NCBI GenBank assembly: GCA_032622095.1
Contig: CP136061.1
Coordinates: 198,694,935-198,758,934 of the forward strand
Source: Siphonodentalium dalli
Taxonomy: Eukaryota; Mollusca; Scaphopoda; Gadilida; Siphonodentaliidae
Direction of reading: 5' to 3'
DNA: 64,000 nt
Shown in pieces: positions 1 to 64,000 of the stretch. Every line of letters starts with the position of its first letter. Within the stretch, counting starts at the first letter, position 1. Position numbers and translations under genes: made by a program. Under the pieces are notes generated by a model. The model ran no database searches. It had not been told where the DNA came from and saw nothing but the letters and a program-made list of their open reading frames with translations.

Positions 1-1960
1 AATCCGGATTGAGAATCCAAAGCCGATTACGGGGGGCGGAGCTAATTTCGGATTCTAGGTCAGATTTTGAAATCCACGTGGTCTCCGAAACTCTCCCCCA
101 GCGTCAAACATGGCTCATGTATTTGACACAAGTATCATTTGTATCTTATAAATATTTATAAAGTGCATGTTTGTTGTGAAAGTCATGCTGTTCTTCTATG
201 TGTGTATACACGGCACATAATTTGCTGCCAATCCGACTTAATCGCATCTTTTTTTCAAGTTAAAGTGTGTTTATTGATGATGGCAAGCATATCTAAACAT
301 GACAGCTCTAGGCCTCCTGAATCAAATTCCGAAGATGTTGTGAAGAACACACGGAACTTGTCAGTTGAACAGGGACGTGACGACAGGGGTTGATTGGGTG
401 TCTCGACCCCCACCCCGAACTTTGGTACAATTTGCTAAGCTGTGCAGTCATTCATACGTGAGGAAAATCAGGATTTTGACTAACTGTTTCAAATAATGAT
501 ACGTACAAGCCAACAAACGCAACAAACAAACCCGATTTTAAATAAATACATATACAAACTTATGACTAACTCGAGAGAGGGGGTGGGGTGTCCAGTGATC
601 TGTATATATGTTCAACTTGTTTTGGTAGTCATGTTGCTTTGCCATTACTAATTATTTATTTTTTCAGTGTAATAACATATGGGAGAGGGGGTACCCTTAA
701 GTGAGTCAGTACTTGTCCCCCAATTCCTTTGTATGTATAAACAAATGTATGTGTTATATATCATGTGTTATCTAAATTTGACATATATTTGAAATAAATA
801 TATCTAAACTAAACTTTGGTACATTCCAGCAGTCGGAAATTTCATGCATGACACAACATTAGTTGGACATTAATTTGACACCATATATAGGTTGGCATTG
901 TTCTCATTGTTTGATTTTTTTCAACCAGTAAAAGTTGGTAATTTTCCAATCTTAGTGTTTGTCAGATTGGATATTTCCAAGGAGAGCAAATTGAATTCTG
1001 CGAACCTGTGAGATTGATGTTTGGTTCAATGGGGGGGGGGGTGCAGTTGGCCGGAAATTTGAGGAAACTTCTAGCCACGTCCCTAGAACATGTGTCTGTT
1101 GTCTATACAGAGACTATTGCGCAAAACGACTGCATTTAACGAAACAAAACATGTTAAAATTGCTATAACTTTAAGACTAGATGATAGTACATACGTGTAT
1201 CTGATAATCCATCGATACCATATAATCCTACTATTTCTTGAATAAGAAGAAACATTATAATAACGAACACAGCAGAAGACATATCCATGCAGGTTCATAT
1301 GAATTCGGTCAATGGTGACGTATCCGCCGAATTCGAAATCGACATGCGTTCGGGTGGTATTTTAAGGATGGAATTATGAAATGGACATATGAAAGTGACA
1401 ATCAACAATGATTTGCCATCAACCGAAGTGCTCCCCCAGCGTTACTATCAATAGCGTTATTATTTGGCTAATTTCAGTAATATTCTCCCAGTTTACATTC
1501 AATAAAACAAATTTGTCTCCGCATTTAAAATTCTTTGATATAGATCGTTTATATTCTGCAATTATTTGTACACAAGAGACGGATTCTTATGTTTTATTGT
1601 GTTTTTAAACTCTGAGGTGGCGGAATCTCGGTTTGTTTACATTACGAACATTTGAGTCCGTAATCGGAATCCGAATCCAAATCGGATTACCACGAAATTA
1701 GGATTACGGTCTGTTCGTTTACTGATTCTGCAAATTTGTGGTCTGTTCTTTTGCCGAACCAAGTCGTACGGGGACCAATCTGTAATCTGGATCCAGAATC
1801 TGAAACGGATTTTAGCGAAATAACGCCTCTGAGTGAAGTTCGCTTACCACAGTTATCGCCTCGTGCCAATCGTTACATGTCAGCAGACACAATTCTGACC
1901 TCGCGCCAATCATGACGTCACAGCGGGAATCAATGTACGTACATTTGGTATATTCTTCAA
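1..1960. other. No gene recognised
   Basis: I see no coding exon with support here. The first 80 bases and about 1645-1830 share short 'ggaatccgaatcc / cggattacgg' type words on both strands, suggesting remnants of one diverged repeat. An 11-base G run lies at 1031-1041. The small open frames (for example 1083-1298 on the minus strand) have no recognisable domain. Confidence 0.5.
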
Positions 1961-4170
1961 GATTCTTCAGACATATCTATATCTATATTTGCGAATGTCT
2001 GTCTGTCTGTCTGTCTGTCTGTGTTCTATAGAAATTCACAGGGGACCATTTGTATGGCACTAAAGGGGTCTACTAGGGGTAACTTTTCACGAGAAAGATA
2101 ATGGTGCGGGTTAGAATTTTCTAAAGTGACGCGGTTGTTGTCAGGGGCAAAAAATGGGGAGGGGCAGGGAAAAAAATGTCGCCGATTGCCACGAAACTTA
2201 TATATAATCATCCTCATGATATAAAGAATCTGATGATATGGTTTAAATATGTCAAAAGTGGCGCCGTTCGAGTCAGGGACGCATGGAAGGGGAGAGGGGC
2301 ACCAAAATTGATAGACTAAGTTTAGCGCCGAGGGACCATCTAGATGGCACCAAACGGGTCTACTAGGGGTAACGTTTTGCGAGAAAGATAATGGTGCGGC
2401 TCTGAATTTTCTAAAGTGACGCCGTTGTCAGGGGCAGAACAGGGGAGGGGCAGACAAATTTTTTGCCGCCGATTGCCACGAAACTGTATATAATCATTGC
2501 CATGATATGAGGAATCTAATGGTGCTGTTTAAATATGTCAAACATGGCGTCGTTCGCGTCAGGGATGCACGGAAGGGGAGAGGGCCATCAATATTGATAA
2601 AACTAATTTTAGCGCCGATTTCCACCAAATTGATGTATATTCTTTTTCATGATAAAAGGAATCTAATTGTGCGATGTCACACTGGTTTAGTCGCCGATTA
2701 GTACCAAACTTATCAATAATCATCTCCATGATATGAGGAGTCTTAAGTGGGAGGTATAAGGATGTCGCAAACTGTCACACATGGGCCATTCGAGTCAGGA
2801 AGCATAGAGGGTGAGAGGAACACAAAAAAGATGAACAATATGTTTAGCGCCGATTTCCACCAGATTGAGATATATTCTACGTGATACGAGAAATCTAATC
2901 GTCTGGTTTAGATACGCCAAATTAGTGCCGTTTTGGTTGAGAGATATGGGGGCCCTAAATTGTATACGGATTTGTATACTCGCAATTTTATACAAAAACT
3001 TTTACAAAATCATCCACAAATGATTTTAGCGCCGATTTCCACCAAATTGATACACATTCTTCTACATGAAACAAGGAATCTAATTGTGTGATTTAAAGAC
3101 GCCAAATTGGTGTCGTTTGGATGTGGGAATGGGGGGGGGCGGGGGGGGGGGCACTAACATTGTTAAGAATTGTTTTAGTCACTCATTGCTACCAAACTTT
3201 TTAAAAATCCTCCACATGATATGATGAGTCTAATGGTGTGGCTTAAAACTTAAAAGTGGCGTCATTCGAGTCAGGGTGCACTGAATGTGAGAGGGTACCA
3301 GAATTCATACTCAATAATTTTAGCGCCAATTTTCACCAAATTGATAAACATTCTTATCCATGATATGAAAAATCAAATCATGTGATTTAAAGACGATATA
3401 TTGGTGCTGTTTGTGTGAGAGATGGGGTGGGGTGGGCACTAAATTTGATAAAAAAAATATTGTTTAGTCGCCGATCAGCACTAAACTTATAAATAATCAT
3501 CTCCATGGTATCAGGAGTCTAATTGTGTAGTTTAAAGATGTCAAAAGTGGTGGCATTGGAGACAGGGTGAGAGAGACACAACAATTGATAAACAATAAAT
3601 TATATTTAGTGCCGATTTCCACCAGACTGATACATTTTCTTCTCCGTGATTCGAGGAATCTAATCGTGTGGTTTAAATACGCCAAATTTGTGCCATTTCG
3701 GTGAGAGATGTGGGGGCCCTACATTGATACGAATTTGTATACTCGCCAATGTTAATTTTTTTTATATATATTCATCTCTATAACGAGTCGTAAGTTTGGG
3801 GTTTAATTATGTCAAATGTGGTGCCACTTGAGTCCTAAAAAGGGACGGGGCGGATGACCAAAACTGATATAATTATGTTCAGTGCAAATTAACATCAAAT
3901 TCATACACGTTCTTCTCAAATGATACGACGAATCAAATCGTGCGTGTTAAAACGTCACACTTGATGCCTAAATATATATGCAAATATATGTCTGTCTGTA
4001 TGTGTTTTATATATAACTTCACGGGATACAATCGAGATGGCACCAAGGCATTCTAAAAGTGGTAACTTATTACGAGGAAGAGAATGGTACATGTTAAAAT
4101 ATTAGTTACATGTTAATATTTTAAGACAATTGAGTCTGCCCATTCAATATAGTTTCCATACAAAAGTTAC
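1960..4170 (+). repeat. Diverged tandem core-repeat array, pearl/Helitron-like
   Basis: Roughly ten diverged copies of a unit of about 170-200 bp. Each carries 'gccgatttccaccaaa', then a 'catgatatgaggaatctaat' block, then 'tttaaa...gccaaa', then a G-rich tract ending 'gggcac'. The array is introduced by a (tctg)n tract at 1995-2021 and a 'gggaccat...atggcacc' lead-in that recurs at 2036, 2330 and 4019. The same units occur in reverse orientation at 35390-36690. Core repeats preceded by a microsatellite are known from bivalve pearl-type and other Helitron-like non-autonomous elements; assignment to that class is inference. Small open frames within it (2795-2995, 3497-3685, minus) are repeat copies of one another, not genes. 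Confidence 0.7.
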
Positions 4171-4689
4171 AAGAGATATGGAAATGTATATATATAAGGC
4201 CTGTTCAACAATATTGATCACAGTGTGCCGTCAAATATAATTTCTTCTGAGATAAAAGAAAACGGAGTCAGTGGAACATAACATTTCAGGATCCTCCAAT
4301 ACTGACATCTGACAAGGTTATATCTGCCCAATATACAGAAGATATATTCATGTTTTAGAACAGACTCATCGCCTAACATAAACAACTCAAAATCTCGCTT
4401 TGAGTCGGGCATATGCAGCTGATATAGTTGCATAGCAACATTTCTTTAAAACTGAGAATAATTAGCCAGTATATAGCACCATGAACAGAGGAGCACCTGG
4501 ATATTTCTTTAAAATATCTGTATCTTCATGGAAATATGATAACCAGGTGTCCTCAAATCTTAGTCAAACCCACTAGATTGATTGATACATCTCTATATGA
4601 AACCCAATTGTCATCTTTTATTTTTGCGAACTAATGTGTTTATGATGTTCATGTTATAACGTCTGAGGTATACGCAGTTGTAAATAAAT
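4171..4689. other. No feature recognised
   Basis: About 500 bases between the core-repeat array and the tail module of the same element. There is an open frame on the minus strand (4218-4433), but no domain, start context or splice site makes it convincing. Confidence 0.4.
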
Positions 4690-4941
4690 AAATAGTTCTT
4701 TATTGGTGGGACGGATTAATCGCGATAAACAACATGACAATCGCTCCGATCCGACAAGGTGAGCTACTACTTATATTTCGTGTGTAAGAATCATGTTTTG
4801 TGATGCTATTTGGATATATAATTTATGAAAATATGGGTAACGCTTTGAACAAGAGTATCCTCTATTCCCGCCATATATATCCACAGTATGCAGAGGGTTT
4901 CACATCACTTTAACCTGGGCAAGGCCGGGTAACCCTTCTAG
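4690..4941 (+). mobile_element. Helitron-like 3' tail ending in hairpin and CTAG
   Basis: This 250-base module matches, in reverse orientation, 34405-34645, so both core-repeat arrays carry the same tail. It ends with a GC-rich 'gggcaaggccgggtaacc' block and then CTAG at 4938-4941, followed by T and a TA-rich stretch. Helitron-type elements are known to end in a short hairpin plus CTRR and to insert next to T, so this is read as the 3' end of the element starting near 1960. The hairpin is imperfect in this copy. Confidence 0.5.
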
Positions 4942-5194
4942 TATAATATATATATTAAATCATACCACATGTGTCACATCGTCAGAGCAAGCTGCCGGGA
5001 TTGTGAGATAGTTAATCAATATTGGGCGCTATGTTTCATGCACGTATTCTCATTTCTAAGTAATATGGGTCTATTGACATATTGTAATGGTTTATTACTC
5101 AGACACAATATGTGCAACATGCGTATTAGATCAATAACACAGAATACAACAAACATATAAGCATCACGCATCATCACTGCCACAACGTTGTCTA

Positions 5195-5420
5195 CGCTAA
5201 TTTGTAATACGATCTTGCCTAAACATACATACAAGGCTCGTCCTGATTGGTTGGTAGCCTGTATTCCCATGGAGACACGACCGTCGTTTTGTGATACAAC
5301 TCTAGATAGTCTGAATTGTACCACAACAAATGTGGTACAATCGGTGAAATGCGAAATGCTCCCAACGCCTCAAACTTTCAGAAGTCAAACCATACGGGCA
5401 TTGGCTAAATTATGTCATGC
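5195..5420 (+). repeat. Dispersed repeat with TTGTACCACA hairpin, copy 1
   Basis: Contains 'aatttgtaatacgatc', 'cctgattgg' and a short palindrome TTGTACCACA-acaaa-TGTGGTACAA at about 5317-5341. The reverse complement of 11500-11735 reads the same blocks in the same order, so these are two inverted copies of one family. No coding content is supported. Confidence 0.6.
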
Positions 5421-5697
5421 TATAGACTAAAGAAAGAGATATATAATGACTACCTACTGTACTATACTGAATTTTATTTTAAGATAGAACAAAAATAAGT
5501 ATTAACTGAATTTGTTTGCCAAAAAGCCAATAAAAAGGGGTCGCCGTTCAATAGTGACTTCATGGTTGACGTTACGATTCTAAGAGAAGAACTGTTTGGT
5601 GGAAAATCATACCATGCAGAGCTAGAAACTGGGCTACTATATAGCAGGTTGAACGAATGTCACAACAATTTCAACCAAAACATACAGTTGAGTTACA

Positions 5698-5845
5698 AAA
5701 GAAATAAATACACAGCGCATCGGCGTGTTTAGTAGAATTTGACTACATAAACTGATTGTAGGACTCCGCTTCGCGTCGTCCTACAATTAGTTTCTTTGTG
5801 GTAATATTCCAATATACACGCCGATGCTCAGTGTACTTATTTTAA
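5698..5845. mobile_element. Palindromic foldback element, copy 1
   Basis: A nearly full-length inverted repeat of about 145 bases: outer arms 'gaaataaatacacagcgcatcggcgtgt' at the left and its complement at the right, and a central stem 'actgattgtagga' / 'tcctacaattagt' around the loop ctccgcttcgcgtcg. The same element occurs at 10730-10876 with the central segment in the opposite orientation. This is a non-autonomous foldback element; the superfamily is unknown. Confidence 0.75.
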
Positions 5846-6310
5846 ATGATGCACCATCACCAGTATCACCATCATCAACAACATTATCATCATCGCCACC
5901 ATCATCATTAGCATCAGCATCGTCATCAGCAAGTTCATCATCATCAGCATCAGCACCAGTAAGCATATCGTAATAATTGTCTACATCGTCATCATCATGC
6001 AGTAGTGCCATATTATTCATCATCATCATAGTCGGCATCAGCATCACCCGTCGTCATCACTATTTGCATTACAGTCAGCTTCGTGTCTTTTCTATACATT
6101 AGCTACATGTACATTGTTGTTGGCCATGCAAAACCAAAATATTGGTGTCAGTACCATAACCATAATCATTGTCTCCATCGTTTCCTTGTGTAAACATTAA
6201 CAACAACAGCAAAAACAACATCATCGTAAACACATCAGCAGTAGCATAGGCATTATATAATAATAATAATAATAATCATCATCGTCGTCATCACCGTCAG
6301 TATCATCGTC
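5846..6310. repeat. Interrupted (ATC)n microsatellite
   Basis: Long stretches of atc/acc/gtc trinucleotides with a TAATAATAA patch near 6257-6273. The minus-strand open frame across it (5787-6047) would encode mostly Asp, Met and Asn and is just the repeat. Confidence 0.9.
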
Positions 6311-6335
6311 TTCATCACTGTATCATATTACTTAC

Positions 6336-6854
6336 AGGCACGGGCGGCGTTCGTTGCAGAACTATTCAAATTGGTTCAAATCGCCATCAACAGAAGGAAT
6401 ATTAAAATATATATACTTTTGTTTATGTGCCAAACATAATCAGCTCGTGAATAGTATATTGTCGTCATAAGACGTACGATGGTGTACGTATACAAGAGCC
6501 TGATCGTGTTACGAAAGTTTTGCTTCTGTCTACATAACACAGCTCAATTCTACTGGTTAATCACACACAATTCATATAAACGCTCTATATTATTTCCATA
6601 TCAGGAAAACAGTAACAAATAACGCTCTTTATGTTTACCATATCCGGATCTAAACAAAAGCCAGGAAACGTAACGTTTGCTTTTGTTTACATAACAAAGG
6701 AAAAATAGTTCACAATAACATACTGTTTATGCCATATTTCTGATTGGTATAAGAACAAGGTCTGTCTATATTTTACTATTATTTCTGTTTGTGGCGGTTT
6801 TTGACGGAGGTGAATATTTTAACAGCATACCCACCGCCAACGCCGCCCATATAT
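6336..6854 (-). mobile_element. TTAA-flanked MITE (Kolobok-like), copy 1, reverse orientation
   Basis: Reads, in reverse complement, like the copies at 6875-7368, 11830-12321 and 24371-24870, including the 'ttgtggcggtttttgac' and 'cctgatcgtg' blocks. The left end is AGGCACG, flanked by TTAC (a mutated TTAA); the right side abuts TTAA at 6855-6858. It is the most diverged of the four and lies head to head with the next copy. Confidence 0.7.
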
Positions 6855-6874
6855 TTAAGGTGCTGTTAACTTAA

Positions 6875-7368
6875 AGGTACGGTTGGCCTTGGCGGTGGGT
6901 ATCCTGTGAAAATATTTCCACCGTCAAAAACCGCCACAAACAGAAAGAATATCAAAATGTAGACAAACTTTGTCCGTATACAAATAAGAAATATCGCATA
7001 AACAAGTATGTTATTGTCATATTTTTGACCATTGTTATGTAAACAAAAGCATAAAAAGTTACTTTTCTGGTGTTTGTTTATATTATGATGGTAAACATAA
7101 AGAGCGTTCTTTGTTGGTAAATTCCGGATATGGAACTAATAAAGAGCGTTTATGCCATTTGTGTGTGATTAGCCAGTAGCAGTGTGCTGTTTTCTGCAAC
7201 ACAATCAGGCTCTTGCTTAGTTAAAATATAGTAGGTCTTTATGATAACATGCAGTTTACGCGATGGTCATGGTATATATGAACGAAACTGTATGCATTTT
7301 AATGTTTTTCTGTTTACGGTGATTGGAACAAATATGAATATTTTCGACAACTAAGGCCTCACGTGCCT
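6875..7368 (+). mobile_element. TTAA-flanked MITE (Kolobok-like), copy 2
   Basis: A 494-bp element starting AGGTACGGTTGGCC and ending GGCCTCACGTGCCT, so the termini are imperfect inverted repeats of about 14 bp. It is flanked exactly by TTAA at 6871-6874 and 7369-7372. A TTAA target duplication is shared by piggyBac and Kolobok families; termini starting AGG fit Kolobok better than the CCC start of piggyBac (family knowledge). No transposase is encoded. Confidence 0.8.
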
Positions 7369-7379
7369 TTAAGGACCTT

Positions 7380-7745
7380 ATTAATGAACACCGATATATT
7401 CCGCAATGTCTTGATATCGGTTTCGTTTAATAAAGCATAACAAGATTCTTTGGAAAACACTTTTCGATAACACTCTGTTAAATATTTAATTCTAAGTTCC
7501 CGAAGATTGTGGCGTTCATCAGAACGTGATACTCATCCCTAGCTGTGTTCCCCTTTACAAATGATACACGATGAATCGCTGGAAGCCATTGTTTGTTTTT
7601 CCTTTACTTTCTTCCATCGAGTCACTAAAACAGCCAGTCTATGATCTGCTGTCCTCAGCTGCTGTATATAAATACAAAATGTAAAATTCAAAGTGTAACA
7701 TTTGGTCATAGACGGTTTATCTTTCAAGTGGGTATAAAATGCCCC
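7380..7745 (-). pseudogene. LINE reverse-transcriptase C-terminal fragment
   Basis: On the minus strand the translation shows QLRTADHRLAVLVTRW followed by a Cys-x2-Cys (CIICKG) and, after a frame change, DEYHVLMNA. This is the usual C-terminal zinc-knuckle region of many invertebrate non-LTR retrotransposons (LRT..H.L / C..C / DE.H.L..C). It resembles the C-terminus of the LINE copies at 26.7 and 49.4 kb. Frameshifts and stops make it a relic. Confidence 0.6.
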
Positions 7746-7869
7746 CTTGATGATTTAGTAACGTCATCCGTCCACGTCATGTGAAAGTGGTTTATCAATG
7801 CCTTGTGTAAGCTATTTATCATAGTCGGGGTGAGTGGATATTGTTTTCCCACGCCAATGCATGTAAATC

Positions 7870-9355
7870 GAACACGTGATGAAAACCGCATGGAAACTCA
7901 TTTCACTCTTGAGAAAATATCGATTATATCTCGACAGAGCAGCTCTCGTAAAATTTTATTTTACAATGATAAGGTCAATCCTTGAATATTCTTGTGTTGT
8001 TTGGGATGGTTGTAGGCAGCAAAAATCTGACAACATCGAAGATATACAACACGAGGCAGCTCGTATTGTGATAGGCGCGACTAGGTCTGTCAGAGGTGTA
8101 TCTCTTCTTAGAGAAACTAGTTGGGGAAACCCTTAAATCACGGCGGAAAAAACACAAACTGAATTTATTTTATAAAATGGTAACAGGTCAATCACCTGTC
8201 TATCTTAGAAACATAGTTCCTCCTACGGGCAGATATCACAACGTGCAACTATACAGTCTAGCAAGCTTATGGTCCCTAGTTTTGACTATGACTATTACAA
8301 ACAATCGTTTCTCCCATCAAAAACAATTTTATGGAACAACATAGACACAAACAATGTAACCATGGACTCCCTGGCGATGTTCTCAAGTTCTCTGGAACCC
8401 AAAACGAAAGATGACCCCTAAATGGATATACCACGCTAACACGCGTGACGCGCACATTATCATGCCTGCCACAGATTAAACTGTAGCAATTTGAATTACC
8501 ACGTTTCGGACCAACCCATGTGTTCCTGTGGTGAAGCAGAGGACACATAACATTATCTAATTGAATGCCAATTATACAGTGAACAGCGATTTTATTTATG
8601 CACGAAGTATCTGATATATGTAACTGTTGTAACATCACCACCAATATACTTCTACGAGGTTCCAATGAACTATCGCAGGAAGATAACATAACGAGAAGTT
8701 CAGAAATACATTATTCGAACAAAAAGATTCAACTAATATCTCGACCACAAACCAACGGCTTCCACTTGAACCACACACATTCATATCGTCTATCATCTAA
8801 CAATAACTGTTACCAAATCGACTCATATCATCAAAAAATCGCGTGAGAAATAGAACTATTAATGTTGATGTTATTAAATATTCATACAAATCCAAATAAT
8901 AGTGGTGTCGGCTCGGATGCAAAAATGCTAGGTCAGAATACAAAATTAGTGTATAATTAAAAGCAATAGCTTATCATTTACACTCCCCATCTCCCTCCCT
9001 ATACTGCATATCAGACTCACCCAAACGTTTGACATGTCACCATATATATACCCTTGTCTATACCGATCTATACTTCGTTCCGCTATACTAAATCATTTTC
9101 AATCAATTTCAATCTCATTTGATATATCTATCGATCCAGCCCACACTGTGAGTAGCTGAGTAACATATATACCAACAACGATCTTCTAAAATTATTATGA
9201 AACCAATTACCTAATATCATGTCATCATTCTCACAGCGTGGGCTTATTCACACGTAATCGGAATCGGACCCCCTCCATGCAACCAATATTCATGCCATGC
9301 TTTTTTTTGGTAACATGTATTGTTTTTTGAATTATATGGAATAAATACTGTTTAC
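7870..9355 (+). pseudogene. 3' end of a degenerate non-LTR retrotransposon
   Basis: 7876-8136 encodes a typical RT thumb/C-terminal segment (ILEYSCVVWDGCRQQ, IEDIQHEAARIVIGATR, SLLRETSWG). In a shifted frame it continues with LKSRRKKHKLNLFYKMVTG, and near 8500-8590 with a decayed MCSCGEAED...HYLIECQLY zinc-knuckle segment. Several frameshifts and stops are present. Sequence to about 9355 ends with 'gaattatatggaataaata', plausibly the 3' UTR; that end is tentative. The family (CR1/Jockey-like group) is from motif style only. Confidence 0.75.
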
Positions 9356-10140
9356 ATCAATCCAGTTTGAGTCAGTATTTTTATAAAGGTCGATAAAGTT
9401 AAACTGTTTTTCACGTGTACTCATTTTATAAACAAGAGTGTACAATTTCGCAGCTATTATCTTTTGGGTAGTACTATCAACTAATTTGGACTATAATGAT
9501 CACATGCACTTTTTAATCTCTATGTCTAGAGGCCAATGATGTGGATCGGAATTAATTTTGCAATAATGGTTGATAACTGGATGAGAACTCAGAAATGCAA
9601 AGATTAACCCAAGACGCTTTCTCGGTAACGAAATTGAGAGTGAAATATTTAGAAATGCTAATTGAGTACTGTTCATATATATAACAGTTATTTCGTCTGC
9701 ATTTTCATTCCGCTGAATACGGAAAATTAGATTTCTCCAAAAACAAAAACATGCTTGACCAAAACATATTTGTTACCAACATTTCGCCAATGTTGAAGCT
9801 GAGCTATTGTCGTCAGTTGATGTCCAGCTATATCGTCCGTTGGGACATGCGTGCAGCGTCAACTTTTTTGGGTTTGGCTTCCCTCCGTCCGTTCCCGCGA
9901 CAATGTACTTTTGCGGTACAACGATTTTTTAATGCCGATGTGCACCCCACAAGTGACTTGAACAAAAGAACGCAACTCACAAGGACGCGCGCTATCGTCC
10001 ATATTAACGTCCGTCCGTCAACAGTTCCGTTGGCGAGTTCGTAAAAGTGGTCCGAAAAATCAATGTTTTCTAACACAACTATTAAATGCACCACTTGAAG
10101 CTACATTGTAATTTAACCAAGCTTGTTGTGGGAAATTTAC
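9356..10140. other. No gene recognised
   Basis: Open frames on both strands at 9751-10094 overlap and have no domain. Base composition is locally more GC-rich at 9830-10060, with several CpG words, which could reflect a regulatory or exonic stretch of the gene starting at 10.39 kb, but nothing decides this. Confidence 0.4.
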
Positions 10141-10334
10141 TCATATGCGCGCCGCTTCCTGTTTTACTGACGCCCACAGTCCTTTCTTGAGTGTTGCGCG
10201 CCGAAGTAGTTCGTGGTGTTCGTCGTGGTGCCATGACGTGCGGCTCAACAGACAACGATCCGGAGAGACCGAAAACATTACACTTGCGTCCAGCATAGAC
10301 TGGCGAAAGTAATTGTTGATGACATAACACTCAC

Positions 10335-10389
10335 CATACAGAACTCCACATAAGATCACTAGAATGAGCACACACCAAGCGCGACTCAT
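10335..10389 (-). CDS. First coding exon: signal peptide, phase-1 donor
   Basis: From the ATG at 10389 the minus strand encodes MSRAWCVLILVILCGVLY: a short basic start and a hydrophobic core, a good secretory signal peptide. It is followed by a strong splice donor (TATG|GTGAGT) at 10335/10334. The exon ends in phase 1, the usual phase after signal-peptide exons of modular extracellular proteins and the same phase used by the receptor exons at 38-48 kb. Two in-frame ATGs lie just upstream (10398, 10413); the nearest one gives the best signal peptide. Downstream exons would be at lower coordinates on this strand; I could not identify them, so the product is unknown. It may be a relative of the MAM receptor whose last exon lies at 22.6 kb. 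Confidence 0.5.
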
Positions 10390-10402
10390 GCATGTCATGT
10401 CC

Positions 10403-10620
10403 AAACTCGTCAAAGAACGTCTATTCGGCTATGAACCCACGCGGGTCACCACGACTTCAGACATGTCTGTTATAGTTCTACTTCGATTGTGCGCAGCTGC
10501 AGCCAACGATGGCAACATATGACTTTGGAGTTTCCAATATGCATAATTATGATGAACCGCTGGGCTATTGTGGATCTCCCAGTGGGTATTTGCACGTTAT
10601 TGTGTAGTATCGTCCTGAAC
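10403..10620 (-). promoter_or_regulatory. Putative promoter/5' UTR, duplicated at 17803-18010
   Basis: Immediately upstream of the signal-peptide exon. It shares with 17803-18010, in the same orientation, the blocks 'aactcgtcaaagaacg', 'agctgcagcca', 'ggcaacatat' and 'attggatct' (variants allowed). Conservation of the upstream part but not of the exon itself points to a duplicated gene start. A promoter role is inference from position. Confidence 0.4.
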
Positions 10621-10729
10621 CTTTCTTGATATAAGATTGTTATTTCTTAAGCTATGCATGTGTTTTATGATCAGTGTAGTGTCAGTGTACTTGTAATCGT
10701 CGGTTCATAGTATTAGCGGAATGAGATTT

Positions 10730-10876
10730 AAGAAATAAATACACGGTGTAGAGGTGTGTATGGTCAAGTTGTACCACAAAAAACTGATTGTAGGACGACG
10801 CGTAGCGGAGTCCTACAATAAGTTTTTTGTGGTACAACTTGACCATACACACCGATACACCGTGTATTTATTTCTT
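10730..10876. mobile_element. Palindromic foldback element, copy 2
   Basis: Arms of about 65 bases pair almost perfectly: agaaataaatacacggtgt... on the left and the complementary ...acaccgtgtatttatttct on the right, around loop gacgcgtagcg. The loop is the reverse complement of the loop in the 5698-5845 copy with one mismatch, so the two insertions are in opposite orientation. Confidence 0.85.
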
Positions 10877-10879
10877 TTG

Positions 10880-11495
10880 TAATACGACTGAAAGTTTATG
10901 GTCACAATTCGACTGAATAGTCAACGAAATACTGCGCTTTTTCGGTCTCAGGTGAGAAAACATTTCGTGGTGTAATTCGTATTGGGCGTACTAGATTCTT
11001 TGCATGGAGTACTCCAGTAATTTGTTTGCGTGAATAATCGTTGTGATTGGCTAAAAAACGATGTGTTTTCAGCGGCGCCCGTGTCTTTCATTTAAATTGT
11101 ACAGGAAATACGATTGCTGTCATTTCTGTGTTGAACGTTGTTGGGACAACATGAATATTATCATCGACTATGGACCATTTTCCTTACACAAAGCGATCTA
11201 AATGATCTAGTTTACTAAACTAATCTTATTCCCCTTCTGTACTGGTGAACAAGCGATTTCATTTTCAACTTGATTCCGAAATATCGAATATGATCGAGAT
11301 TCGAATCGACGAATGCACAGCCCGGCCCCATGGATTTATTTTGTCATTTAATATACTTATTAAGTAACTTTCTTTGGTCGTAACATATATCAGTATATAA
11401 TAACATCATTTGGACCATATTCATTGGCAACCAAACTGGTTTCAAGCGAAAAATCGCTAGAAAATTCGCAAGATTGTCAAGATGTAGCAAATTAA
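10880..11495. other. No feature recognised
   Basis: No domain, repeat end or splice-supported exon was seen in this stretch between the foldback element and the dispersed repeat. Confidence 0.4.
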
Positions 11496-11499
11496 TTCA

Positions 11500-11735
11500 A
11501 AGAGTTACGGGTGCGGGTGTACTCCGTTGATGCCCCGTTTGCGCGGAGTTAGAAAAGACGGGAAAAGTCGCGTGCGGCGATCTGAATAAACCGATTTTTT
11601 CGTGGTACAATTGGAAAAAGTAGAATTGTACCACAAAACTGGAACGAGATAGCCATGGTAACTCGGGCCACTGGCCAATCAGGACATGGCTTTTAAGCAT
11701 AGTTAGGCAGGGTCGTATTACAAATTGTTATGTCA
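11500..11735 (-). repeat. Dispersed repeat with TTGTACCAC hairpin, copy 2
   Basis: The reverse complement matches 5195-5420: 'aatttgtaatacgaccctgcctaa', 'cctgattggcca', then a hairpin built on gtggtacaatt / aattgtaccac at 11602-11637. The minus-strand open frame at 11497-11700 lies inside the repeat and is not supported as a gene. Confidence 0.6.
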
Positions 11736-11829
11736 TACAAACAACTGTATAATCTTACAAAGAAAACGCTTCATGGTATTGAAGTGTGATAACAGCTAAA
11801 TTCATGCACGAAGTCGGAAGCTCTTTTCA

Positions 11830-12321
11830 AGGTACGGTTGGCCTTGGCGGTGGGTATCCTGTGAAAATATTTCCACCCGTCAAAAACCGCCACAAACAGA
11901 AAGAACATCAAAATGTAGACAGACTTTGTCCGTATATAAATAAGAAATATCGCATAAACAGTATGTTATTCTCATATGTTTAACCATTGTTATGTAAACA
12001 AAAGCATAAAAAGTAACTTTTCTGGTGTTTGTTTATATTATGATGGTAAATATAAAGAGCGTTCTTTGTTGGTGAATTCCTGATATGGAACTAATAAAGA
12101 GCGTTTATGCCATTTGTGTGTGATGAGCCAGTAGCATTGTGCCGTCCTCTGTAACCCAATCAGGCTCTTGCTTAGGTAAAATATAGTAGGTATTTGTAAC
12201 ATGCTGTTTACGCGATGGTAAATGGTATATATGAACGAAACTGTATGCGTTTTAATGTTTTTCTGTTTACGGTGTTTGGAACAAATATGAATATTTCCGA
12301 CAATTAAGGCCTCACGTGCCT
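11830..12321 (+). mobile_element. TTAA-flanked MITE (Kolobok-like), copy 3
   Basis: A 492-bp copy, AGGTACGG...CGTGCCT, very similar to 6875-7368. The right flank is TTAA (12322-12325); the left flank is TTCA (11826-11829), one base off. No coding sequence inside. Confidence 0.8.
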
Positions 12322-12453
12322 TTAACAAATGACTTTCGGTTTCTGTTGGGCCACCTGGCCCCTTTATAATGTCATTGTGGAACTTAAATTTCGGGCTTGT
12401 TCCGTCAGTCCAGTCCTGACAATTCAGGCATAGACAACCTTTCGTACTCAATA

Positions 12454-13800
12454 TAGTCCGGGAGCTAATAGGGGTACCCTTGCACCCCCCTTGGGACTTA
12501 ACTTCACCCCATTTATTTTGTTCCTTATTATGTCCTTCAACTTTTAAGCAATGTTAACAAGAATAAAAAGTGGCCGTGTAGACTCCAGACAAGATGGCGT
12601 CCATCATGGCCGCCGTTTTTCAGACCAGACCCTAGGTAAGTTTTATGCAAATTATAGCGGGAAAATCTTGTAAAATGTATACAAATGTATATATTTTCGT
12701 GAAGCTAAGACATAATGACACTTTTTTAGGCCAAAATTGAAACTCACCATCCAAGATGGCCGCCAAAATGGCCACCGGAAGTTGAAAATATGACATTTTT
12801 TCCCAAATATCTTCTAGATCAATTCATGCTGTTTGGAACTGGTTAAGTAATGCAACTTTATTTTGTGTTTTGTATATTAACTGATCATTGGGGCAACGAA
12901 ATATACAATTATTGGGGTCCTAACCCCTTCCGGTCCCTCAAAAATTCGATTTTACAGAATGCGGTATAAAATTTCACAAAAAATCACAATTGGGATTCTA
13001 GTCATATTTCAACAAGAAATGAACAGAACTTTGTAATGTAAGTGAGGCATATCATTAACTATTAATATTCCAAATCACTGGAACCAAAATTCTTACTTTG
13101 GCTCAAAATGGCTGCCAATATGGCCGCCAAAATATGGAAAATGGTAAATATTACACCAGCGTGTCCTGCAATCGCTTACAAGTTGTGTTTGGTGTACAAA
13201 AATTGGCTATTCTGCATTCTATACATTGAATACTAACATGTCTGATGCACCATGGTTAATTCTTACTATTGTCACCCCTGACATCGTCAAACATATTGGA
13301 CTTTTCTCTCAAAAACTTGACATAAATATTGGCAAAAATTCACTTTTCAGGTTTGGACCGTTTTTTCAGGTAAAATATAACTATCTTTGGATTGAAAGGT
13401 GTTTATTGTTTTGGTCTATCTTAAATGTGTTTCACTACGGTGTTTATAGACTAAATTGCTCAAGATGGCTTCCAAAATGGCAACCAAATTTGTAGAATGT
13501 TAATTTTTTACATATATCCCGAACATTCTCTGCATTATCCGAAAAGGTAGCATATTGTGACTCACTTGGTTATTATACATGTTAATTAACTGACAACTAC
13601 ATGTTCTAGTCTGGTTGTCTCAGTTCCGTATGGGGCATGACAAATTCATTTTAAAGTATGCGATTTTGCCGATAACCTCTTTTGTGATTTTGGCCACATT
13701 TATTGAAAGGAAATGGGCAGAACTTTGATACAGAACTGAGATGGACCACAATCTTTGGCTATTCTGGTCCATTATTATAAAATGTCAACAGGATACAGTG
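12454..13800 (+). repeat. Left long inverted arm
   Basis: Matches the reverse complement of 16175-17551 with scattered substitutions and small indels. The ORF at 13226-13495 has a mirror-image partner at 16552-16773 on the other strand only because the arms are copies; neither shows a known domain. Confidence 0.8.
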
Positions 13801-15430
13801 TGGATGCAAAGATCATAGCCAGGGAGTTACTCTATGATAATATGTGAGGTGAATAGGTATACAGGGAGTTATTGTATGTCATGACTGATGTGAGTAGGTA
13901 TACAATGAGTGACTATATGGTTATGAGTGGGTTGTCCATGGTAAGATGCATCTAGGTATACATGGAGAGGTCATGGTCAGGTGTGAGGTCAATCGGTATG
14001 CATGGAGTGACTCTATGGTGTATGATTGTGTATATTCAGTACGGGTGCAACCGGTGTACCTGTATGGTCATTGGTGTGGTGTATGGATATAGCTACATGG
14101 TCATCTATGTGTTGATTATGTATATATGGAGTGACTGTAAGGTCATGGGTGGTATGTGCATGTGTTGTCTGTATGATCATGGATGGGGTGTGTGGATAAA
14201 TAGGGAGTGATTTTATGGTTACGGGTAATGTGTACAGGTATACATGGAATGACTGTACGGTCATGATTGAATATGAATACCTGGAGTAAGCTGGGTGGAC
14301 ATTATCGAGGGTGTGGGTATATAGGGAGTGTCCGTGTGGTAATGGTGGGATGTATATTTATATATATCGTGGATGTATTATCATTTGTGGGTGTATACGG
14401 CTGAGCTGTATTATCATGGATGGCGTGTATGATTATGCAGTGAATTGCTGAATTGTCATGTGTGAGGTGTATATGCAAGTATGGAGTGTTTGAGTGGTCG
14501 TGTGTGCGTTTTTTTTTGTATATCTGGAAGGGATGAATGGCCATTAGTGAGGTTTACATGTATACCTGGAGTGAATCTATAGTCTAGGGTGGGCTGATTA
14601 TGTATATCGAGTGGTTAAATGACTATGTGTGTCGAATAGGTATACAAGTAATGACTGTATTGTTAATGGTGATATGAGTACATGTAGGTATACAAGTTGT
14701 GACTGTATGGTCACAAATGTAATGAACATCTATACAGGGGGTGACTAAATGGTCATGTGTCAGGCGTATACCTGGTGTTCCTGTTTGGTGACTCGTGGCG
14801 GTATGGTCATGTGTAGGTTATACCAGCATACACACGTGTTGCTTTATTGTCATGGGCGAGGGATATGAGTATATAGCGATTGGCTATATGGCCATGGATG
14901 AGGTGCATATGCATACATGGAGTGACTATACTGACATGGATGGGGTGTATTAGTATATCTTGAGTGGCTATTCTGCTATGGTGTGACAAATAGTGATACA
15001 GGGAGTGACATGTCCAATGTTGAGGTGAATATGTATACAAGGATTGGCCATGATGATGTATGAATGTTTTGAAAAGGTACACACGGGGTGACTATATGGC
15101 CATTGGTCAGGTGAAGGAGTATACCAGGTGACATGGGTGAGGGTGTGTGTATGAAGCGAGTGGCTATATGGCCATTGGTGAGGTGCATATGTATACCGGA
15201 ATGACTTTATGGTGTTGATGTAGATATTGATTGTCTATTTGACCATGCGTTTGGAGAATAGGTATACAGGGGGTGACCTTATGGCCAATGGTGAGATGAA
15301 TGGGTATACAAGGAGTGACTATCTGGTTATGGTCATGTTTAGGAGTATACCCGGTGTGCCTGCATTGTGACGCATGGCTGTATTGTCACCCGTGGTCATG
15401 GGTCAGGTGTACATGTATACATGTATACAG
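13800..15430 (+). repeat. Minisatellite, forward half
   Basis: Degenerate tandem units, commonly about 41-60 bases, built on 'ggtatacanggagtgactntatggtcatgggtga' (n = variable), from about 13800 to 15430. Many small open frames on both strands in here are by-products of the repeat. Confidence 0.85.
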
Positions 15431-15499
15431 CTTAACGTCCCACATCTACATAAACATCATCAAGATGGAAAACTCTCTGACATGACCTCTCTATTGATT

Positions 15500-16170
15500 A
15501 ACATACCCTTGAGCTATTGTGGAAAGCGATAGCCACCCAAGATACACATGTACAACCCACCCATTACCCAAGTCACTCCATATGTACATAAACACCACAT
15601 AAATGCCAACATAGTAACCCACTTTATACACGTACACCTGATCATGCAACCATACTTGGTTATACCCGTACATACCATAAATGACGATACAGCCACGAGT
15701 CACCATGCATGAACACCAGGTATACACCTACACCCGACACATTACCAAAAATTCACTCTATGTATACATATTCACTACATTCACGATCATACAGTCACTC
15801 ATTGTATACATATTCACCTAACCATGGACCATACAGCCACTACATGTATACCTATTCGCCATACACATGACCATAGAGTCAATCCAGGTATACATATGCA
15901 CAATACCAATGGTGAGCCCTTCCAGATATACCAATACCCGCACATACGACCACTCATAAGTTCCATACTTGCCACTCATAAGTTATATACACGCCATCCA
16001 TGATCATACATCTACTCCCCAAACACCACCAATGATAAAACATCCACAACATATATAAATATATGTCCCACCGTCACCAACAGGGGACTCCCTATATACC
16101 CACACATCATTCATGGCAATACAATAACTCCCTGTATACCTATTATCCTCATCTATGACCATAGAGTAAC
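15500..16170 (-). repeat. Minisatellite, inverted half
   Basis: The same units as 13800-15430 but reverse-complemented ('catacagtcactc', 'tatacctattc', 'tcatgaccat' words). The array is shorter (about 0.67 kb versus 1.6 kb), so the palindrome is asymmetric here. The spacer at 15431-15500 is unique. Confidence 0.8.
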
Positions 16171-16174
16171 TCCG

Positions 16175-17551
16175 TGGCTGCCATCTTGGCTTCCACCCTG
16201 TATCCAGTTGATAAATTTGTATCATAGTGGGCCTGAATACCCACATATCATGATGGTTCATCTCAGTTCCGTCTCAAAGTTCTGCCCATTTCCTTTCAAT
16301 AATATGGCCAGAATCACAAAAGAGGTTCTCCGCAAAATTCCAAACTGCAACTTTAAAATGAATTTGTCTTGCCCCATACGGAACTGGGACAAATATAATA
16401 GAACGTATTTGTCAGTTAATTAACTAATACGTAAAATAACCAAGTGAGTCACAATTTGCTATCTTTTTCGGATAACGCAGAGAATAATGTTCGGGATATG
16501 TTAACTTTTAACTTTTTACAAATTTGGAAGCCATCTTGAGCATTTTAGTCTTTAAACACCACCGTGTGACACACTTAAGATATACCAAAACAATAAATAC
16601 CTTTGATACCAAAGATAGTTGCATTTTACTTGAACAAATGGTCGAACCCTGAAAAGTGAATTTTTGCCGATATTTATGTCAAGTTTGTGAGAGAAAAATC
16701 CCATATTTTTGGTGATGTCAGTGGTGACAATAGTAAAAATGATCCATGGTGCATCAGATATGTTAGTATGCAATGTATAGAATACAGATTAGCTAATTGT
16801 ATACATCAACCACAAATTGTAAGCGATTGCAGGACACCCTGGGGCAATATTTACCATTTTCCATATTTTGGCGGCCATTTTCGCAGCCATTTTGAGCCAA
16901 GGTAAGATTTTTGGTTCCAGAGAGTTGGAATATTTATAGGTAATGATATGCCTCACTTACATTACAATGTTCTTTTCATTTCTTTTTGAAATATGACTAG
17001 AATCCCAATTGTGATTTTTTGTAAAATTTTGTACCGCGTTCTATAAAATCGAATTTTTGAGGGATCAGAAGGGGCTAGGACCCCATTAGTTGCATATTTA
17101 ATTGCTCCAATGATCAGTTAATATACCCAACACTAAATAAAGTCATATTTCTCAACCAGTTCCAAACAGCATGAATTGATCTAGAAGATATTTGTGAAAA
17201 AATGTCATATTTTCAACTTCCGGCGGCCATTTTGGCGGCCATCTTGGATGGTGAGTTTCAATTTTGACCCAAAAAAGTGTCATTATGTCTTAGTTTCACG
17301 AAAATATATACATTTGTATACATCTTACAAGATTTTCCCGCTATAATTTGCATAAAACTGACCTAGGGTCTGGTCTGAAAAACGGCGGCCATGATGGACG
17401 CCATCTTGTCTGGAGTCTACACGGCCACATTTTGTTCTTGTTAACATTGCTTAAAAGTTGAAGGACATAATAAGGAACAAAAAATAAATGGGGTGAAGTT
17501 AAGTCCCAGGGGGGGGGGGGTGCAAGGGTACCCCTATTAGCTCCCGGACTA
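16175..17551 (-). repeat. Right long inverted arm
   Basis: Inverted copy of 12454-13800, ending ...cctattagctcccggacta. It carries a 12-base G run at 17509-17520 where the left arm has only a six-base C run, a length difference typical of homopolymers. Confidence 0.8.
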
Positions 17552-17802
17552 ATAGATCAAATTAAACTTTCTTGGCTCCCAGACTATATTAACTGCTGCA
17601 TTGACATTATGACATTTGACGTTGTATCGAAATGGAAATTACGCCATTGACAATTGAATTTGAAGTTTGCTGATTAGCAGAAGGATATTAACCATCTAAT
17701 TATTACACATTGAGTTAGTACCGGTTAGTACCACATAAATCTTATTTCGGCAACAATTTCGAAATTTTCTAGATTATTGTCTGGCATGTTATATAATTAA
17801 AA

Positions 17803-18010
17803 CTCGTCAAAGAACGCGTATTCCTCTATCACTCCATACGGATCACCATGACGACAGAGCTCGCATACAGTTTTATATTCTTCCAATGAGTACAGCTGCA
17901 GCCATCCAACGTTGGCAACATATATTGGATTGAGCAATAACTAATTACCATGGGCCGCTGTCAAGTCTATATTGGATCTCACCTGGGCACATTGGCATAT
18001 GCGGCGATGT
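17803..18010 (-). repeat. Duplicate of the 10.4-10.6 kb gene-start region
   Basis: Aligns with 10403-10620 in the same orientation. On the minus strand an ATG follows near 17790 but meets a stop after six codons, so no signal-peptide exon survives. It could be the remains of a gene start of the same family, or a duplicated segment without function. Confidence 0.55.
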
Positions 18011-18525
18011 TATAGATGGTGTCTTGTAAGTGGTTTTCAAATATAATCAAATATTGAACAGTTTCTTCCCCACAGCTGGATGCTTCAATGGTAACCTTGG
18101 TTTCAAGAAGCTCGGCTACAGATGAAAAAGTCCTTTAAAGATACATAATCTGATTCGTTGGTCCCCCGCATCATCCAGTCACAACAACAACAACAACAAC
18201 ATAATTTCATCAAAAGCCGATTTAGTTATCAAAATTAGTTTATTGCCAATAAATACTCACAACATTACCAATCACGATATCATATTTGCCTTAAACGGCC
18301 TATAATAATGTTTTTTTATTGGCAGTTTGATGGATGTGCGAGTGCGGTTTACAACGCCCATATATGGTTATTCCGAGTTCAAATTGGAATTCCCCAACGC
18401 ATGACTACACAAATGTAAACACATATTATTCCCACGTGTAGCAAGCGTGGTGCCATATATATAACAGTCTATCTGCATGAACAAAACCTGAATACCGATT
18501 CGTAAATAAGCATATGTATATATGT
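18011..18525. other. No gene recognised
   Basis: A short (caa)n run lies at 18184-18200. Otherwise there is no domain, repeat end or supported exon. Confidence 0.4.
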
Positions 18526-18529
18526 ATCC

Positions 18530-20010
18530 GTATGGTATGGTATGATTTTATTCTGCAATATAATCTATCTAAATACAAAATACAATACAATATTTATAAC
18601 TATATATTGCATGAGATGACGAGGTCTCGAGGACCGTCTTCCCGTCACCTCCAAGTGCAGATAAATAATAATTATTGACGAGAAGTCAGGTGATGATTTC
18701 ATTGAACAAATATACAAGTATATTAATAAAGTTATATTTATATGTCCGTATATAATATATATTAATTACACATATTTAAGTTTAGACGAGTACAGGAGTG
18801 TCGATTAGGCTGTGGGGGGTAATTAATCAGTATTGTAGTTAGCACGGAACTGTCTACAGTTATAGCACTTGGTATTCTTACATTTGACATTTGACGGATA
18901 CATTTCTAACGTTGATTTGGTCAAAAGAGATTTGAATATGGTTCTTGACGTGAGCTTTCTTAGATTTTTGTGGAGGCTAGACCAGATTTTGACGAACGAA
19001 AAAACCGGAAGTACGGCGGAAAATGATGTTTTAGGCGTTTGACAAGCGATGTCACCGCGTTGTTTCGTTCTACTGCTTGTTGTTTGGAAATATGAGGTAA
19101 ATGCATTTGGTAGTGCATTATAATGTCAGTCATGTATAAATAGTGAAACGTGTGGTTTATATAGCTCTTCAAATTTAGGATGTGCTCTGATTTGAATAGT
19201 GGACTGGTGTGGCTGTTGTACTTTTTTTCTGCAGATAACTCGTATTGCTCGTTTTTGTAATTTAAAAAGTTTACTGGTCAGTGATACATGTCCCCATACC
19301 TTGATTAGTGGTAAGACGTGTCATCGGAAGTGTATAAAGTTGTGTCATCGGCGAAAGATAGAGTATTTAGGCGTGTGGCTTCGGGTAGGTCATTGACGTA
19401 TAAAAAAAAGCATTGTGGGTCCAAGAACTTATCCGTGTGGGACACCACATGGAATGCTCTTATATGAGGATTTGTGGTCATTAAAATCTACAAATTGACG
19501 TCTATTTGTGAGGTAGCTTCTAAACCAAGACAGGGATATACCCCTTATGCTGTAAGACTGCATTTTGGAGAGCAGAGTGTCATGATAAATAGTGTCAAAT
19601 GCTTTAGATAAGACAATACATATTGATAATGTAGAGTCCCTTGTTGTTGCGATATTTCGTTCCGTGACTTGTTTTAGTTTTTTTGTAGAATCGGTTGAGT
19701 TGTTGTATGCGATTTTCGAAAACCGTACTGATGCTCATATAGAAGATCCAACTTAGTTAAAAAAAGACGTTAGTCGTTTCAACATAAGTTTTTTCCAATA
19801 TCTTTGAAAATGAAGGTAGAATACTTATTGGTCGATAATTATTAAATAATTTCGAGTCTCCATTTTTGAAAATTTGTATAACTTTGGCTGTTTTCATGGA
19901 TGTGGGGAAAATGCCATTTGTAAATGATAAATTGAATATACGTCTGAGGGACGTGTCGCTTATGGGACCAAAAAAGGAGCGTAAATTTGCAATGGATGAA
20001 ATCATAATGT
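18530..20010 (-). pseudogene. Degenerate non-LTR retrotransposon, 3' half
   Basis: Reading the minus strand from 20005: NGIFPTSMKTAKVIQIFKNG and NNYRPISILPSFSKILEK (RT fingers), then in shifted frames an EHQYGFRKSHTT block, a SYLTNRRQ-like block, a CGVPHG.VLGP block (the PQGSVLGP motif), and near 19100-19260 RAIRVICR and a SPIFKS-like C-terminal segment. The 3' part ends at 18530-18545 in 'tatggtatggtatg' (a short ATACC repeat on the minus strand), as LINE 3' ends often do. The YADD region is missing or unrecognisable. Many frameshifts: an old copy. Confidence 0.75.
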
Positions 20011-20377
20011 TTAGACCAACATGTCTCGGCTACCTGTTCTAATTTCTGTTCATTCATGATTAAAGTTTGTGAGTCGGGCAAACCTTTCTTTGTTATCATA
20101 TGACCCTGTGGGATAAATTACATTTGCAGAGCAGCAATCCGTGTGGTGATTGGTGATATATTGAGTGCGAATGGATTCGCTCTGAAAGAAATTCCCTTTC
20201 TGAATATATTTTCTGCTGTTAATGGCGCAATGCTTATTTTTACAGTGACTGGCGTTTCCGTTCGAGAAGGTGTGGTCGTTCATGTGCTGTTGTTTAAAAG
20301 AAAGTGAAGTCGATCAAACTTGACGAATTTTATACTCGAATAAAAGTGATAGAGTATTCAAACTTCAGAAAAAATCA

Positions 20378-20640
20378 ATGCACATAATAAACAAAAAATA
20401 TAATAGTCACACAGATCCGATATTTAAAACTATGGACATTTTGAAATTCAATGATAACTATACTCTGCATTCAAATCTCCTTGCTCATGATTGCTTTCAC
20501 GACCAGTTACCAAATTCATTTGAAAACTTCTTGGATAAACAACAAACAATAATCATGGTTCTGCGCTGGCCTCATCCACATGTTTGTACTTCATATATCA
20601 CATCACAAATAGAGCGATGAACGATGAACGAATTATAATA
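20378..20640 (+). pseudogene. LINE C-terminal fragment, opposite strand
   Basis: The plus strand encodes KKYNSHTDPIFKTMDILKFN and then LHSNLLAHDCFHDQLPNSF, the same C-terminal segment that the 18530-20010 relic carries on the minus strand at 19100-19260. It is a separate inverted fragment of the same or a related family; only the last about 80 codons are recognisable. Confidence 0.65.
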
Positions 20641-22620
20641 TTATTTATAGAAACAGGTGTTTAGAGTTAACAAGACAAAACCTACATAAAATCAAATTAT
20701 TATTACATGTGTAGTTATATTCATTGTATGTTATAATATTACACTGTGTATATATAGATAATTTGTATATATTATTTCAATGAGTTATGAATAAATAATC
20801 ATAGACTTATTTTTACGTATTACGAGTTGGCGTATTGAGTATAGTCTTTGATGAATGAGAGATTGAAAGATTGTGTTACAAGCCTTATTAAGATCATGTG
20901 AATCTGAACAAATTCTGAGAAAGTAGATGATTTGAGATTTTATGAGGCCATTAATAAATACATGAGAAAATGAGCCTTTGTGCAAAAAGGCATGGGTATC
21001 AGTTGCCTCGAAGATATCTTTGGTGTCTAAGTACCCTTGTCTTGGAAACGGCGGCCCTTAAAATAGTTGAAGCCTTAGATTCTTATTTGTTGTCGCCATC
21101 GAATGAGTTGATATATAATTAAATCAAAGTTTTCTGTCACACTGGGATAAAGCGCCTCTATCCCATTTCGCAGCAGAGATTGTCGCCAAGCTGGAAGCGA
21201 ACTGTTTGTCCATTGCGACACCCTGGATTTGAAATCATTATTCATAATTAAATTCAAAATCATTGCCTTTAAGGTAAATTTACAACAGTTGCAATACTTC
21301 TGATGTGGGTCTATTCGGGTCCGGATATATTTCAAATGGTTCTGCGATTGATCGCATGCCTGCTTTAACTGGCATTGATGTGAACAACCTAGCAATATCC
21401 CAAGTGATTACAATTGTATACTTGTGGACTGAAACCATGCAGACTCAAACGTAATAAAAAATGACATGTCTCTGTGATAGATGACGGATGCATACATTCT
21501 AAAGGTTTAAGAACAGAATCAATGTGTTCTGAGATATGATAGCTTTCTGATGCACAATCTGAACCTACTGGTCGTTATGGTATGTTGCGTAACACCTTAA
21601 TTGCTCGTTGCTTGTTCTGAGGGTTGCGAGGGAAGTTGACTTTCCAGCTTCAACCTCCTTGCAAATTTTAAGGGTATTACATGATCAATATGTTTGAATA
21701 TAGTGGCAGTAATGCCATTCATATTATGGAAGAAAATAGCTAACGCAAACTTCCTGTTAAAAAGGGATACTGCATTGGAATCCTGATTTCATCTAGTTTC
21801 AGAAGAATTTTGAATTCCTCCTCGTCTGAACCCTAAACGATTCCGTAAATGAAAGTTAAACCCAGTTTGAGTAGAGATGTGGTTTTTGGCCAAAGTTAAA
21901 CTCGGATGCAGGTTGACAATTTCTGTCCGTTATCCTAAATCTCTAACTTCTAATCTGTTTGCCGACGTTATTAGTTCAAAGGTTTATGCAATATGTTATG
22001 CTAGAGCTTGGTAGTAGATTTTGACCCCAAATTATTAATGTAATTAATATAATTAATTTATGAATTTGGTTTGCCGACAAAGAGGAAATTGCTGTGAAAT
22101 TACTTTTATCTCTAATGTTCTTCACCGTGGAGTTGAAGTTGGAATTAGTTGTTTTGGTCTTTCATCAAATTCTCGTTGAAATTTAAGAGTTGAAAGAAAA
22201 TTTTGGCTTTCGGGAAGGCTTTACTGATTTGCGCTACACTATTAGAAATATATGTTCCTATCTTGTTCTGAACATTGTGGAAGGATTTGCCAGAGTGTAT
22301 TCAATCGCTTGTTTGATGTCAGTAAATCCGACATTAATTATGATCTGTTCCAATGTTTTACTGGTATATGTAATGCGAAATTTACAACACCGGTGAGTGA
22401 AAATTCAAAGAAAATTTCAAACTGCACATTAGGGTGTGCTGAGTATATACCAATTTACTAATGGTGCCATCCGAGTCAATGATAGAATCTTTTGAAAATA
22501 GGTTCCTTTGGCACTGTTTGTATATAATGTAGCTAGCTATATACGAATGAAACCGCCGGTTTTCTCTTTCTGGCCACAAACGAAAGTTATGTACATCCCG
22601 AGATTTGATATTTCTTTCGC
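20641..22620. other. No gene recognised; likely 3' flank of the receptor gene
   Basis: The stretch just below 22620 should contain the 3' UTR of the receptor gene that ends at 22623 on the minus strand, but I could not fix a polyadenylation signal with confidence. The minus-strand frame 21075-21395 has no recognisable domain. Confidence 0.4.
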
Positions 22621-22622
22621 CT

Positions 22623-23172
22623 TTAGGAGACGAAATCTCTTGGAACATAGCTCGTATCTTGTTCTTTCCATGTGTTCGAATGATTATCGTCCTGGACTGG
22701 ACCACGGTTCAAATCTCTTGGAACTTCATATCCACAGCTCGTATCTTGTTCTTCCGTTGTTGCGTGGAGTGTGTTTTGGCTCAGATAGTCGACAGCTATA
22801 TAGTCATAGTTATTAGATTCTAATCCACACATTTGAGGATCGGTTGCATTTGGTGACGACTGTGTTGCACCTTTCAAATGATTATCGCCGTGGGCTGGAC
22901 CACGGTTCGAATCTCTTGGTACTTCATATCCAGCGCTCGTATCTTGTTCTGCCGTTGCATGGAGTGTGTTCTGGTAGTCGACAGATATATAATCATAGTT
23001 GTTTGACTTTAATCCACATATTTGAGGATCTGTTGCATTTGCTGCTGACTGTTTTGCATTTGGCAAATGTTTATTGTCCTGGCCTGATGTCTCACAAACT
23101 GTTAAATAATCTTGTCCACCTCGAGGAGAGTCTTTTGTTGATTGTCGCAGAGTTGAACATCGAACGCAGATC
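22623..23172 (-). CDS. Receptor gene, last exon: cytoplasmic tail with tyrosine-rich repeats
   Basis: The acceptor is tttccatttcaag|GATCTG at 23173/23172; the exon enters in phase 2, matching the phase-2 donor of the transmembrane exon (36757), and ends at a TAA stop at 22623-22625. The tail of about 183 codons begins ICVRCSTLRQ and contains two 66-residue (198-bp) repeats plus partial copies. Each has NNYDYI[SA]VDY, then a GYEVPRD[SL]NRG block, and NATDPQ[IM]CGL. Tyrosine motifs visible: YLTV, YDYI, YQN, YLSQ, two YEVP and a final SYVP just before the stop. YxxP is known to bind Crk/Nck-type SH2 domains, YxN Grb2-type and YxxQ STAT-type, so this is most likely a phosphotyrosine docking tail in the cytosol. 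There is no kinase or phosphatase domain. Which kinase acts on it is unknown. Confidence 0.75.
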
Positions 23173-23374
23173 CTTGAAATGGAAAACAAATATATAATTA
23201 CAATGTATATGTACCGTAGTGTGTTCAGTATAATTTAATTGTTATTTGTTACAGATGTCATTTCCGATAGACTTCAGTCCCGAGTATATTTCATCTAATT
23301 GGCTATAGTGTAACTTATGAACCAAACTCTTAAAATCCCATGTTCCCTTTAGTGACCACGAAGGTACTATACTT

Positions 23375-23690
23375 GTCCCGAGTTGATACTCGGGAGTGTC
23401 TGTCCAGGCAATCCACAGAGTGCCTGTCCAGGTACTCTGTGGTACCTATCTGGGTACTCATGAGTACCAAATATCCAGGTACTATGTGAAGTACCTGCCA
23501 TGTACTCTGGAGTACATGTCGATGAGCCGGGTAATCTGGAGTACCAAATAGCCATGTACTGTATGGATAACCTGCCCAGGTATACTCTGAAGTACCTATC
23601 CAGGTACTCCAGAGTACATGGTCAGGAACTGTAGAGTACCTGTCTGTGTCCTCCAGAGTACCTGTCCAGGAACCTGTACTGGTACGATGG
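23375..23690. repeat. Minisatellite of GGTACTC/GAGTACC words
   Basis: Tandem units of about 26 bases around 'cctgtccaggtactctggagta', each internally self-complementary. It lies in the last intron of the receptor gene about 200 bases from the tail exon acceptor. The open frame on the minus strand (23330-23698) follows the repeat and is not regarded as coding. Confidence 0.85.
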
Positions 23691-23983
23691 AGTAACAAAT
23701 TGTGATATTATGCTTTTGCCTGCACGGGGATTAAAATTTGTCTGAATGTCTGTAATAATCGACCAAATTTATGAATTTGTATGTATTAAGGTCAACTCTA
23801 TAAACCAGACATCTTACACCTTTAAATCAGTCAGACAAGGCTGCCAACCCGATGGCCCGCAGACGATCATATGCCTTCATAAAATATAGGCTGTAAAATT
23901 TAACAGTAAAATACCGAAAGTAGAGTTACCCCCAGTAATATACCGTGAAATAATCAGTACATTGTATATGTTCCTACATCGTA

Positions 23984-24173
23984 GCACAGGGCGTGTCGAT
24001 AAAACAAGTAAAATATAAATTAATAAATATATATAGTTAAACTGATCGTGCCAATTTAAAAACCTCTTCGCTATACATACATATGAATAGCGATGAGGTT
24101 TTAAAGTGGCGTGTTGTTTAAGTATTACATGTTTTAATTGAAATTGTACTCGTTTAGCGACACGCCCCTGTGC
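23984..24173. mobile_element. Foldback MITE, about 190 bp
   Basis: The left end GCACAGGGCGTGTCG pairs with CGACACGCCCCTGTGC at the right, and homology continues through 'aaaacctc.tcgctat' near the centre, so the element is an imperfect palindrome. No clear target duplication was seen. The superfamily is unknown. Confidence 0.65.
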
Positions 24174-24370
24174 CCCATAGATTTAAAATTTATACTGCAA
24201 AATTTACAGTATAGACTGTATTTCCCTATACCACAGTATACCATTATTTAGCAGTTAAGTTAAATTCGATCGACACAGAATGGCGCAAATACCTACTCTG
24301 TGTGCTCTCTTGCGGTTATTTGAATCACACGTCCATAAATAAAATGATTGGTGTATGCCATGTGGTTTAA

Positions 24371-24870
24371 AGGTACGGTTGGCCTTTGCAGTGGGTGTGC
24401 TGTGAAAATATTTCCACCGGTCAAAAACCGCCACAAACAGAAAGAATATTAAAATGTAGACCGACTTTGTCCGTATACAAATAAGAAATATCGCATAAAC
24501 AGTATGTTATTGTCATATGTTTGACCATTAATTGTTATGTAAACAAAGGCATAAAAAGTTACTTTCCTGGTGTTTGTTTATATTATGATGATAATCATAG
24601 AGAGCGTTCTTTGTTGCTGAATTCCTGATGTGGAACTAATAAAAAGCGTTTATATCATTTGTGTGTGATTAGCCAGTAACAATATGCTGTCTTCTGTGAC
24701 ACAATCATGCTCTTGCTTATGTAAAATATAGTAGATCTTTATGATAGCATGCTGTTTTCGCGATAGTCATGGTATATATGAACGAAACGGTATGCGTTTT
24801 AATGTTTTTTTCTGTTTACGGTGATTGGAACAAATATGAATATTTTCGACAACAAAGGCCTCACGTGCCT
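24371..24870 (+). mobile_element. TTAA-flanked MITE (Kolobok-like), copy 4
   Basis: A 500-bp copy with perfect TTAA on both sides (24367-24370 and 24871-24874), starting AGGTACGGTTGGCC and ending CACGTGCCT. Internal blocks match 6875-7368 throughout. It lies in the last intron of the receptor gene. Confidence 0.85.
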
Positions 24871-24874
24871 TTAA

Positions 24875-26640
24875 GACCAATGGTCCGTGTAGTAAAATTT
24901 TCCTCCATAATGTTACGCTCTACCGATAAGGCCCCGTTGTTTTCGGAAACAAGGCTTGGTCGAATTCACCCCAATTGATGGACAATACATTGGTCAAATT
25001 GAGGTTCCATATAATTAATAAGCTCACTAAAATATGACAATTAGTCAGTTTGTTGAATACTGCTTGATTCATTCGATACTTCAAATATGTTATTTCAGCT
25101 GAGGCAAACATGCAATAACGGTACAGCCATTGACATATGTACATGTACATATAGCCAGTAGGCCCACACACACATACATGAATGCAGCATAATGTTGAAT
25201 GAATGAGCATGCGTTGTGTATATATATATAAGCCATGAAAACACAGATGTAATGTTGATGCATGACTGAATGATCACAGACCAACTAACTGCATCTATAG
25301 TTGAAAATAATAAATTTCAAGCACGATATTAAATTACGGGTAATAGTTTTTTCGATCATTCTAAATCATACGAATCGGGGCTCTCATTTAAAGACAGATG
25401 AACAGGGCTATCACACTTATCACTCAAATTTATGTAAATGTAAAACATTTGAATTTCAATATGTTTATTTCCCATTAAACTGTAAAAACAGTGTTTGGGA
25501 ATATAATACATAATATAACAGGCGGGGTATACATTGACATATATAATATATACATAATTGTTACGAGGTTACAAAACGAAAGTGGATTCTCTCTCCTTTA
25601 AGTATTAGTATATAACTTCGACTTACAAGTAATTAACCGAACAATTTGGAGATGACCAATTTTCATTTCATCCCGACAGAGTTATTATTAATAATTTCAA
25701 TAACAAGCATATTGATCCACTTTATTATTGGATATGGTCAACACATTTTGCTGGTATAATCATAATATCAATACAATTTCTGGTATAATGGGAAAACTTC
25801 AGATAACTTATTTTTTTCCGACTCCATCGTTTTATACTACATATATGCTGCTTTATAAAGAACAAGGAGAGAGAGACCACATTTTTAGAGTAAATTCATC
25901 AATATATAATCACACACGTAAAATTTCTATAATTCAGATTTCACAATGAAATATTTACCCCGGGTGAAAAAGGAATTTGGTAGGGGTCACTCCCACTGGT
26001 GTATATACGGTATGTTTCTGATCGAAAAGGGGCATTACATGCAATTGACTTAATTTATCGATGAGGGAGGTATCACCATATATAGTAAGTTTAGTTAAAT
26101 GGACACCAGGCCATTCGACGTGGGTTCAAACGAAATAAAATAAAGTTTATAAAAGTCTGTGAAATAAGTATTTCCAAGTATACATGTAACACCAGACATC
26201 AGCAATAATGTATCCAGATAACTCTACATACTCTACAGTTCAATGCCGATATACTTCTATGTTTGTTTGCACCTCATGAACCACTGCGAATGTGTCAGGT
26301 CCCTTTAAAATATTTTGTTATGTAGTCAATAGAGTTATATCTCCTCCTACACACCATGGACTCCTTATTCGTCCGACTTAAAGTTGTGCTCTGTAAATTT
26401 ATGAGGAGGAATGAATTTGTTAATCGAAACAATTAGGGTAGTGACGCACGTTCCAAATTAGTTGACAATAAGGAGGGGATGGATCGTTCTGCGTTTTATA
26501 CAGAACGGTTTAAATTTTGTCTCACGCTAGAGACAATTAATACATGGTGATATACACCATTGTCTGACGGGGGGGGGGTCCACTGTTAAGTGGTCTGTTG
26601 CTGGATAGCTATGTTCATTTGAACGATAAATTTATATACG
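24875..26640. other. Intron sequence, no feature recognised
   Basis: Part of the large intron between the transmembrane and tail exons. The small frames (25090-25284 and others) coincide with ca/ta-rich simple sequence. A 9-base G run lies at 26570-26578. Confidence 0.45.
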
Positions 26641-26685
26641 TTATGTAACACTTGATGTTTCTTATTTCTTAACAGTAAAGATGCC

Positions 26686-29600
26686 TTATGTGCACTCGGC
26701 CGTGTATAGTAAAATTTGGCGTACATGTTGAAGAACCGGACAAACTAGTAATGTATGGATTTCATCTCCCACTTGTTCGTTACAAAGTGTACATAGTCGG
26801 TCTCTAATTGGAATTTCGGTGTTACTCCATGATTTAGTTTCGATCGCCAAGTAATGATTACGCGTTCTGAAGCGCATTATAGTTTGTGCCTCTGCTGTCG
26901 TAAGCTTGAAAATGTAAGTCTCAGTTTCAAACACTTCTTTAATTTCTCTGTAAAATAGATATTTATTGGACGATGCCATCGTTCTTCGCCAGTGGTTTAT
27001 ATACATATCTTTGAGTCCTGTTTTTGTCGTTTCTCGAAACCAGTTGAGGTTTACTATATTACGATAAAGCCAGACATGCATAAGGCCCATTTCATGTAGA
27101 GTATTTTTGACGAGACTTAACCAAGGGTGGGTGTATTCATTTCCAGGGCTGTTAAAATCGTTATATATTGTATGATACAAGACGAATGATAATTTAGATT
27201 TAGGTCCACTAACAAGCCTCGCCCAGTAATTTAAAATTCTATGTTTAATTTTAAACCCAATCGGTAGAAGGCCCAACTCGCCATATACACAAATAGTCGG
27301 TGTCGAACTTTTTAACTTTAAGATATACTTCCAAAACCATAGTTCCGTTTTTCCAATCTGGTCAATATTTTCCGTACCCCAAATTTCACATCCATATATA
27401 AGCACTGGTACCACCGTTTTTTCATATAATTCAATTATGGTGGACAGGCTGAGCTTAAGTTTTCGCGTCTTCCATATGAGGGAAAACATTGATCGCTTCG
27501 CTTCCTCGCACCTACGTTTAATTTCGGAGTTAAAAGATCCAGATTTGCTGAATATTATGCCTAGATATTTGTATTCCTTTGTCGTTTTAATTATTTTACC
27601 ATCAAGCTTGAAAATCCTACTGTGCTTTCTATTATGTCCGCAAATGACTACGGCGCTCTTTTCGTTATTAATTTTCATCTTCCAACGGGAACAATACCTT
27701 GTATATATATTCATAACTTTTTGTAATCCTTTTTTTGTCTTAGCAAATAAGACTGTATCGTCTGCATACAGGAGGCAAAATAACTTAACTAACCCGAACA
27801 CTGCAGTTTCGCTTAAATCGGAAATTTGGATTCCATTTATTTGGTTTTCGGTCATAAAATTTTCAAGGTCGTTCAAGTAGATGGAAAAAAGTATCGGGGA
27901 TAAATTCTCACCCTGCCTCAAGCCAATATCACAGGGGAAACTTGGAGAACATTGGTTATTATTAGTTACTCTAGATTTAACTCCATCATAAATATTCATA
28001 ATTACATTTAGCACTTTTCCTGTTATACCAATATCAAATAGTTTGGTCCAGAGTCCGACTCGCCACACATTATCGTATGCTTTTGATAAATCTATAAAAG
28101 CGCAGTATAAACTGGTATCTTTTTTCTGAGTGAGTTCAATAAGGCACTTCAAGGTAAACATGTGATCGACTGTTGAATAATTCTTACGAAAACCAGCTTG
28201 GTTCTCGGACAAGAGATGATTTTGTTCTAGAAATATATTGATTCGGTTACTGAGAATAGATGTAAATAACTTCGCGATACAGCTTACCAACGTGATAGGT
28301 CTATAGTTTTCTGGCAGCATAGAATCCTTAGCTTTGTAAATCGGTTGTATTAGGCCTATACCCCACTCGTCGTGGATAATACCACAATTGAGAATAATGT
28401 TAAAAAAATTTAAATATATAAATTTCATTTTGTGGAATGTCGATTTGATATACTCATTTCGAATAGAGTCTAGTCCACTGGCCTTCCCATTTTTTAGGTT
28501 TCTAACTGCAAGTTCTATTTCATCAGTTGTAATCTCAACGTCTAAACAACAAGTTTTCGTCGGCGGGTTGAAGGTGTCAATATCTGATGTATCAGATCTA
28601 TTTTGATCACTAAAATATTCATGAAACTGTTTTATTGAAGGAGTTTGTTTTGTCTTGTTTCATTATCAGCATCCCTTAGAAGTCTCCAATACTCACGCGG
28701 CGATTTAGTTTTCATTTTAGAAATGTTTTCACGCATATCATAATCATATTCTTTTTTTGCATTTCGCAATGACCGCTTATATTTTCTACGCGCGTCAATC
28801 ATACGTTGTCGATTATTTTCATTCGGCTGTTCCCTATATGTTTTGCAAGTTTTTCGGTAGGATTTTCTAAATTCAACACACAAACCTTTATACCACGGTT
28901 GGCATCTTCGTTTTCAAGATTGATATTTGGGATTTGGCATTTTTGTGCCCAGACTCTGTCTCGCGGCTCCACAATAAAGATTTTTCAATAAGTTATTTGC
29001 GTTTGAGATGTCATCATGTGTTATACAATTTCCATCTATAAAAGCGTTTTCTAATGATATAAGTTTTTCCATAAGATTGGTAGTTTCTGTTGAGCTAAGG
29101 CTATCAACAAAGTACCCTGACCTTTCATCGGTCCACCGGTTGAAATTTACATTACGCGTTTCGTACCCACGTTCGGGTATTTCCCCGCATAAATCCCCTA
29201 ACTGTTCACGTGATTGGGAAAACCCATCGTCAGTACATTCCGCGACAATACACAATGCCAGGGGATTATGTGCGTCGCTGAGAAGTTCATTGTAATCACT
29301 CACCATGAAGTCCGCTACAAACTCGAGAGCACCAGGAGTAAACAACAAGTAATCAATGACACTCACGTCTTTGCATGTCACGTGTCCCAATCCGCAGTCC
29401 CAACCCAGACGACCGTTGCCAATATAAAGGTCAGCACGCCCACACAATGAAATCAAACGGTAACCGTAATTATTTGTACGTTTGTCCTGAGATGCACGCG
29501 GAGTGAGATTTTGAATGGTCGTCGACTCATCATTTGTTGCATGATCAATCAATTTGGCTGTTCTTGAATTAAAATCACCAATCATAAGAATATTGTCACA

Positions 29601-30035
29601 AACTGCCCTTACTTCAGCCAGAGACATATAAATAATATCAAAACAGTCACCGGAACTATATCTAGAGCCTTCCGGGGGAATGTAAACATTGCCTAATACG
29701 AGTGACCGTTCGGGTCCAAATTTCAACATAAGCCAGGTGACATATTCACATTTAAATTCCATAATTTTGACAAGGCACATCAACTCGGTTTTAATCAAAA
29801 CACATATTCCGCCCGATCTATAACCAGTTACTGATTTTCTGTTCTGAATGATTACTGTTGTGTACCCTGGGATCTCGACTTTGTCGACATCATCAGTTTT
29901 ACATTCCTGAAACAACAAAATTTCATAAGAACACACATAATCCAAAAATTCAGGATCAATTAGTTTGCTTCTTATACCACACACGTTCAATGACAACAAA
30001 TTTATGGTTGTCAGCTTCACGTCGCCCCCTCTGTC
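26686..30035 (-). pseudogene. LINE ORF2: endonuclease plus reverse transcriptase, two lesions
   Basis: The N-terminal part is an APE-type endonuclease: LSLNVCGIRSK, LLFQECK, GDFNSRTAKL and SVIDYLLFTP are visible, with SDAHNPL as the SDH-like motif. An in-frame TGA at 28914 interrupts it; the linker (28883-28632) continues in the same frame, and the RT is in another frame from about 28640. The RT shows NYRPITLVSC, QAGFRKNYST, FIDLSKAYD, GLRQGENLSPIL and the catalytic YADD, then a C-terminal LCTLC...H...C zinc-knuckle-like segment. It would nick DNA and copy the element RNA at the nick. No in-frame ATG lies near the endonuclease start: the frame is continuous with ORF1 except for one TAG. The clade is not assigned. 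Confidence 0.85.
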
Positions 30036-31181
30036 CTATGCATTCCTCTCCCCAAACATCCCTTCAATATATTTATAGGGTGGGGGTTTTATATTTTCAA
30101 CAAGGCCACCATTTATGAATAGTTTGTCCCCTTTCACATTTGCTCTGTCGCCGTTTTTCTTTGCATCTTTCATTTTTGGTAGCAATACATCTTTCCTGTA
30201 TGTCTGCATTTCTTTCGGAAACTGCTCACTCATATAACATCCAGGAATGCCTTGTAGTTTTCCACCAGATTTCTTCACCATTTCACGTTGTTTGTTATAG
30301 TTAAATCTGGCAACTATGGGTCTTTTATCATTTGGGTTCCTCCTTGACCCAATACGATGTACGTTACCCAATGACACATCCTCTTTAACTCCCAGGCTGT
30401 TCTTAAAGAATTTCTTCAAAACATCTTCAGTTGTTATGTTATTTCTCTCATCTTCCGTTTCATCAACACCTGTGAATATTAGATTATATTTCATCGACCT
30501 AGCACGCAGATCCACAATTGACTCTTGTGCTTTTGCATGTTCGATTTTTAGAGTCTGCATTTCGGTTACCATCTCATCCTGCTTAGTTTGCATCGCTTGA
30601 ACATCTTCCATAAGTGCACCCTGCTCGAGTTCCATCTTAGTTGTCACACTTATCGCTTTGTCAGATTTACCTCTTGCTTCTGTCAAATCACTCCCCATTT
30701 GTACCATATTCCCTTCGACACCTTTGAGGCGACCATCCATTTCTTCAAACTTTTCATGTAAAGCATTAACAGAATCCAACCTTTTATTTATTTTGCACAA
30801 CATTTTGAGAATTATAGTGAATTGGCTCCCACTCATCGATGTGTTATAATCTCCGCTGGTGTCTTCATCGCCCAGTAGATTGGTCAATTTATCATACAGA
30901 TCATTGTTGTTATTACTACTAATCGCCTGCTGATCTAGGTCAGTGAATGTTTGCACATCGGGTAATGATTCGGGCGCATTCTTTCCAGAGGCATATTTAT
31001 TTTCAAAAGTTGGATGTGGGTGGTCTCCATTATTCAGAATAGAAAGTGAATCACCAATTACCTCAGAAAGAGAATCATCAAAACTTGAAACAGCGACATT
31101 TCCTCTCGGTGGCGGTGGCGTTAAATCCTGGCTGGCCTTTCGTTTGTTCGTATCCATATCCATCTTCTTCATTAAAGCCAA
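30036..31181 (-). CDS. LINE ORF1 protein (coiled coil plus RRM-like)
   Basis: 381 codons with ATG at 31181. The first 110 residues are polar and low-complexity. About 115-220 is heptad-like, rich in M, E, K and L (a coiled coil, likely trimerising). After that, MKYNLIFTGVDETEDERN, VHRIGSRR and RPIVARF form the RRM-like core typical of L1-type ORF1 nucleic-acid chaperones, followed by a basic C-terminus (KMKDAKKNGDRANVKGDK). Family role: binds the element RNA in the ribonucleoprotein. The frame ends in TAG at 30036-30038 and ORF2 continues directly in the same frame. Confidence 0.85.
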   Translation of the reverse strand: MALMKKMDMDTNKRKASQDLTPPPPRGNVAVSSFDDSLSEVIGDSLSILNNGDHPHPTFENKYASGKNAPESLPDVQTFTDLDQQAISSNNNNDLYDKLTNLLGDEDTSGDYNTSMSGSQFTIILKMLCKINKRLDSVNALHEKFEEMDGRLKGVEGNMVQMGSDLTEARGKSDKAISVTTKMELEQGALMEDVQAMQTKQDEMVTEMQTLKIEHAKAQESIVDLRARSMKYNLIFTGVDETEDERNNITTEDVLKKFFKNSLGVKEDVSLGNVHRIGSRRNPNDKRPIVARFNYNKQREMVKKSGGKLQGIPGCYMSEQFPKEMQTYRKDVLLPKMKDAKKNGDRANVKGDKLFINGGLVENIKPPPYKYIEGMFGERNA

Positions 31182-31813
31182 TTTTTACGTGGTGTTACAA
31201 CGGTTAATAAAACAATAATCCAATTTTGATGAAATATAATGAATTTTCCCTCGATATGGTCTTAAAAAAGAGTTTTACCGTGATGTTTCTCCCTCGACAT
31301 TTTGTTGACATCCGATACCCGCGCCTGCGCAGTCTCCAATTGACACACCGGTACTTGTTTCGTTATGAAAGTGTCCAGTCACAGGCGTGAAAGTGTCCTG
31401 ACACTCGTGTGCACATCCTGAATTTATTCATACTAGTAAGTGCACATCACATCCGTATATATGTACATGTATCATAACGGTATCAGTAACAGCCACAGAT
31501 AGTTGGATTGAAACATTGAAGATAGTTATAGCAAACTCCTTAACAACATGATCAAACGTGATCAATTATACTGCGTCCGACTGTTCACGGCTAATCTGCA
31601 TTTTTCATGTGATGTTTATATGATTTTGTTTAACTAATGATGCTAATACGAATGTCTGTCAGCTTGTTTAATAAACCGTACACACATTAGTAACTGAAAT
31701 ATTGTTTTGGGTGTTGTTAACTCAGTCCTCGAAATTAACTACGGCAAAAGGCGATGCAGTAGAAAACCCTGTTGAAGCCAATATTGAATATAGAATGTTT
31801 GCATATACTATTA

Positions 31814-31956
31814 GGGCCACTTTCTAATGGCGCTTCTGTTGTGCGCCGAAAGCGACAAAACATGCGACATTATGTTACATTTTGTCATTTCGGTGCGTGA
31901 ATAATATCGATTATGTCGCTTTCGGTGCACGCCAGAATTGTCATTATGAAGTTGCT
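31814..31956. mobile_element. Short MITE with TTA flanks
   Basis: A 143-bp imperfect inverted repeat: inner arms 'cgccgaaagcgacaaaa' and 'tgtcgctttcggtg', outer ends GGGCCACTTTCTAATGG and ...TCATTATGAAGTTGCT. TTA stands on both sides (31811-31813, 31957-31959), a 3-bp duplication as made by PIF/Harbinger-type elements. No coding sequence. Confidence 0.6.
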
Positions 31957-33355
31957 TTAATATTAATTCATACGCATGTCAAACAATTATAAAGCACTGC
32001 CATGGAAGTAAAATGTCAATTTCAGTTTTAAATTTTTAAATTTCAATTTGAAAATAAAGTTACCCCTGGTTTAGATATGGTATTTATCACTTGAAAATTT
32101 TGGTGATTGGAAATGGCGCCAAAAACGTCTAACGTTGAGGCCGTTATATTCCAGTAATTTTGCTGGTGGAATGGTTAGAATTGGTTGACGGAAAGAGGAG
32201 TAAAGCAATTTACAACTAGCGTACCGATGCGACGAAATTTTCCGCTTCGTTCAGCTGCTTCATTTTAAATTAGGTAGATGTGTCAATTTTAAAGACGTAA
32301 ACATGTGAAATTAACCTATTTTGGTTGTGCAAAAGAAATTTACAGAACACTGTAACAGAATATGAGTCGGAGGAATATATATTTAGAGCCGAAAGGAACA
32401 TTGACAATTGATATATAAAGTAAAACGCGGATATTTGAACTTCAGAGCTTAGTTGTGCAATTAGCTGCATTAGACATTAATTGCATAATAATTAGTATAT
32501 GTTTGTTCCACGGTATTGATATAAAAGGCCAGTTAGGGTCCTTACACAATACATTAGAACGGTCTTATCTCAGTCGTAACATCCTTTGTGCACAACGCAT
32601 TTTATTTGCAAACTCAAAACAATATTTGTGTGAATTATCAAACACCACATTTCTCGATTGTTACGAAACGGTGGGGTACATAAAAGGAGTGTTTTGTGAG
32701 TCTTTAAGGGAGCGGTGGGTGACAATTTTAATTGTTGAGTAATTCGTGGTTCTATGTGTGCCAGTCGTCTCATCGCTGAGCGAGTAACAATTGTGGAAAT
32801 AACAAATGTGACGCACCCTCAGCCAGAAAGAACACATAATTATGGAACTTTCCATTGTATAATGCATACAATTGCACCCACGATGTACGTACGTTACAAC
32901 TACGTTTCTGTACTGAGCTCTATGCAGTTCAAATAGCCACTCTTTATTGTACATCAGTTGACAATTTCCTTTCGGCTAGACATTTCTCCGAATTCACAAG
33001 AATAATTTTCCTTATGTTTCGTGACAATCTGTAACAGATGTTAATTTCTTTTGCACCACTAAAACTTGTTAGTTTCACATTTAGCGTTCTTGAAATTAAC
33101 ACGTCTACTCTAATTAATAACGAAACCAAACATTTGGCCGCATAGCACAATGCGACCGGCAAACTGCCAGGAAAATAGCTGCTCAAATGATGTATGCGTT
33201 CACTGATCCAAACTTTGGAAGTTTTATTTTCTAAAAAGCGAGGATTCCAACATAAAATTAACTCTTTTAACTGGACTAAAGAATATACGCGTACACTTAG
33301 CCATGTCCGTGATTAAGGAGTTGCGTTTTTACTCCTTTGTCGGATAACAAAACAG
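31957..33355. other. Intron sequence, no feature recognised
   Basis: Several overlapping open frames on both strands (32455-32954) but no domain, repeat or splice pattern that supports one. It lies in the large intron between the transmembrane and tail exons. Confidence 0.4.
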
Positions 33356-33512
33356 CAATTGTTGTCACCCTTGTTTTCGTGAGACACGGGGATTTGTCCC
33401 CGCTCTCGACCTGGAATGTCACCTTCGGGCCTGGGGGCCCTCATCCGGTGATATTCCAGGTCGAGAGTGGGCCACAATTCTCCGTGTCTCACTCAATCGC
33501 GGGCGACAACTG
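33356..33512. mobile_element. Foldback MITE, about 157 bp
   Basis: The ends CAATTGTTGTCACCC and GGGCGACAACTG are inverted, and inside them 'gtgagacacgg', 'ccgctctcgacctggaat' and their complements form a long hairpin with a GC-rich loop near 33420-33445. It is entirely non-coding. The open frame at 33337-33528 runs through the hairpin and is rejected. Confidence 0.7.
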
Positions 33513-34404
33513 TATATTATCATTGTAGACCAAATACTATCAAATTAAACGAACTGTTTAACTGTAAGCAAAGACAAACTTAGAAAAACATGTCTTTACT
33601 GATTATACAAAAAATTATTTAAAAAAACGTTAATTGTGAGGCATACATTAAAATCCGACATTTGAACTACCATGGGTTGTTCTCAATCCGCAGTTTATTA
33701 AATTAAATGTTTACCGTCCACAGCTTTGACGTTTTTCGCCTATATGAAATACACTGATTAATGTATTCCATTCATGCTCTGCATGTTGTATCACACTTAA
33801 TGAGTTGAGTGAATAAATTGAAATTGAATTGGGGCGCACCATCAGGAACGCATATACATAAACCATACATATGATGTTACCAGATCTTGCATTTGGTATA
33901 AATAAATCGGAGCGTATGTTTAGATTGGGAACGTCAACGTCGCCCTTTAGGCATCGACATACAACATTTCATAAATGGCGAGGAAATATATCCACTGATG
34001 TTGATCTACAATAATGTCAATATAATCACCAAAATTACGCAAGAGATTTGTATCGCTCAAATAGCGGCCACATCAGCCTATTCTCCTGAAAAATAAGTTT
34101 ATATCTAACTTATTTCAATTATCGGAATTATTTGTATCTCAATTAAACTCTGTTCACCTGAATCGATTTACCAGATATACGGTCTTTATAATGCGTAATT
34201 TTCATTTTGGCCCGGGTCATAATACGAAATAACGAGTATAAATCCACTATCGTTTTATTTCAGAATCAAATACGTCCATTATGATCACATGTGAATACGT
34301 AGGTCCAATATGAACATATTTACGCGATGATATGTTGGTCACATATCATCTAGACAATAATATTGTATGCTTCAGATCTCGCCGTCGGCTGAAGATAACA
34401 TCTA
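33513..34404. other. Intron sequence, no feature recognised
   Basis: AT-rich sequence without a recognisable exon or repeat boundary. Confidence 0.4.
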
Positions 34405-34645
34405 CGAGCAGTGTGACCCGGCGTTGCCCATGTTAAAGCGATGTGGAACTCTGATATGTGGACTACGGTGGGAATACAGAATACTCTTGCTCAAAGTGTT
34501 CTCATAAATGTTATACCCAGAGGGGCATCACAAAATGTCATCCACATATATGGATTATAAACAGTGGCTCACCTTGTCGGAATGAGTGCCATTTGCTCAT
34601 CGCATTGAGTTCGTCCCGCGAATAGGGAAGAACTTTATGCGCATA
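34405..34645 (-). mobile_element. Helitron-like 3' tail, reverse copy
   Basis: The reverse complement aligns with 4690-4941: 'agttctt...gggacg', 'ccgacaaggtgagc', 'ttttgtgatgc', then 'atgggcaacgccgggtcac' and a terminal CTCG (CTAG with one change) at 34405-34408. It pairs with the core-repeat array at 35390-36690 as the tail of one element on the minus strand. Confidence 0.5.
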
Positions 34646-35389
34646 CTTCAGACATTATCTTTTTTTAAATAGTACTATCGACATGGTTCTCGACAACAAG
34701 GTACGTGATTGTCACATTATCAAACTAATTTGAAACACAGTTTGCCTTTAAAAAGTAATACCAAACATTCTCTATTTTCTATTGGCAATTCTGTTTTATC
34801 AATTGTACCGCGACCCCTCCTAACTCAGAATGTGCCATTTTGGCATCTTCAAACCACACATGTAAATAGATTCCTCGCATAATGCAAATAACTAATACCA
34901 ATTTAGCGGAAATTTCGTAACCAATACGGTTTTTGGCCATGCTGGTGTTCATAGCACCCCACCCAACGTCACTCAGTGTCAGTCTTGCATCATACATTTC
35001 TCTAAAATGGCAGCCAGATACTCAAATCAAAGTGATAACTTACTGTTTTATTAATTTACATATATATAAATAAATAAAACAAAAACGATAGCATATATGA
35101 GTCATGTACCATGTTTTGCTAGCTCACTATAAATGCCGTGGTTCCGTTCACATATAGAGATATGACATGTGAGAAGATATAAGTGTTCATACGACTTAAT
35201 TCGGTCGGTCCGAATTTTAGAGGTTGTGAATTTTGAACTCCAAAATCTCTTTAAAACTGTATCCGCGATGAGTTAATAGAATATTGTGCTCGTTTGTCCA
35301 ATATATAGGCTGCTGATATATTTGGAAAATATAGCAAACACGAATGTTGAAATTTAGAGCAAATTACGGCGTATGTACCTGACCCTGTC
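34646..35389. other. Intron sequence between element tail and core repeats
   Basis: No exon is supported. The minus frame 34779-34997 contains one diverged core-repeat unit ('ccatacc.. tgccattttggcatctt') and has no domain. Confidence 0.4.
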
Positions 35390-36690
35390 ATTTCTCTGCC
35401 AACTTGGAACCACACCATTAGACTTATGGGGATGCCTACATGTATATCTACTGTTGGTAGTAATTGACGATAAAATGTTTCATCCAGATATGCTGGTGCC
35501 CTCCTGTCCCCATTCCCTGCCCCTATGATGCCAAATGTATGCCCATACCATTAGAATCAATCGGTTATACTTAAGTGTACGATATTCGGCGCCACATATT
35601 TTCCATGTACTTTTAGTGCCCCTCCCCATCACTGACTCGAATAGGCCGAATTATGTTTCTCTACACCACATCATTATATTTCTCGTACATTGTGTGATGG
35701 AGATGCATGACTATATATAAATATGTGGAAATCTTATCAATGTCCGTGCCCCTCTCCGCCTAATCCCTGTCCCAAACAGCACCAATTTGGCATCTTTAAA
35801 CAATACAATTATATTCCGTCTGTAAACCACACGTATTCCGCGTATCATGAGGAAGAATATGTATCAATCTGACTCGATCGGCGCCATTTTTACATCGTCA
35901 AACCACATAATTAGACCGCTCATGTCATGTAGATGAATACATATAAGTTTAGTAACATCGGCGCTAAACACATTTTTATCAAATTTAGTGCCCCCATCCC
36001 CCTCTAACCCAAACGGCACCAATTTGGCGTATTTAAACCACGCGGTTATTTTCCGCGTATCATAGATAAGAATTTGTATCAATTTGGTCGCTAAAATATT
36101 GTTTTATCAAATGGTACCCCATTCCCCCAACCCTGACTAGAACGTGACCAATTTTGACATATTTAAACCAGATAAATAGACTCCTCATACCATGGCAATG
36201 GCAATATATAAATCTGGTGGATATCGGCGACTAACACATTTTATAAAATTTAGTGACCCTTCATCTCTGACCTAAATGGACCTAAACGGTACCAATTTGG
36301 TGTCTTTAAACCACATGATTAGAATCCTTGTATCATGGAGAAGAAAGGTCATGTATCAAATTGTTGGAAATCGGCGCTATTGTATTTGTTTTCAATGTTG
36401 GTGCCCCTCCCCTTCCCAAACCCTGACTCGAACGTCGCCACTTCTGCCAACTTCAAACCACACCAATTAGACTACTCATACCATGGAGATGATTATTTAT
36501 AAATTTGGTGGAAATCGGCAACAAAATAATGTCATCCATTTTGTTTCCCCTCCCCTTTTTCTGGCTCTGACACGAACAACGTCGCTTTTGGAAAAATTGT
36601 AACCTGCACCATAATCTTCCTCGTAAAAATCACCCTATTAGAACCCATATTGAGCCATCTGGATGGTACCCCTTACTATATATATAACAC
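35390..36690 (-). repeat. Tandem core-repeat array, reverse copy
   Basis: Diverged units of about 170-200 bp matching 1960-4170 in reverse complement, for example 'tttaaaccac', 'cctcataccatgg' and 'ggtggaaatcggc'. The beginning (36650-36690 on this strand) shows the same 'gaatgtctgtgtt' and 'ggtaccatccagatggc' lead-in as at 1990-2060. It fills part of the intron next to the transmembrane exon. Confidence 0.7.
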
Positions 36691-36756
36691 AGACATTCAC
36701 AAATACAGATATATATTCTTGAAGCTGACGTTACCAATCTAAACATCACCACTAAC

Positions 36757-36829
36757 CTTCGACGAAATACAACAAGCACAGTGATGCAAACAATCACAAA
36801 CGCTGCGACAACACCGCCCACGATTGCAC
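36757..36829 (-). CDS. Receptor gene exon: transmembrane helix
   Basis: The acceptor tttgtttcctacag at 36830 enters in phase 1 and the donor CGAAG|GTTAGT at 36757/36756 leaves in phase 2. It encodes GAIVGGVVAAFVIVCITV followed by LVVFRRR: a glycine-rich start, an uninterrupted hydrophobic helix of about 22 residues and a basic stop-transfer cluster, giving outside-to-inside topology. The preceding exon supplies the Ser/Thr stalk and the next exon (23172-22623) the cytoplasmic tail. Phase 2 at this donor is matched only by the tail exon acceptor among the candidates I saw. Confidence 0.75.
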
Positions 36830-38608
36830 CTGTAGGAAACAAAATATTGATACATGTTTTGAAAACTGAAGTTTTGTTCCGTTCAGTGCATGGCTATGCA
36901 CTACGAATTACGTGGGTACCTGACTGATATATACAGTGGAGCGACCAAATGCCAAAAGTGGTCGGATACCACTATCTAGAACAAGCGTTTAACGGAATTT
37001 CTTCTGGAAGGTAATTCTTTTTATCACTTGCGCCTATTATTGTGATTCAGGTATTTCATAATTCCAGGTTTTATTTGTCAGTAACTAATAACATCTTCTT
37101 AAAACGTCTTACGTCAAAAGCGACTGTTACGTGAAAGTTCTAATAATAACAATAATAACGGTGCTAATATAGCGCTGAGCTCCAGTATCTAATCGCTTCT
37201 AGGTCGAATTCATGCGTGTTTAAATATAATTATTTTAAAATACGCCTGCAAAAATGTTGTTGACACAGAAGCGACCACGAAACAATATCTTCTCTGACCA
37301 CGTTTACACTGTTCATATACATGTATATCCACAATGGGACAACCTAAATAACATTAACACTATGTGAGAAACAATAAGAATACTGTAGTGACTTGGCTTA
37401 ATTTCCATATTTTGTATTTTGTTCAATGAAAACAGTCGAACAAGGCGGAACATTCGATGTTCACACGAATGACACTGGCAAAGAATCAGACACCAAACGC
37501 CTACTAACATATAAGTTCAAACGCCGAATATTACATTTGAATCTGATTTGAGTGAAATATAAACCAATGTTGTGTACCACATGTAGTATCAAATTAACAC
37601 GTCTTTGTTTTGTTTCAACATCGATCATCGATGTTGAAAATGTCCGGGGATTGTACTTGGAAGTCAATTAACTTGAAGTTTGAGATAGTTTAACGACAGT
37701 TGCCGTGGCTATGGGTTAATTGTGTCCTATGTCTCATATTTTCAAAGCAAATATTTATCTCTCACAAAAGTTCATCTAAACAATTATAAATATTATGTTA
37801 TGTGAACAGTCACTATATCCTCGAACCACAAACATGTGTAGATGCATTCGCTTCGTGGCGTCGTGCAGCGTCTGAGGCACTTATTTTCGTTTAACCACTT
37901 TATACCATGTCAACGTAGTATTTCGCACGAAAATAAACTAAAATGGAGTCACATGATTAATATGAAATTTAATTCGTATCCATTTCATGTGAAATTGATG
38001 AAACTCGTCTCGAATTTTCCGTTTTATTTTCTCCCCAAAGGCTCGACAAAACAGGGGGGGGGTGAACAAAACATTCCGGCCCGGCATGGTGGTCAAAGCC
38101 ACCAACAAGCAATTTTTTCCGCAACTAAAAAAAACATTTCCTGCTTGTTTTTTTAGTGTTTTGGCAATGAGTTGGGCTTCAAAATCACTTTGAATGAGAG
38201 AAATAATGTAATTCTAACTGGTAAACTGACTGCAGGCAGTTATCGTGTTGTATTTTGTTGCAAATTTTGAAATCCAACATGGCCGCTGGCAGCCATGTTT
38301 TTTTGGCCGAATGACCTCATAATGACTCATTCCTATTTACATGTCCATGTTAACATCAATGATAAATAGTATGCACAGAAATTCATATACAGCTGTTTAC
38401 AGTAAATTTCCCCCCGCAAATCTCTGTTTTAGTGTTAAAAGGGGGGGGGGGGTGGGTGTCAAAAAATGTCGGAAAAAACTGCCGAAAACGGAAACAAATT
38501 TGGCGGTGGGTACAAAAAATGATCGAAAGGGAAAAAATGCCATACGTGCCTGAAATTTTAAGCTCAATTAACATAGCATACATTATGAACAGAATGTGAG
38601 ATATCGTG
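36830..38608. other. Intron sequence, no feature recognised
   Basis: Contains a 12-base G run near 38441-38452 and words resembling 'atggccgctggcagccatg'. No exon was identified between the transmembrane and stalk exons. Confidence 0.45.
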
Positions 38609-38611
38609 TTA

Positions 38612-38856
38612 AGCTGCTTTCACAAACATGTGGCTGACACGGCCAATACATGCGTCTATCGGGTTAGACGCAACGTTTCAAACCATACATATATCACTGG
38701 GGTTGGGGTTGCGGCTGACGGCCTGACGTAGTTAAACGTCGGCCGCAACCCCAGTGATATATGTATGGTTTGAAACGTTGCGTCTGACCCGATAGTCCCC
38801 ATGCATGGCCGCATGCGTTGGCCGCATGAGTCAGTCGCAGGTCTGTGAAAGCAGCT
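38612..38856. mobile_element. Palindromic MITE abutting a splice donor
   Basis: A 245-bp inverted repeat with termini AGCTGCTTTCACA and TGTGAAAGCAGCT, flanked by TTA on both sides (38609-38611 and 38857-38859). The central arms 'cgcaacgtttcaaaccatac' pair nearly perfectly. A TTA/TAA target duplication fits the PIF/Harbinger type. On the minus strand its right end touches the 5' splice site of the stalk exon: donor GTAAAG consists of G (38860), the duplicated TAA, and AG from the transposon itself. Confidence 0.8.
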
Positions 38857-38860
38857 TTAC

Positions 38861-38977
38861 CTGTGTTTATCGATTGAGAGACTTCACTGCTTTCTGTGAC
38901 TTCGTTTGTGGTAGCGACGTTTGTGGTAGAATCAGTATATGCTGACACTTGAGTCGTCGTCTGCATCGACTGCTTGT
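38861..38977 (-). CDS. Receptor gene exon: Ser/Thr-rich stalk
   Basis: The acceptor cggcttgtttccccag at 38978 and donor ACACAG|GTAAAG at 38861/38860 bound a 117-bp exon, phase 1 on both sides (39 codons). The peptide KQSMQTTTQVSAYTDSTTN continues with Thr, Ser, Glu and Val: a probable O-glycosylated stalk holding the ectodomain off the membrane, just before the transmembrane exon. The donor is completed by a transposon insertion (38612-38856). Confidence 0.7.
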
Positions 38978-39090
38978 CTGGGGAAACAAGCCGAATGAAT
39001 TTATTTTCTGATATGAGTCGAGTGATCGAGGACCATTCAATGAATGTGTACGTGTACATAGCGTCGCCAGAGAATCACAATGGTTTATAC

Positions 39091-39186
39091 CCACCTTTTG
39101 AACAAAAAATGAGTTATTGATATCGTTGCATTCGGCAGGGCGATGGCTACTTGTACATTGTCGGCGCAATTTCATCATGACCCCAC
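39091..39186 (-). CDS. Receptor gene exon: small extracellular segment with two Cys
   Basis: The acceptor ctagtttaacatag at 39187 and donor GGTGG|GTATAA at 39091/39090 bound a 96-bp exon (32 codons), phase 1 on both sides. It encodes MMKLRRQCTSSHRPAECN and then DINNSFFVQKV. It has two cysteines, with no hydrophobic segment. It fits the phase chain between the Cys-rich exon (47010) and the stalk (38977) and may finish the disulfide pattern of the Cys-rich module. The splice acceptor is weaker than the others, so this exon could be skipped: the flanking phases stay compatible. Confidence 0.55.
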
Positions 39187-39387
39187 CTATGTTAAACTAG
39201 ATAAAGCCCAACGAACTAATTAACGATCCAAATTAGCGCCATAATCATAAAACTCCTGTGTTATGACATATCTCCACGAACCAATTGATGACCTCGAGGT
39301 ATCACGTCACCTGGCTGGCTTCAGAAGAAGTTTTCATCAAAAGATCGACGAACGCGTGGTCTGTAAAACACGATAAAAGGAAAGACA

Positions 39388-39535
39388 ACTAGTGGTCAGA
39401 TTCCATGGAATCAGATATACTTCCATGGTATCCCATTCCATGTGTGTGTCATGCGCATATGTGTGTTCCTCTTCGTGTGAATAAATATTGGTGCTTTGTA
39501 TCTGATTGTGGACTTGCATTGACATTTCTAAATCT
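39388..39535 (+). repeat. Direct repeat, copy 1 (second copy 44997-45152)
   Basis: The run from 'aggtcagattccatggaat' style start to 'gtggacttgcattgacatttctaaa' is shared with 44997-45152 in direct orientation, with substitutions and short indels. Both are preceded by 'aactag'. The 5.5 kb between them is mostly Helitron-like repeat material. Confidence 0.7.
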
Positions 39536-39788
39536 CATATATATTTTGAAGACCTCTGTTTGTACGTTTGTATGTATGTTTGTATGTATGTTTGTCATTT
39601 ATACAAATCTACGATTCTCGACCGATCGGGACGAAACTTGGTACGTGTGTGTAGTTTGACCAGGCGGTGGACGTTGTCGTGCGGCGCCCGTGCAGCACAT
39701 GCGCAGACGAGATCTCGGAAACGGGTGGAGCTATCGACTTGAAATTTGGTTTTTGAATAGCCCGGACAACGTCGGGCTCATCGGCTAG
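39536..39788 (+). mobile_element. Short Helitron-like element ending in CTAG
   Basis: Starts near 'tctcatatatattttgaagac' with a (tgtatgtttg)n tract and ends with a hairpin GCCCGGacaacgtCGGGC, a short spacer and CTAG at 39785-39788, followed by T. That layout matches Helitron 3' ends. The next sequence starts again with 'tctaatatatattttggg', so two such elements seem to stand end to end. Confidence 0.5.
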
Positions 39789-40130
39789 TCTAATATATAT
39801 TTTGGGACTTCTGTCTGTTTGTCTGTTAGGTATGGCCGGGAAAAGTGCTGGACGGATTTTGACGAAATTTGATACATTTGGATACTTTTGTCCAGGGAGT
39901 GTTTTAGACGGGTCAAATCGTGACCCCCCGACCTGACCTTGACCTTCAAAAAGGTAAATCCAAGGTCAAATCGGGTAAAACAGACGGATTTCCACGAAAT
40001 TTGATACCTAGGCAAACTTTTGTCCGGGGAGTGTTTTGGACTGGTCAAATCGTGACAATATGTTACTTTTATAGTAAACCGGACATACCTATATAGTATA
40101 TCGGTGAGCATATTCATGCATTTGCCTTGC
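39789..40130 (+). repeat. Repeat with two 'gacggatttnnacgaaatttgatac' units
   Basis: Two diverged units of about 130-170 bp, each with 'gacggatt...cgaaatttgatac', 'acttttgtcc.ggagtgtttt' and 'ggtcaaatcgtgac'. Probably the beginning of a second Helitron-like element. The minus-strand frame across it is repeat-derived. Confidence 0.6.
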
Positions 40131-40699
40131 TCCTTGATAAGTCCGTTTGAATTTGCGTCATAAAGAGAGGGTTTGAATTTGAGTAATATATATCACCCGT
40201 TAACAACGTTACACGCTACCAGGGTTAAACCGTCCAGTCTAAATCTTTAAAAAGCGTACTAATCTTGCGTTTAGATACTACTAATCACATCCACTCGTTG
40301 AAAAGTTTTTATCTCAATTTCTGATTTTCGGAGTAATTTTCCCCATTTGATTTTCGGTGGAATTTGCCAAATCTGAACCCACCCGACACAAACTCCCCGT
40401 TGAGCATGTTGCTTTTATACTAGAGCGGTCAAATTTTGTAGGCGTACCTACAGTATACCGGCTTACATGCTCCTGCATTAAACTCGCTCCTGCATTAGCC
40501 CGTTTGGATTTGGGACTAAAAATAGGATAGTGATAGACTACATAAGTGTACATATTTATGTTATATAGCGTTGTCACAAGTAAACCGTTGCATCTGAAAA
40601 TTAGAAAATCGCACTGTAGATGCGCCTGAACAATACCCATCAGATGTACCCGTCTAAAACAAATTATCTCGATGTTTGAATTTTCAACGTACCTGCTAC

Positions 40700-43600
40700 G
40701 ACATTATCTTGCTCTTTAATAAGCCGGTTTGGATTCGGCGGGAAAAATCGTTGCAATATTTCCGAACCCCGTAAAGCGGAAAGTTCGGGGAAAAAACATT
40801 TTTAAGCAGTATATTCGAGTCCGAGTCACTCGTCCAATACGGAATATGCAATACAAAATTTAGAGCTCTATACTCGGTTTATTCATCCTGGTGTATAGTG
40901 TGTCCCTATTTATGGGCGGTAACTCTTCGGGGAAAGCGCTGACACAAGTTGTGATGCCCGTGGGCAGTAGGGTATATCGAGGTGTGCATATGGTCCAATT
41001 CTCTGCTCCTTATAATTTCCGAGATAATAAAATGAAATATTTTCATTTTTCGTTTTCGCACTGAACTGACAACGACCAAGAGGACTGCGAAAACCAAATT
41101 CAGTTATCTATAATGATACGAAAGAACAGCCGAGTACAATCAATTTGAGGTTTACCAATCTATGGGCAGTAACTCCGCAAGAAAAGCGCGGACACAAGAT
41201 TTGATGCCCGTGGTCAGTAGGGCATATCGAGGTATGCATACGGTCCAATTTGCGATGCTCAGCTCCTTATAATTTCTTAGATAATAAATGACATTTTTCC
41301 ATATAAAGGGAGATAACTATGGGAAGAAAGCGCGGACAATATCCGCTATACATCTAAGGTATACAACCCATTTGCCCCAACATACGTACCGACTGTTAGT
41401 TTGCTACTCTTCATACTTTCAGAGATTACGGAGTTGAAAAATGGTTAAGTATAATAATAACAAAAATAATCGTAAAAGGGAGATAACTCCGTGAATAAAC
41501 CTTGGGTCGAAATCGGGACACCTTCATTTTCAGTAGCCCTTAGATGCCTACATTCGCTAGAGATTTCGCGTTCCTACTGCAATTAGTTTTTGAGTATTTC
41601 CAATTAAACGGAAAACTGCCTCAATAGAAAAACACCATGTAAGTATAATAATAGAAAAAATCTTGAGATGAAAGAATCGCAGTTTATGAACATAAAATGT
41701 TAAGTTGCGTGACTATATGTTATCCTGGCTTGTGTATTTTCATCTGAAGTGTATGGGAGTGACCCCACCCCTGCCTCGAATCTGGGTGACGGGATTAGCA
41801 AATTGTCAACCTCGGCTCAAAATGCGAACTTTGGGGCCCCGTAACTTCGTTATTTTCCAATGGATTTAAAAAAAAATTTCGGTTTTGTGATCTGCTGCTC
41901 TCAGAGATGGTATGTTATAGATTTCATCTGATTCAGGTACGAATAATAATTTGGAAATTGACAAGCATATGTGCCCAATTTTAAACTTTGAGGGGTCAAA
42001 TTTCCGACATTTTTCAACGGATTAACGATCTGTTTTCAGTTTCGTAATCAGCTTGTGTGGTAGATGTTATTTTCCAAGTTTCGTCTGATTTTGAGACCAA
42101 AAACAATTTGGGACCTGGGACCACCCCTCCCCAGACCCACAATACTGAACCGAACCTGCCAAATTTTGGGGCACTACTTGCGCTCATTACTCCGGTGACA
42201 TCGACGTATGACACGAGATCTAATGTCTGATGGTTTAAGAGGAGTTGTGGTCGCTAGCAGTATGGTCCATAATAGTAACTTTGAAGGCACGTAACTCTGG
42301 CATTTTCTAACGGATTTTATCAATTCTTTCAGTTTCTTGATTGACTGATGCAGGAGATATTATATTCCAAGTTTCATCTGATTCGCAGACTAAATAAATT
42401 TGGGGGGCATTCCCCACCCCTCCCCATACCCACAATACTGAATCGAACCTGGCAGATTTTGGCGCACCACTTGCGCTCTTTATTCCGGTCACACCAGCGT
42501 GTGATACGGCTTTCAATGTCTAAAACTTTCAGAGGAGTTGTGGTCGCAAGCAGATCAGCCCCAAAACGCGAATTTCCAGCACCAACAACTCTGGTGTTTT
42601 TGATCGGATTTAAAAATTTCGTTTTTCTGTATGATCAACTTCACTCATGGAATGCATATACCTTAATAGACTATTTTCGTTAAGGATTTTTTTTCCTCGA
42701 AAATTTTGCCCCCACCCCAATGTAAAAATATAAGACCGACCCTGTCCAGTTTTAGTTTTCGCACTGAACTGACAACGACCAAGAGGACTGCGAAAACCAA
42801 ATTCAGTTATCTATAATGATACGAAAGAACAGCCGAGTACAATCAATTTGAGGTTTGTCAATCTGTGGGCAGTAACTCTGCAGGAAAAGCGCGGACACAA
42901 GATTTGATGCCCGTGGTCAGTAGGGCATATCGTGGTATGCATACGGTCCAATTTTCGATGCTCTGCTACTTATAATTTCAGAGATAATAAAATGACATTT
43001 TTCCATATAAAGGGATATAACTATGCGAAGAAAGCGCGGACAATATCCGCTATACATCTAAGGCATACAACCCATTTGCCCCAACATACTGGGGCTGGGA
43101 CTGTTAGTTTGCTACTCTTCATACTTTCAGAGATTACGGAGTTGAAAAATGGTTAAGTATAATAATAACAAAAATAATCGTAAAAGGGAGATAACTCCGT
43201 GAATAAACTGGGTCGAAATCGGGACACCTTCATTTTCAGTAGCCCTTAGCTGCCTACATTCGCTAGAGATTTCGCGTTCCTACTGCAATTAGTTTCTGGG
43301 TATTTCCAATTAAACGGAAAACTGCCTCAATAGAAAAACAATATACTTCCTTGGTTACACCATGGAAGTATAATAATGAAAAATAATCGTAAAAGGGCCA
43401 TAACTCCGTTTAGAAACTTTTGACCGATATGCGGATACCTTTACTTTTAGTAGCCCTTAGCTGCCTACATTCGCTAGAGATTTCGCGTTCCTACTGCAAT
43501 TAGTTTCTGAGTATTTCCAATTAAACGGAAAACTGCCTCAATAGAAAAACAATATACTTCCTTGGTTACACCATGGAAGTATAATAATGAAAAATAATCG

Positions 43601-45408
43601 TAAAAGGGCCATAACTCCGTTTAGAAACCTTTGACCGATATGCGGATACCTTTACTTTTAGTAGACCTTAGATGCATACATTCGCTAGAGATTTCGTGTT
43701 CCTACTGCAATTTGTTTCTGAGTATTTCAAATTAAACGGAAAACGACCTCAGTAGAAAAACAATATACCTCCTTGGTTACACCATGGAAGTATAATAATA
43801 GGGAAAATCACGAGCTGAAAGAATCGCAGTTTAGGAGCGGAAAATATAAAGTAGGGTTATTATATGTTGTCCTAACATGTGTAGATTGATCTCAAATGTT
43901 TGGAGGTAACCCCACTCCTGCCTCGAAATTGGGTGACGGGATTGTGAAATTGTCAACCCTGGCCCAAAATGCGAATTTTGAGGGCACGTAACTCCGTTAT
44001 TTTCCAATGGATTTTAAAACTGTTTTCAGTTTTGTGATCGACTACTCACCGTGATTATATGTTATAACTTTGATCTGATTCGGAGACGAATATCATTCTG
44101 GTTCTTAGAAAACATTTGGGGCCAAATTCAAACATTGAAGGCCCAAATCTCCGTTATTTCCTAACGGATTTACGATCTGTTTTCAGTTTCGTGATACGTT
44201 TGTATGGTAGATGTTATATTCCAAGTTTCATCTGATTCGGAAACAAATAATATTTTGGCACCATAAACCACCCCTGGCAAAATTTGTCACACACCGAGCA
44301 CTATAGCTATTCTGGATACTTCGAAGTGCGTCACTATCTCCAATGTTTGTCATTTTTAAAGAAGCTCCGGCGATAAGCCGATTGGCCTCAAAATACAATT
44401 TTTGAGGGCCCACAACTCTGGTATTTCTACTCAGATTTCAAAAATCTTTCGCAGTAGTTGATCAGCTTTACGCAGTGAAGCCATGCACATAAATAGACGA
44501 GTTTCGTAACGATTTTTTTTTTAAATATTTGGCACCCCCAGCCCATTGTAAAAATGTGAGATCGACCCTGTCCAGTTTTCGTTTTGGTACTGAACAGTCA
44601 CTGATCAAGACAGACTATGAAACCAAATTAAGTTATCTGGAATGATACGAGAGGACAACTGAGTACAATGAAATCGAGCTTTGCCTATTTATGGGTGGTA
44701 ACTCCTCAGGGAAAGCGCGGACACAAGTTTTGATGTCCGTGGGCAGTATGCCATATCGAGGTCTGCATACGGTTCAATTTTCGATGCTCTGCTCCTTATA
44801 ATATCCGTGATAATAAAATGACATTTTTTCATATAAAAGGAGATAACTCCGCGGGGAAAACGCTGACAATATTCTGTATGCGACTAAGGCTTACAACTCT
44901 TTGGCCCCAATATACGTACCAAGCTTTAGTGTGCTACTCCTTGTACGTTTTGAGTAATATTCATTACAAAAGTGTCAAGTATAATAATAATAATAACTAG
45001 AGGTCAGATTCCATGGAATGAGATATACTTCCATGGTATCCCATCCCATCCCATGTGACTGTTATGCGTATATGTGTGTTCCTTTCCTCTTCATGCGAAT
45101 GCATATTGGTGCTTAATGATCCGATGGTGGACTTGCATTGACATTTCTAAATAATAATATACTTCCTTGGTTACACCATGGAAGTATAATAATGAAAAAT
45201 AATCGTAAAATGGCCATAACTCCGTTTAGAAACCTTTGACCGATATGCGGATACCTTTACTTTTAGTAGACCTTAGATGCATACATTCGCTAGAGATTTC
45301 GCGTTCCTACTGCAATTAGTTTCTGAGTATTTCAAAATAAACGGAAAACGACCTCAGTAGAAAAACTATATACTTCCTTGGTTACACCATGGAAGTATAA
45401 CTAGATGA
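40700..45408 (+). repeat. Higher-order repeat block, Helitron-like
   Basis: Two levels are visible. A long unit of about 1.7-1.8 kb recurs, marked by 'ctgacaacgaccaagaggac' at 41066 and 42769 and a diverged third copy near 44590. Within it are units of about 190-220 bp built on 'ccttggttacaccatggaag', 'ataactccgt' and 'ttcgctagagatttcgcgtt' at 43340-43790 and 45150-45405. The right end carries a stem ATACTTCCTTGG-ttaca-CCATGGAAGTAT followed by CTAG. No coding frames are credible. The class is inferred from the termini. Confidence 0.65.
44997..45152 (+). repeat. Direct repeat, copy 2 (first copy 39388-39535)
   Basis: Matches 39388-39535; extra 'catcccatccc' and other small changes. Placed between the third long unit and the last short unit of the 40.7-45.4 kb block. 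Confidence 0.7.
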
Positions 45409-45409
45409 A

Positions 45410-47000
45410 CTTTATTGCTGTAAAATTGAGTTTATATAATATTGCATGCGCCAAATAATTCCCATGTGTGTGTGTTTACGTATGTATTCATGGACCATTT
45501 GGAGCTAACAATATAGCATTAAATTTATTCCGCCACGAATGACATGTTGTTCCATGTACGGATATGTAACATTATAGCTCGGATACGTAGACTAATAATG
45601 AACGTTATGTGGTCCACATCCATTTGCAATTTAGCCAGAACGCTGAGTTATAACATTGTAGCATTTGCGAAATGTTTAAAAAAATAACCTTGATGAATTG
45701 TTTAACATGTCATTGAGAATACAAATCACTGATGTAGTGTCACTGTTTCTATTGGAAATAAATCGAAAATGTAGTTATATGCATGTTCATCGGAAAATAT
45801 ATAATGTTCAGTTCAGTTCACTAATGTTCACTAATGTCAGTTTTAAATTCACCCTTCAAGATAATTATACACATTATTATATTATATGATAACATGTAGT
45901 TTGGGGGCTAAACAAGGTCCCTGAACCAAAATTATCGTCATAGCGCACTCTAGCCGAAAATTCGAGGTGACACAAAACTTAACTTTGGCCAGTGCACTGA
46001 CACGATAGTTTAGTAATGTCAGTGTTCGATAAATAAAATGCATTAACTCTTTAGTTCCCACGCTAGCTGTATAAGCCACCCCATCATCTCCCTGCAGATA
46101 TAACATAACACCGACGGTGTGTTCCCGGGCATATATCAAGTACCAGACGATATTTCCCCAGAAGTTTTTGGCTTGTCAGAAAGTATACCGTTGCTCCATA
46201 AATGGTGATAAACAATGGGCGGCCATTCGGTCGGAAATTACATGAAATAAAAGTGAATGGTGGTTTGTGAAAACAATAGTCTCTATTTTCAAACCAATAT
46301 TCTCTTATTTTCAAACCAATTGTCGTTCTTGTTTTCAATAAGAGACAGTTCCGTTTTAATAGATATAGATTCATAATCAATGTTGACCGATGCAAAATTA
46401 ATGTTCTATGTTAATTTAACAGTATTCATTGTTCAACTAATCTATATATATAAAAACCCGTCGTCTGTGTGTGTGTACTGTACATTGTGTATAATAGCAG
46501 ATCGATTCATCTGCCAGTCACCAATGGGTGATATGACTTCGGTGCATATAAGTATGAATAGCGCATAGTGATTTTGGCTATTGTAATGTTATGACGTGGA
46601 CTATATACAAGACACCATATGCCATCGGTCGGAAGCTGACAACGGCGGGTCACATTTGACCTTATTAACATATGCAGGAGAGGCAATCATGACACCGAAT
46701 ACGATCACGTACATGTAACTGTCAATACCTGAACAGCGCGGCGGTGCTTGTTGATACCTCACTTCCATGTACATGCATAATCAATCCACAGGGCTAATGA
46801 AAAAATGAAAACGATCGTCGTACTAATACTAGTATCACCCCATACAAGTTATGTCCCTGGTAAATTATAAAGACTGGTTCATCTTTATTAAATATGTATT
46901 AAATAATACACGTTCCTTTCTAAAACAGATATGGTTTGATTGGATCATATATATGCCGACGTCACATCGAACAGTTACATACTATAACGATACACATCAC
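45410..47000. other. Intron sequence, no exon confirmed
   Basis: Open minus-strand frames at 45882-46139 and 46084-46395 have an acceptor-like 'ttatatctgcag' near 46092 but no domain, and do not fit the phase-1 chain of the receptor gene. No repeat boundary was found. Confidence 0.4.
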
Positions 47001-47009
47001 GATACGTAC

Positions 47010-47306
47010 CTCGAGGATGTGAACATTTATATGAAATGCAGAACTCTTCGCAGTGTTGTAGCGTTGTATTTTTTAGACGTCCACTCATCTGTCCTTCAGT
47101 ACACTTTGTTTTCTCTTCGCAAATTATTTTAACTGTCGATGTAATTTCATACTTGCAAGCTAGAATATTATTTGCTACTTCAAACGTTCCACACACACCA
47201 TCCTCGTCACTCGGTGTTCTGCAGGTAACATTACTGACTTGCAGCACCTGACCATTTGCGCATGCCACCAACTCATCGGTCGACAGACACTTTTTGACAT
47301 TATCGT
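47010..47306 (-). CDS. Receptor gene exon: cysteine-rich extracellular module
   Basis: The acceptor ttttgtaacag at 47307 and donor CGAG|GTACGT at 47010/47009 bound a 297-bp exon: 99 codons, phase 1 on both sides, so it is a shuffling-competent module. Ten cysteines are visible, in the blocks KKCLSTDELVACANGQVL, NVTCRTPSDEDGVCG, ILACKYEITSTVKIICEE and KTKCTEGQ, ending HCEEFCISYKCSH. The spacing around GQVL and KIICEEKTKC loosely recalls galactose-binding (SUEL-type) lectin modules, but the match is weak and I do not assign it. It follows the MAM domain directly. Two N-x-T sites (NVT, NTT) support an extracellular location. Confidence 0.75.
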
Positions 47307-47921
47307 CTGTTACAAAATTAAAGAAAATATATATTTAGAATGAGGTTATGAGCGAATAAGCATGTATCTTTACATACACAAAACTAGTATCACTAACACT
47401 GCTCGTATAGATCATAACGAAACCATGAATACAATCATGTCACGGCCATGAATCTCATTTGTGTTGTGACTATAAATACACAATATTTTCAATCTTATAA
47501 ACTAATATGCTGACTACATTAACTTGGTGCCAAAATGTTTCTCGCCGGACTATTTCTAATGACGACTGACTCTGACTCAGACTGACTCGTTCAATAACCG
47601 TGATCGCATGGTGAGACAAGTTGATGCATGACACCGCAATCCAGATATATAATAGTGTGGGGGAAATGAGACAAAAACTGGTTCATTGTATCCTTTAAAA
47701 AGAACGCTAGGCATATATGAGTAAAATAGAGGCAATGCATGTATACTATGAACATCGGGATGGGTTGAGCAATATAACGCCTTTGGGTTGAATGCATTTT
47801 CATAAGCGTGTGTGTAATCTATAAACACGAGCTTCGCGTATGTCGTTGTATCCACGTGCATATAACTGTAAATTAATGTGACCATCTGGAAAGTATTGTC
47901 AAGTTCACAACTAGCACGTAC
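47307..47921. other. Intron between MAM C-terminus and Cys-rich exon
   Basis: A 615-base intron in phase 1, the shortest apart from the one between the stalk and small Cys exons. The overlapping minus frames at 47577-47885 have no domain. Confidence 0.6.
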
Positions 47922-48009
47922 CTATAACACAAGCGTCTGGTGATATTGAAAGATCATCAATAGCGATGTCCCCTAGATTACCTTGTCCGCGCACTCCATG
48001 GATAGAAAT
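47922..48009 (-). CDS. Receptor gene exon: MAM domain C-terminus
   Basis: The acceptor 'ctttatttag' at 48010 enters in phase 0, matching the phase-0 donor of the upstream MAM exon (56455). The donor ATAG|GTACGT at 47922/47921 leaves in phase 1. The 88-bp exon encodes ISIHGVRGQGNLGDIAIDDL and then SISPDACVI. The GxxGDIAIDD.s.s...C pattern is the diagnostic end of MAM domains, including the last conserved cysteine. It is too short for ordinary gene prediction, but the motif is clear. Confidence 0.8.
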
Positions 48010-48910
48010 CTAAATAAAGAATCACCATGCACCATAACAAAAATGAAAACTATTGAAGTATATGAACTAGGAAACGGTAAAATATATCTACACGGCTTCC
48101 GGTGGTTTACATAATCAGGTCAGGCACATAATGAATGCCACTATTATAGTGGTATTCCAGTATTGTAGTGGTATATGACCATAAAATAGTCATGTTTCTT
48201 TTATTTGCGTCGAAATAGAAGAAGGCGCGGCGCATACCCAGTGCACAGCCAAATTTCACTCTTAACAATATCGCAGCGAATGAACAGTGTTCCGACAAAA
48301 TACGTTGTGCAATCTTTTGCGCCAGCTTTGTTATTCAATAATACTAATAATATTTGACTTAATAAATGACAATAACAGGGTGACTCATTCGCTACTTCAT
48401 AACAACATTAAAACTAATTGAATGCTACTTGAGTTGCTTATCGTGTTTAATGATTATTATCCTGGACAAAATATATGTATGATACCGATTTAGTGCGACA
48501 CTGATTTTGAGTAATTTGTGTGAAATATGATTTTGGATTATCCCTCTTTTATCAAACTCATAAAACGGTAATGGTCATATATCACTGTAATATTGGAATT
48601 CAGGATGTGCATGACCTGATAATAGACACCTTTCGCATAATGAACTACGACAGATACTTATTACGTATAGCTATTTGTAGTCGTATTTTTTTAGATGGTC
48701 CAAAAACCTTTTCGCATATATATATGATGTATTTGTGATTTGAAAATCCTAAACCGTAATCGTAACAACGTTTACGGAAAAACGACAACGAATAGAAAGA
48801 AAATAAATTCTAGTGACGCAGTATCTTATTCGCAATAATTATCAGTCGTCGTTCATTGTGCGAAAGGTGTTTAATATACTCTATTAAAATTCTTATTTTG
48901 AGTCGTCCCA
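48010..48910. other. Intron sequence, no feature recognised
   Basis: Part of the 8.4-kb intron inside the MAM domain. No exon was recognised; the minus frame at 48107-48298 and plus frame at 48520-48738 have no domain. Confidence 0.45.
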
Positions 48911-49537
48911 ATAACTGAAAAAATAAAACACAGAGTGTTGAACTACTGGTCACGAATAATAAATGGCAATAAGTCGAAATTATCATATGTACTATATGCT
49001 ACTATTCATAATATGCTCGATAGGCATAAATCAGGTTTTACTTGGATCCGGTATGTAAGAAACTTATTAAATGGACTAGGTATGTCAGACGTATGGCTAT
49101 CCCACAACACAATTAGCGAGAAATGGTTCAACAATGCAACACGACTTAAAATTCGAGATCAATATTTACATAATTGGCGGTCCTCGTTGCAATCATCTGA
49201 TAAATATAATTTTTATAAAACTATTAAAGATGAGTTCCTGACAGAAGAATACCTATCGATATTATCAACTAAAGAAGCACTGACACTTATGAAGTTCAGA
49301 ACGCGAAACCATCACCTACCCATAGAAACTACGAGCTGGGCAAATATGACTAACAACAAATCCTGCACCTTTTGTAGCAACGGAATCGGTGACGAGTATC
49401 ATGTGATGTTGATTTGCGAGAAATTCGATGAAAATCGTACTAAACTAATCCCCAAATACTACTATAAATACCCAAACAATTTACAATTACGCCAATTGAT
49501 GGAAACTACTAAAATACAGGTAATGCGCAATGTCTAA
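48911..49537 (+). pseudogene. LINE reverse-transcriptase C-terminal fragment
   Basis: 200 codons open from 48935. VLNYWSRIINGNKSKLSYVL, HNWRSSLQSSDKYNFYK, LTLMKFRTRNHHLPIET and a CTFCSNGIGDEYHVMLIC zinc-knuckle align closely with the C-terminus of the 26.7-31.2 kb LINE, so this is the same or a sister family. It is 5'-truncated, as LINE copies usually are, and antisense to the host gene in the MAM intron. A 14-base C run follows at 49588. Confidence 0.85.
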
Positions 49538-51480
49538 CATCTGATCAAAGCAATAATGTCTTCTACCTGAACGCTCTTTATCATCATTTCACCCCCCCCC
49601 CCCACATTGTCACAAGGAAGTACGCCCCACTAATCTCAGTGGGAGGACCATCATATACCTCCTACTGCGCCATGATGGTCTTTTTATTGTCTACTTAGAC
49701 ACCCGTAATGCACACGACAGTGTGCAAATTGGCGAGTCGGACTATTTTCCATCGATGACCCCCCCCCCCGCCACACAGGGCGTTCGCGTCCCTGTGTGGA
49801 CTCACCAAATGTCGTGGATATTATGTTCCATCACGCTTACGATATTTATCACGAATATTTTGAAGGATTAAAGCCTGGTGTATATAATAGTTACTGTAAA
49901 ATGTACCGTTGATTTATTATAATGAACACCATACTCACGGTGGTGCAACTTGAAGCATTCCAGCGTTTTCACCCTAACCTCCCGACTTTCGTGAACACAG
50001 CCACAACATACCACTGACCCATATTTCAGACGGTGATTCCCCGAACAACTCGAATGCAATCACGTGACATTGATATTTTATTGTGGGATCATCGAATGCG
50101 TGAAATAGTACCTGACGCGTGCCACTCAGTTGACCTGAGCACGATGTTTACAGGATTCGCTTGATCCTCACTGAGCACGCAGGATTTACTTGATGTGGAC
50201 ATGCACTTGATGCGATGGGGTCTATTAGCAACGGTGTCTCTGTCTGTTTATTTGAAGCCCGGCTTTATTCTAAACATTATTATTCGAATACATCCACAAC
50301 TTCGACCTCAAGTTATATGCTGATTAAAACATACAATGCAGATTTTGTCCATACGTTTTTTTCTCTTTTTTTTCCAAATTCAAAGTTATATCTGTGGCTC
50401 ATGTGCCCCATCGTCTCAAGTCAACATTTATGTATATGCATGTCGCTATGACAGTATTCCTGTGTAAATGACGCGAGTATCAAAGTATCAAATAAATAGA
50501 TAGTCTTATATATAGTATCGGGCACATCCACCCTGTTTTGGGTGGATGTGCCTTCAATGTATGCATTAACATTAATATTACATATTCTATAAAATATATT
50601 TATGTACCTGTTAAATGTGCTTTTGTCATATATTTGTATTTGAATCTTGTATATCTCATATATCATGATTATTGATTTATTGAGATTAAAGAATTGAATT
50701 GAGATATGTTGACATAATTGCGAATGTGACCCCCCCCCCCCCCAACCCAATCTTGCACTTAATGTTAGCTTCCATTTTGCCCCCTCGATGTACATATACT
50801 TAACGTGACGTGTACACGGCCAAATATGACAGTTTTTGTTCGTAATCAAATCTCAATCGCTTATATAATACGTTAATCTGTTCTCTTGCTAACACACTGT
50901 GTGAGTCGGACAATACTGACTGTATATAAGTCAGAGTTAAATGGACAATAGACTGTACATTCGGAAAATAGAAGTCGAGCCCAAAGGGCGCGCGTTCTTC
51001 TAGTTTCCGAATCCATCAACCGACTTAAAACACCGTTTTGAAATATACAAAGATGAACTACTTTCATATCAATGAACAATTCCGATCCTTGAGACATATA
51101 CGATTTTTTTTTTCGGTATAAAAACAGTCCTTGACTGAGAAAAAATCCACGTCCCTTGACATGCGGTTTGTGTTAATGGAGGTTGCATGCGTGTGCACTT
51201 TGCCGTGAACACAATTGTAGACATATATTCTGGTAGAACTCGAAACTACACTCTTTAAAATTTGAAGATATATAAGCGTGTCACGTGTTTTATTACAATT
51301 GGTTTATAAATATACGGATTATGTGTTTATTTGCAAAATATGAAATCGCTAGTGTTTATAATAAAACACTCGACATGTTTTAAACATTATTATTAATTCA
51401 TCTACAAATTAACTTTTAAAAATATACATATGTGGTAATAACTTAGCTTAGACAAATATTTATGCCTAATTGCACTTGTT
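49538..51480. other. Intron sequence with poly-C runs
   Basis: C runs of about 10-16 bases at 49588, 49757 and 50729. 51280-51420 holds TGTTTAT/ATAAACAC words related to the 54.4-54.7 kb minisatellite. No exon is supported. Confidence 0.45.
50521..50552. other. Perfect short hairpin
   Basis: GGCACATCCACCC-tgtttt-GGGTGGATGTGCC: a 13-bp perfect stem with a 6-base loop, flanked by AT-rich sequence. It may be the end of a Helitron-like repeat or a relic palindrome; nothing decides its role. Confidence 0.6.
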
Positions 51481-51487
51481 GTGTATG

Positions 51488-53085
51488 GTATATAAACACT
51501 GAGGTTTTTGTTCTTGTAAATTTAAAAAACGTCAGTGTTTATGACTACGCAAGACCGACTTCTCCGATCAGATCAAATTACAATCTGTAAAAGCATGCAT
51601 ATTATTTTGACTGTATCGGTATTGACGACAAATAGCCACAAAATATCTGTCGTGATTCACATTTGGCTGATTAAGCTATTCTCTTACACTTGGTGCTCAT
51701 AAACCTCGACCGTCATAAATACAATGTCATCATAAACATGCATTGTGCGGGAGTCCCGTGAGTGACCAGACAGACAATACTTTCGTCACCTAACTTCGTC
51801 TTGAATGTCGATCTATTGAGCGCTTTTATTAATTAGCTTTCTGACTCCATGCTTTCAGTCTCCACTTGGGGTAAAAAAAAGTTTAGCCAAAAGTTTAGCC
51901 AAATGAAATTTTTATTAGCCAAATTCGAAAAAGATTAGCCATTGGCTAATTTGGCTACCGACAGCGTGAACACTGCCGATCTGCAGCATTCTGTGATTTA
52001 TCTATCAAATAGTCTGATGTGTGTAATACAATATCATTGATATGTTATAATGCAATGACCTTTGGATGCAATAGCATCTGTGCTAAGTTACCATGCATGG
52101 AAAGCCAGTTAATTTTGGCCTCATTTAAATCACACTCTGCATTGTGTCTGTTTGCTGTATCTATTTGGATGTGATGTTTATAACGCAATGTTCAATGAAT
52201 TCTTCATAGAATAACAGTCTTCTTGGATTTTATGGTATCGTGAAATTGAGGTAAGTTTATATCTATGGTATTAGCAAGAAGTAATGGAGATAGAATCGCT
52301 CTATATCGAAATGAAAAGGATATAGTTTCATATGTGTCATATCAAATGGATAGGAAGACACTATCTAAATTCCAAACTCTCTCAGTAACGCGTGTATCAT
52401 TTTGAGTTGCAAGAATATAGAATCCGTTTTGGGGGCTGGACTTACCAGTGGTAAACAAAATTCAAAGCGGCACATTAGTTTAAAACCCTTTATTTTAAAA
52501 TCAGTATTACTGACCGTATATTATGTATCGGTCTTGCACGTACAGGTTGGTGAATGTCCAAGTTCGCAATTGCATGATTTAAGTGACTTTGGTGAGCGAT
52601 TTTGATTTGCGTCTCTTACAATGATTGCATTTATCTCGTGTATTAATCAATCCAACGTTCCCTGCATTAGTTGTTCAATGTTATAAAGTTCGCTGTCAAC
52701 ACAAGTAAGAATATTAAAAAGTGTCCGTGTTTTAAACGGTTTATAATATGATCGCTATATACGGATGATCGAAGTTGCTGTTTGCTTTTCAGATATTTTC
52801 ACAAATGCTTAATTGATTAATTTTAAATCTTCATTGTTTTAGGATTCTGTATGACGATACAAGATTACGTGGGTCGGGAAAGGTAAGGACTAGGCGAGAT
52901 ATGCAGTTAGAGTACACAAAAGCAGGACCGGAGGAGCACACGAATTGTAACGGCATGGGCTGAGAGTTGAAACCATGATTTAAATATTATGAAGAGCATG
53001 CAGTGATAAAATGAAACACAAGCTTTCCACAGACATTCCATCAGTGATGTGATGATCAGTCCTCTTGTTCTCAAAACAGAGCCGT
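51488..53085 (+). repeat. Segmental duplication, copy 1 (with 0.4-kb extra segment)
   Basis: 51488-51566 and 51970-53085 match 53092-54282 closely, in direct orientation and the same order ('tataaacactgaggtttttg', 'atttatctatcaaata', 'ttctcatagaataacagtc' style blocks). The segment 51567-51970 is absent from copy 2. It contains five 'ttagcca' words and 'ggctaccgacagcgtgaac', like the end of a transposon. Frames inside show no domain. Confidence 0.8.
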
Positions 53086-53091
53086 CAAGTG

Positions 53092-54282
53092 TATAAACAC
53101 TGAGGTTTTTGTTCTTGTAAATTTAAAAAAACGTCAGTGTTTATGACTACGCAAGACCGACTTCCCCGGCCTGCAGCATGCTATGATTTATCTATCAAAT
53201 AATCAGCTGTGTGTAATACAATATCATTGATATGGTATAATTCAATGACCTTTGGATGGAATAGCATCTGTGCTAAGTTACCATGCATGGAAAGCCAGTT
53301 AATTTTGGCCTCATTTAAATCACACTCTGCATTGTGTCTGTTTACTGTATCTATTTGTCTGTGATGTTTATAACTCAATGTTCAATGAATTCTTCATAGA
53401 ATAACAGTCTTCCTGGATTTTATGGTATCGTGAAATTGAGGTAAGTTTATATCTATGGTATTAGCAAAAAGTAATGGAGATAGAATCGCTCTATATCGAA
53501 ATGAAAAGGATATAGTTGCATATGTGTCATCTCAAATGGATAGGATGACACTATCTAAATTCCAAACTCTCTCAGTAACGCGTGTATCATTTTGAGTTGA
53601 AAGAATATAGAATCCGTTTTGGACTCACCAGTGATAAACAAAATTCAAAGCGGCACATAAGTTTCAAACCCTTTATTTTAAAATCATTATTACTGACCGT
53701 ATATTATGTATCGGTCTTGCACGTACGGTTGGTGAATGTCCAAGTTCGCAATTTCATGATTTAAGTGACTTTTGTGAGCGATTTTGATTTGCGTCTCTTA
53801 CAATGATTGCATTTATATCGTGTATTAATCAATCCAACGTTCCCTGCATTAGTTGTTCAATGTTATAAAGTTCGCTGTCAACACAAGTAAGAATATTAAA
53901 AAGTGTTCGTGTTTTAAACGGTTTATAATATGATCGCTATGTACGGATGATCTAATTTGCTGTTTGCTTTTCAGATATTTTCACTAATGTTTAATTAATT
54001 TATTTAAATCTTCATTGTTTTATGATTCTGTATGACGAGACAAGATTACAGGGGTCGGGAAAGTTCAGGACTTGGCGATATATGCAGTTAGTGTACACAA
54101 AAGGAGGATTGGAGGAGCACACGAATTGTAACGGCATGAGCTGAGATTTGAAACCATGATTTAACTATTATGAAGAGCATGCAGTGATAAAATGAAATAC
54201 AAGCTTTCCACAGACATTCCATCCATGATGTGACGATCAGTCCTCTTGTTCTCAAAACAGAGCCGTCATGAAAGTGTTAAGA
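53092..54282 (+). repeat. Segmental duplication, copy 2
   Basis: A direct copy of 51488-53085 without the 0.4-kb segment. Differences are scattered single bases and small indels, so the duplication is fairly recent. It ends at 'ctcaaaacagagccgtca' in both copies. Confidence 0.8.
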
Positions 54283-54379
54283 AACAAGAGTTAACCAACG
54301 AACATTTTGGAGAAGGTGTTGAACAATTTGTTGAATTGTACCGGAATTTGTTTTTGAGAATAAAATATTTATAAACACA

Positions 54380-54740
54380 TCGGGTTTTTTTATTTTCATA
54401 ATAATAAACACGTCATAGTGTTTATTAAGTATGTCTGGAAAATAAACACGTTGAGTGTTTATTATAAAACGCTATAACATGTTTTAATATAAACACTAGT
54501 GTGTATATATTCCTAATTGGATGGAGTGTTTATTTTAAAACACTATGATATGTTTTGATATAAACACTGGTGTTTATTCATAATTGGATGGAGTGTTTAT
54601 TATAAAACACTGTGACATGTTTTTATATAAACACTGCTGATTTAATTATAAAACACGTGTGTTTTTACTAAAACATATCACATGTCTTTTAAGTGTGTCT
54701 TTCATGTGTTTTTAATTACACGCGTTTATAGGGAATTATT
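54380..54740. repeat. Minisatellite of TGTTTAT / ATAAACAC palindromic units
   Basis: Three to four units of about 70-75 bases: 'ggagtgtttattataaaacac', 'atgacatgttt', 'tatataaacactggtg', 'taattggat'. Each half is the complement of the other, so single strands could fold. Related words occur at 51280-51560 and at the start of both duplication copies. Confidence 0.75.
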
Positions 54741-56454
54741 TCTTACAGTGTAAACATACGCAAACATGTAATACACATATATGTGATTGTGTCTAAATGT
54801 GCGGGAGACTAGACTACCTCTCTATATATAATCTATTCCGTGCACATTTAATTTACTAGACTATCTCTATATATAATCTATTCCATGCACATGAATTTAA
54901 TACTGCACTATTTATATGACATAATGATTGATAATCTGCATAACTGCACTCAGTGTCATTGAATGACGCTAATTGAAGAGCGGACTCTTTATCGTATACA
55001 TGATTGTGCGTAAATTTGCGCTGTACATAGCGTAGTATGTATATGATAATGGTTGAAAACTGTACAATATTTCAGGGAATGGATCGATCGAGGCCATAGG
55101 CCGATATCGTTTCATTCCCTGAAATAATTTACTAATTTACATTTTGAAGCTACTATATCTGACATGGCCGAGTCCATTTGTTTGATACGTCACCTCTTAT
55201 CAGAATGGATTAATCCGAAATTGGGTCAAGACACCTGAGTTGTACCATGTGTTCGGCCCAATCCACTCGCTCATTGGCTGCACGTATGGCGTAACATCTT
55301 AACCCATTGTCAACTTAATGACATGCAGTAGCCTACACCATTGCTTTCCGACCGTCGAATGAACACGACGTACCGACAATGAGCTCCTTCTGCGATAGAT
55401 TTGCGAATATCATCTGCAGTTCTGCCCTTACATTTCGGCATTTGTATTAAATTATTTATGCGGCATATTTCGGATTTTGCGGAGAATTATACATTTGAGG
55501 TGGTTTGAGATCGCGGGTAATACTGAAGATCGAAGGACTACATTTACATGTAAATTACTATATCAGTTTAGATTTTATCGTGAGGGTGCTACAATGCCAT
55601 CCGGGAACGGAATTAGATTCGAAAAAATTTAAGTTGAAAATTCAATGCCTATTCGTGAAACGACATGTCTGGAATTTGAAGTTATACACCCACCCTCCCC
55701 GAACCCAAATGACGAGGTTCTATATATATATATATATATATATATCTCTTCTGTCATGTTCTGGTAATCAATAAGAGCGATGTTATACGTTAGAACCGTT
55801 GTCTATAGATAGCTCCGCGCATATACATCATGGTTTCATATATGCAAGTCATATCAAATGAAATCGTCCACACGTAAAATAAAACCGTTCATTAAATTGG
55901 ATATTGAGCGACCGTTATTAATATCATGGATCGTTGTTGCCAAATTATTGTACAATCTCGACAATAACCATCCATTATCCTATAAACTGGACTCGATGAA
56001 CAAATGAGTGACGTCATAACCATGTTTTAAAGATGAAAATTATATACTATCGACTCAATTATCTGTATTTTTGGCAATGCATTCATATCGTTTAATCCAG
56101 CGGAACAGTAACTCTATTACTGGAGTGTCGCATGACATGTCATCTTTAAATGCGACATGTGCCCTCTTATATGCAAATGATCAGCACGATTCTGTCGAAA
56201 AGGACATTGATTACGTGGGGTTCACAAACTATATATGAATGTTTATTTTGTGTGTGCAGGTTTAGTAGCGAACTAGTTCTCTGTTAGAGGTCTCCGTGGG
56301 ACCTCACTGTGTATAAATTAGAATAAAGCATGGTATAAAGTGTCCATTCAGAAATATAAGTTCGAGGTAGAACAAAGGAGCTGGGTTTTAAGGGTATTTA
56401 CATGTGCTTTGCGATTTGTGCGATTCTATTTTTAGAAACCAACCATTTACTTAC
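54741..56454. other. Intron sequence with a hairpin and an AT microsatellite
   Basis: 55068-55126 is a long hairpin (ATTTCAGGGAATG ... CATTCCCTGAAAT with a nested ggcc-ata-ggcc core). 55722-55745 is (TA)n. No exon was recognised. Confidence 0.5.
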
Positions 56455-56714
56455 CGTGTAATCCGTCGTTGATTCTAGCTCCATGACTGCTTTCTTCCAC
56501 GTACTCGCTTGCTCACCAGATCTTGAGAACAGCGGAACTATCTTCGTATTATAATCTTGATAGACCATAAGCTCCCCAATATATGTACCATGCATATGAT
56601 ACCACATGGTGAAGCACTTGATTGACCTGTCGTATATTCTTGCGGACCTCAAGATTGCCACATCTCCCTCTTGGCGTGGATCACTTGATTCTATGTAACC
56701 ATACCACCCGTCAC
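56455..56714 (-). CDS. Receptor gene exon: MAM domain, main part
   Basis: The acceptor ctacatgtgtacatgcag at 56715 enters in phase 1; the donor TACACG|GTAAGT at 56455/56454 leaves in phase 0. The 260-bp exon encodes GDGWYGYIESSDPRQEGDVA, LRSARIYDRSIKCFTMWYHM, HGTYIGELMVYQ and SGEQASTWKKAVMEL. The pattern (GYY.Y.es, A.L.S, CftmwYHM.G..iG.L.V, sG.q...W) is a MAM domain, an extracellular adhesion or dimerisation module of about 160 residues. The N-terminal C.FE...C.W part should be in an upstream exon, which I did not find in the window. The intron that splits the domain is 8.4 kb and has been invaded by a LINE fragment and the 51-54 kb duplication. Confidence 0.85.
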
Positions 56715-58100
56715 CTGCATGTACACATGTAGTTTGAAGGCACATTCGATCGTCTATATAACTTGATCGTTTTGTTGTAGGGACGTTCCGAACGAGAAGA
56801 GCGTGGCTTCAAGAGATAAGAGATAAAAAAACAAATGTTCCCTGAGTTCTCATTCGCCCACATACAACGTGTTATAACAATATCAAGCTAAACAGTTAAT
56901 TATTAACATGTTCTGTCCCTGTTCCACTCGATAATTGAGATAATAATATTCACCTATAGTGAAGATATCATGTAGGTTGTTCTCTTTGACTAAAACAATA
57001 TTATTTTTACAACCGAATGACTTTAGTAAAAATTCAGGAAAGAGATACAACACCTTTAATTTGAATAAAATGTAAGGAATTTATTTAATTAACCGAAAGG
57101 GTGTTTTTCTGGGTTTTTTGTTGTTTTTTTGTTGTTGTTGAGAACATCGACTAACAGTGACATTCGTCAATCGGGTTACATGTGTCATATTCCAATAAAA
57201 CACACCATAACATGAACCGAGATCACATCTTGTTGAACTAGATGACTGAATTCAGTGGTTACAATAACTGGGTGTGTTTTAGGTGCGATGCCATAGATTA
57301 TTTTATCTATATATCATAGGCAGAATATTGGGCTAACATGCAGATATATTTAAGAGGAAACATCAGCGGAGTTTATAGACATTTAAAATAAAAAAGCTAT
57401 ATATATAAGAATGTAATGCAGTTTGCGTGTGTTTTATTGATCGGTATGTGGCTGTGGCTGTTTGGTCGCATTTACATGTAGTTTGAAAGCCCCATGGCCA
57501 CATCGATATGCTCCTCAATAAAACACACTCCAATTACATAAATATTCATATGAAGAGCTAGCAGTCGGATTATCCTTTGTTTACAGTATATACTGTACAT
57601 TTGCCCGAGTAATTGCTTAACGTGTTTCACTGTAAGTGCTTCTTAAAGGAAGCAGTGCCTACTTTGGCTTGATGCGGCTTCATCTCCGATGTTGTTCTAG
57701 ATTATTGGGAAGGCGCAGTGAGGTCGATTTCCTGAAAAAGCAGTTCTAGTCTTTTCTAACAGTGTATTGGGTTTGACTTAGCCCGCTTATTGTTACACAG
57801 GAAGTGGATAGGTGGTCATAATACCAGAAGCTTATACAGATTGCAGAATTGAGAGGGTGTACGTCATATATTGTCGAGATGTGCTCAATTTCAAAGACCG
57901 GCGCTTGTGGATTTGTACCTTTGACGGTCATTGTGTTATGAAATGCGATACCGAATGATTAAAAATACATATTGGAGACATTGGAGGGGACTGGAATTTA
58001 ACCAGATGTCACTTGAATCTCAAGTGACCAGTTACCATTTCCAGCTGAAGACGAAGTCAGTATTTCCATCTAGATCAAAAATAGAAATGGCGATTCTAGC
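56715..58100. other. Upstream intron or flank, no exon confirmed
   Basis: Upstream exons of the MAM receptor (signal peptide and MAM N-terminus) should lie above 56.7 kb on the minus strand, but no frame here shows the expected motif with compatible phase. Confidence 0.4.
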
Positions 58101-58106
58101 AAATAG

Positions 58107-58281
58107 ATGCGCACAATAATAATGTTTCTATTCCTGGTCGCCATATTGGAAGCCATCTTGGTTTGGAGTACCAACTTCCCCACACCAGGTAGCTTAAGGT
58201 CACAACATTGTGAACATGTGTGCATTTCTGACGATTCTAATTGTGCAAACAATGATATTCTTGTGGAATTTCGAAAAGTTG
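58107..58281 (+). CDS. Possible signal-peptide exon of an unknown plus-strand gene
   Basis: The frame MRTIIMFLFLVAILEAILVW gives a plausible signal peptide from either ATG (58107 or 58122), followed by a Cys-containing segment HCEHVCISDDSNCANN. Donors CAG|GTAGCT (58188/58189) and TTG|GTATGC (58281/58282) would both end the exon in phase 1. Against it: the 'ccatattggaagccatcttgg' words resemble those in dispersed repeats, and no downstream exon is seen before the DIRS-like element. Function unknown. Confidence 0.3.
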
Positions 58282-58289
58282 GTATGCAT

Positions 58290-59380
58290 ATTATCATATT
58301 ATCAACAATTCTTAGCAGCTTTCCTCGATTTCCGAAATTGTATATTTAACTGCCAGCCCCGTATATCACACATAGTCGAATTCCTTTTGTTAGAGTCAAG
58401 CTGGCAGGTGTATATCTCAAAGCTATGTCTGAATCGTACCAAATAACTTTCGGAAGCATAACAGAGGTCATCGTGCAACTAATGTTCTTCAGTAAGCACT
58501 TTTGAGATCAGTACTGACTAAAATCATACCCAGACGCTTCAGGTACTGAGTCTGATGAAACTCGTTATTTTTCGCATTACCGTCGCTATAAATAACTTTC
58601 ACAGACAACACCCGCAGTATGACGTCACCGCCCATATCATTTTCTTTAAAATAGCTTGATCGACATAATTTATTTTCGGTTTCGCTTCCGCGAAAGACTT
58701 TCGTTTTCGCAAAAGAAAAAACATGGCTTCTTATTCTATTTCAACATCTATTAAAACCCAAAAGTGAAATCTATCTCAGATTGCCCGGACTAAATGTTGA
58801 AATTCTTGAACAGATTCAATTCCATTGGACATGTTAGCTAGAAACATTGGTCAATTCTGGAGTCTTTATATACATGTAGGCCTTTGAGCTAGTGTTTAAA
58901 TAATCGGATGTCGTAAACTCTGGATTTGTAAACACTCTGTGAAATTAGCCATGCGGCGGGAAAGTTATTACGCTATTTTTTTTTAGCTAAAGGCAGGGTT
59001 TACTGGAATCGCGCTGGCTGATGTAATTCCCATAGTCTTGGGTATTCCACGCAACTATCGACTGATTTGTTACATCGCTTTACTGATGATATTGCCATTG
59101 GCTGGCAATTACGTAACTCCTGCTTGTAGTAATGGAACCCCAACCAATTTCACCAGACTCAGGACCTGAACGGCCGAATTCTGGTCCCTGGTCTAGACCA
59201 CCCTAATAATTATATTTTCCCGCGTTTCGCCAAGTATAGCGGGAAAATTATGTCTTGTGCCGTTGCACGAAATAAACAACTCAGGAGTATTGACCAATGG
59301 GGAGTCCCATATATTGGTCACGTGATGTTTTAGTGAACGATCGAGAATATTCTGTGTAGAGTCAGTTTTCAAGCGAAACG
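58290..59380. other. No gene recognised; possible left flank of the DIRS-like element
   Basis: A hairpin ATTTTCCCGC ... GCGGGAAAAT lies at 59214-59248, and 'gaccaatggggagtccc' just precedes the element's first ORF. The left terminus of the retroelement is probably in 59150-59400 but cannot be fixed without a second copy. Confidence 0.4.
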
Positions 59381-59405
59381 CGTGACGATAGCACACAATT
59401 TTACA

Positions 59406-61811
59406 ATGGACGCCGCACATTTGAATGCTGTTATCGATGGTCGTTTAAAAGCCTCAATGACTACTTGCCAAAAGGAAATGTTATCCAGCATGGAAACTAT
59501 GATGAAGGCACAGCTTCACACGTTTAAAGGTGATTTGGATCACACACAAAAGCTGAACAATGACTTACAAATCGCCAAAATTCAGGAAACGTGCGCAGAT
59601 CAGTACGTGTTCAAGCGGAAAGGTTGTGAAGACCAATTTAAGTTTAACACTTCCATTGCAAACAAGATAAAGGAGGCTGATGCGTTATTGGACAATAATT
59701 CGATTCAACCTGCACAAGAAAAGTTAGCAGAAGGTATTGCAGATTTAGTATTCCGCCAAAAACATATCAAAATTGCCGACAGTTCGGAGCACGGGTGGGC
59801 TACCGTAGGGGAGTATCTCGCTAATCCTATAGCGGACAATTCGGATGATGAAAGACGCTTATCCAAGTCGATCGTTAAAGCTGGCCAAAAGATTAAGCTG
59901 CGAAAGAAGAAAACGCCGAGTCGCACTCACCCCAATGATTCGACAACACCTCGTCAATCAGCACAACTGACTCAGTCTATTCAGCCAATCTATCGTAATC
60001 AAGCAGGATTCAGTGGAGCGTGTTGGGGCTGTGGAAAACACGGACACAGAGTTGCCTTTTGTGCACAGAACAGGCAGAGCCAGTTGGCTGATAAGTTAAG
60101 TATAAATAATACTTGCCCAAAGGAATGTGAGAATTCCACAACTAGTAATGCTCTACAATTTGGGGTTGGGTGTACTTTAACTCAAAATATTAATTCTCCA
60201 GTTGGAAGATTAAAGTCTCATTTAGATAAATGGGAACATATCGGAGCAAGTCCGTATATATTGAGTATACTTAAAGAAGGATACCGAATTCCATTCATTG
60301 ATTCACCAGATGCAATTTTTCTACTAGATAATCGATCGGCAAGGGAAAATGCGATTTTTGTAGAGGGTGAAATAGAAAAATTACTTAAAATGGGATGTAT
60401 TGAATTAATACAAAATCAGTCAAAGGTTGTTAACCCATTGACGGTAGCTTTTGGAAAACGGGGCAAGATGCGATTGGTTTTGAATTGCCGACACATTAAT
60501 CCTTTTCTTGCAGATTTTGCTTGTAAATACGAAGATGGCAAAGTTGCTTTGGACATGTTTTCCACTGGTGATTGGTGTTTTACGTTTGATTTGAAATCTG
60601 CTTATCACCATTTGGTTATTCATCCAGATTATAGAGACTATTTAGGTTTCTCTTGGTCTTACGTAGACGGTGGTGTTATTTTCTACAGATTTGCTGTTTT
60701 ACCATTTGGAATTGGGTCGGCCAGTTTTATTTTCTCAAAACTAATGAGGGAAGTTGTTAAATACTGGAGGGCCTCTGGATATCGCATAATAATGTTTTTA
60801 GACGACGGAATTGGGGCAGACATTGGCGAAATAGAGTCCAATGCGTTGGCTGTAAAAGTTAGATCGGATCTTTTGGAATGCGGTTTTTTGATAGCAGAGG
60901 AGAAGTCTTGTTGGGTGGCTAAACAATCGGTTCCTTGGATTGGTTTTTTCTTGGCTACTAGGATTGGTGTTGTGAAGGTTTCGGAAGAAAGAATTAATAA
61001 ACTGGTTATGTGTATTAATTCAGCTTTGGCTCAGTTGTTGAAAAGTTATTTTTCAATTTTACCGGTCCGGTTTCTAGCTGGTATAGTAGGACAGATAAGT
61101 TCATTAAAATTAGTATTTGGGGATTTAGTCCAAAGAAATACAAGGGCGTTATATAGATGCATTGTTTCCATGATGGGCTGGAATTCTTTGGTATTTGTGT
61201 CTGTGGAGGCGAGAGATGAGCTAACATACTGGAGAGATAATGTTTTCAGTTTAAACGCGTCGCCTATGGATTTCAAAGACACGGTAGTATTTGATTGTTC
61301 ATTATATTTTGATGCTTCAGGATTGGGTTACGGTGGTTTTGTCGATAATCATGAGATTAAAGGTCGGTTGACCGATGGTTTAACAGAACGTCAGTTGACA
61401 ATTGGTGGAGTTGTCGGTCAGTTGATCAGTATGACAACAAATAGTCATTTGACTAATTTTGCTCAATGTCATATGACAGAGACGGCAGTGGATACCGAGA
61501 CGCAAGTATATTCGTCTTCTAGTAATTTGACTACAACTAAATGCAGTCGCGACGAAAACATGGCTTGCTTATATAACGAAAGAACGAATTTTGAGCTAGA
61601 TATAAATCCCGCTGATGTTTTAAATGTTACAGGCTGTTGGAATGAATTCGAAGCCGATAAGAGTTCAACGTGGCGTGAAATTGAGGCTCTTCATAGAGTA
61701 TTAAAGAGTTCTGTAACAATATTACAAAATTCAAATGTAAAGATTTTTACGGACAATCAAAATGTGGTCAAAATTCTTAAAATTGGAAGTAGAAAGAGTT
61801 GCACGGTATAG
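59406..61811 (+). pseudogene. DIRS-like Gag-RT-RNase H ORF (frameshifted)
   Basis: First ATG of the frame at 59406. About residues 1-200 are a polar Gag-like region; the zinc knuckle CWGCGKHGHRVAFC (CX2CX4HX4C) is at about 205-218. Reverse transcriptase about 330-560: RLVLNCRHIN, FDLKSAYHHLVIHPDYRDYL, FAVLPFGIGSASFIFSKL and catalytic MFLDDG (LDD in place of YxDD, as in DIRS relatives). RNase H from about 634: YFDASGLGYGG, SSTWREIEAL, FTDNQNVVKIL. The frame meets TAG at 61809 because of an indel near 61800; the next frame (from 61802) continues with AYEIQDTCSKN and IPRSDNCKADL, the expected RNase H end. Roles: packages, copies and degrades element RNA. Confidence 0.85.
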
Positions 61812-61904
61812 CATATGAAATTCAAGACACATGTTCTAAGAATAACGTGTTTTTCCGTCCAATTTGGATACCGAGATCGGACAATTGTAAAGCAGACTTG
61901 CTAA

Positions 61905-62891
61905 GGGTGCATTTACATTGCTATAGAAATGTATACAGATCTGTATGAAGTCACGTGTCGCGCATTACTGTGATCACAACATGATTACTAATAGTGAACG
62001 CGCGCTCATCAGTACGCTGGTAATTGACAATTCACTGCGAGTCGTGTCAGTTTAGGCCAGACATAAAAATGTATCAACTATCAACAGATAACAGCGATTT
62101 GGTATGTGCCACAGGTATTTAAAGTGTATCCTTATACCACTTGATAATGGTTCGAAGAAAGAATGAAAAGCATGCAGTTACCCTACAACACCCTTTATTT
62201 GACCAAATGTAGTAAAATTTTCAACTGATGACAATTCCAATGACAATGTTGACCAGTGTAGGACAATATTGTTTTCTTAAATTACATGCAGTTTTGATAT
62301 ATAGCTGTTAGACAATAAATATGATGATAATGACTGGCCACGGGGAGGGACCAGGTCACAATCTTTCCAAGTGTTGGACATTTCCAACATTACACCCGCC
62401 CCTATGATAAGGTTGGAAAATTTCCAGCTGATGGCCATTCCAGCTAAAAAAAATTGTAAAAAGTAGGAAATTATGCAAATATTGGTCCGAAAACAATACC
62501 CCCCCCCCCCCCCAAATAAAATGTTTGAAAATCAAACTACAAGATCATTTTCAATCTATTGCTGGTTTGGAAATTACAACTAATGTTGTGTCAGGTATGA
62601 AATATCCAACCGTTGAACAAGTTGCCACGTCCCTATCCGTGTTCATTATTCGAAATACACGGGTTGAAATGACAACGAAAACTAAAACACATTCGCCAAG
62701 CCCGAGTAACAATTAATCATAACTGATTTGCCTGTCGCAATGCTTCGGCGTTGACCGTGACGTATAGCGGACACGATTTCTGCTCACACGAACTAATACC
62801 GTTTTCTTTCTGTGTGCATTTCTATATCAACCCGTTTACACTAGTCTGCGTGTAGATCTATGTACATTTCTATAGCAATGTAAATGCACCC
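61905..62891. mobile_element. PIF/Harbinger-like MITE inside the DIRS ORF
   Basis: Termini GGGTGCATTTACATTGCTAT and the exact complement at the right end (29-bp perfect inverted repeats), flanked by TAA on both sides (61902-61904, 62892-62894). A TAA/TTA duplication with a GGG start is the PIF/Harbinger signature. The 987-bp element plus the 3-bp duplication adds 990 bases, a multiple of three. The DIRS reading frame is the same before and after it. Inside are a 15-base C run (62501) and a segment from 62200 shared with the window end. No transposase was recognised. Confidence 0.85.
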
Positions 62892-62894
62892 TAA

Positions 62895-63346
62895 GTAGAG
62901 TTGGAGACTCTGATGATTGGGGAATTTCTCCTCCAATGTTCAATTTTTTTGACGACCTATGGGGTCCTCACACGGTAGATCGATTTGCATCTGTTTACAA
63001 TGCGAAATGTAATCGGTTTAATAGCCGATGGTGGTGTCCGGGAACCGAGGGTATCGATGCTTTCCAGCAAAATTGGGAAGGCGAAAATAATTGGCTGGTT
63101 CCTCCACCAAGATCGGTGATTAAAGTATTTAAGAAAATGTACGCTGAACGAGCGAATGGTGCATTGATAATCCCTGAGTGGGTATCGGCTCCTTATTGGC
63201 CAATCATTTACGATGCGAAGGCTAATCATTTCGATGAAGCTATCAAACTGTTCATGTTTTTACCGGTGTGTAAGATTGAAACGGGCAGAGGAAATAACGG
63301 TATTTTTCAGAAGAAATCTACAAGTTTTCAGTTAATTGCACTGAAA
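62895..63346 (+). pseudogene. DIRS-like RNase H end and C-terminal extension
   Basis: Resumes the RNase H frame directly after the MITE and target duplication: SRVGDSDDW, then FFDDLWGPHTVDRFASVYNA, FNSRWWCPGTEGIDAF, NWLVPPPRSVIKV and LIIPEWVSAPYWP. This W.P...DRFAS / PG...DAF / W..PP / LI.P.W pattern is the conserved extension after RNase H in DIRS-order elements. The frame ends at 63361, or is spliced at 63346 if the candidate intron is real. Its ATG at 62936 is internal, not a real start. Confidence 0.8.
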
Positions 63347-63421
63347 GTAAGATTTGATTAATCATACTGTGACATATCTACTGTGTTTGCTTAATTCGTG
63401 TGTATTGATTAATTTTCAGAG
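63347..63421 (+). other. Candidate 75-bp spliceosomal intron in the DIRS-like element
   Basis: A donor CTGAAA|GTAAGA and a pyrimidine-rich acceptor 'attaattttcag(ag)' bracket the gap between the RNase H extension and the recombinase frame; a branch-like 'ttaat' lies upstream of the acceptor. Using the second AG (63420-63421) keeps both sides in frame (both in frame 2); the first AG (63418-63419) would shift frame. The alternative is two separate ORFs. Confidence 0.45.
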
Positions 63422-63967
63422 CTGAACTTGGGGCCTACGATTCGAGAGAAGTTGGCGGCTGCTGGGGTGTGCGATGACGGCGGGAAATATGAGAAACGTC
63501 TAATACATCATCTAATCGGGACCAGAAGTGACGGTACCAATAAAACATACTTTAGTTCTTTCATGAAATGGAAAAGATACTGTGCGTCCAAAAACTTTGG
63601 CTGTTTGCCAGCAGAACCAATTCATGTCGCCATGTTCATATCGGACGCTATGGACCTCGGCTCTTCGTCGAGTTCGGTGAATGCTTTGTTTTATGCGATT
63701 AAGTGGGCGCACACCATAAACGGTTTAACAGACCCCACCGGCAACGGCTTGGTGAAAATGATGTTGGAATCAGCAAAGCGCAACTCTTCTAAAGTGGTTA
63801 ATAAGAAACAGCCAGTTACAGCAGACATGCTAAAGGAACTTTGTTCTCAGTATACTGACAATAATGATTTGGCAGTAATTCGCGATTTATGTATGATTTT
63901 GATCAGTTTTGCAGGTTTTTTGAGATACGATGAGCTAAGTAATTTAATGTGTAGTGACCAAATGTAG
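63422..63967 (+). pseudogene. DIRS-like tyrosine recombinase, N-terminal part, truncated
   Basis: The frame opens LNLGPTIREKLAAAG. It contains the N-terminal SAM-like helices (TYFSSFMKWKRYCASKNFG, AEPIHVAMFISDAMDLGSSS) and the start of the catalytic domain with the first catalytic arginine in FAGFLRYDELSNL. The remaining catalytic H, R and Tyr are missing: after CSD the reading runs into a sequence shared with 62200-62245 and a stop at 63965. No ATG lies at the start, which fits fusion to the upstream frame by splicing or frameshift. In intact elements the recombinase inserts the circular cDNA. Confidence 0.75.
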
Positions 63968-64000
63968 TAAAATTTTCAACTGATGACAATTCCAATGACA
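63955..64000 (+). repeat. 46-bp exact match to 62200-62245, cut by window end
   Basis: From 'tgaccaaatgtagtaaaa' to the last base, identical to 62200-62245 inside the MITE. It begins within the recombinase coding sequence, so a second copy of the MITE's internal component is inserted here. Confidence 0.8.

Follow-up and report, generated by a model that had tools for sequence, protein, structure and literature searches.

Receptor-type tyrosine phosphatases of the MAM group (mu/kappa) have a MAM domain and a single transmembrane segment. The scavenger receptor SR-CI has a Ser/Thr-rich stalk, and the tail of neuropilins is short. In Botryllus and Hydractinia, the allorecognition receptors are clustered single-pass proteins with divergent haplotypes and Ig-like or other ectodomains, and invertebrate recognition systems are often located at such variable clustered loci. 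Neuropilins are non-catalytic receptors with a MAM domain and a single transmembrane segment. Class C scavenger receptors carry two CCP domains and take up bacteria and virus (PMC5222524). Here we compare with these systems a locus in a 64,000-nucleotide stretch of the genome of the scaphopod Siphonodentalium dalli, hereafter the window.

Six exons were recovered on the minus strand of the window, running from position 56714 to position 22623; all are bounded by AG/GT sites, and their phases fit together:

E1, 56455 to 56714, minus strand, phase 1-0: middle part of the MAM domain (Pfam MAM)
E2, 47922 to 48009, minus strand, phase 0-1: end of the MAM domain, with the GDIAIDD motif
E3, 47010 to 47306, minus strand, phase 1-1: Cys-rich module with 10 Cys
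E5, 38861 to 38977, minus strand, phase 1-1: Ser/Thr-rich stalk
E6, 36757 to 36829, minus strand, phase 1-2: transmembrane exon, GAIVGGVVAAFVIVCITVLVVFRR
E7, 22623 to 23172, minus strand, phase 2-stop: 182-residue tail with two YDYI...YEVP units and 10 Tyr, ending in the stop TAA

Joined, the exons gave 1,385 nt encoding 460 residues plus a stop, with no interruption of the reading frame. An earlier note on this DNA had the start and end exactly right, 56714 being the first base of E1 and 22623 the end of the stop codon. It did not mention that part of the gene lies outside the window, the MAM match starting only at profile position 43. Six of its seven exons were recovered with AG/GT sites and the phases it had stated, whereas the seventh, a 1-1 exon, was not found. 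Its core proposal, that a MAM domain, a Cys-rich module, a Ser/Thr stalk, a single transmembrane segment and a tyrosine-rich tail belong to one gene, was upheld, and the window gene model is supported because paralogues share the exon order and phases. The exons from E1 to E7 are best explained as roughly the 3' two-thirds of one gene, a predicted member of a clustered multigene family.

In a Pfam search, the spliced protein matched MAM (PF00629) with E=7.1e-21 and 75.1 bits over profile positions 43-157 of 158, and this assignment is no chance match. The same search found no catalytic family, as the earlier note had claimed, and no catalytic domain, phosphatase included, was matched in the window protein or in the tail of a paralogue, gene A. 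What the window does not contain is the first third of the MAM domain, along with any signal peptide. No significant match to the first MAM exon was found within the window or in the 30 kb past its end; in the assembly, a 99% identical first MAM exon was located on C3 (C3:71061456-71062006), and the position of this exon on C1 is near 196455446.

The family is spread over C1:196.2-198.9 Mb, and a few members lie apart from it at C1:91.3 and 234.7 Mb. Gene A (C1:197.20-197.26 Mb) contains MAM, two Cys-rich exons, a transmembrane exon (1-2) and a tail exon starting in phase 2, together with a candidate Ser/Thr exon ahead of the transmembrane exon. The order in another member, L028, is Cys-rich, Cys-rich, transmembrane 1-2 and tail. 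Transmembrane exons similar to E6 and of the same phases are present in both genes (GAVVGG.. and GAIAGG..). Of gene A's two Cys-rich exons, the second has no counterpart in the window gene. The three closest copies of E1 were 94, 80 and 70% identical in protein, and the E2 counterpart in gene A was 79% identical. Overall, E1-E3 were nearest to gene A and a second relative, gene B (70-83% in protein). The window tail was nearest to those of L029 (80%) and L027 (57%), and no match to an A/B-type tail was found in the window, whose tail is of another type than the tails of its closest ectodomain relatives. Genes A and B are collinear over ten blocks of 71.6-88.5% identity and are 89% alike in their tails. 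The two halves of gene B have different nearest relatives, the MAM half resembling the window gene and the tail half gene A, and this mosaic suggests that ectodomain/tail exchange takes place in the cluster.

The Cys-rich module had 13 matches genome-wide including the window, all within C1 196.4-198.75 Mb. Against Pfam and PDB sequences E3 gave no match, merely sub-threshold noise, and its AlphaFold model from a single sequence had a pLDDT of 52.7; a fold search with this model, which was of poor quality, gave nothing at E<=0.001. By eye, E3 is like the SUEL/rhamnose-binding lectin domain in its V/I-x-Y-x-C end and in part of the Cys spacing, and a Cys-rich module of the L028 gene scored SUEL at E=0.0027, which is under the Pfam cut-off. 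The window module itself had no SUEL match. In a profile search with E3 together with six of its relatives, SUEL was not listed at E<=10, HMMER filters dropping most matches above 0.1. A SUEL identity for E3 was not supported by sequence, with no Pfam or PDB match, and the fold model was too poor to use.

E6 was the sole minus-strand 1-2 exon in the window with a donor score >=7 and hydropathy >2.5. At these thresholds the plus strand had none, and 10 first-order Markov resamples all gave zero. The three phase-1 introns were scanned for an additional 1-1 exon, and none of the 35 candidates was credible. A donor score of 7, the level of the set's five donors, was reached by two of them, both in the E5-E6 intron; they were rejected, lacking Ser/Thr or Cys richness and any match in paralogues. 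Candidate 46728-46609 showed 82% amino acid identity to gene A, but all seven differing codons were nonsynonymous and gene B had a frameshift and a stop at this position, so it was taken for intron. The E2-E3 intron held four candidates, none with a donor score of 7, and one at 47745-47599 gave a gapped 56% alignment with gene B. The remaining candidate matches to gene A, most of them on the opposite strand, resemble common repeats. Only one Ser/Thr-rich stretch was found from 36 to 47 kb.

Each of the eight tail exons of the plus half of the cluster is paired with one in reversed order, and for the outer three that partner is on C3 (C3:71.06-71.32 Mb). Most simply, this mirror order would represent two divergent haplotypes set head to head, with one end misplaced on C3. 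The E5 stalk exon is identical in the mirror copy of the window gene, and a related Cys-rich exon is present in six versus three copies in the two assembled copies of the cluster. Alternatively, though this is on the unlikely side, the mirror copies could have arisen by a genuine segmental duplication in inverted orientation, part of which was translocated to C3. An unrelated locus (L038, C1:165.3 Mb) was single-copy at full length, with a repeat in its first 166 bases only, so that the assembly, judged from this one locus, is not doubled everywhere. In addition, no run of N occurred in the stretches checked, all of them away from the mirror centre and with 30 kb upstream of the window among them. 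Such a duplication has to be set against the complete reverse pairing with its outer three partners on C3, and against the C3 piece having the 99% identical first MAM exon lost from the window side, as a retained, split haplotig would. Two divergent haplotypes thus remain our preferred reading of the mirror order.

Two retroelements were found in or beside the gene:

25456 to 31337, minus strand: intronic LINE-type element with a reverse transcriptase ORF at 26689-28659; the mirror copy lacks the element
59171 to 64000, plus strand: retroelement (RVT_1) separating E1 from the gene's 5' part; it extends past the window's end and reaches at least 66.2 kb

These insertions, together with an in-frame stop in mid-tail of the mirror copy, would suit a window copy that is a decaying allele or pseudogene among functional relatives, a reading we consider unlikely. 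The window tail also falls short of the 240-265 residues found in most of the family, but its reduced length and its C-terminal sequence, VPRDFVS, recur in the 80% identical L029 tail. The dN/dS ratio was 0.86 for the window tail against L029 and 1.30 (p=0.64) for the MAM exon against gene B; in contrast, E3 gave 0.37-0.64, and all six exons are open with intact splice sites. Across the family, tail dN/dS was 0.30-0.66 in 12 of 14 pairs, the other high pair being L045 against L049 (1.15). The MAM exons of genes A and B, 67.5% identical, gave 0.26, and the comparison of the window MAM exon with its mirror copy gave six nonsynonymous and one synonymous change (p=1.0). Positive selection on the MAM exon was dropped, since ratios exceeded 1 in two pairs and neither was significant.

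The tyrosines of the tail were conserved in the family. Type II tails, to which the window tail does not belong, were tested on four of nine members, one per lineage: the invariant columns were 13 of the 16 with Tyr and 80 of the 221 others (Fisher p=5e-4). A second, overlapping set of four type II tails gave 9/12 versus 49/161 (p=0.003). In 10 of the 19 tails, an acidic residue (D/E) at -1 to -3 accompanied 104 of 157 Tyr, compared with 895 of 2190 residues of other kinds, with a pooled p=5e-10 that counts homologous sites together; tail by tail, one of five was significant, and the window tail had 6/10 versus 65/169 (p=0.15). ITAMs (Yxx[LI]x6-12Yxx[LI]) were found in none of the 19 tails and ITIMs in four (L028, L030, L042, L043), the window tail having neither, and an ITAM or ITIM reading was rejected. 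YxxP occurred at most twice per tail in the 19 tails. With several tail Tyr conserved in the family, as measured on type II tails, and no catalytic domain, the window protein would fit the phosphotyrosine docking kind; the word phosphotyrosine is here derived from the conserved motifs.

We propose, with moderate confidence, that these genes form a new receptor family, single-pass and non-catalytic, which would signal via phosphotyrosine docking. YEVP suits Crk- or Nck-type SH2 domains and YGN suits Grb2. The MAM and Cys-rich ectodomain would bind either a ligand or a similar receptor on another cell, and would cluster the receptor. Phosphorylation of the tail by a Src- or Syk-type kinase would follow, and the phosphorylated sites would dock SH2 adaptors, with YEVP as a putative Crk/Nck-type site in the window gene and YGN as a putative Grb2 site in other family tails. 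Phase-1 introns between the modules could permit the exchange of ectodomains onto different tails.

We think it quite unlikely that the tail tyrosines serve mainly endocytosis, as YxxPhi sorting motifs of a phagocytic scavenger-like rather than a signalling receptor. Yxx[LIVM] accounts for 43 of 157 tail Tyr (10 of 19 tails), and the uptake of bacteria and virus by class C scavenger receptors, with MAM and a transmembrane segment, is described in PMC5222524; however, Tyr without a hydrophobic +3 residue (YGYS, YSYGN) are conserved too. That the differing affinities of E1-E3 (to A and B) and of the tail (to L029 and L027) reflect two genes, a MAM/Cys-rich one and the 3' end (E5-E7) of another, is improbable, because no second transmembrane exon of a quality comparable to E6 lies between E1 and E7, the window lacks both an A/B-type tail and gene A's second Cys-rich exon, the phases fit with no credible extra exon from E3 to E6, and mosaic gene B suggests that such exchange occurs in the cluster.

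If a docking receptor family is the right reading, it would be an apparently undescribed one, combining a conserved-tyrosine tail with MAM and a Cys-rich module that is still unassigned, in a cluster that differs between two assembled copies. The earlier note had not recognised the architecture as a described family, and no description of it was found in a literature search outside most subscription journals and bioRxiv preprints. The cluster may be used in the recognition of microbes or other cells. Further, but doubtfully, it could be a hypervariable self/non-self or pathogen-recognition locus in which MAM cassettes are swapped between neighbours via phase-1 introns onto conserved tyrosine-docking tails; such swapping would explain why genes A and B, position-equivalent on the two presumed haplotypes, are 67.5% alike in MAM versus 89% in their tails. 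This would constitute a receptor system that shuffles ectodomains and tails and is unrelated to Ig-based ones.

Among the described systems, the allorecognition receptors of Botryllus and Hydractinia are similar in clustering, single-pass form and, on the haplotype reading, divergent haplotypes; their ectodomain differs. The MAM (mu/kappa) receptor phosphatases share MAM and a single transmembrane segment, whereas the window protein has no phosphatase, Ig or fibronectin domain. Neuropilins are alike in MAM, single transmembrane segment and absence of catalysis; in contrast, the window protein has no CUB or coagulation-factor domain, and its tail is tyrosine-rich. Class C scavenger receptors (insect SR-CI, shrimp MjSRC) resemble it in MAM, a single transmembrane segment, no named intracellular catalytic domain, an invertebrate host and, for SR-CI, a Ser/Thr-rich stalk. 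They differ in their two CCP domains, of which Pfam matched none in the window protein, although the unrecovered 5' exons could still encode one. The family described here is clustered, and the window tail is rich in tyrosine.

The genome that holds the window comprises 2.23 Gb in nine contigs, with the window at C1:198694935-198758934. The earlier note had proposed a minus-strand receptor gene of seven exons, and six of these were recovered, their acceptor and donor sites canonical and their phases as proposed, running from position 56714 to a stop codon at 22623; the seventh was not reproduced in exon scans of the three phase-1 introns or in a scan of 36-47 kb for Ser/Thr-rich stretches. The six exons encode 460 residues, with MAM exons two and three, a Cys-rich exon (E3; ten cysteines in 99 residues), a short Ser/Thr stalk, a transmembrane (TM) exon and a tail of 182 residues. 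A Pfam search of this product detected the MAM domain at E=7.1e-21 over profile positions 43-157, and no catalytic domain. This is a real gene, rightly sensed in the earlier note, and most plausibly a single allele of one gene within a variable cluster of receptors.

Searching the genome exon by exon uncovered a gene family, including the following paralogues.

C1:197.197-197.255 Mb, plus strand: gene A, first MAM exon matched in DNA, followed by the two other MAM exons
C1:198.228-198.25 Mb, minus strand: gene B, ten blocks collinear with gene A at 71.6-88.5% identity, TM exon not read out
C1:196.354-196.388 Mb: L028 gene, two Cys-rich exons, a TM exon with GAIAGG (phases 1-2), and a tail

No MAM exon of the L028 gene was found among the 150 MAM matches listed. 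In gene A, one Cys-rich exon is 83% identical to that of the window gene and a second is also present, together with a candidate Ser/Thr exon, a TM exon of phase 1-2 starting GAVVGG and a tail exon beginning at phase 2. The exon order and phases first inferred from the window therefore recur in paralogues; exon architecture and gene family are both established at the level of sequence. The window gene joins an A/B-type ectodomain to a different tail, resembling those of the L027 and L029 paralogues, and searches between its ectodomain and tail exons turned up neither an A/B-type tail nor another TM exon of similar quality.

A genome search with a tail query gave 27 match rows. Eight tail exons lie on the plus strand at C1 196.2-197.6 Mb, and each has a minus-strand partner, the order being reversed, with five of the partners on C1:197.88-198.72 Mb and the other three on C3:71.13-71.32 Mb; the L029 tail, at C1:198.927 Mb, is without a mirror partner. 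In three stretches that contain E1-E6, the window gene and its mirror copy share 98.6-99.4% identity, against about 95% in the tail region; among the remaining seven pairs, tail identity is 87.7-94.4%, the 92% of L028 and L030 covering 181 of 240 residues, beyond which L030 diverges. Most simply read, the pattern reflects two haplotypes joined head to head during scaffolding, one end being misplaced. A single unrelated locus used as a control has only one copy in the genome, so the doubling appears local, and a true duplication is a less likely but real alternative. The arms also differ in copy number: relatives of E3 at 30-34% identity number six on one arm versus three on the other. MAM matches at C5:20.45-22.77 Mb and at C1:248.54 and 251.84 Mb likewise form mirrored opposite-strand pairs, which may be additional cases of retained haplotypes or of inverted duplication.

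The window gene's own 5' front is probably assembled on C3. A search with a profile of the first MAM exon, made from 14 examples at other loci (C5 and C7), located this exon upstream of both gene B (E=4.4e-14) and the mirror copy (E=3.6e-11), each match ending in phase 1, as E1 needs, and gave no significant match in the window or in the 30 kb upstream of it. The mirror copy's first-exon DNA occurs four times in the genome: in the mirror copy itself, at C3:71061456-71062006 (99%), in gene B (94%) and in gene A (71%). A weaker match (E=2.9e-4) at C1:198.261 Mb (L060), more distant from gene B on its upstream side, raises the possibility of a second MAM domain in that gene or an adjacent one. 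Around E1, the alignment of the window with gene B shows 93% identity and ends at 59170, where a retroelement begins. Repeats lengthen the span of the window gene, and its E1-E2 intron measures 8.4 kb, against about 0.2 kb in gene A.

25456-31337: LINE-type element, about 5.9 kb long, within the last intron, with a reverse transcriptase ORF; missing from the mirror copy
from after 59170 to at least 66.2 kb, past the end of the window: retroelement with reverse transcriptase, upstream side of E1

The latter element (59.2-66.2 kb) contains a tandem direct duplication of 1.76 kb, one unit at 62200-63958 and the next starting at 63955 and running into L032 (99.7% identity). An internally repetitive block at 1986-4955 recurs at two places close to gene A.

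Genes A and B sit at mirrored positions. Between them, identity is 88.7% for the tail and 86.5% for the Cys-rich exon but drops to 67.5% for the MAM exon (dS 0.78, dN/dS 0.26), and the MAM exon of gene B with its flanks shows 93-95% DNA identity to the window gene or mirror copy. Gene B is a mosaic, with a window-like front on an A-like back. MAM exon dN/dS exceeded 1, not significantly, for window and gene B (1.30) and window and mirror copy (1.77). The C1 cluster might represent a hypervariable recognition locus, which we think unlikely. Elsewhere, a 0.4-Mb array on the plus strand, at C7:93421546-93804004, contains roughly 90 of the 150 MAM matches listed, by a visual count, with open frames reaching 834 residues.

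Nineteen family tails were collected. In type II tails, a class distinct from the window gene's, tyrosines are conserved beyond other residues (13/16 versus 80/221 columns; four of nine tails used). In ten representative tails, 104 of 157 tyrosines are preceded by an acidic residue within three positions (-1 to -3), versus 41% of other positions, the pooled sites being homologous and overlapping; tail by tail, the excess was significant in one of five, and not in the window tail. NYDYI, GYEVPRD, NYFxLE, YGYxHLP, EYxHI and YSYGNF recur across tails. The window tail has two YDYI/YEVP units; that of the mirror copy has an in-frame stop after the first. None of the 19 contains an ITAM. Of 14 tail pairs, 12 had dN/dS of 0.30-0.66; the other two were window-L029 (0.86) and L045-L049 (1.15). 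Tyrosine-rich tail exons of this family also lie outside the cluster, at C1:234650766-234868567 and C1:91277328, the one at 91.28 Mb having two same-strand MAM exons about 42 and 68 kb away.

Ten cysteines and an I/V-S-Y-x-C end are common to E3 and its relatives. These modules matched no SUEL domain in Pfam (chance-level rows only), and the PDB sequence search gave no match; one module of the L028 gene reached E=0.0027 against the SUEL lectin profile, below the cut-off, and the predicted structure of E3 alone was too poor to use. We infer that a distant SUEL-type fold is conceivable.

The MAM and Cys-rich modules would bind a ligand or, homophilically, a like receptor; a kinase would phosphorylate the tail tyrosines, and the phosphorylated tail would then dock SH2 proteins. 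To our knowledge, the nearest described architecture is that of class C scavenger receptors. These carry CCP domains, according to passages in PMC5222524, whereas Pfam found none in the residues of the six exons. By analogy, the window gene's product may work like a class C scavenger receptor without being one.
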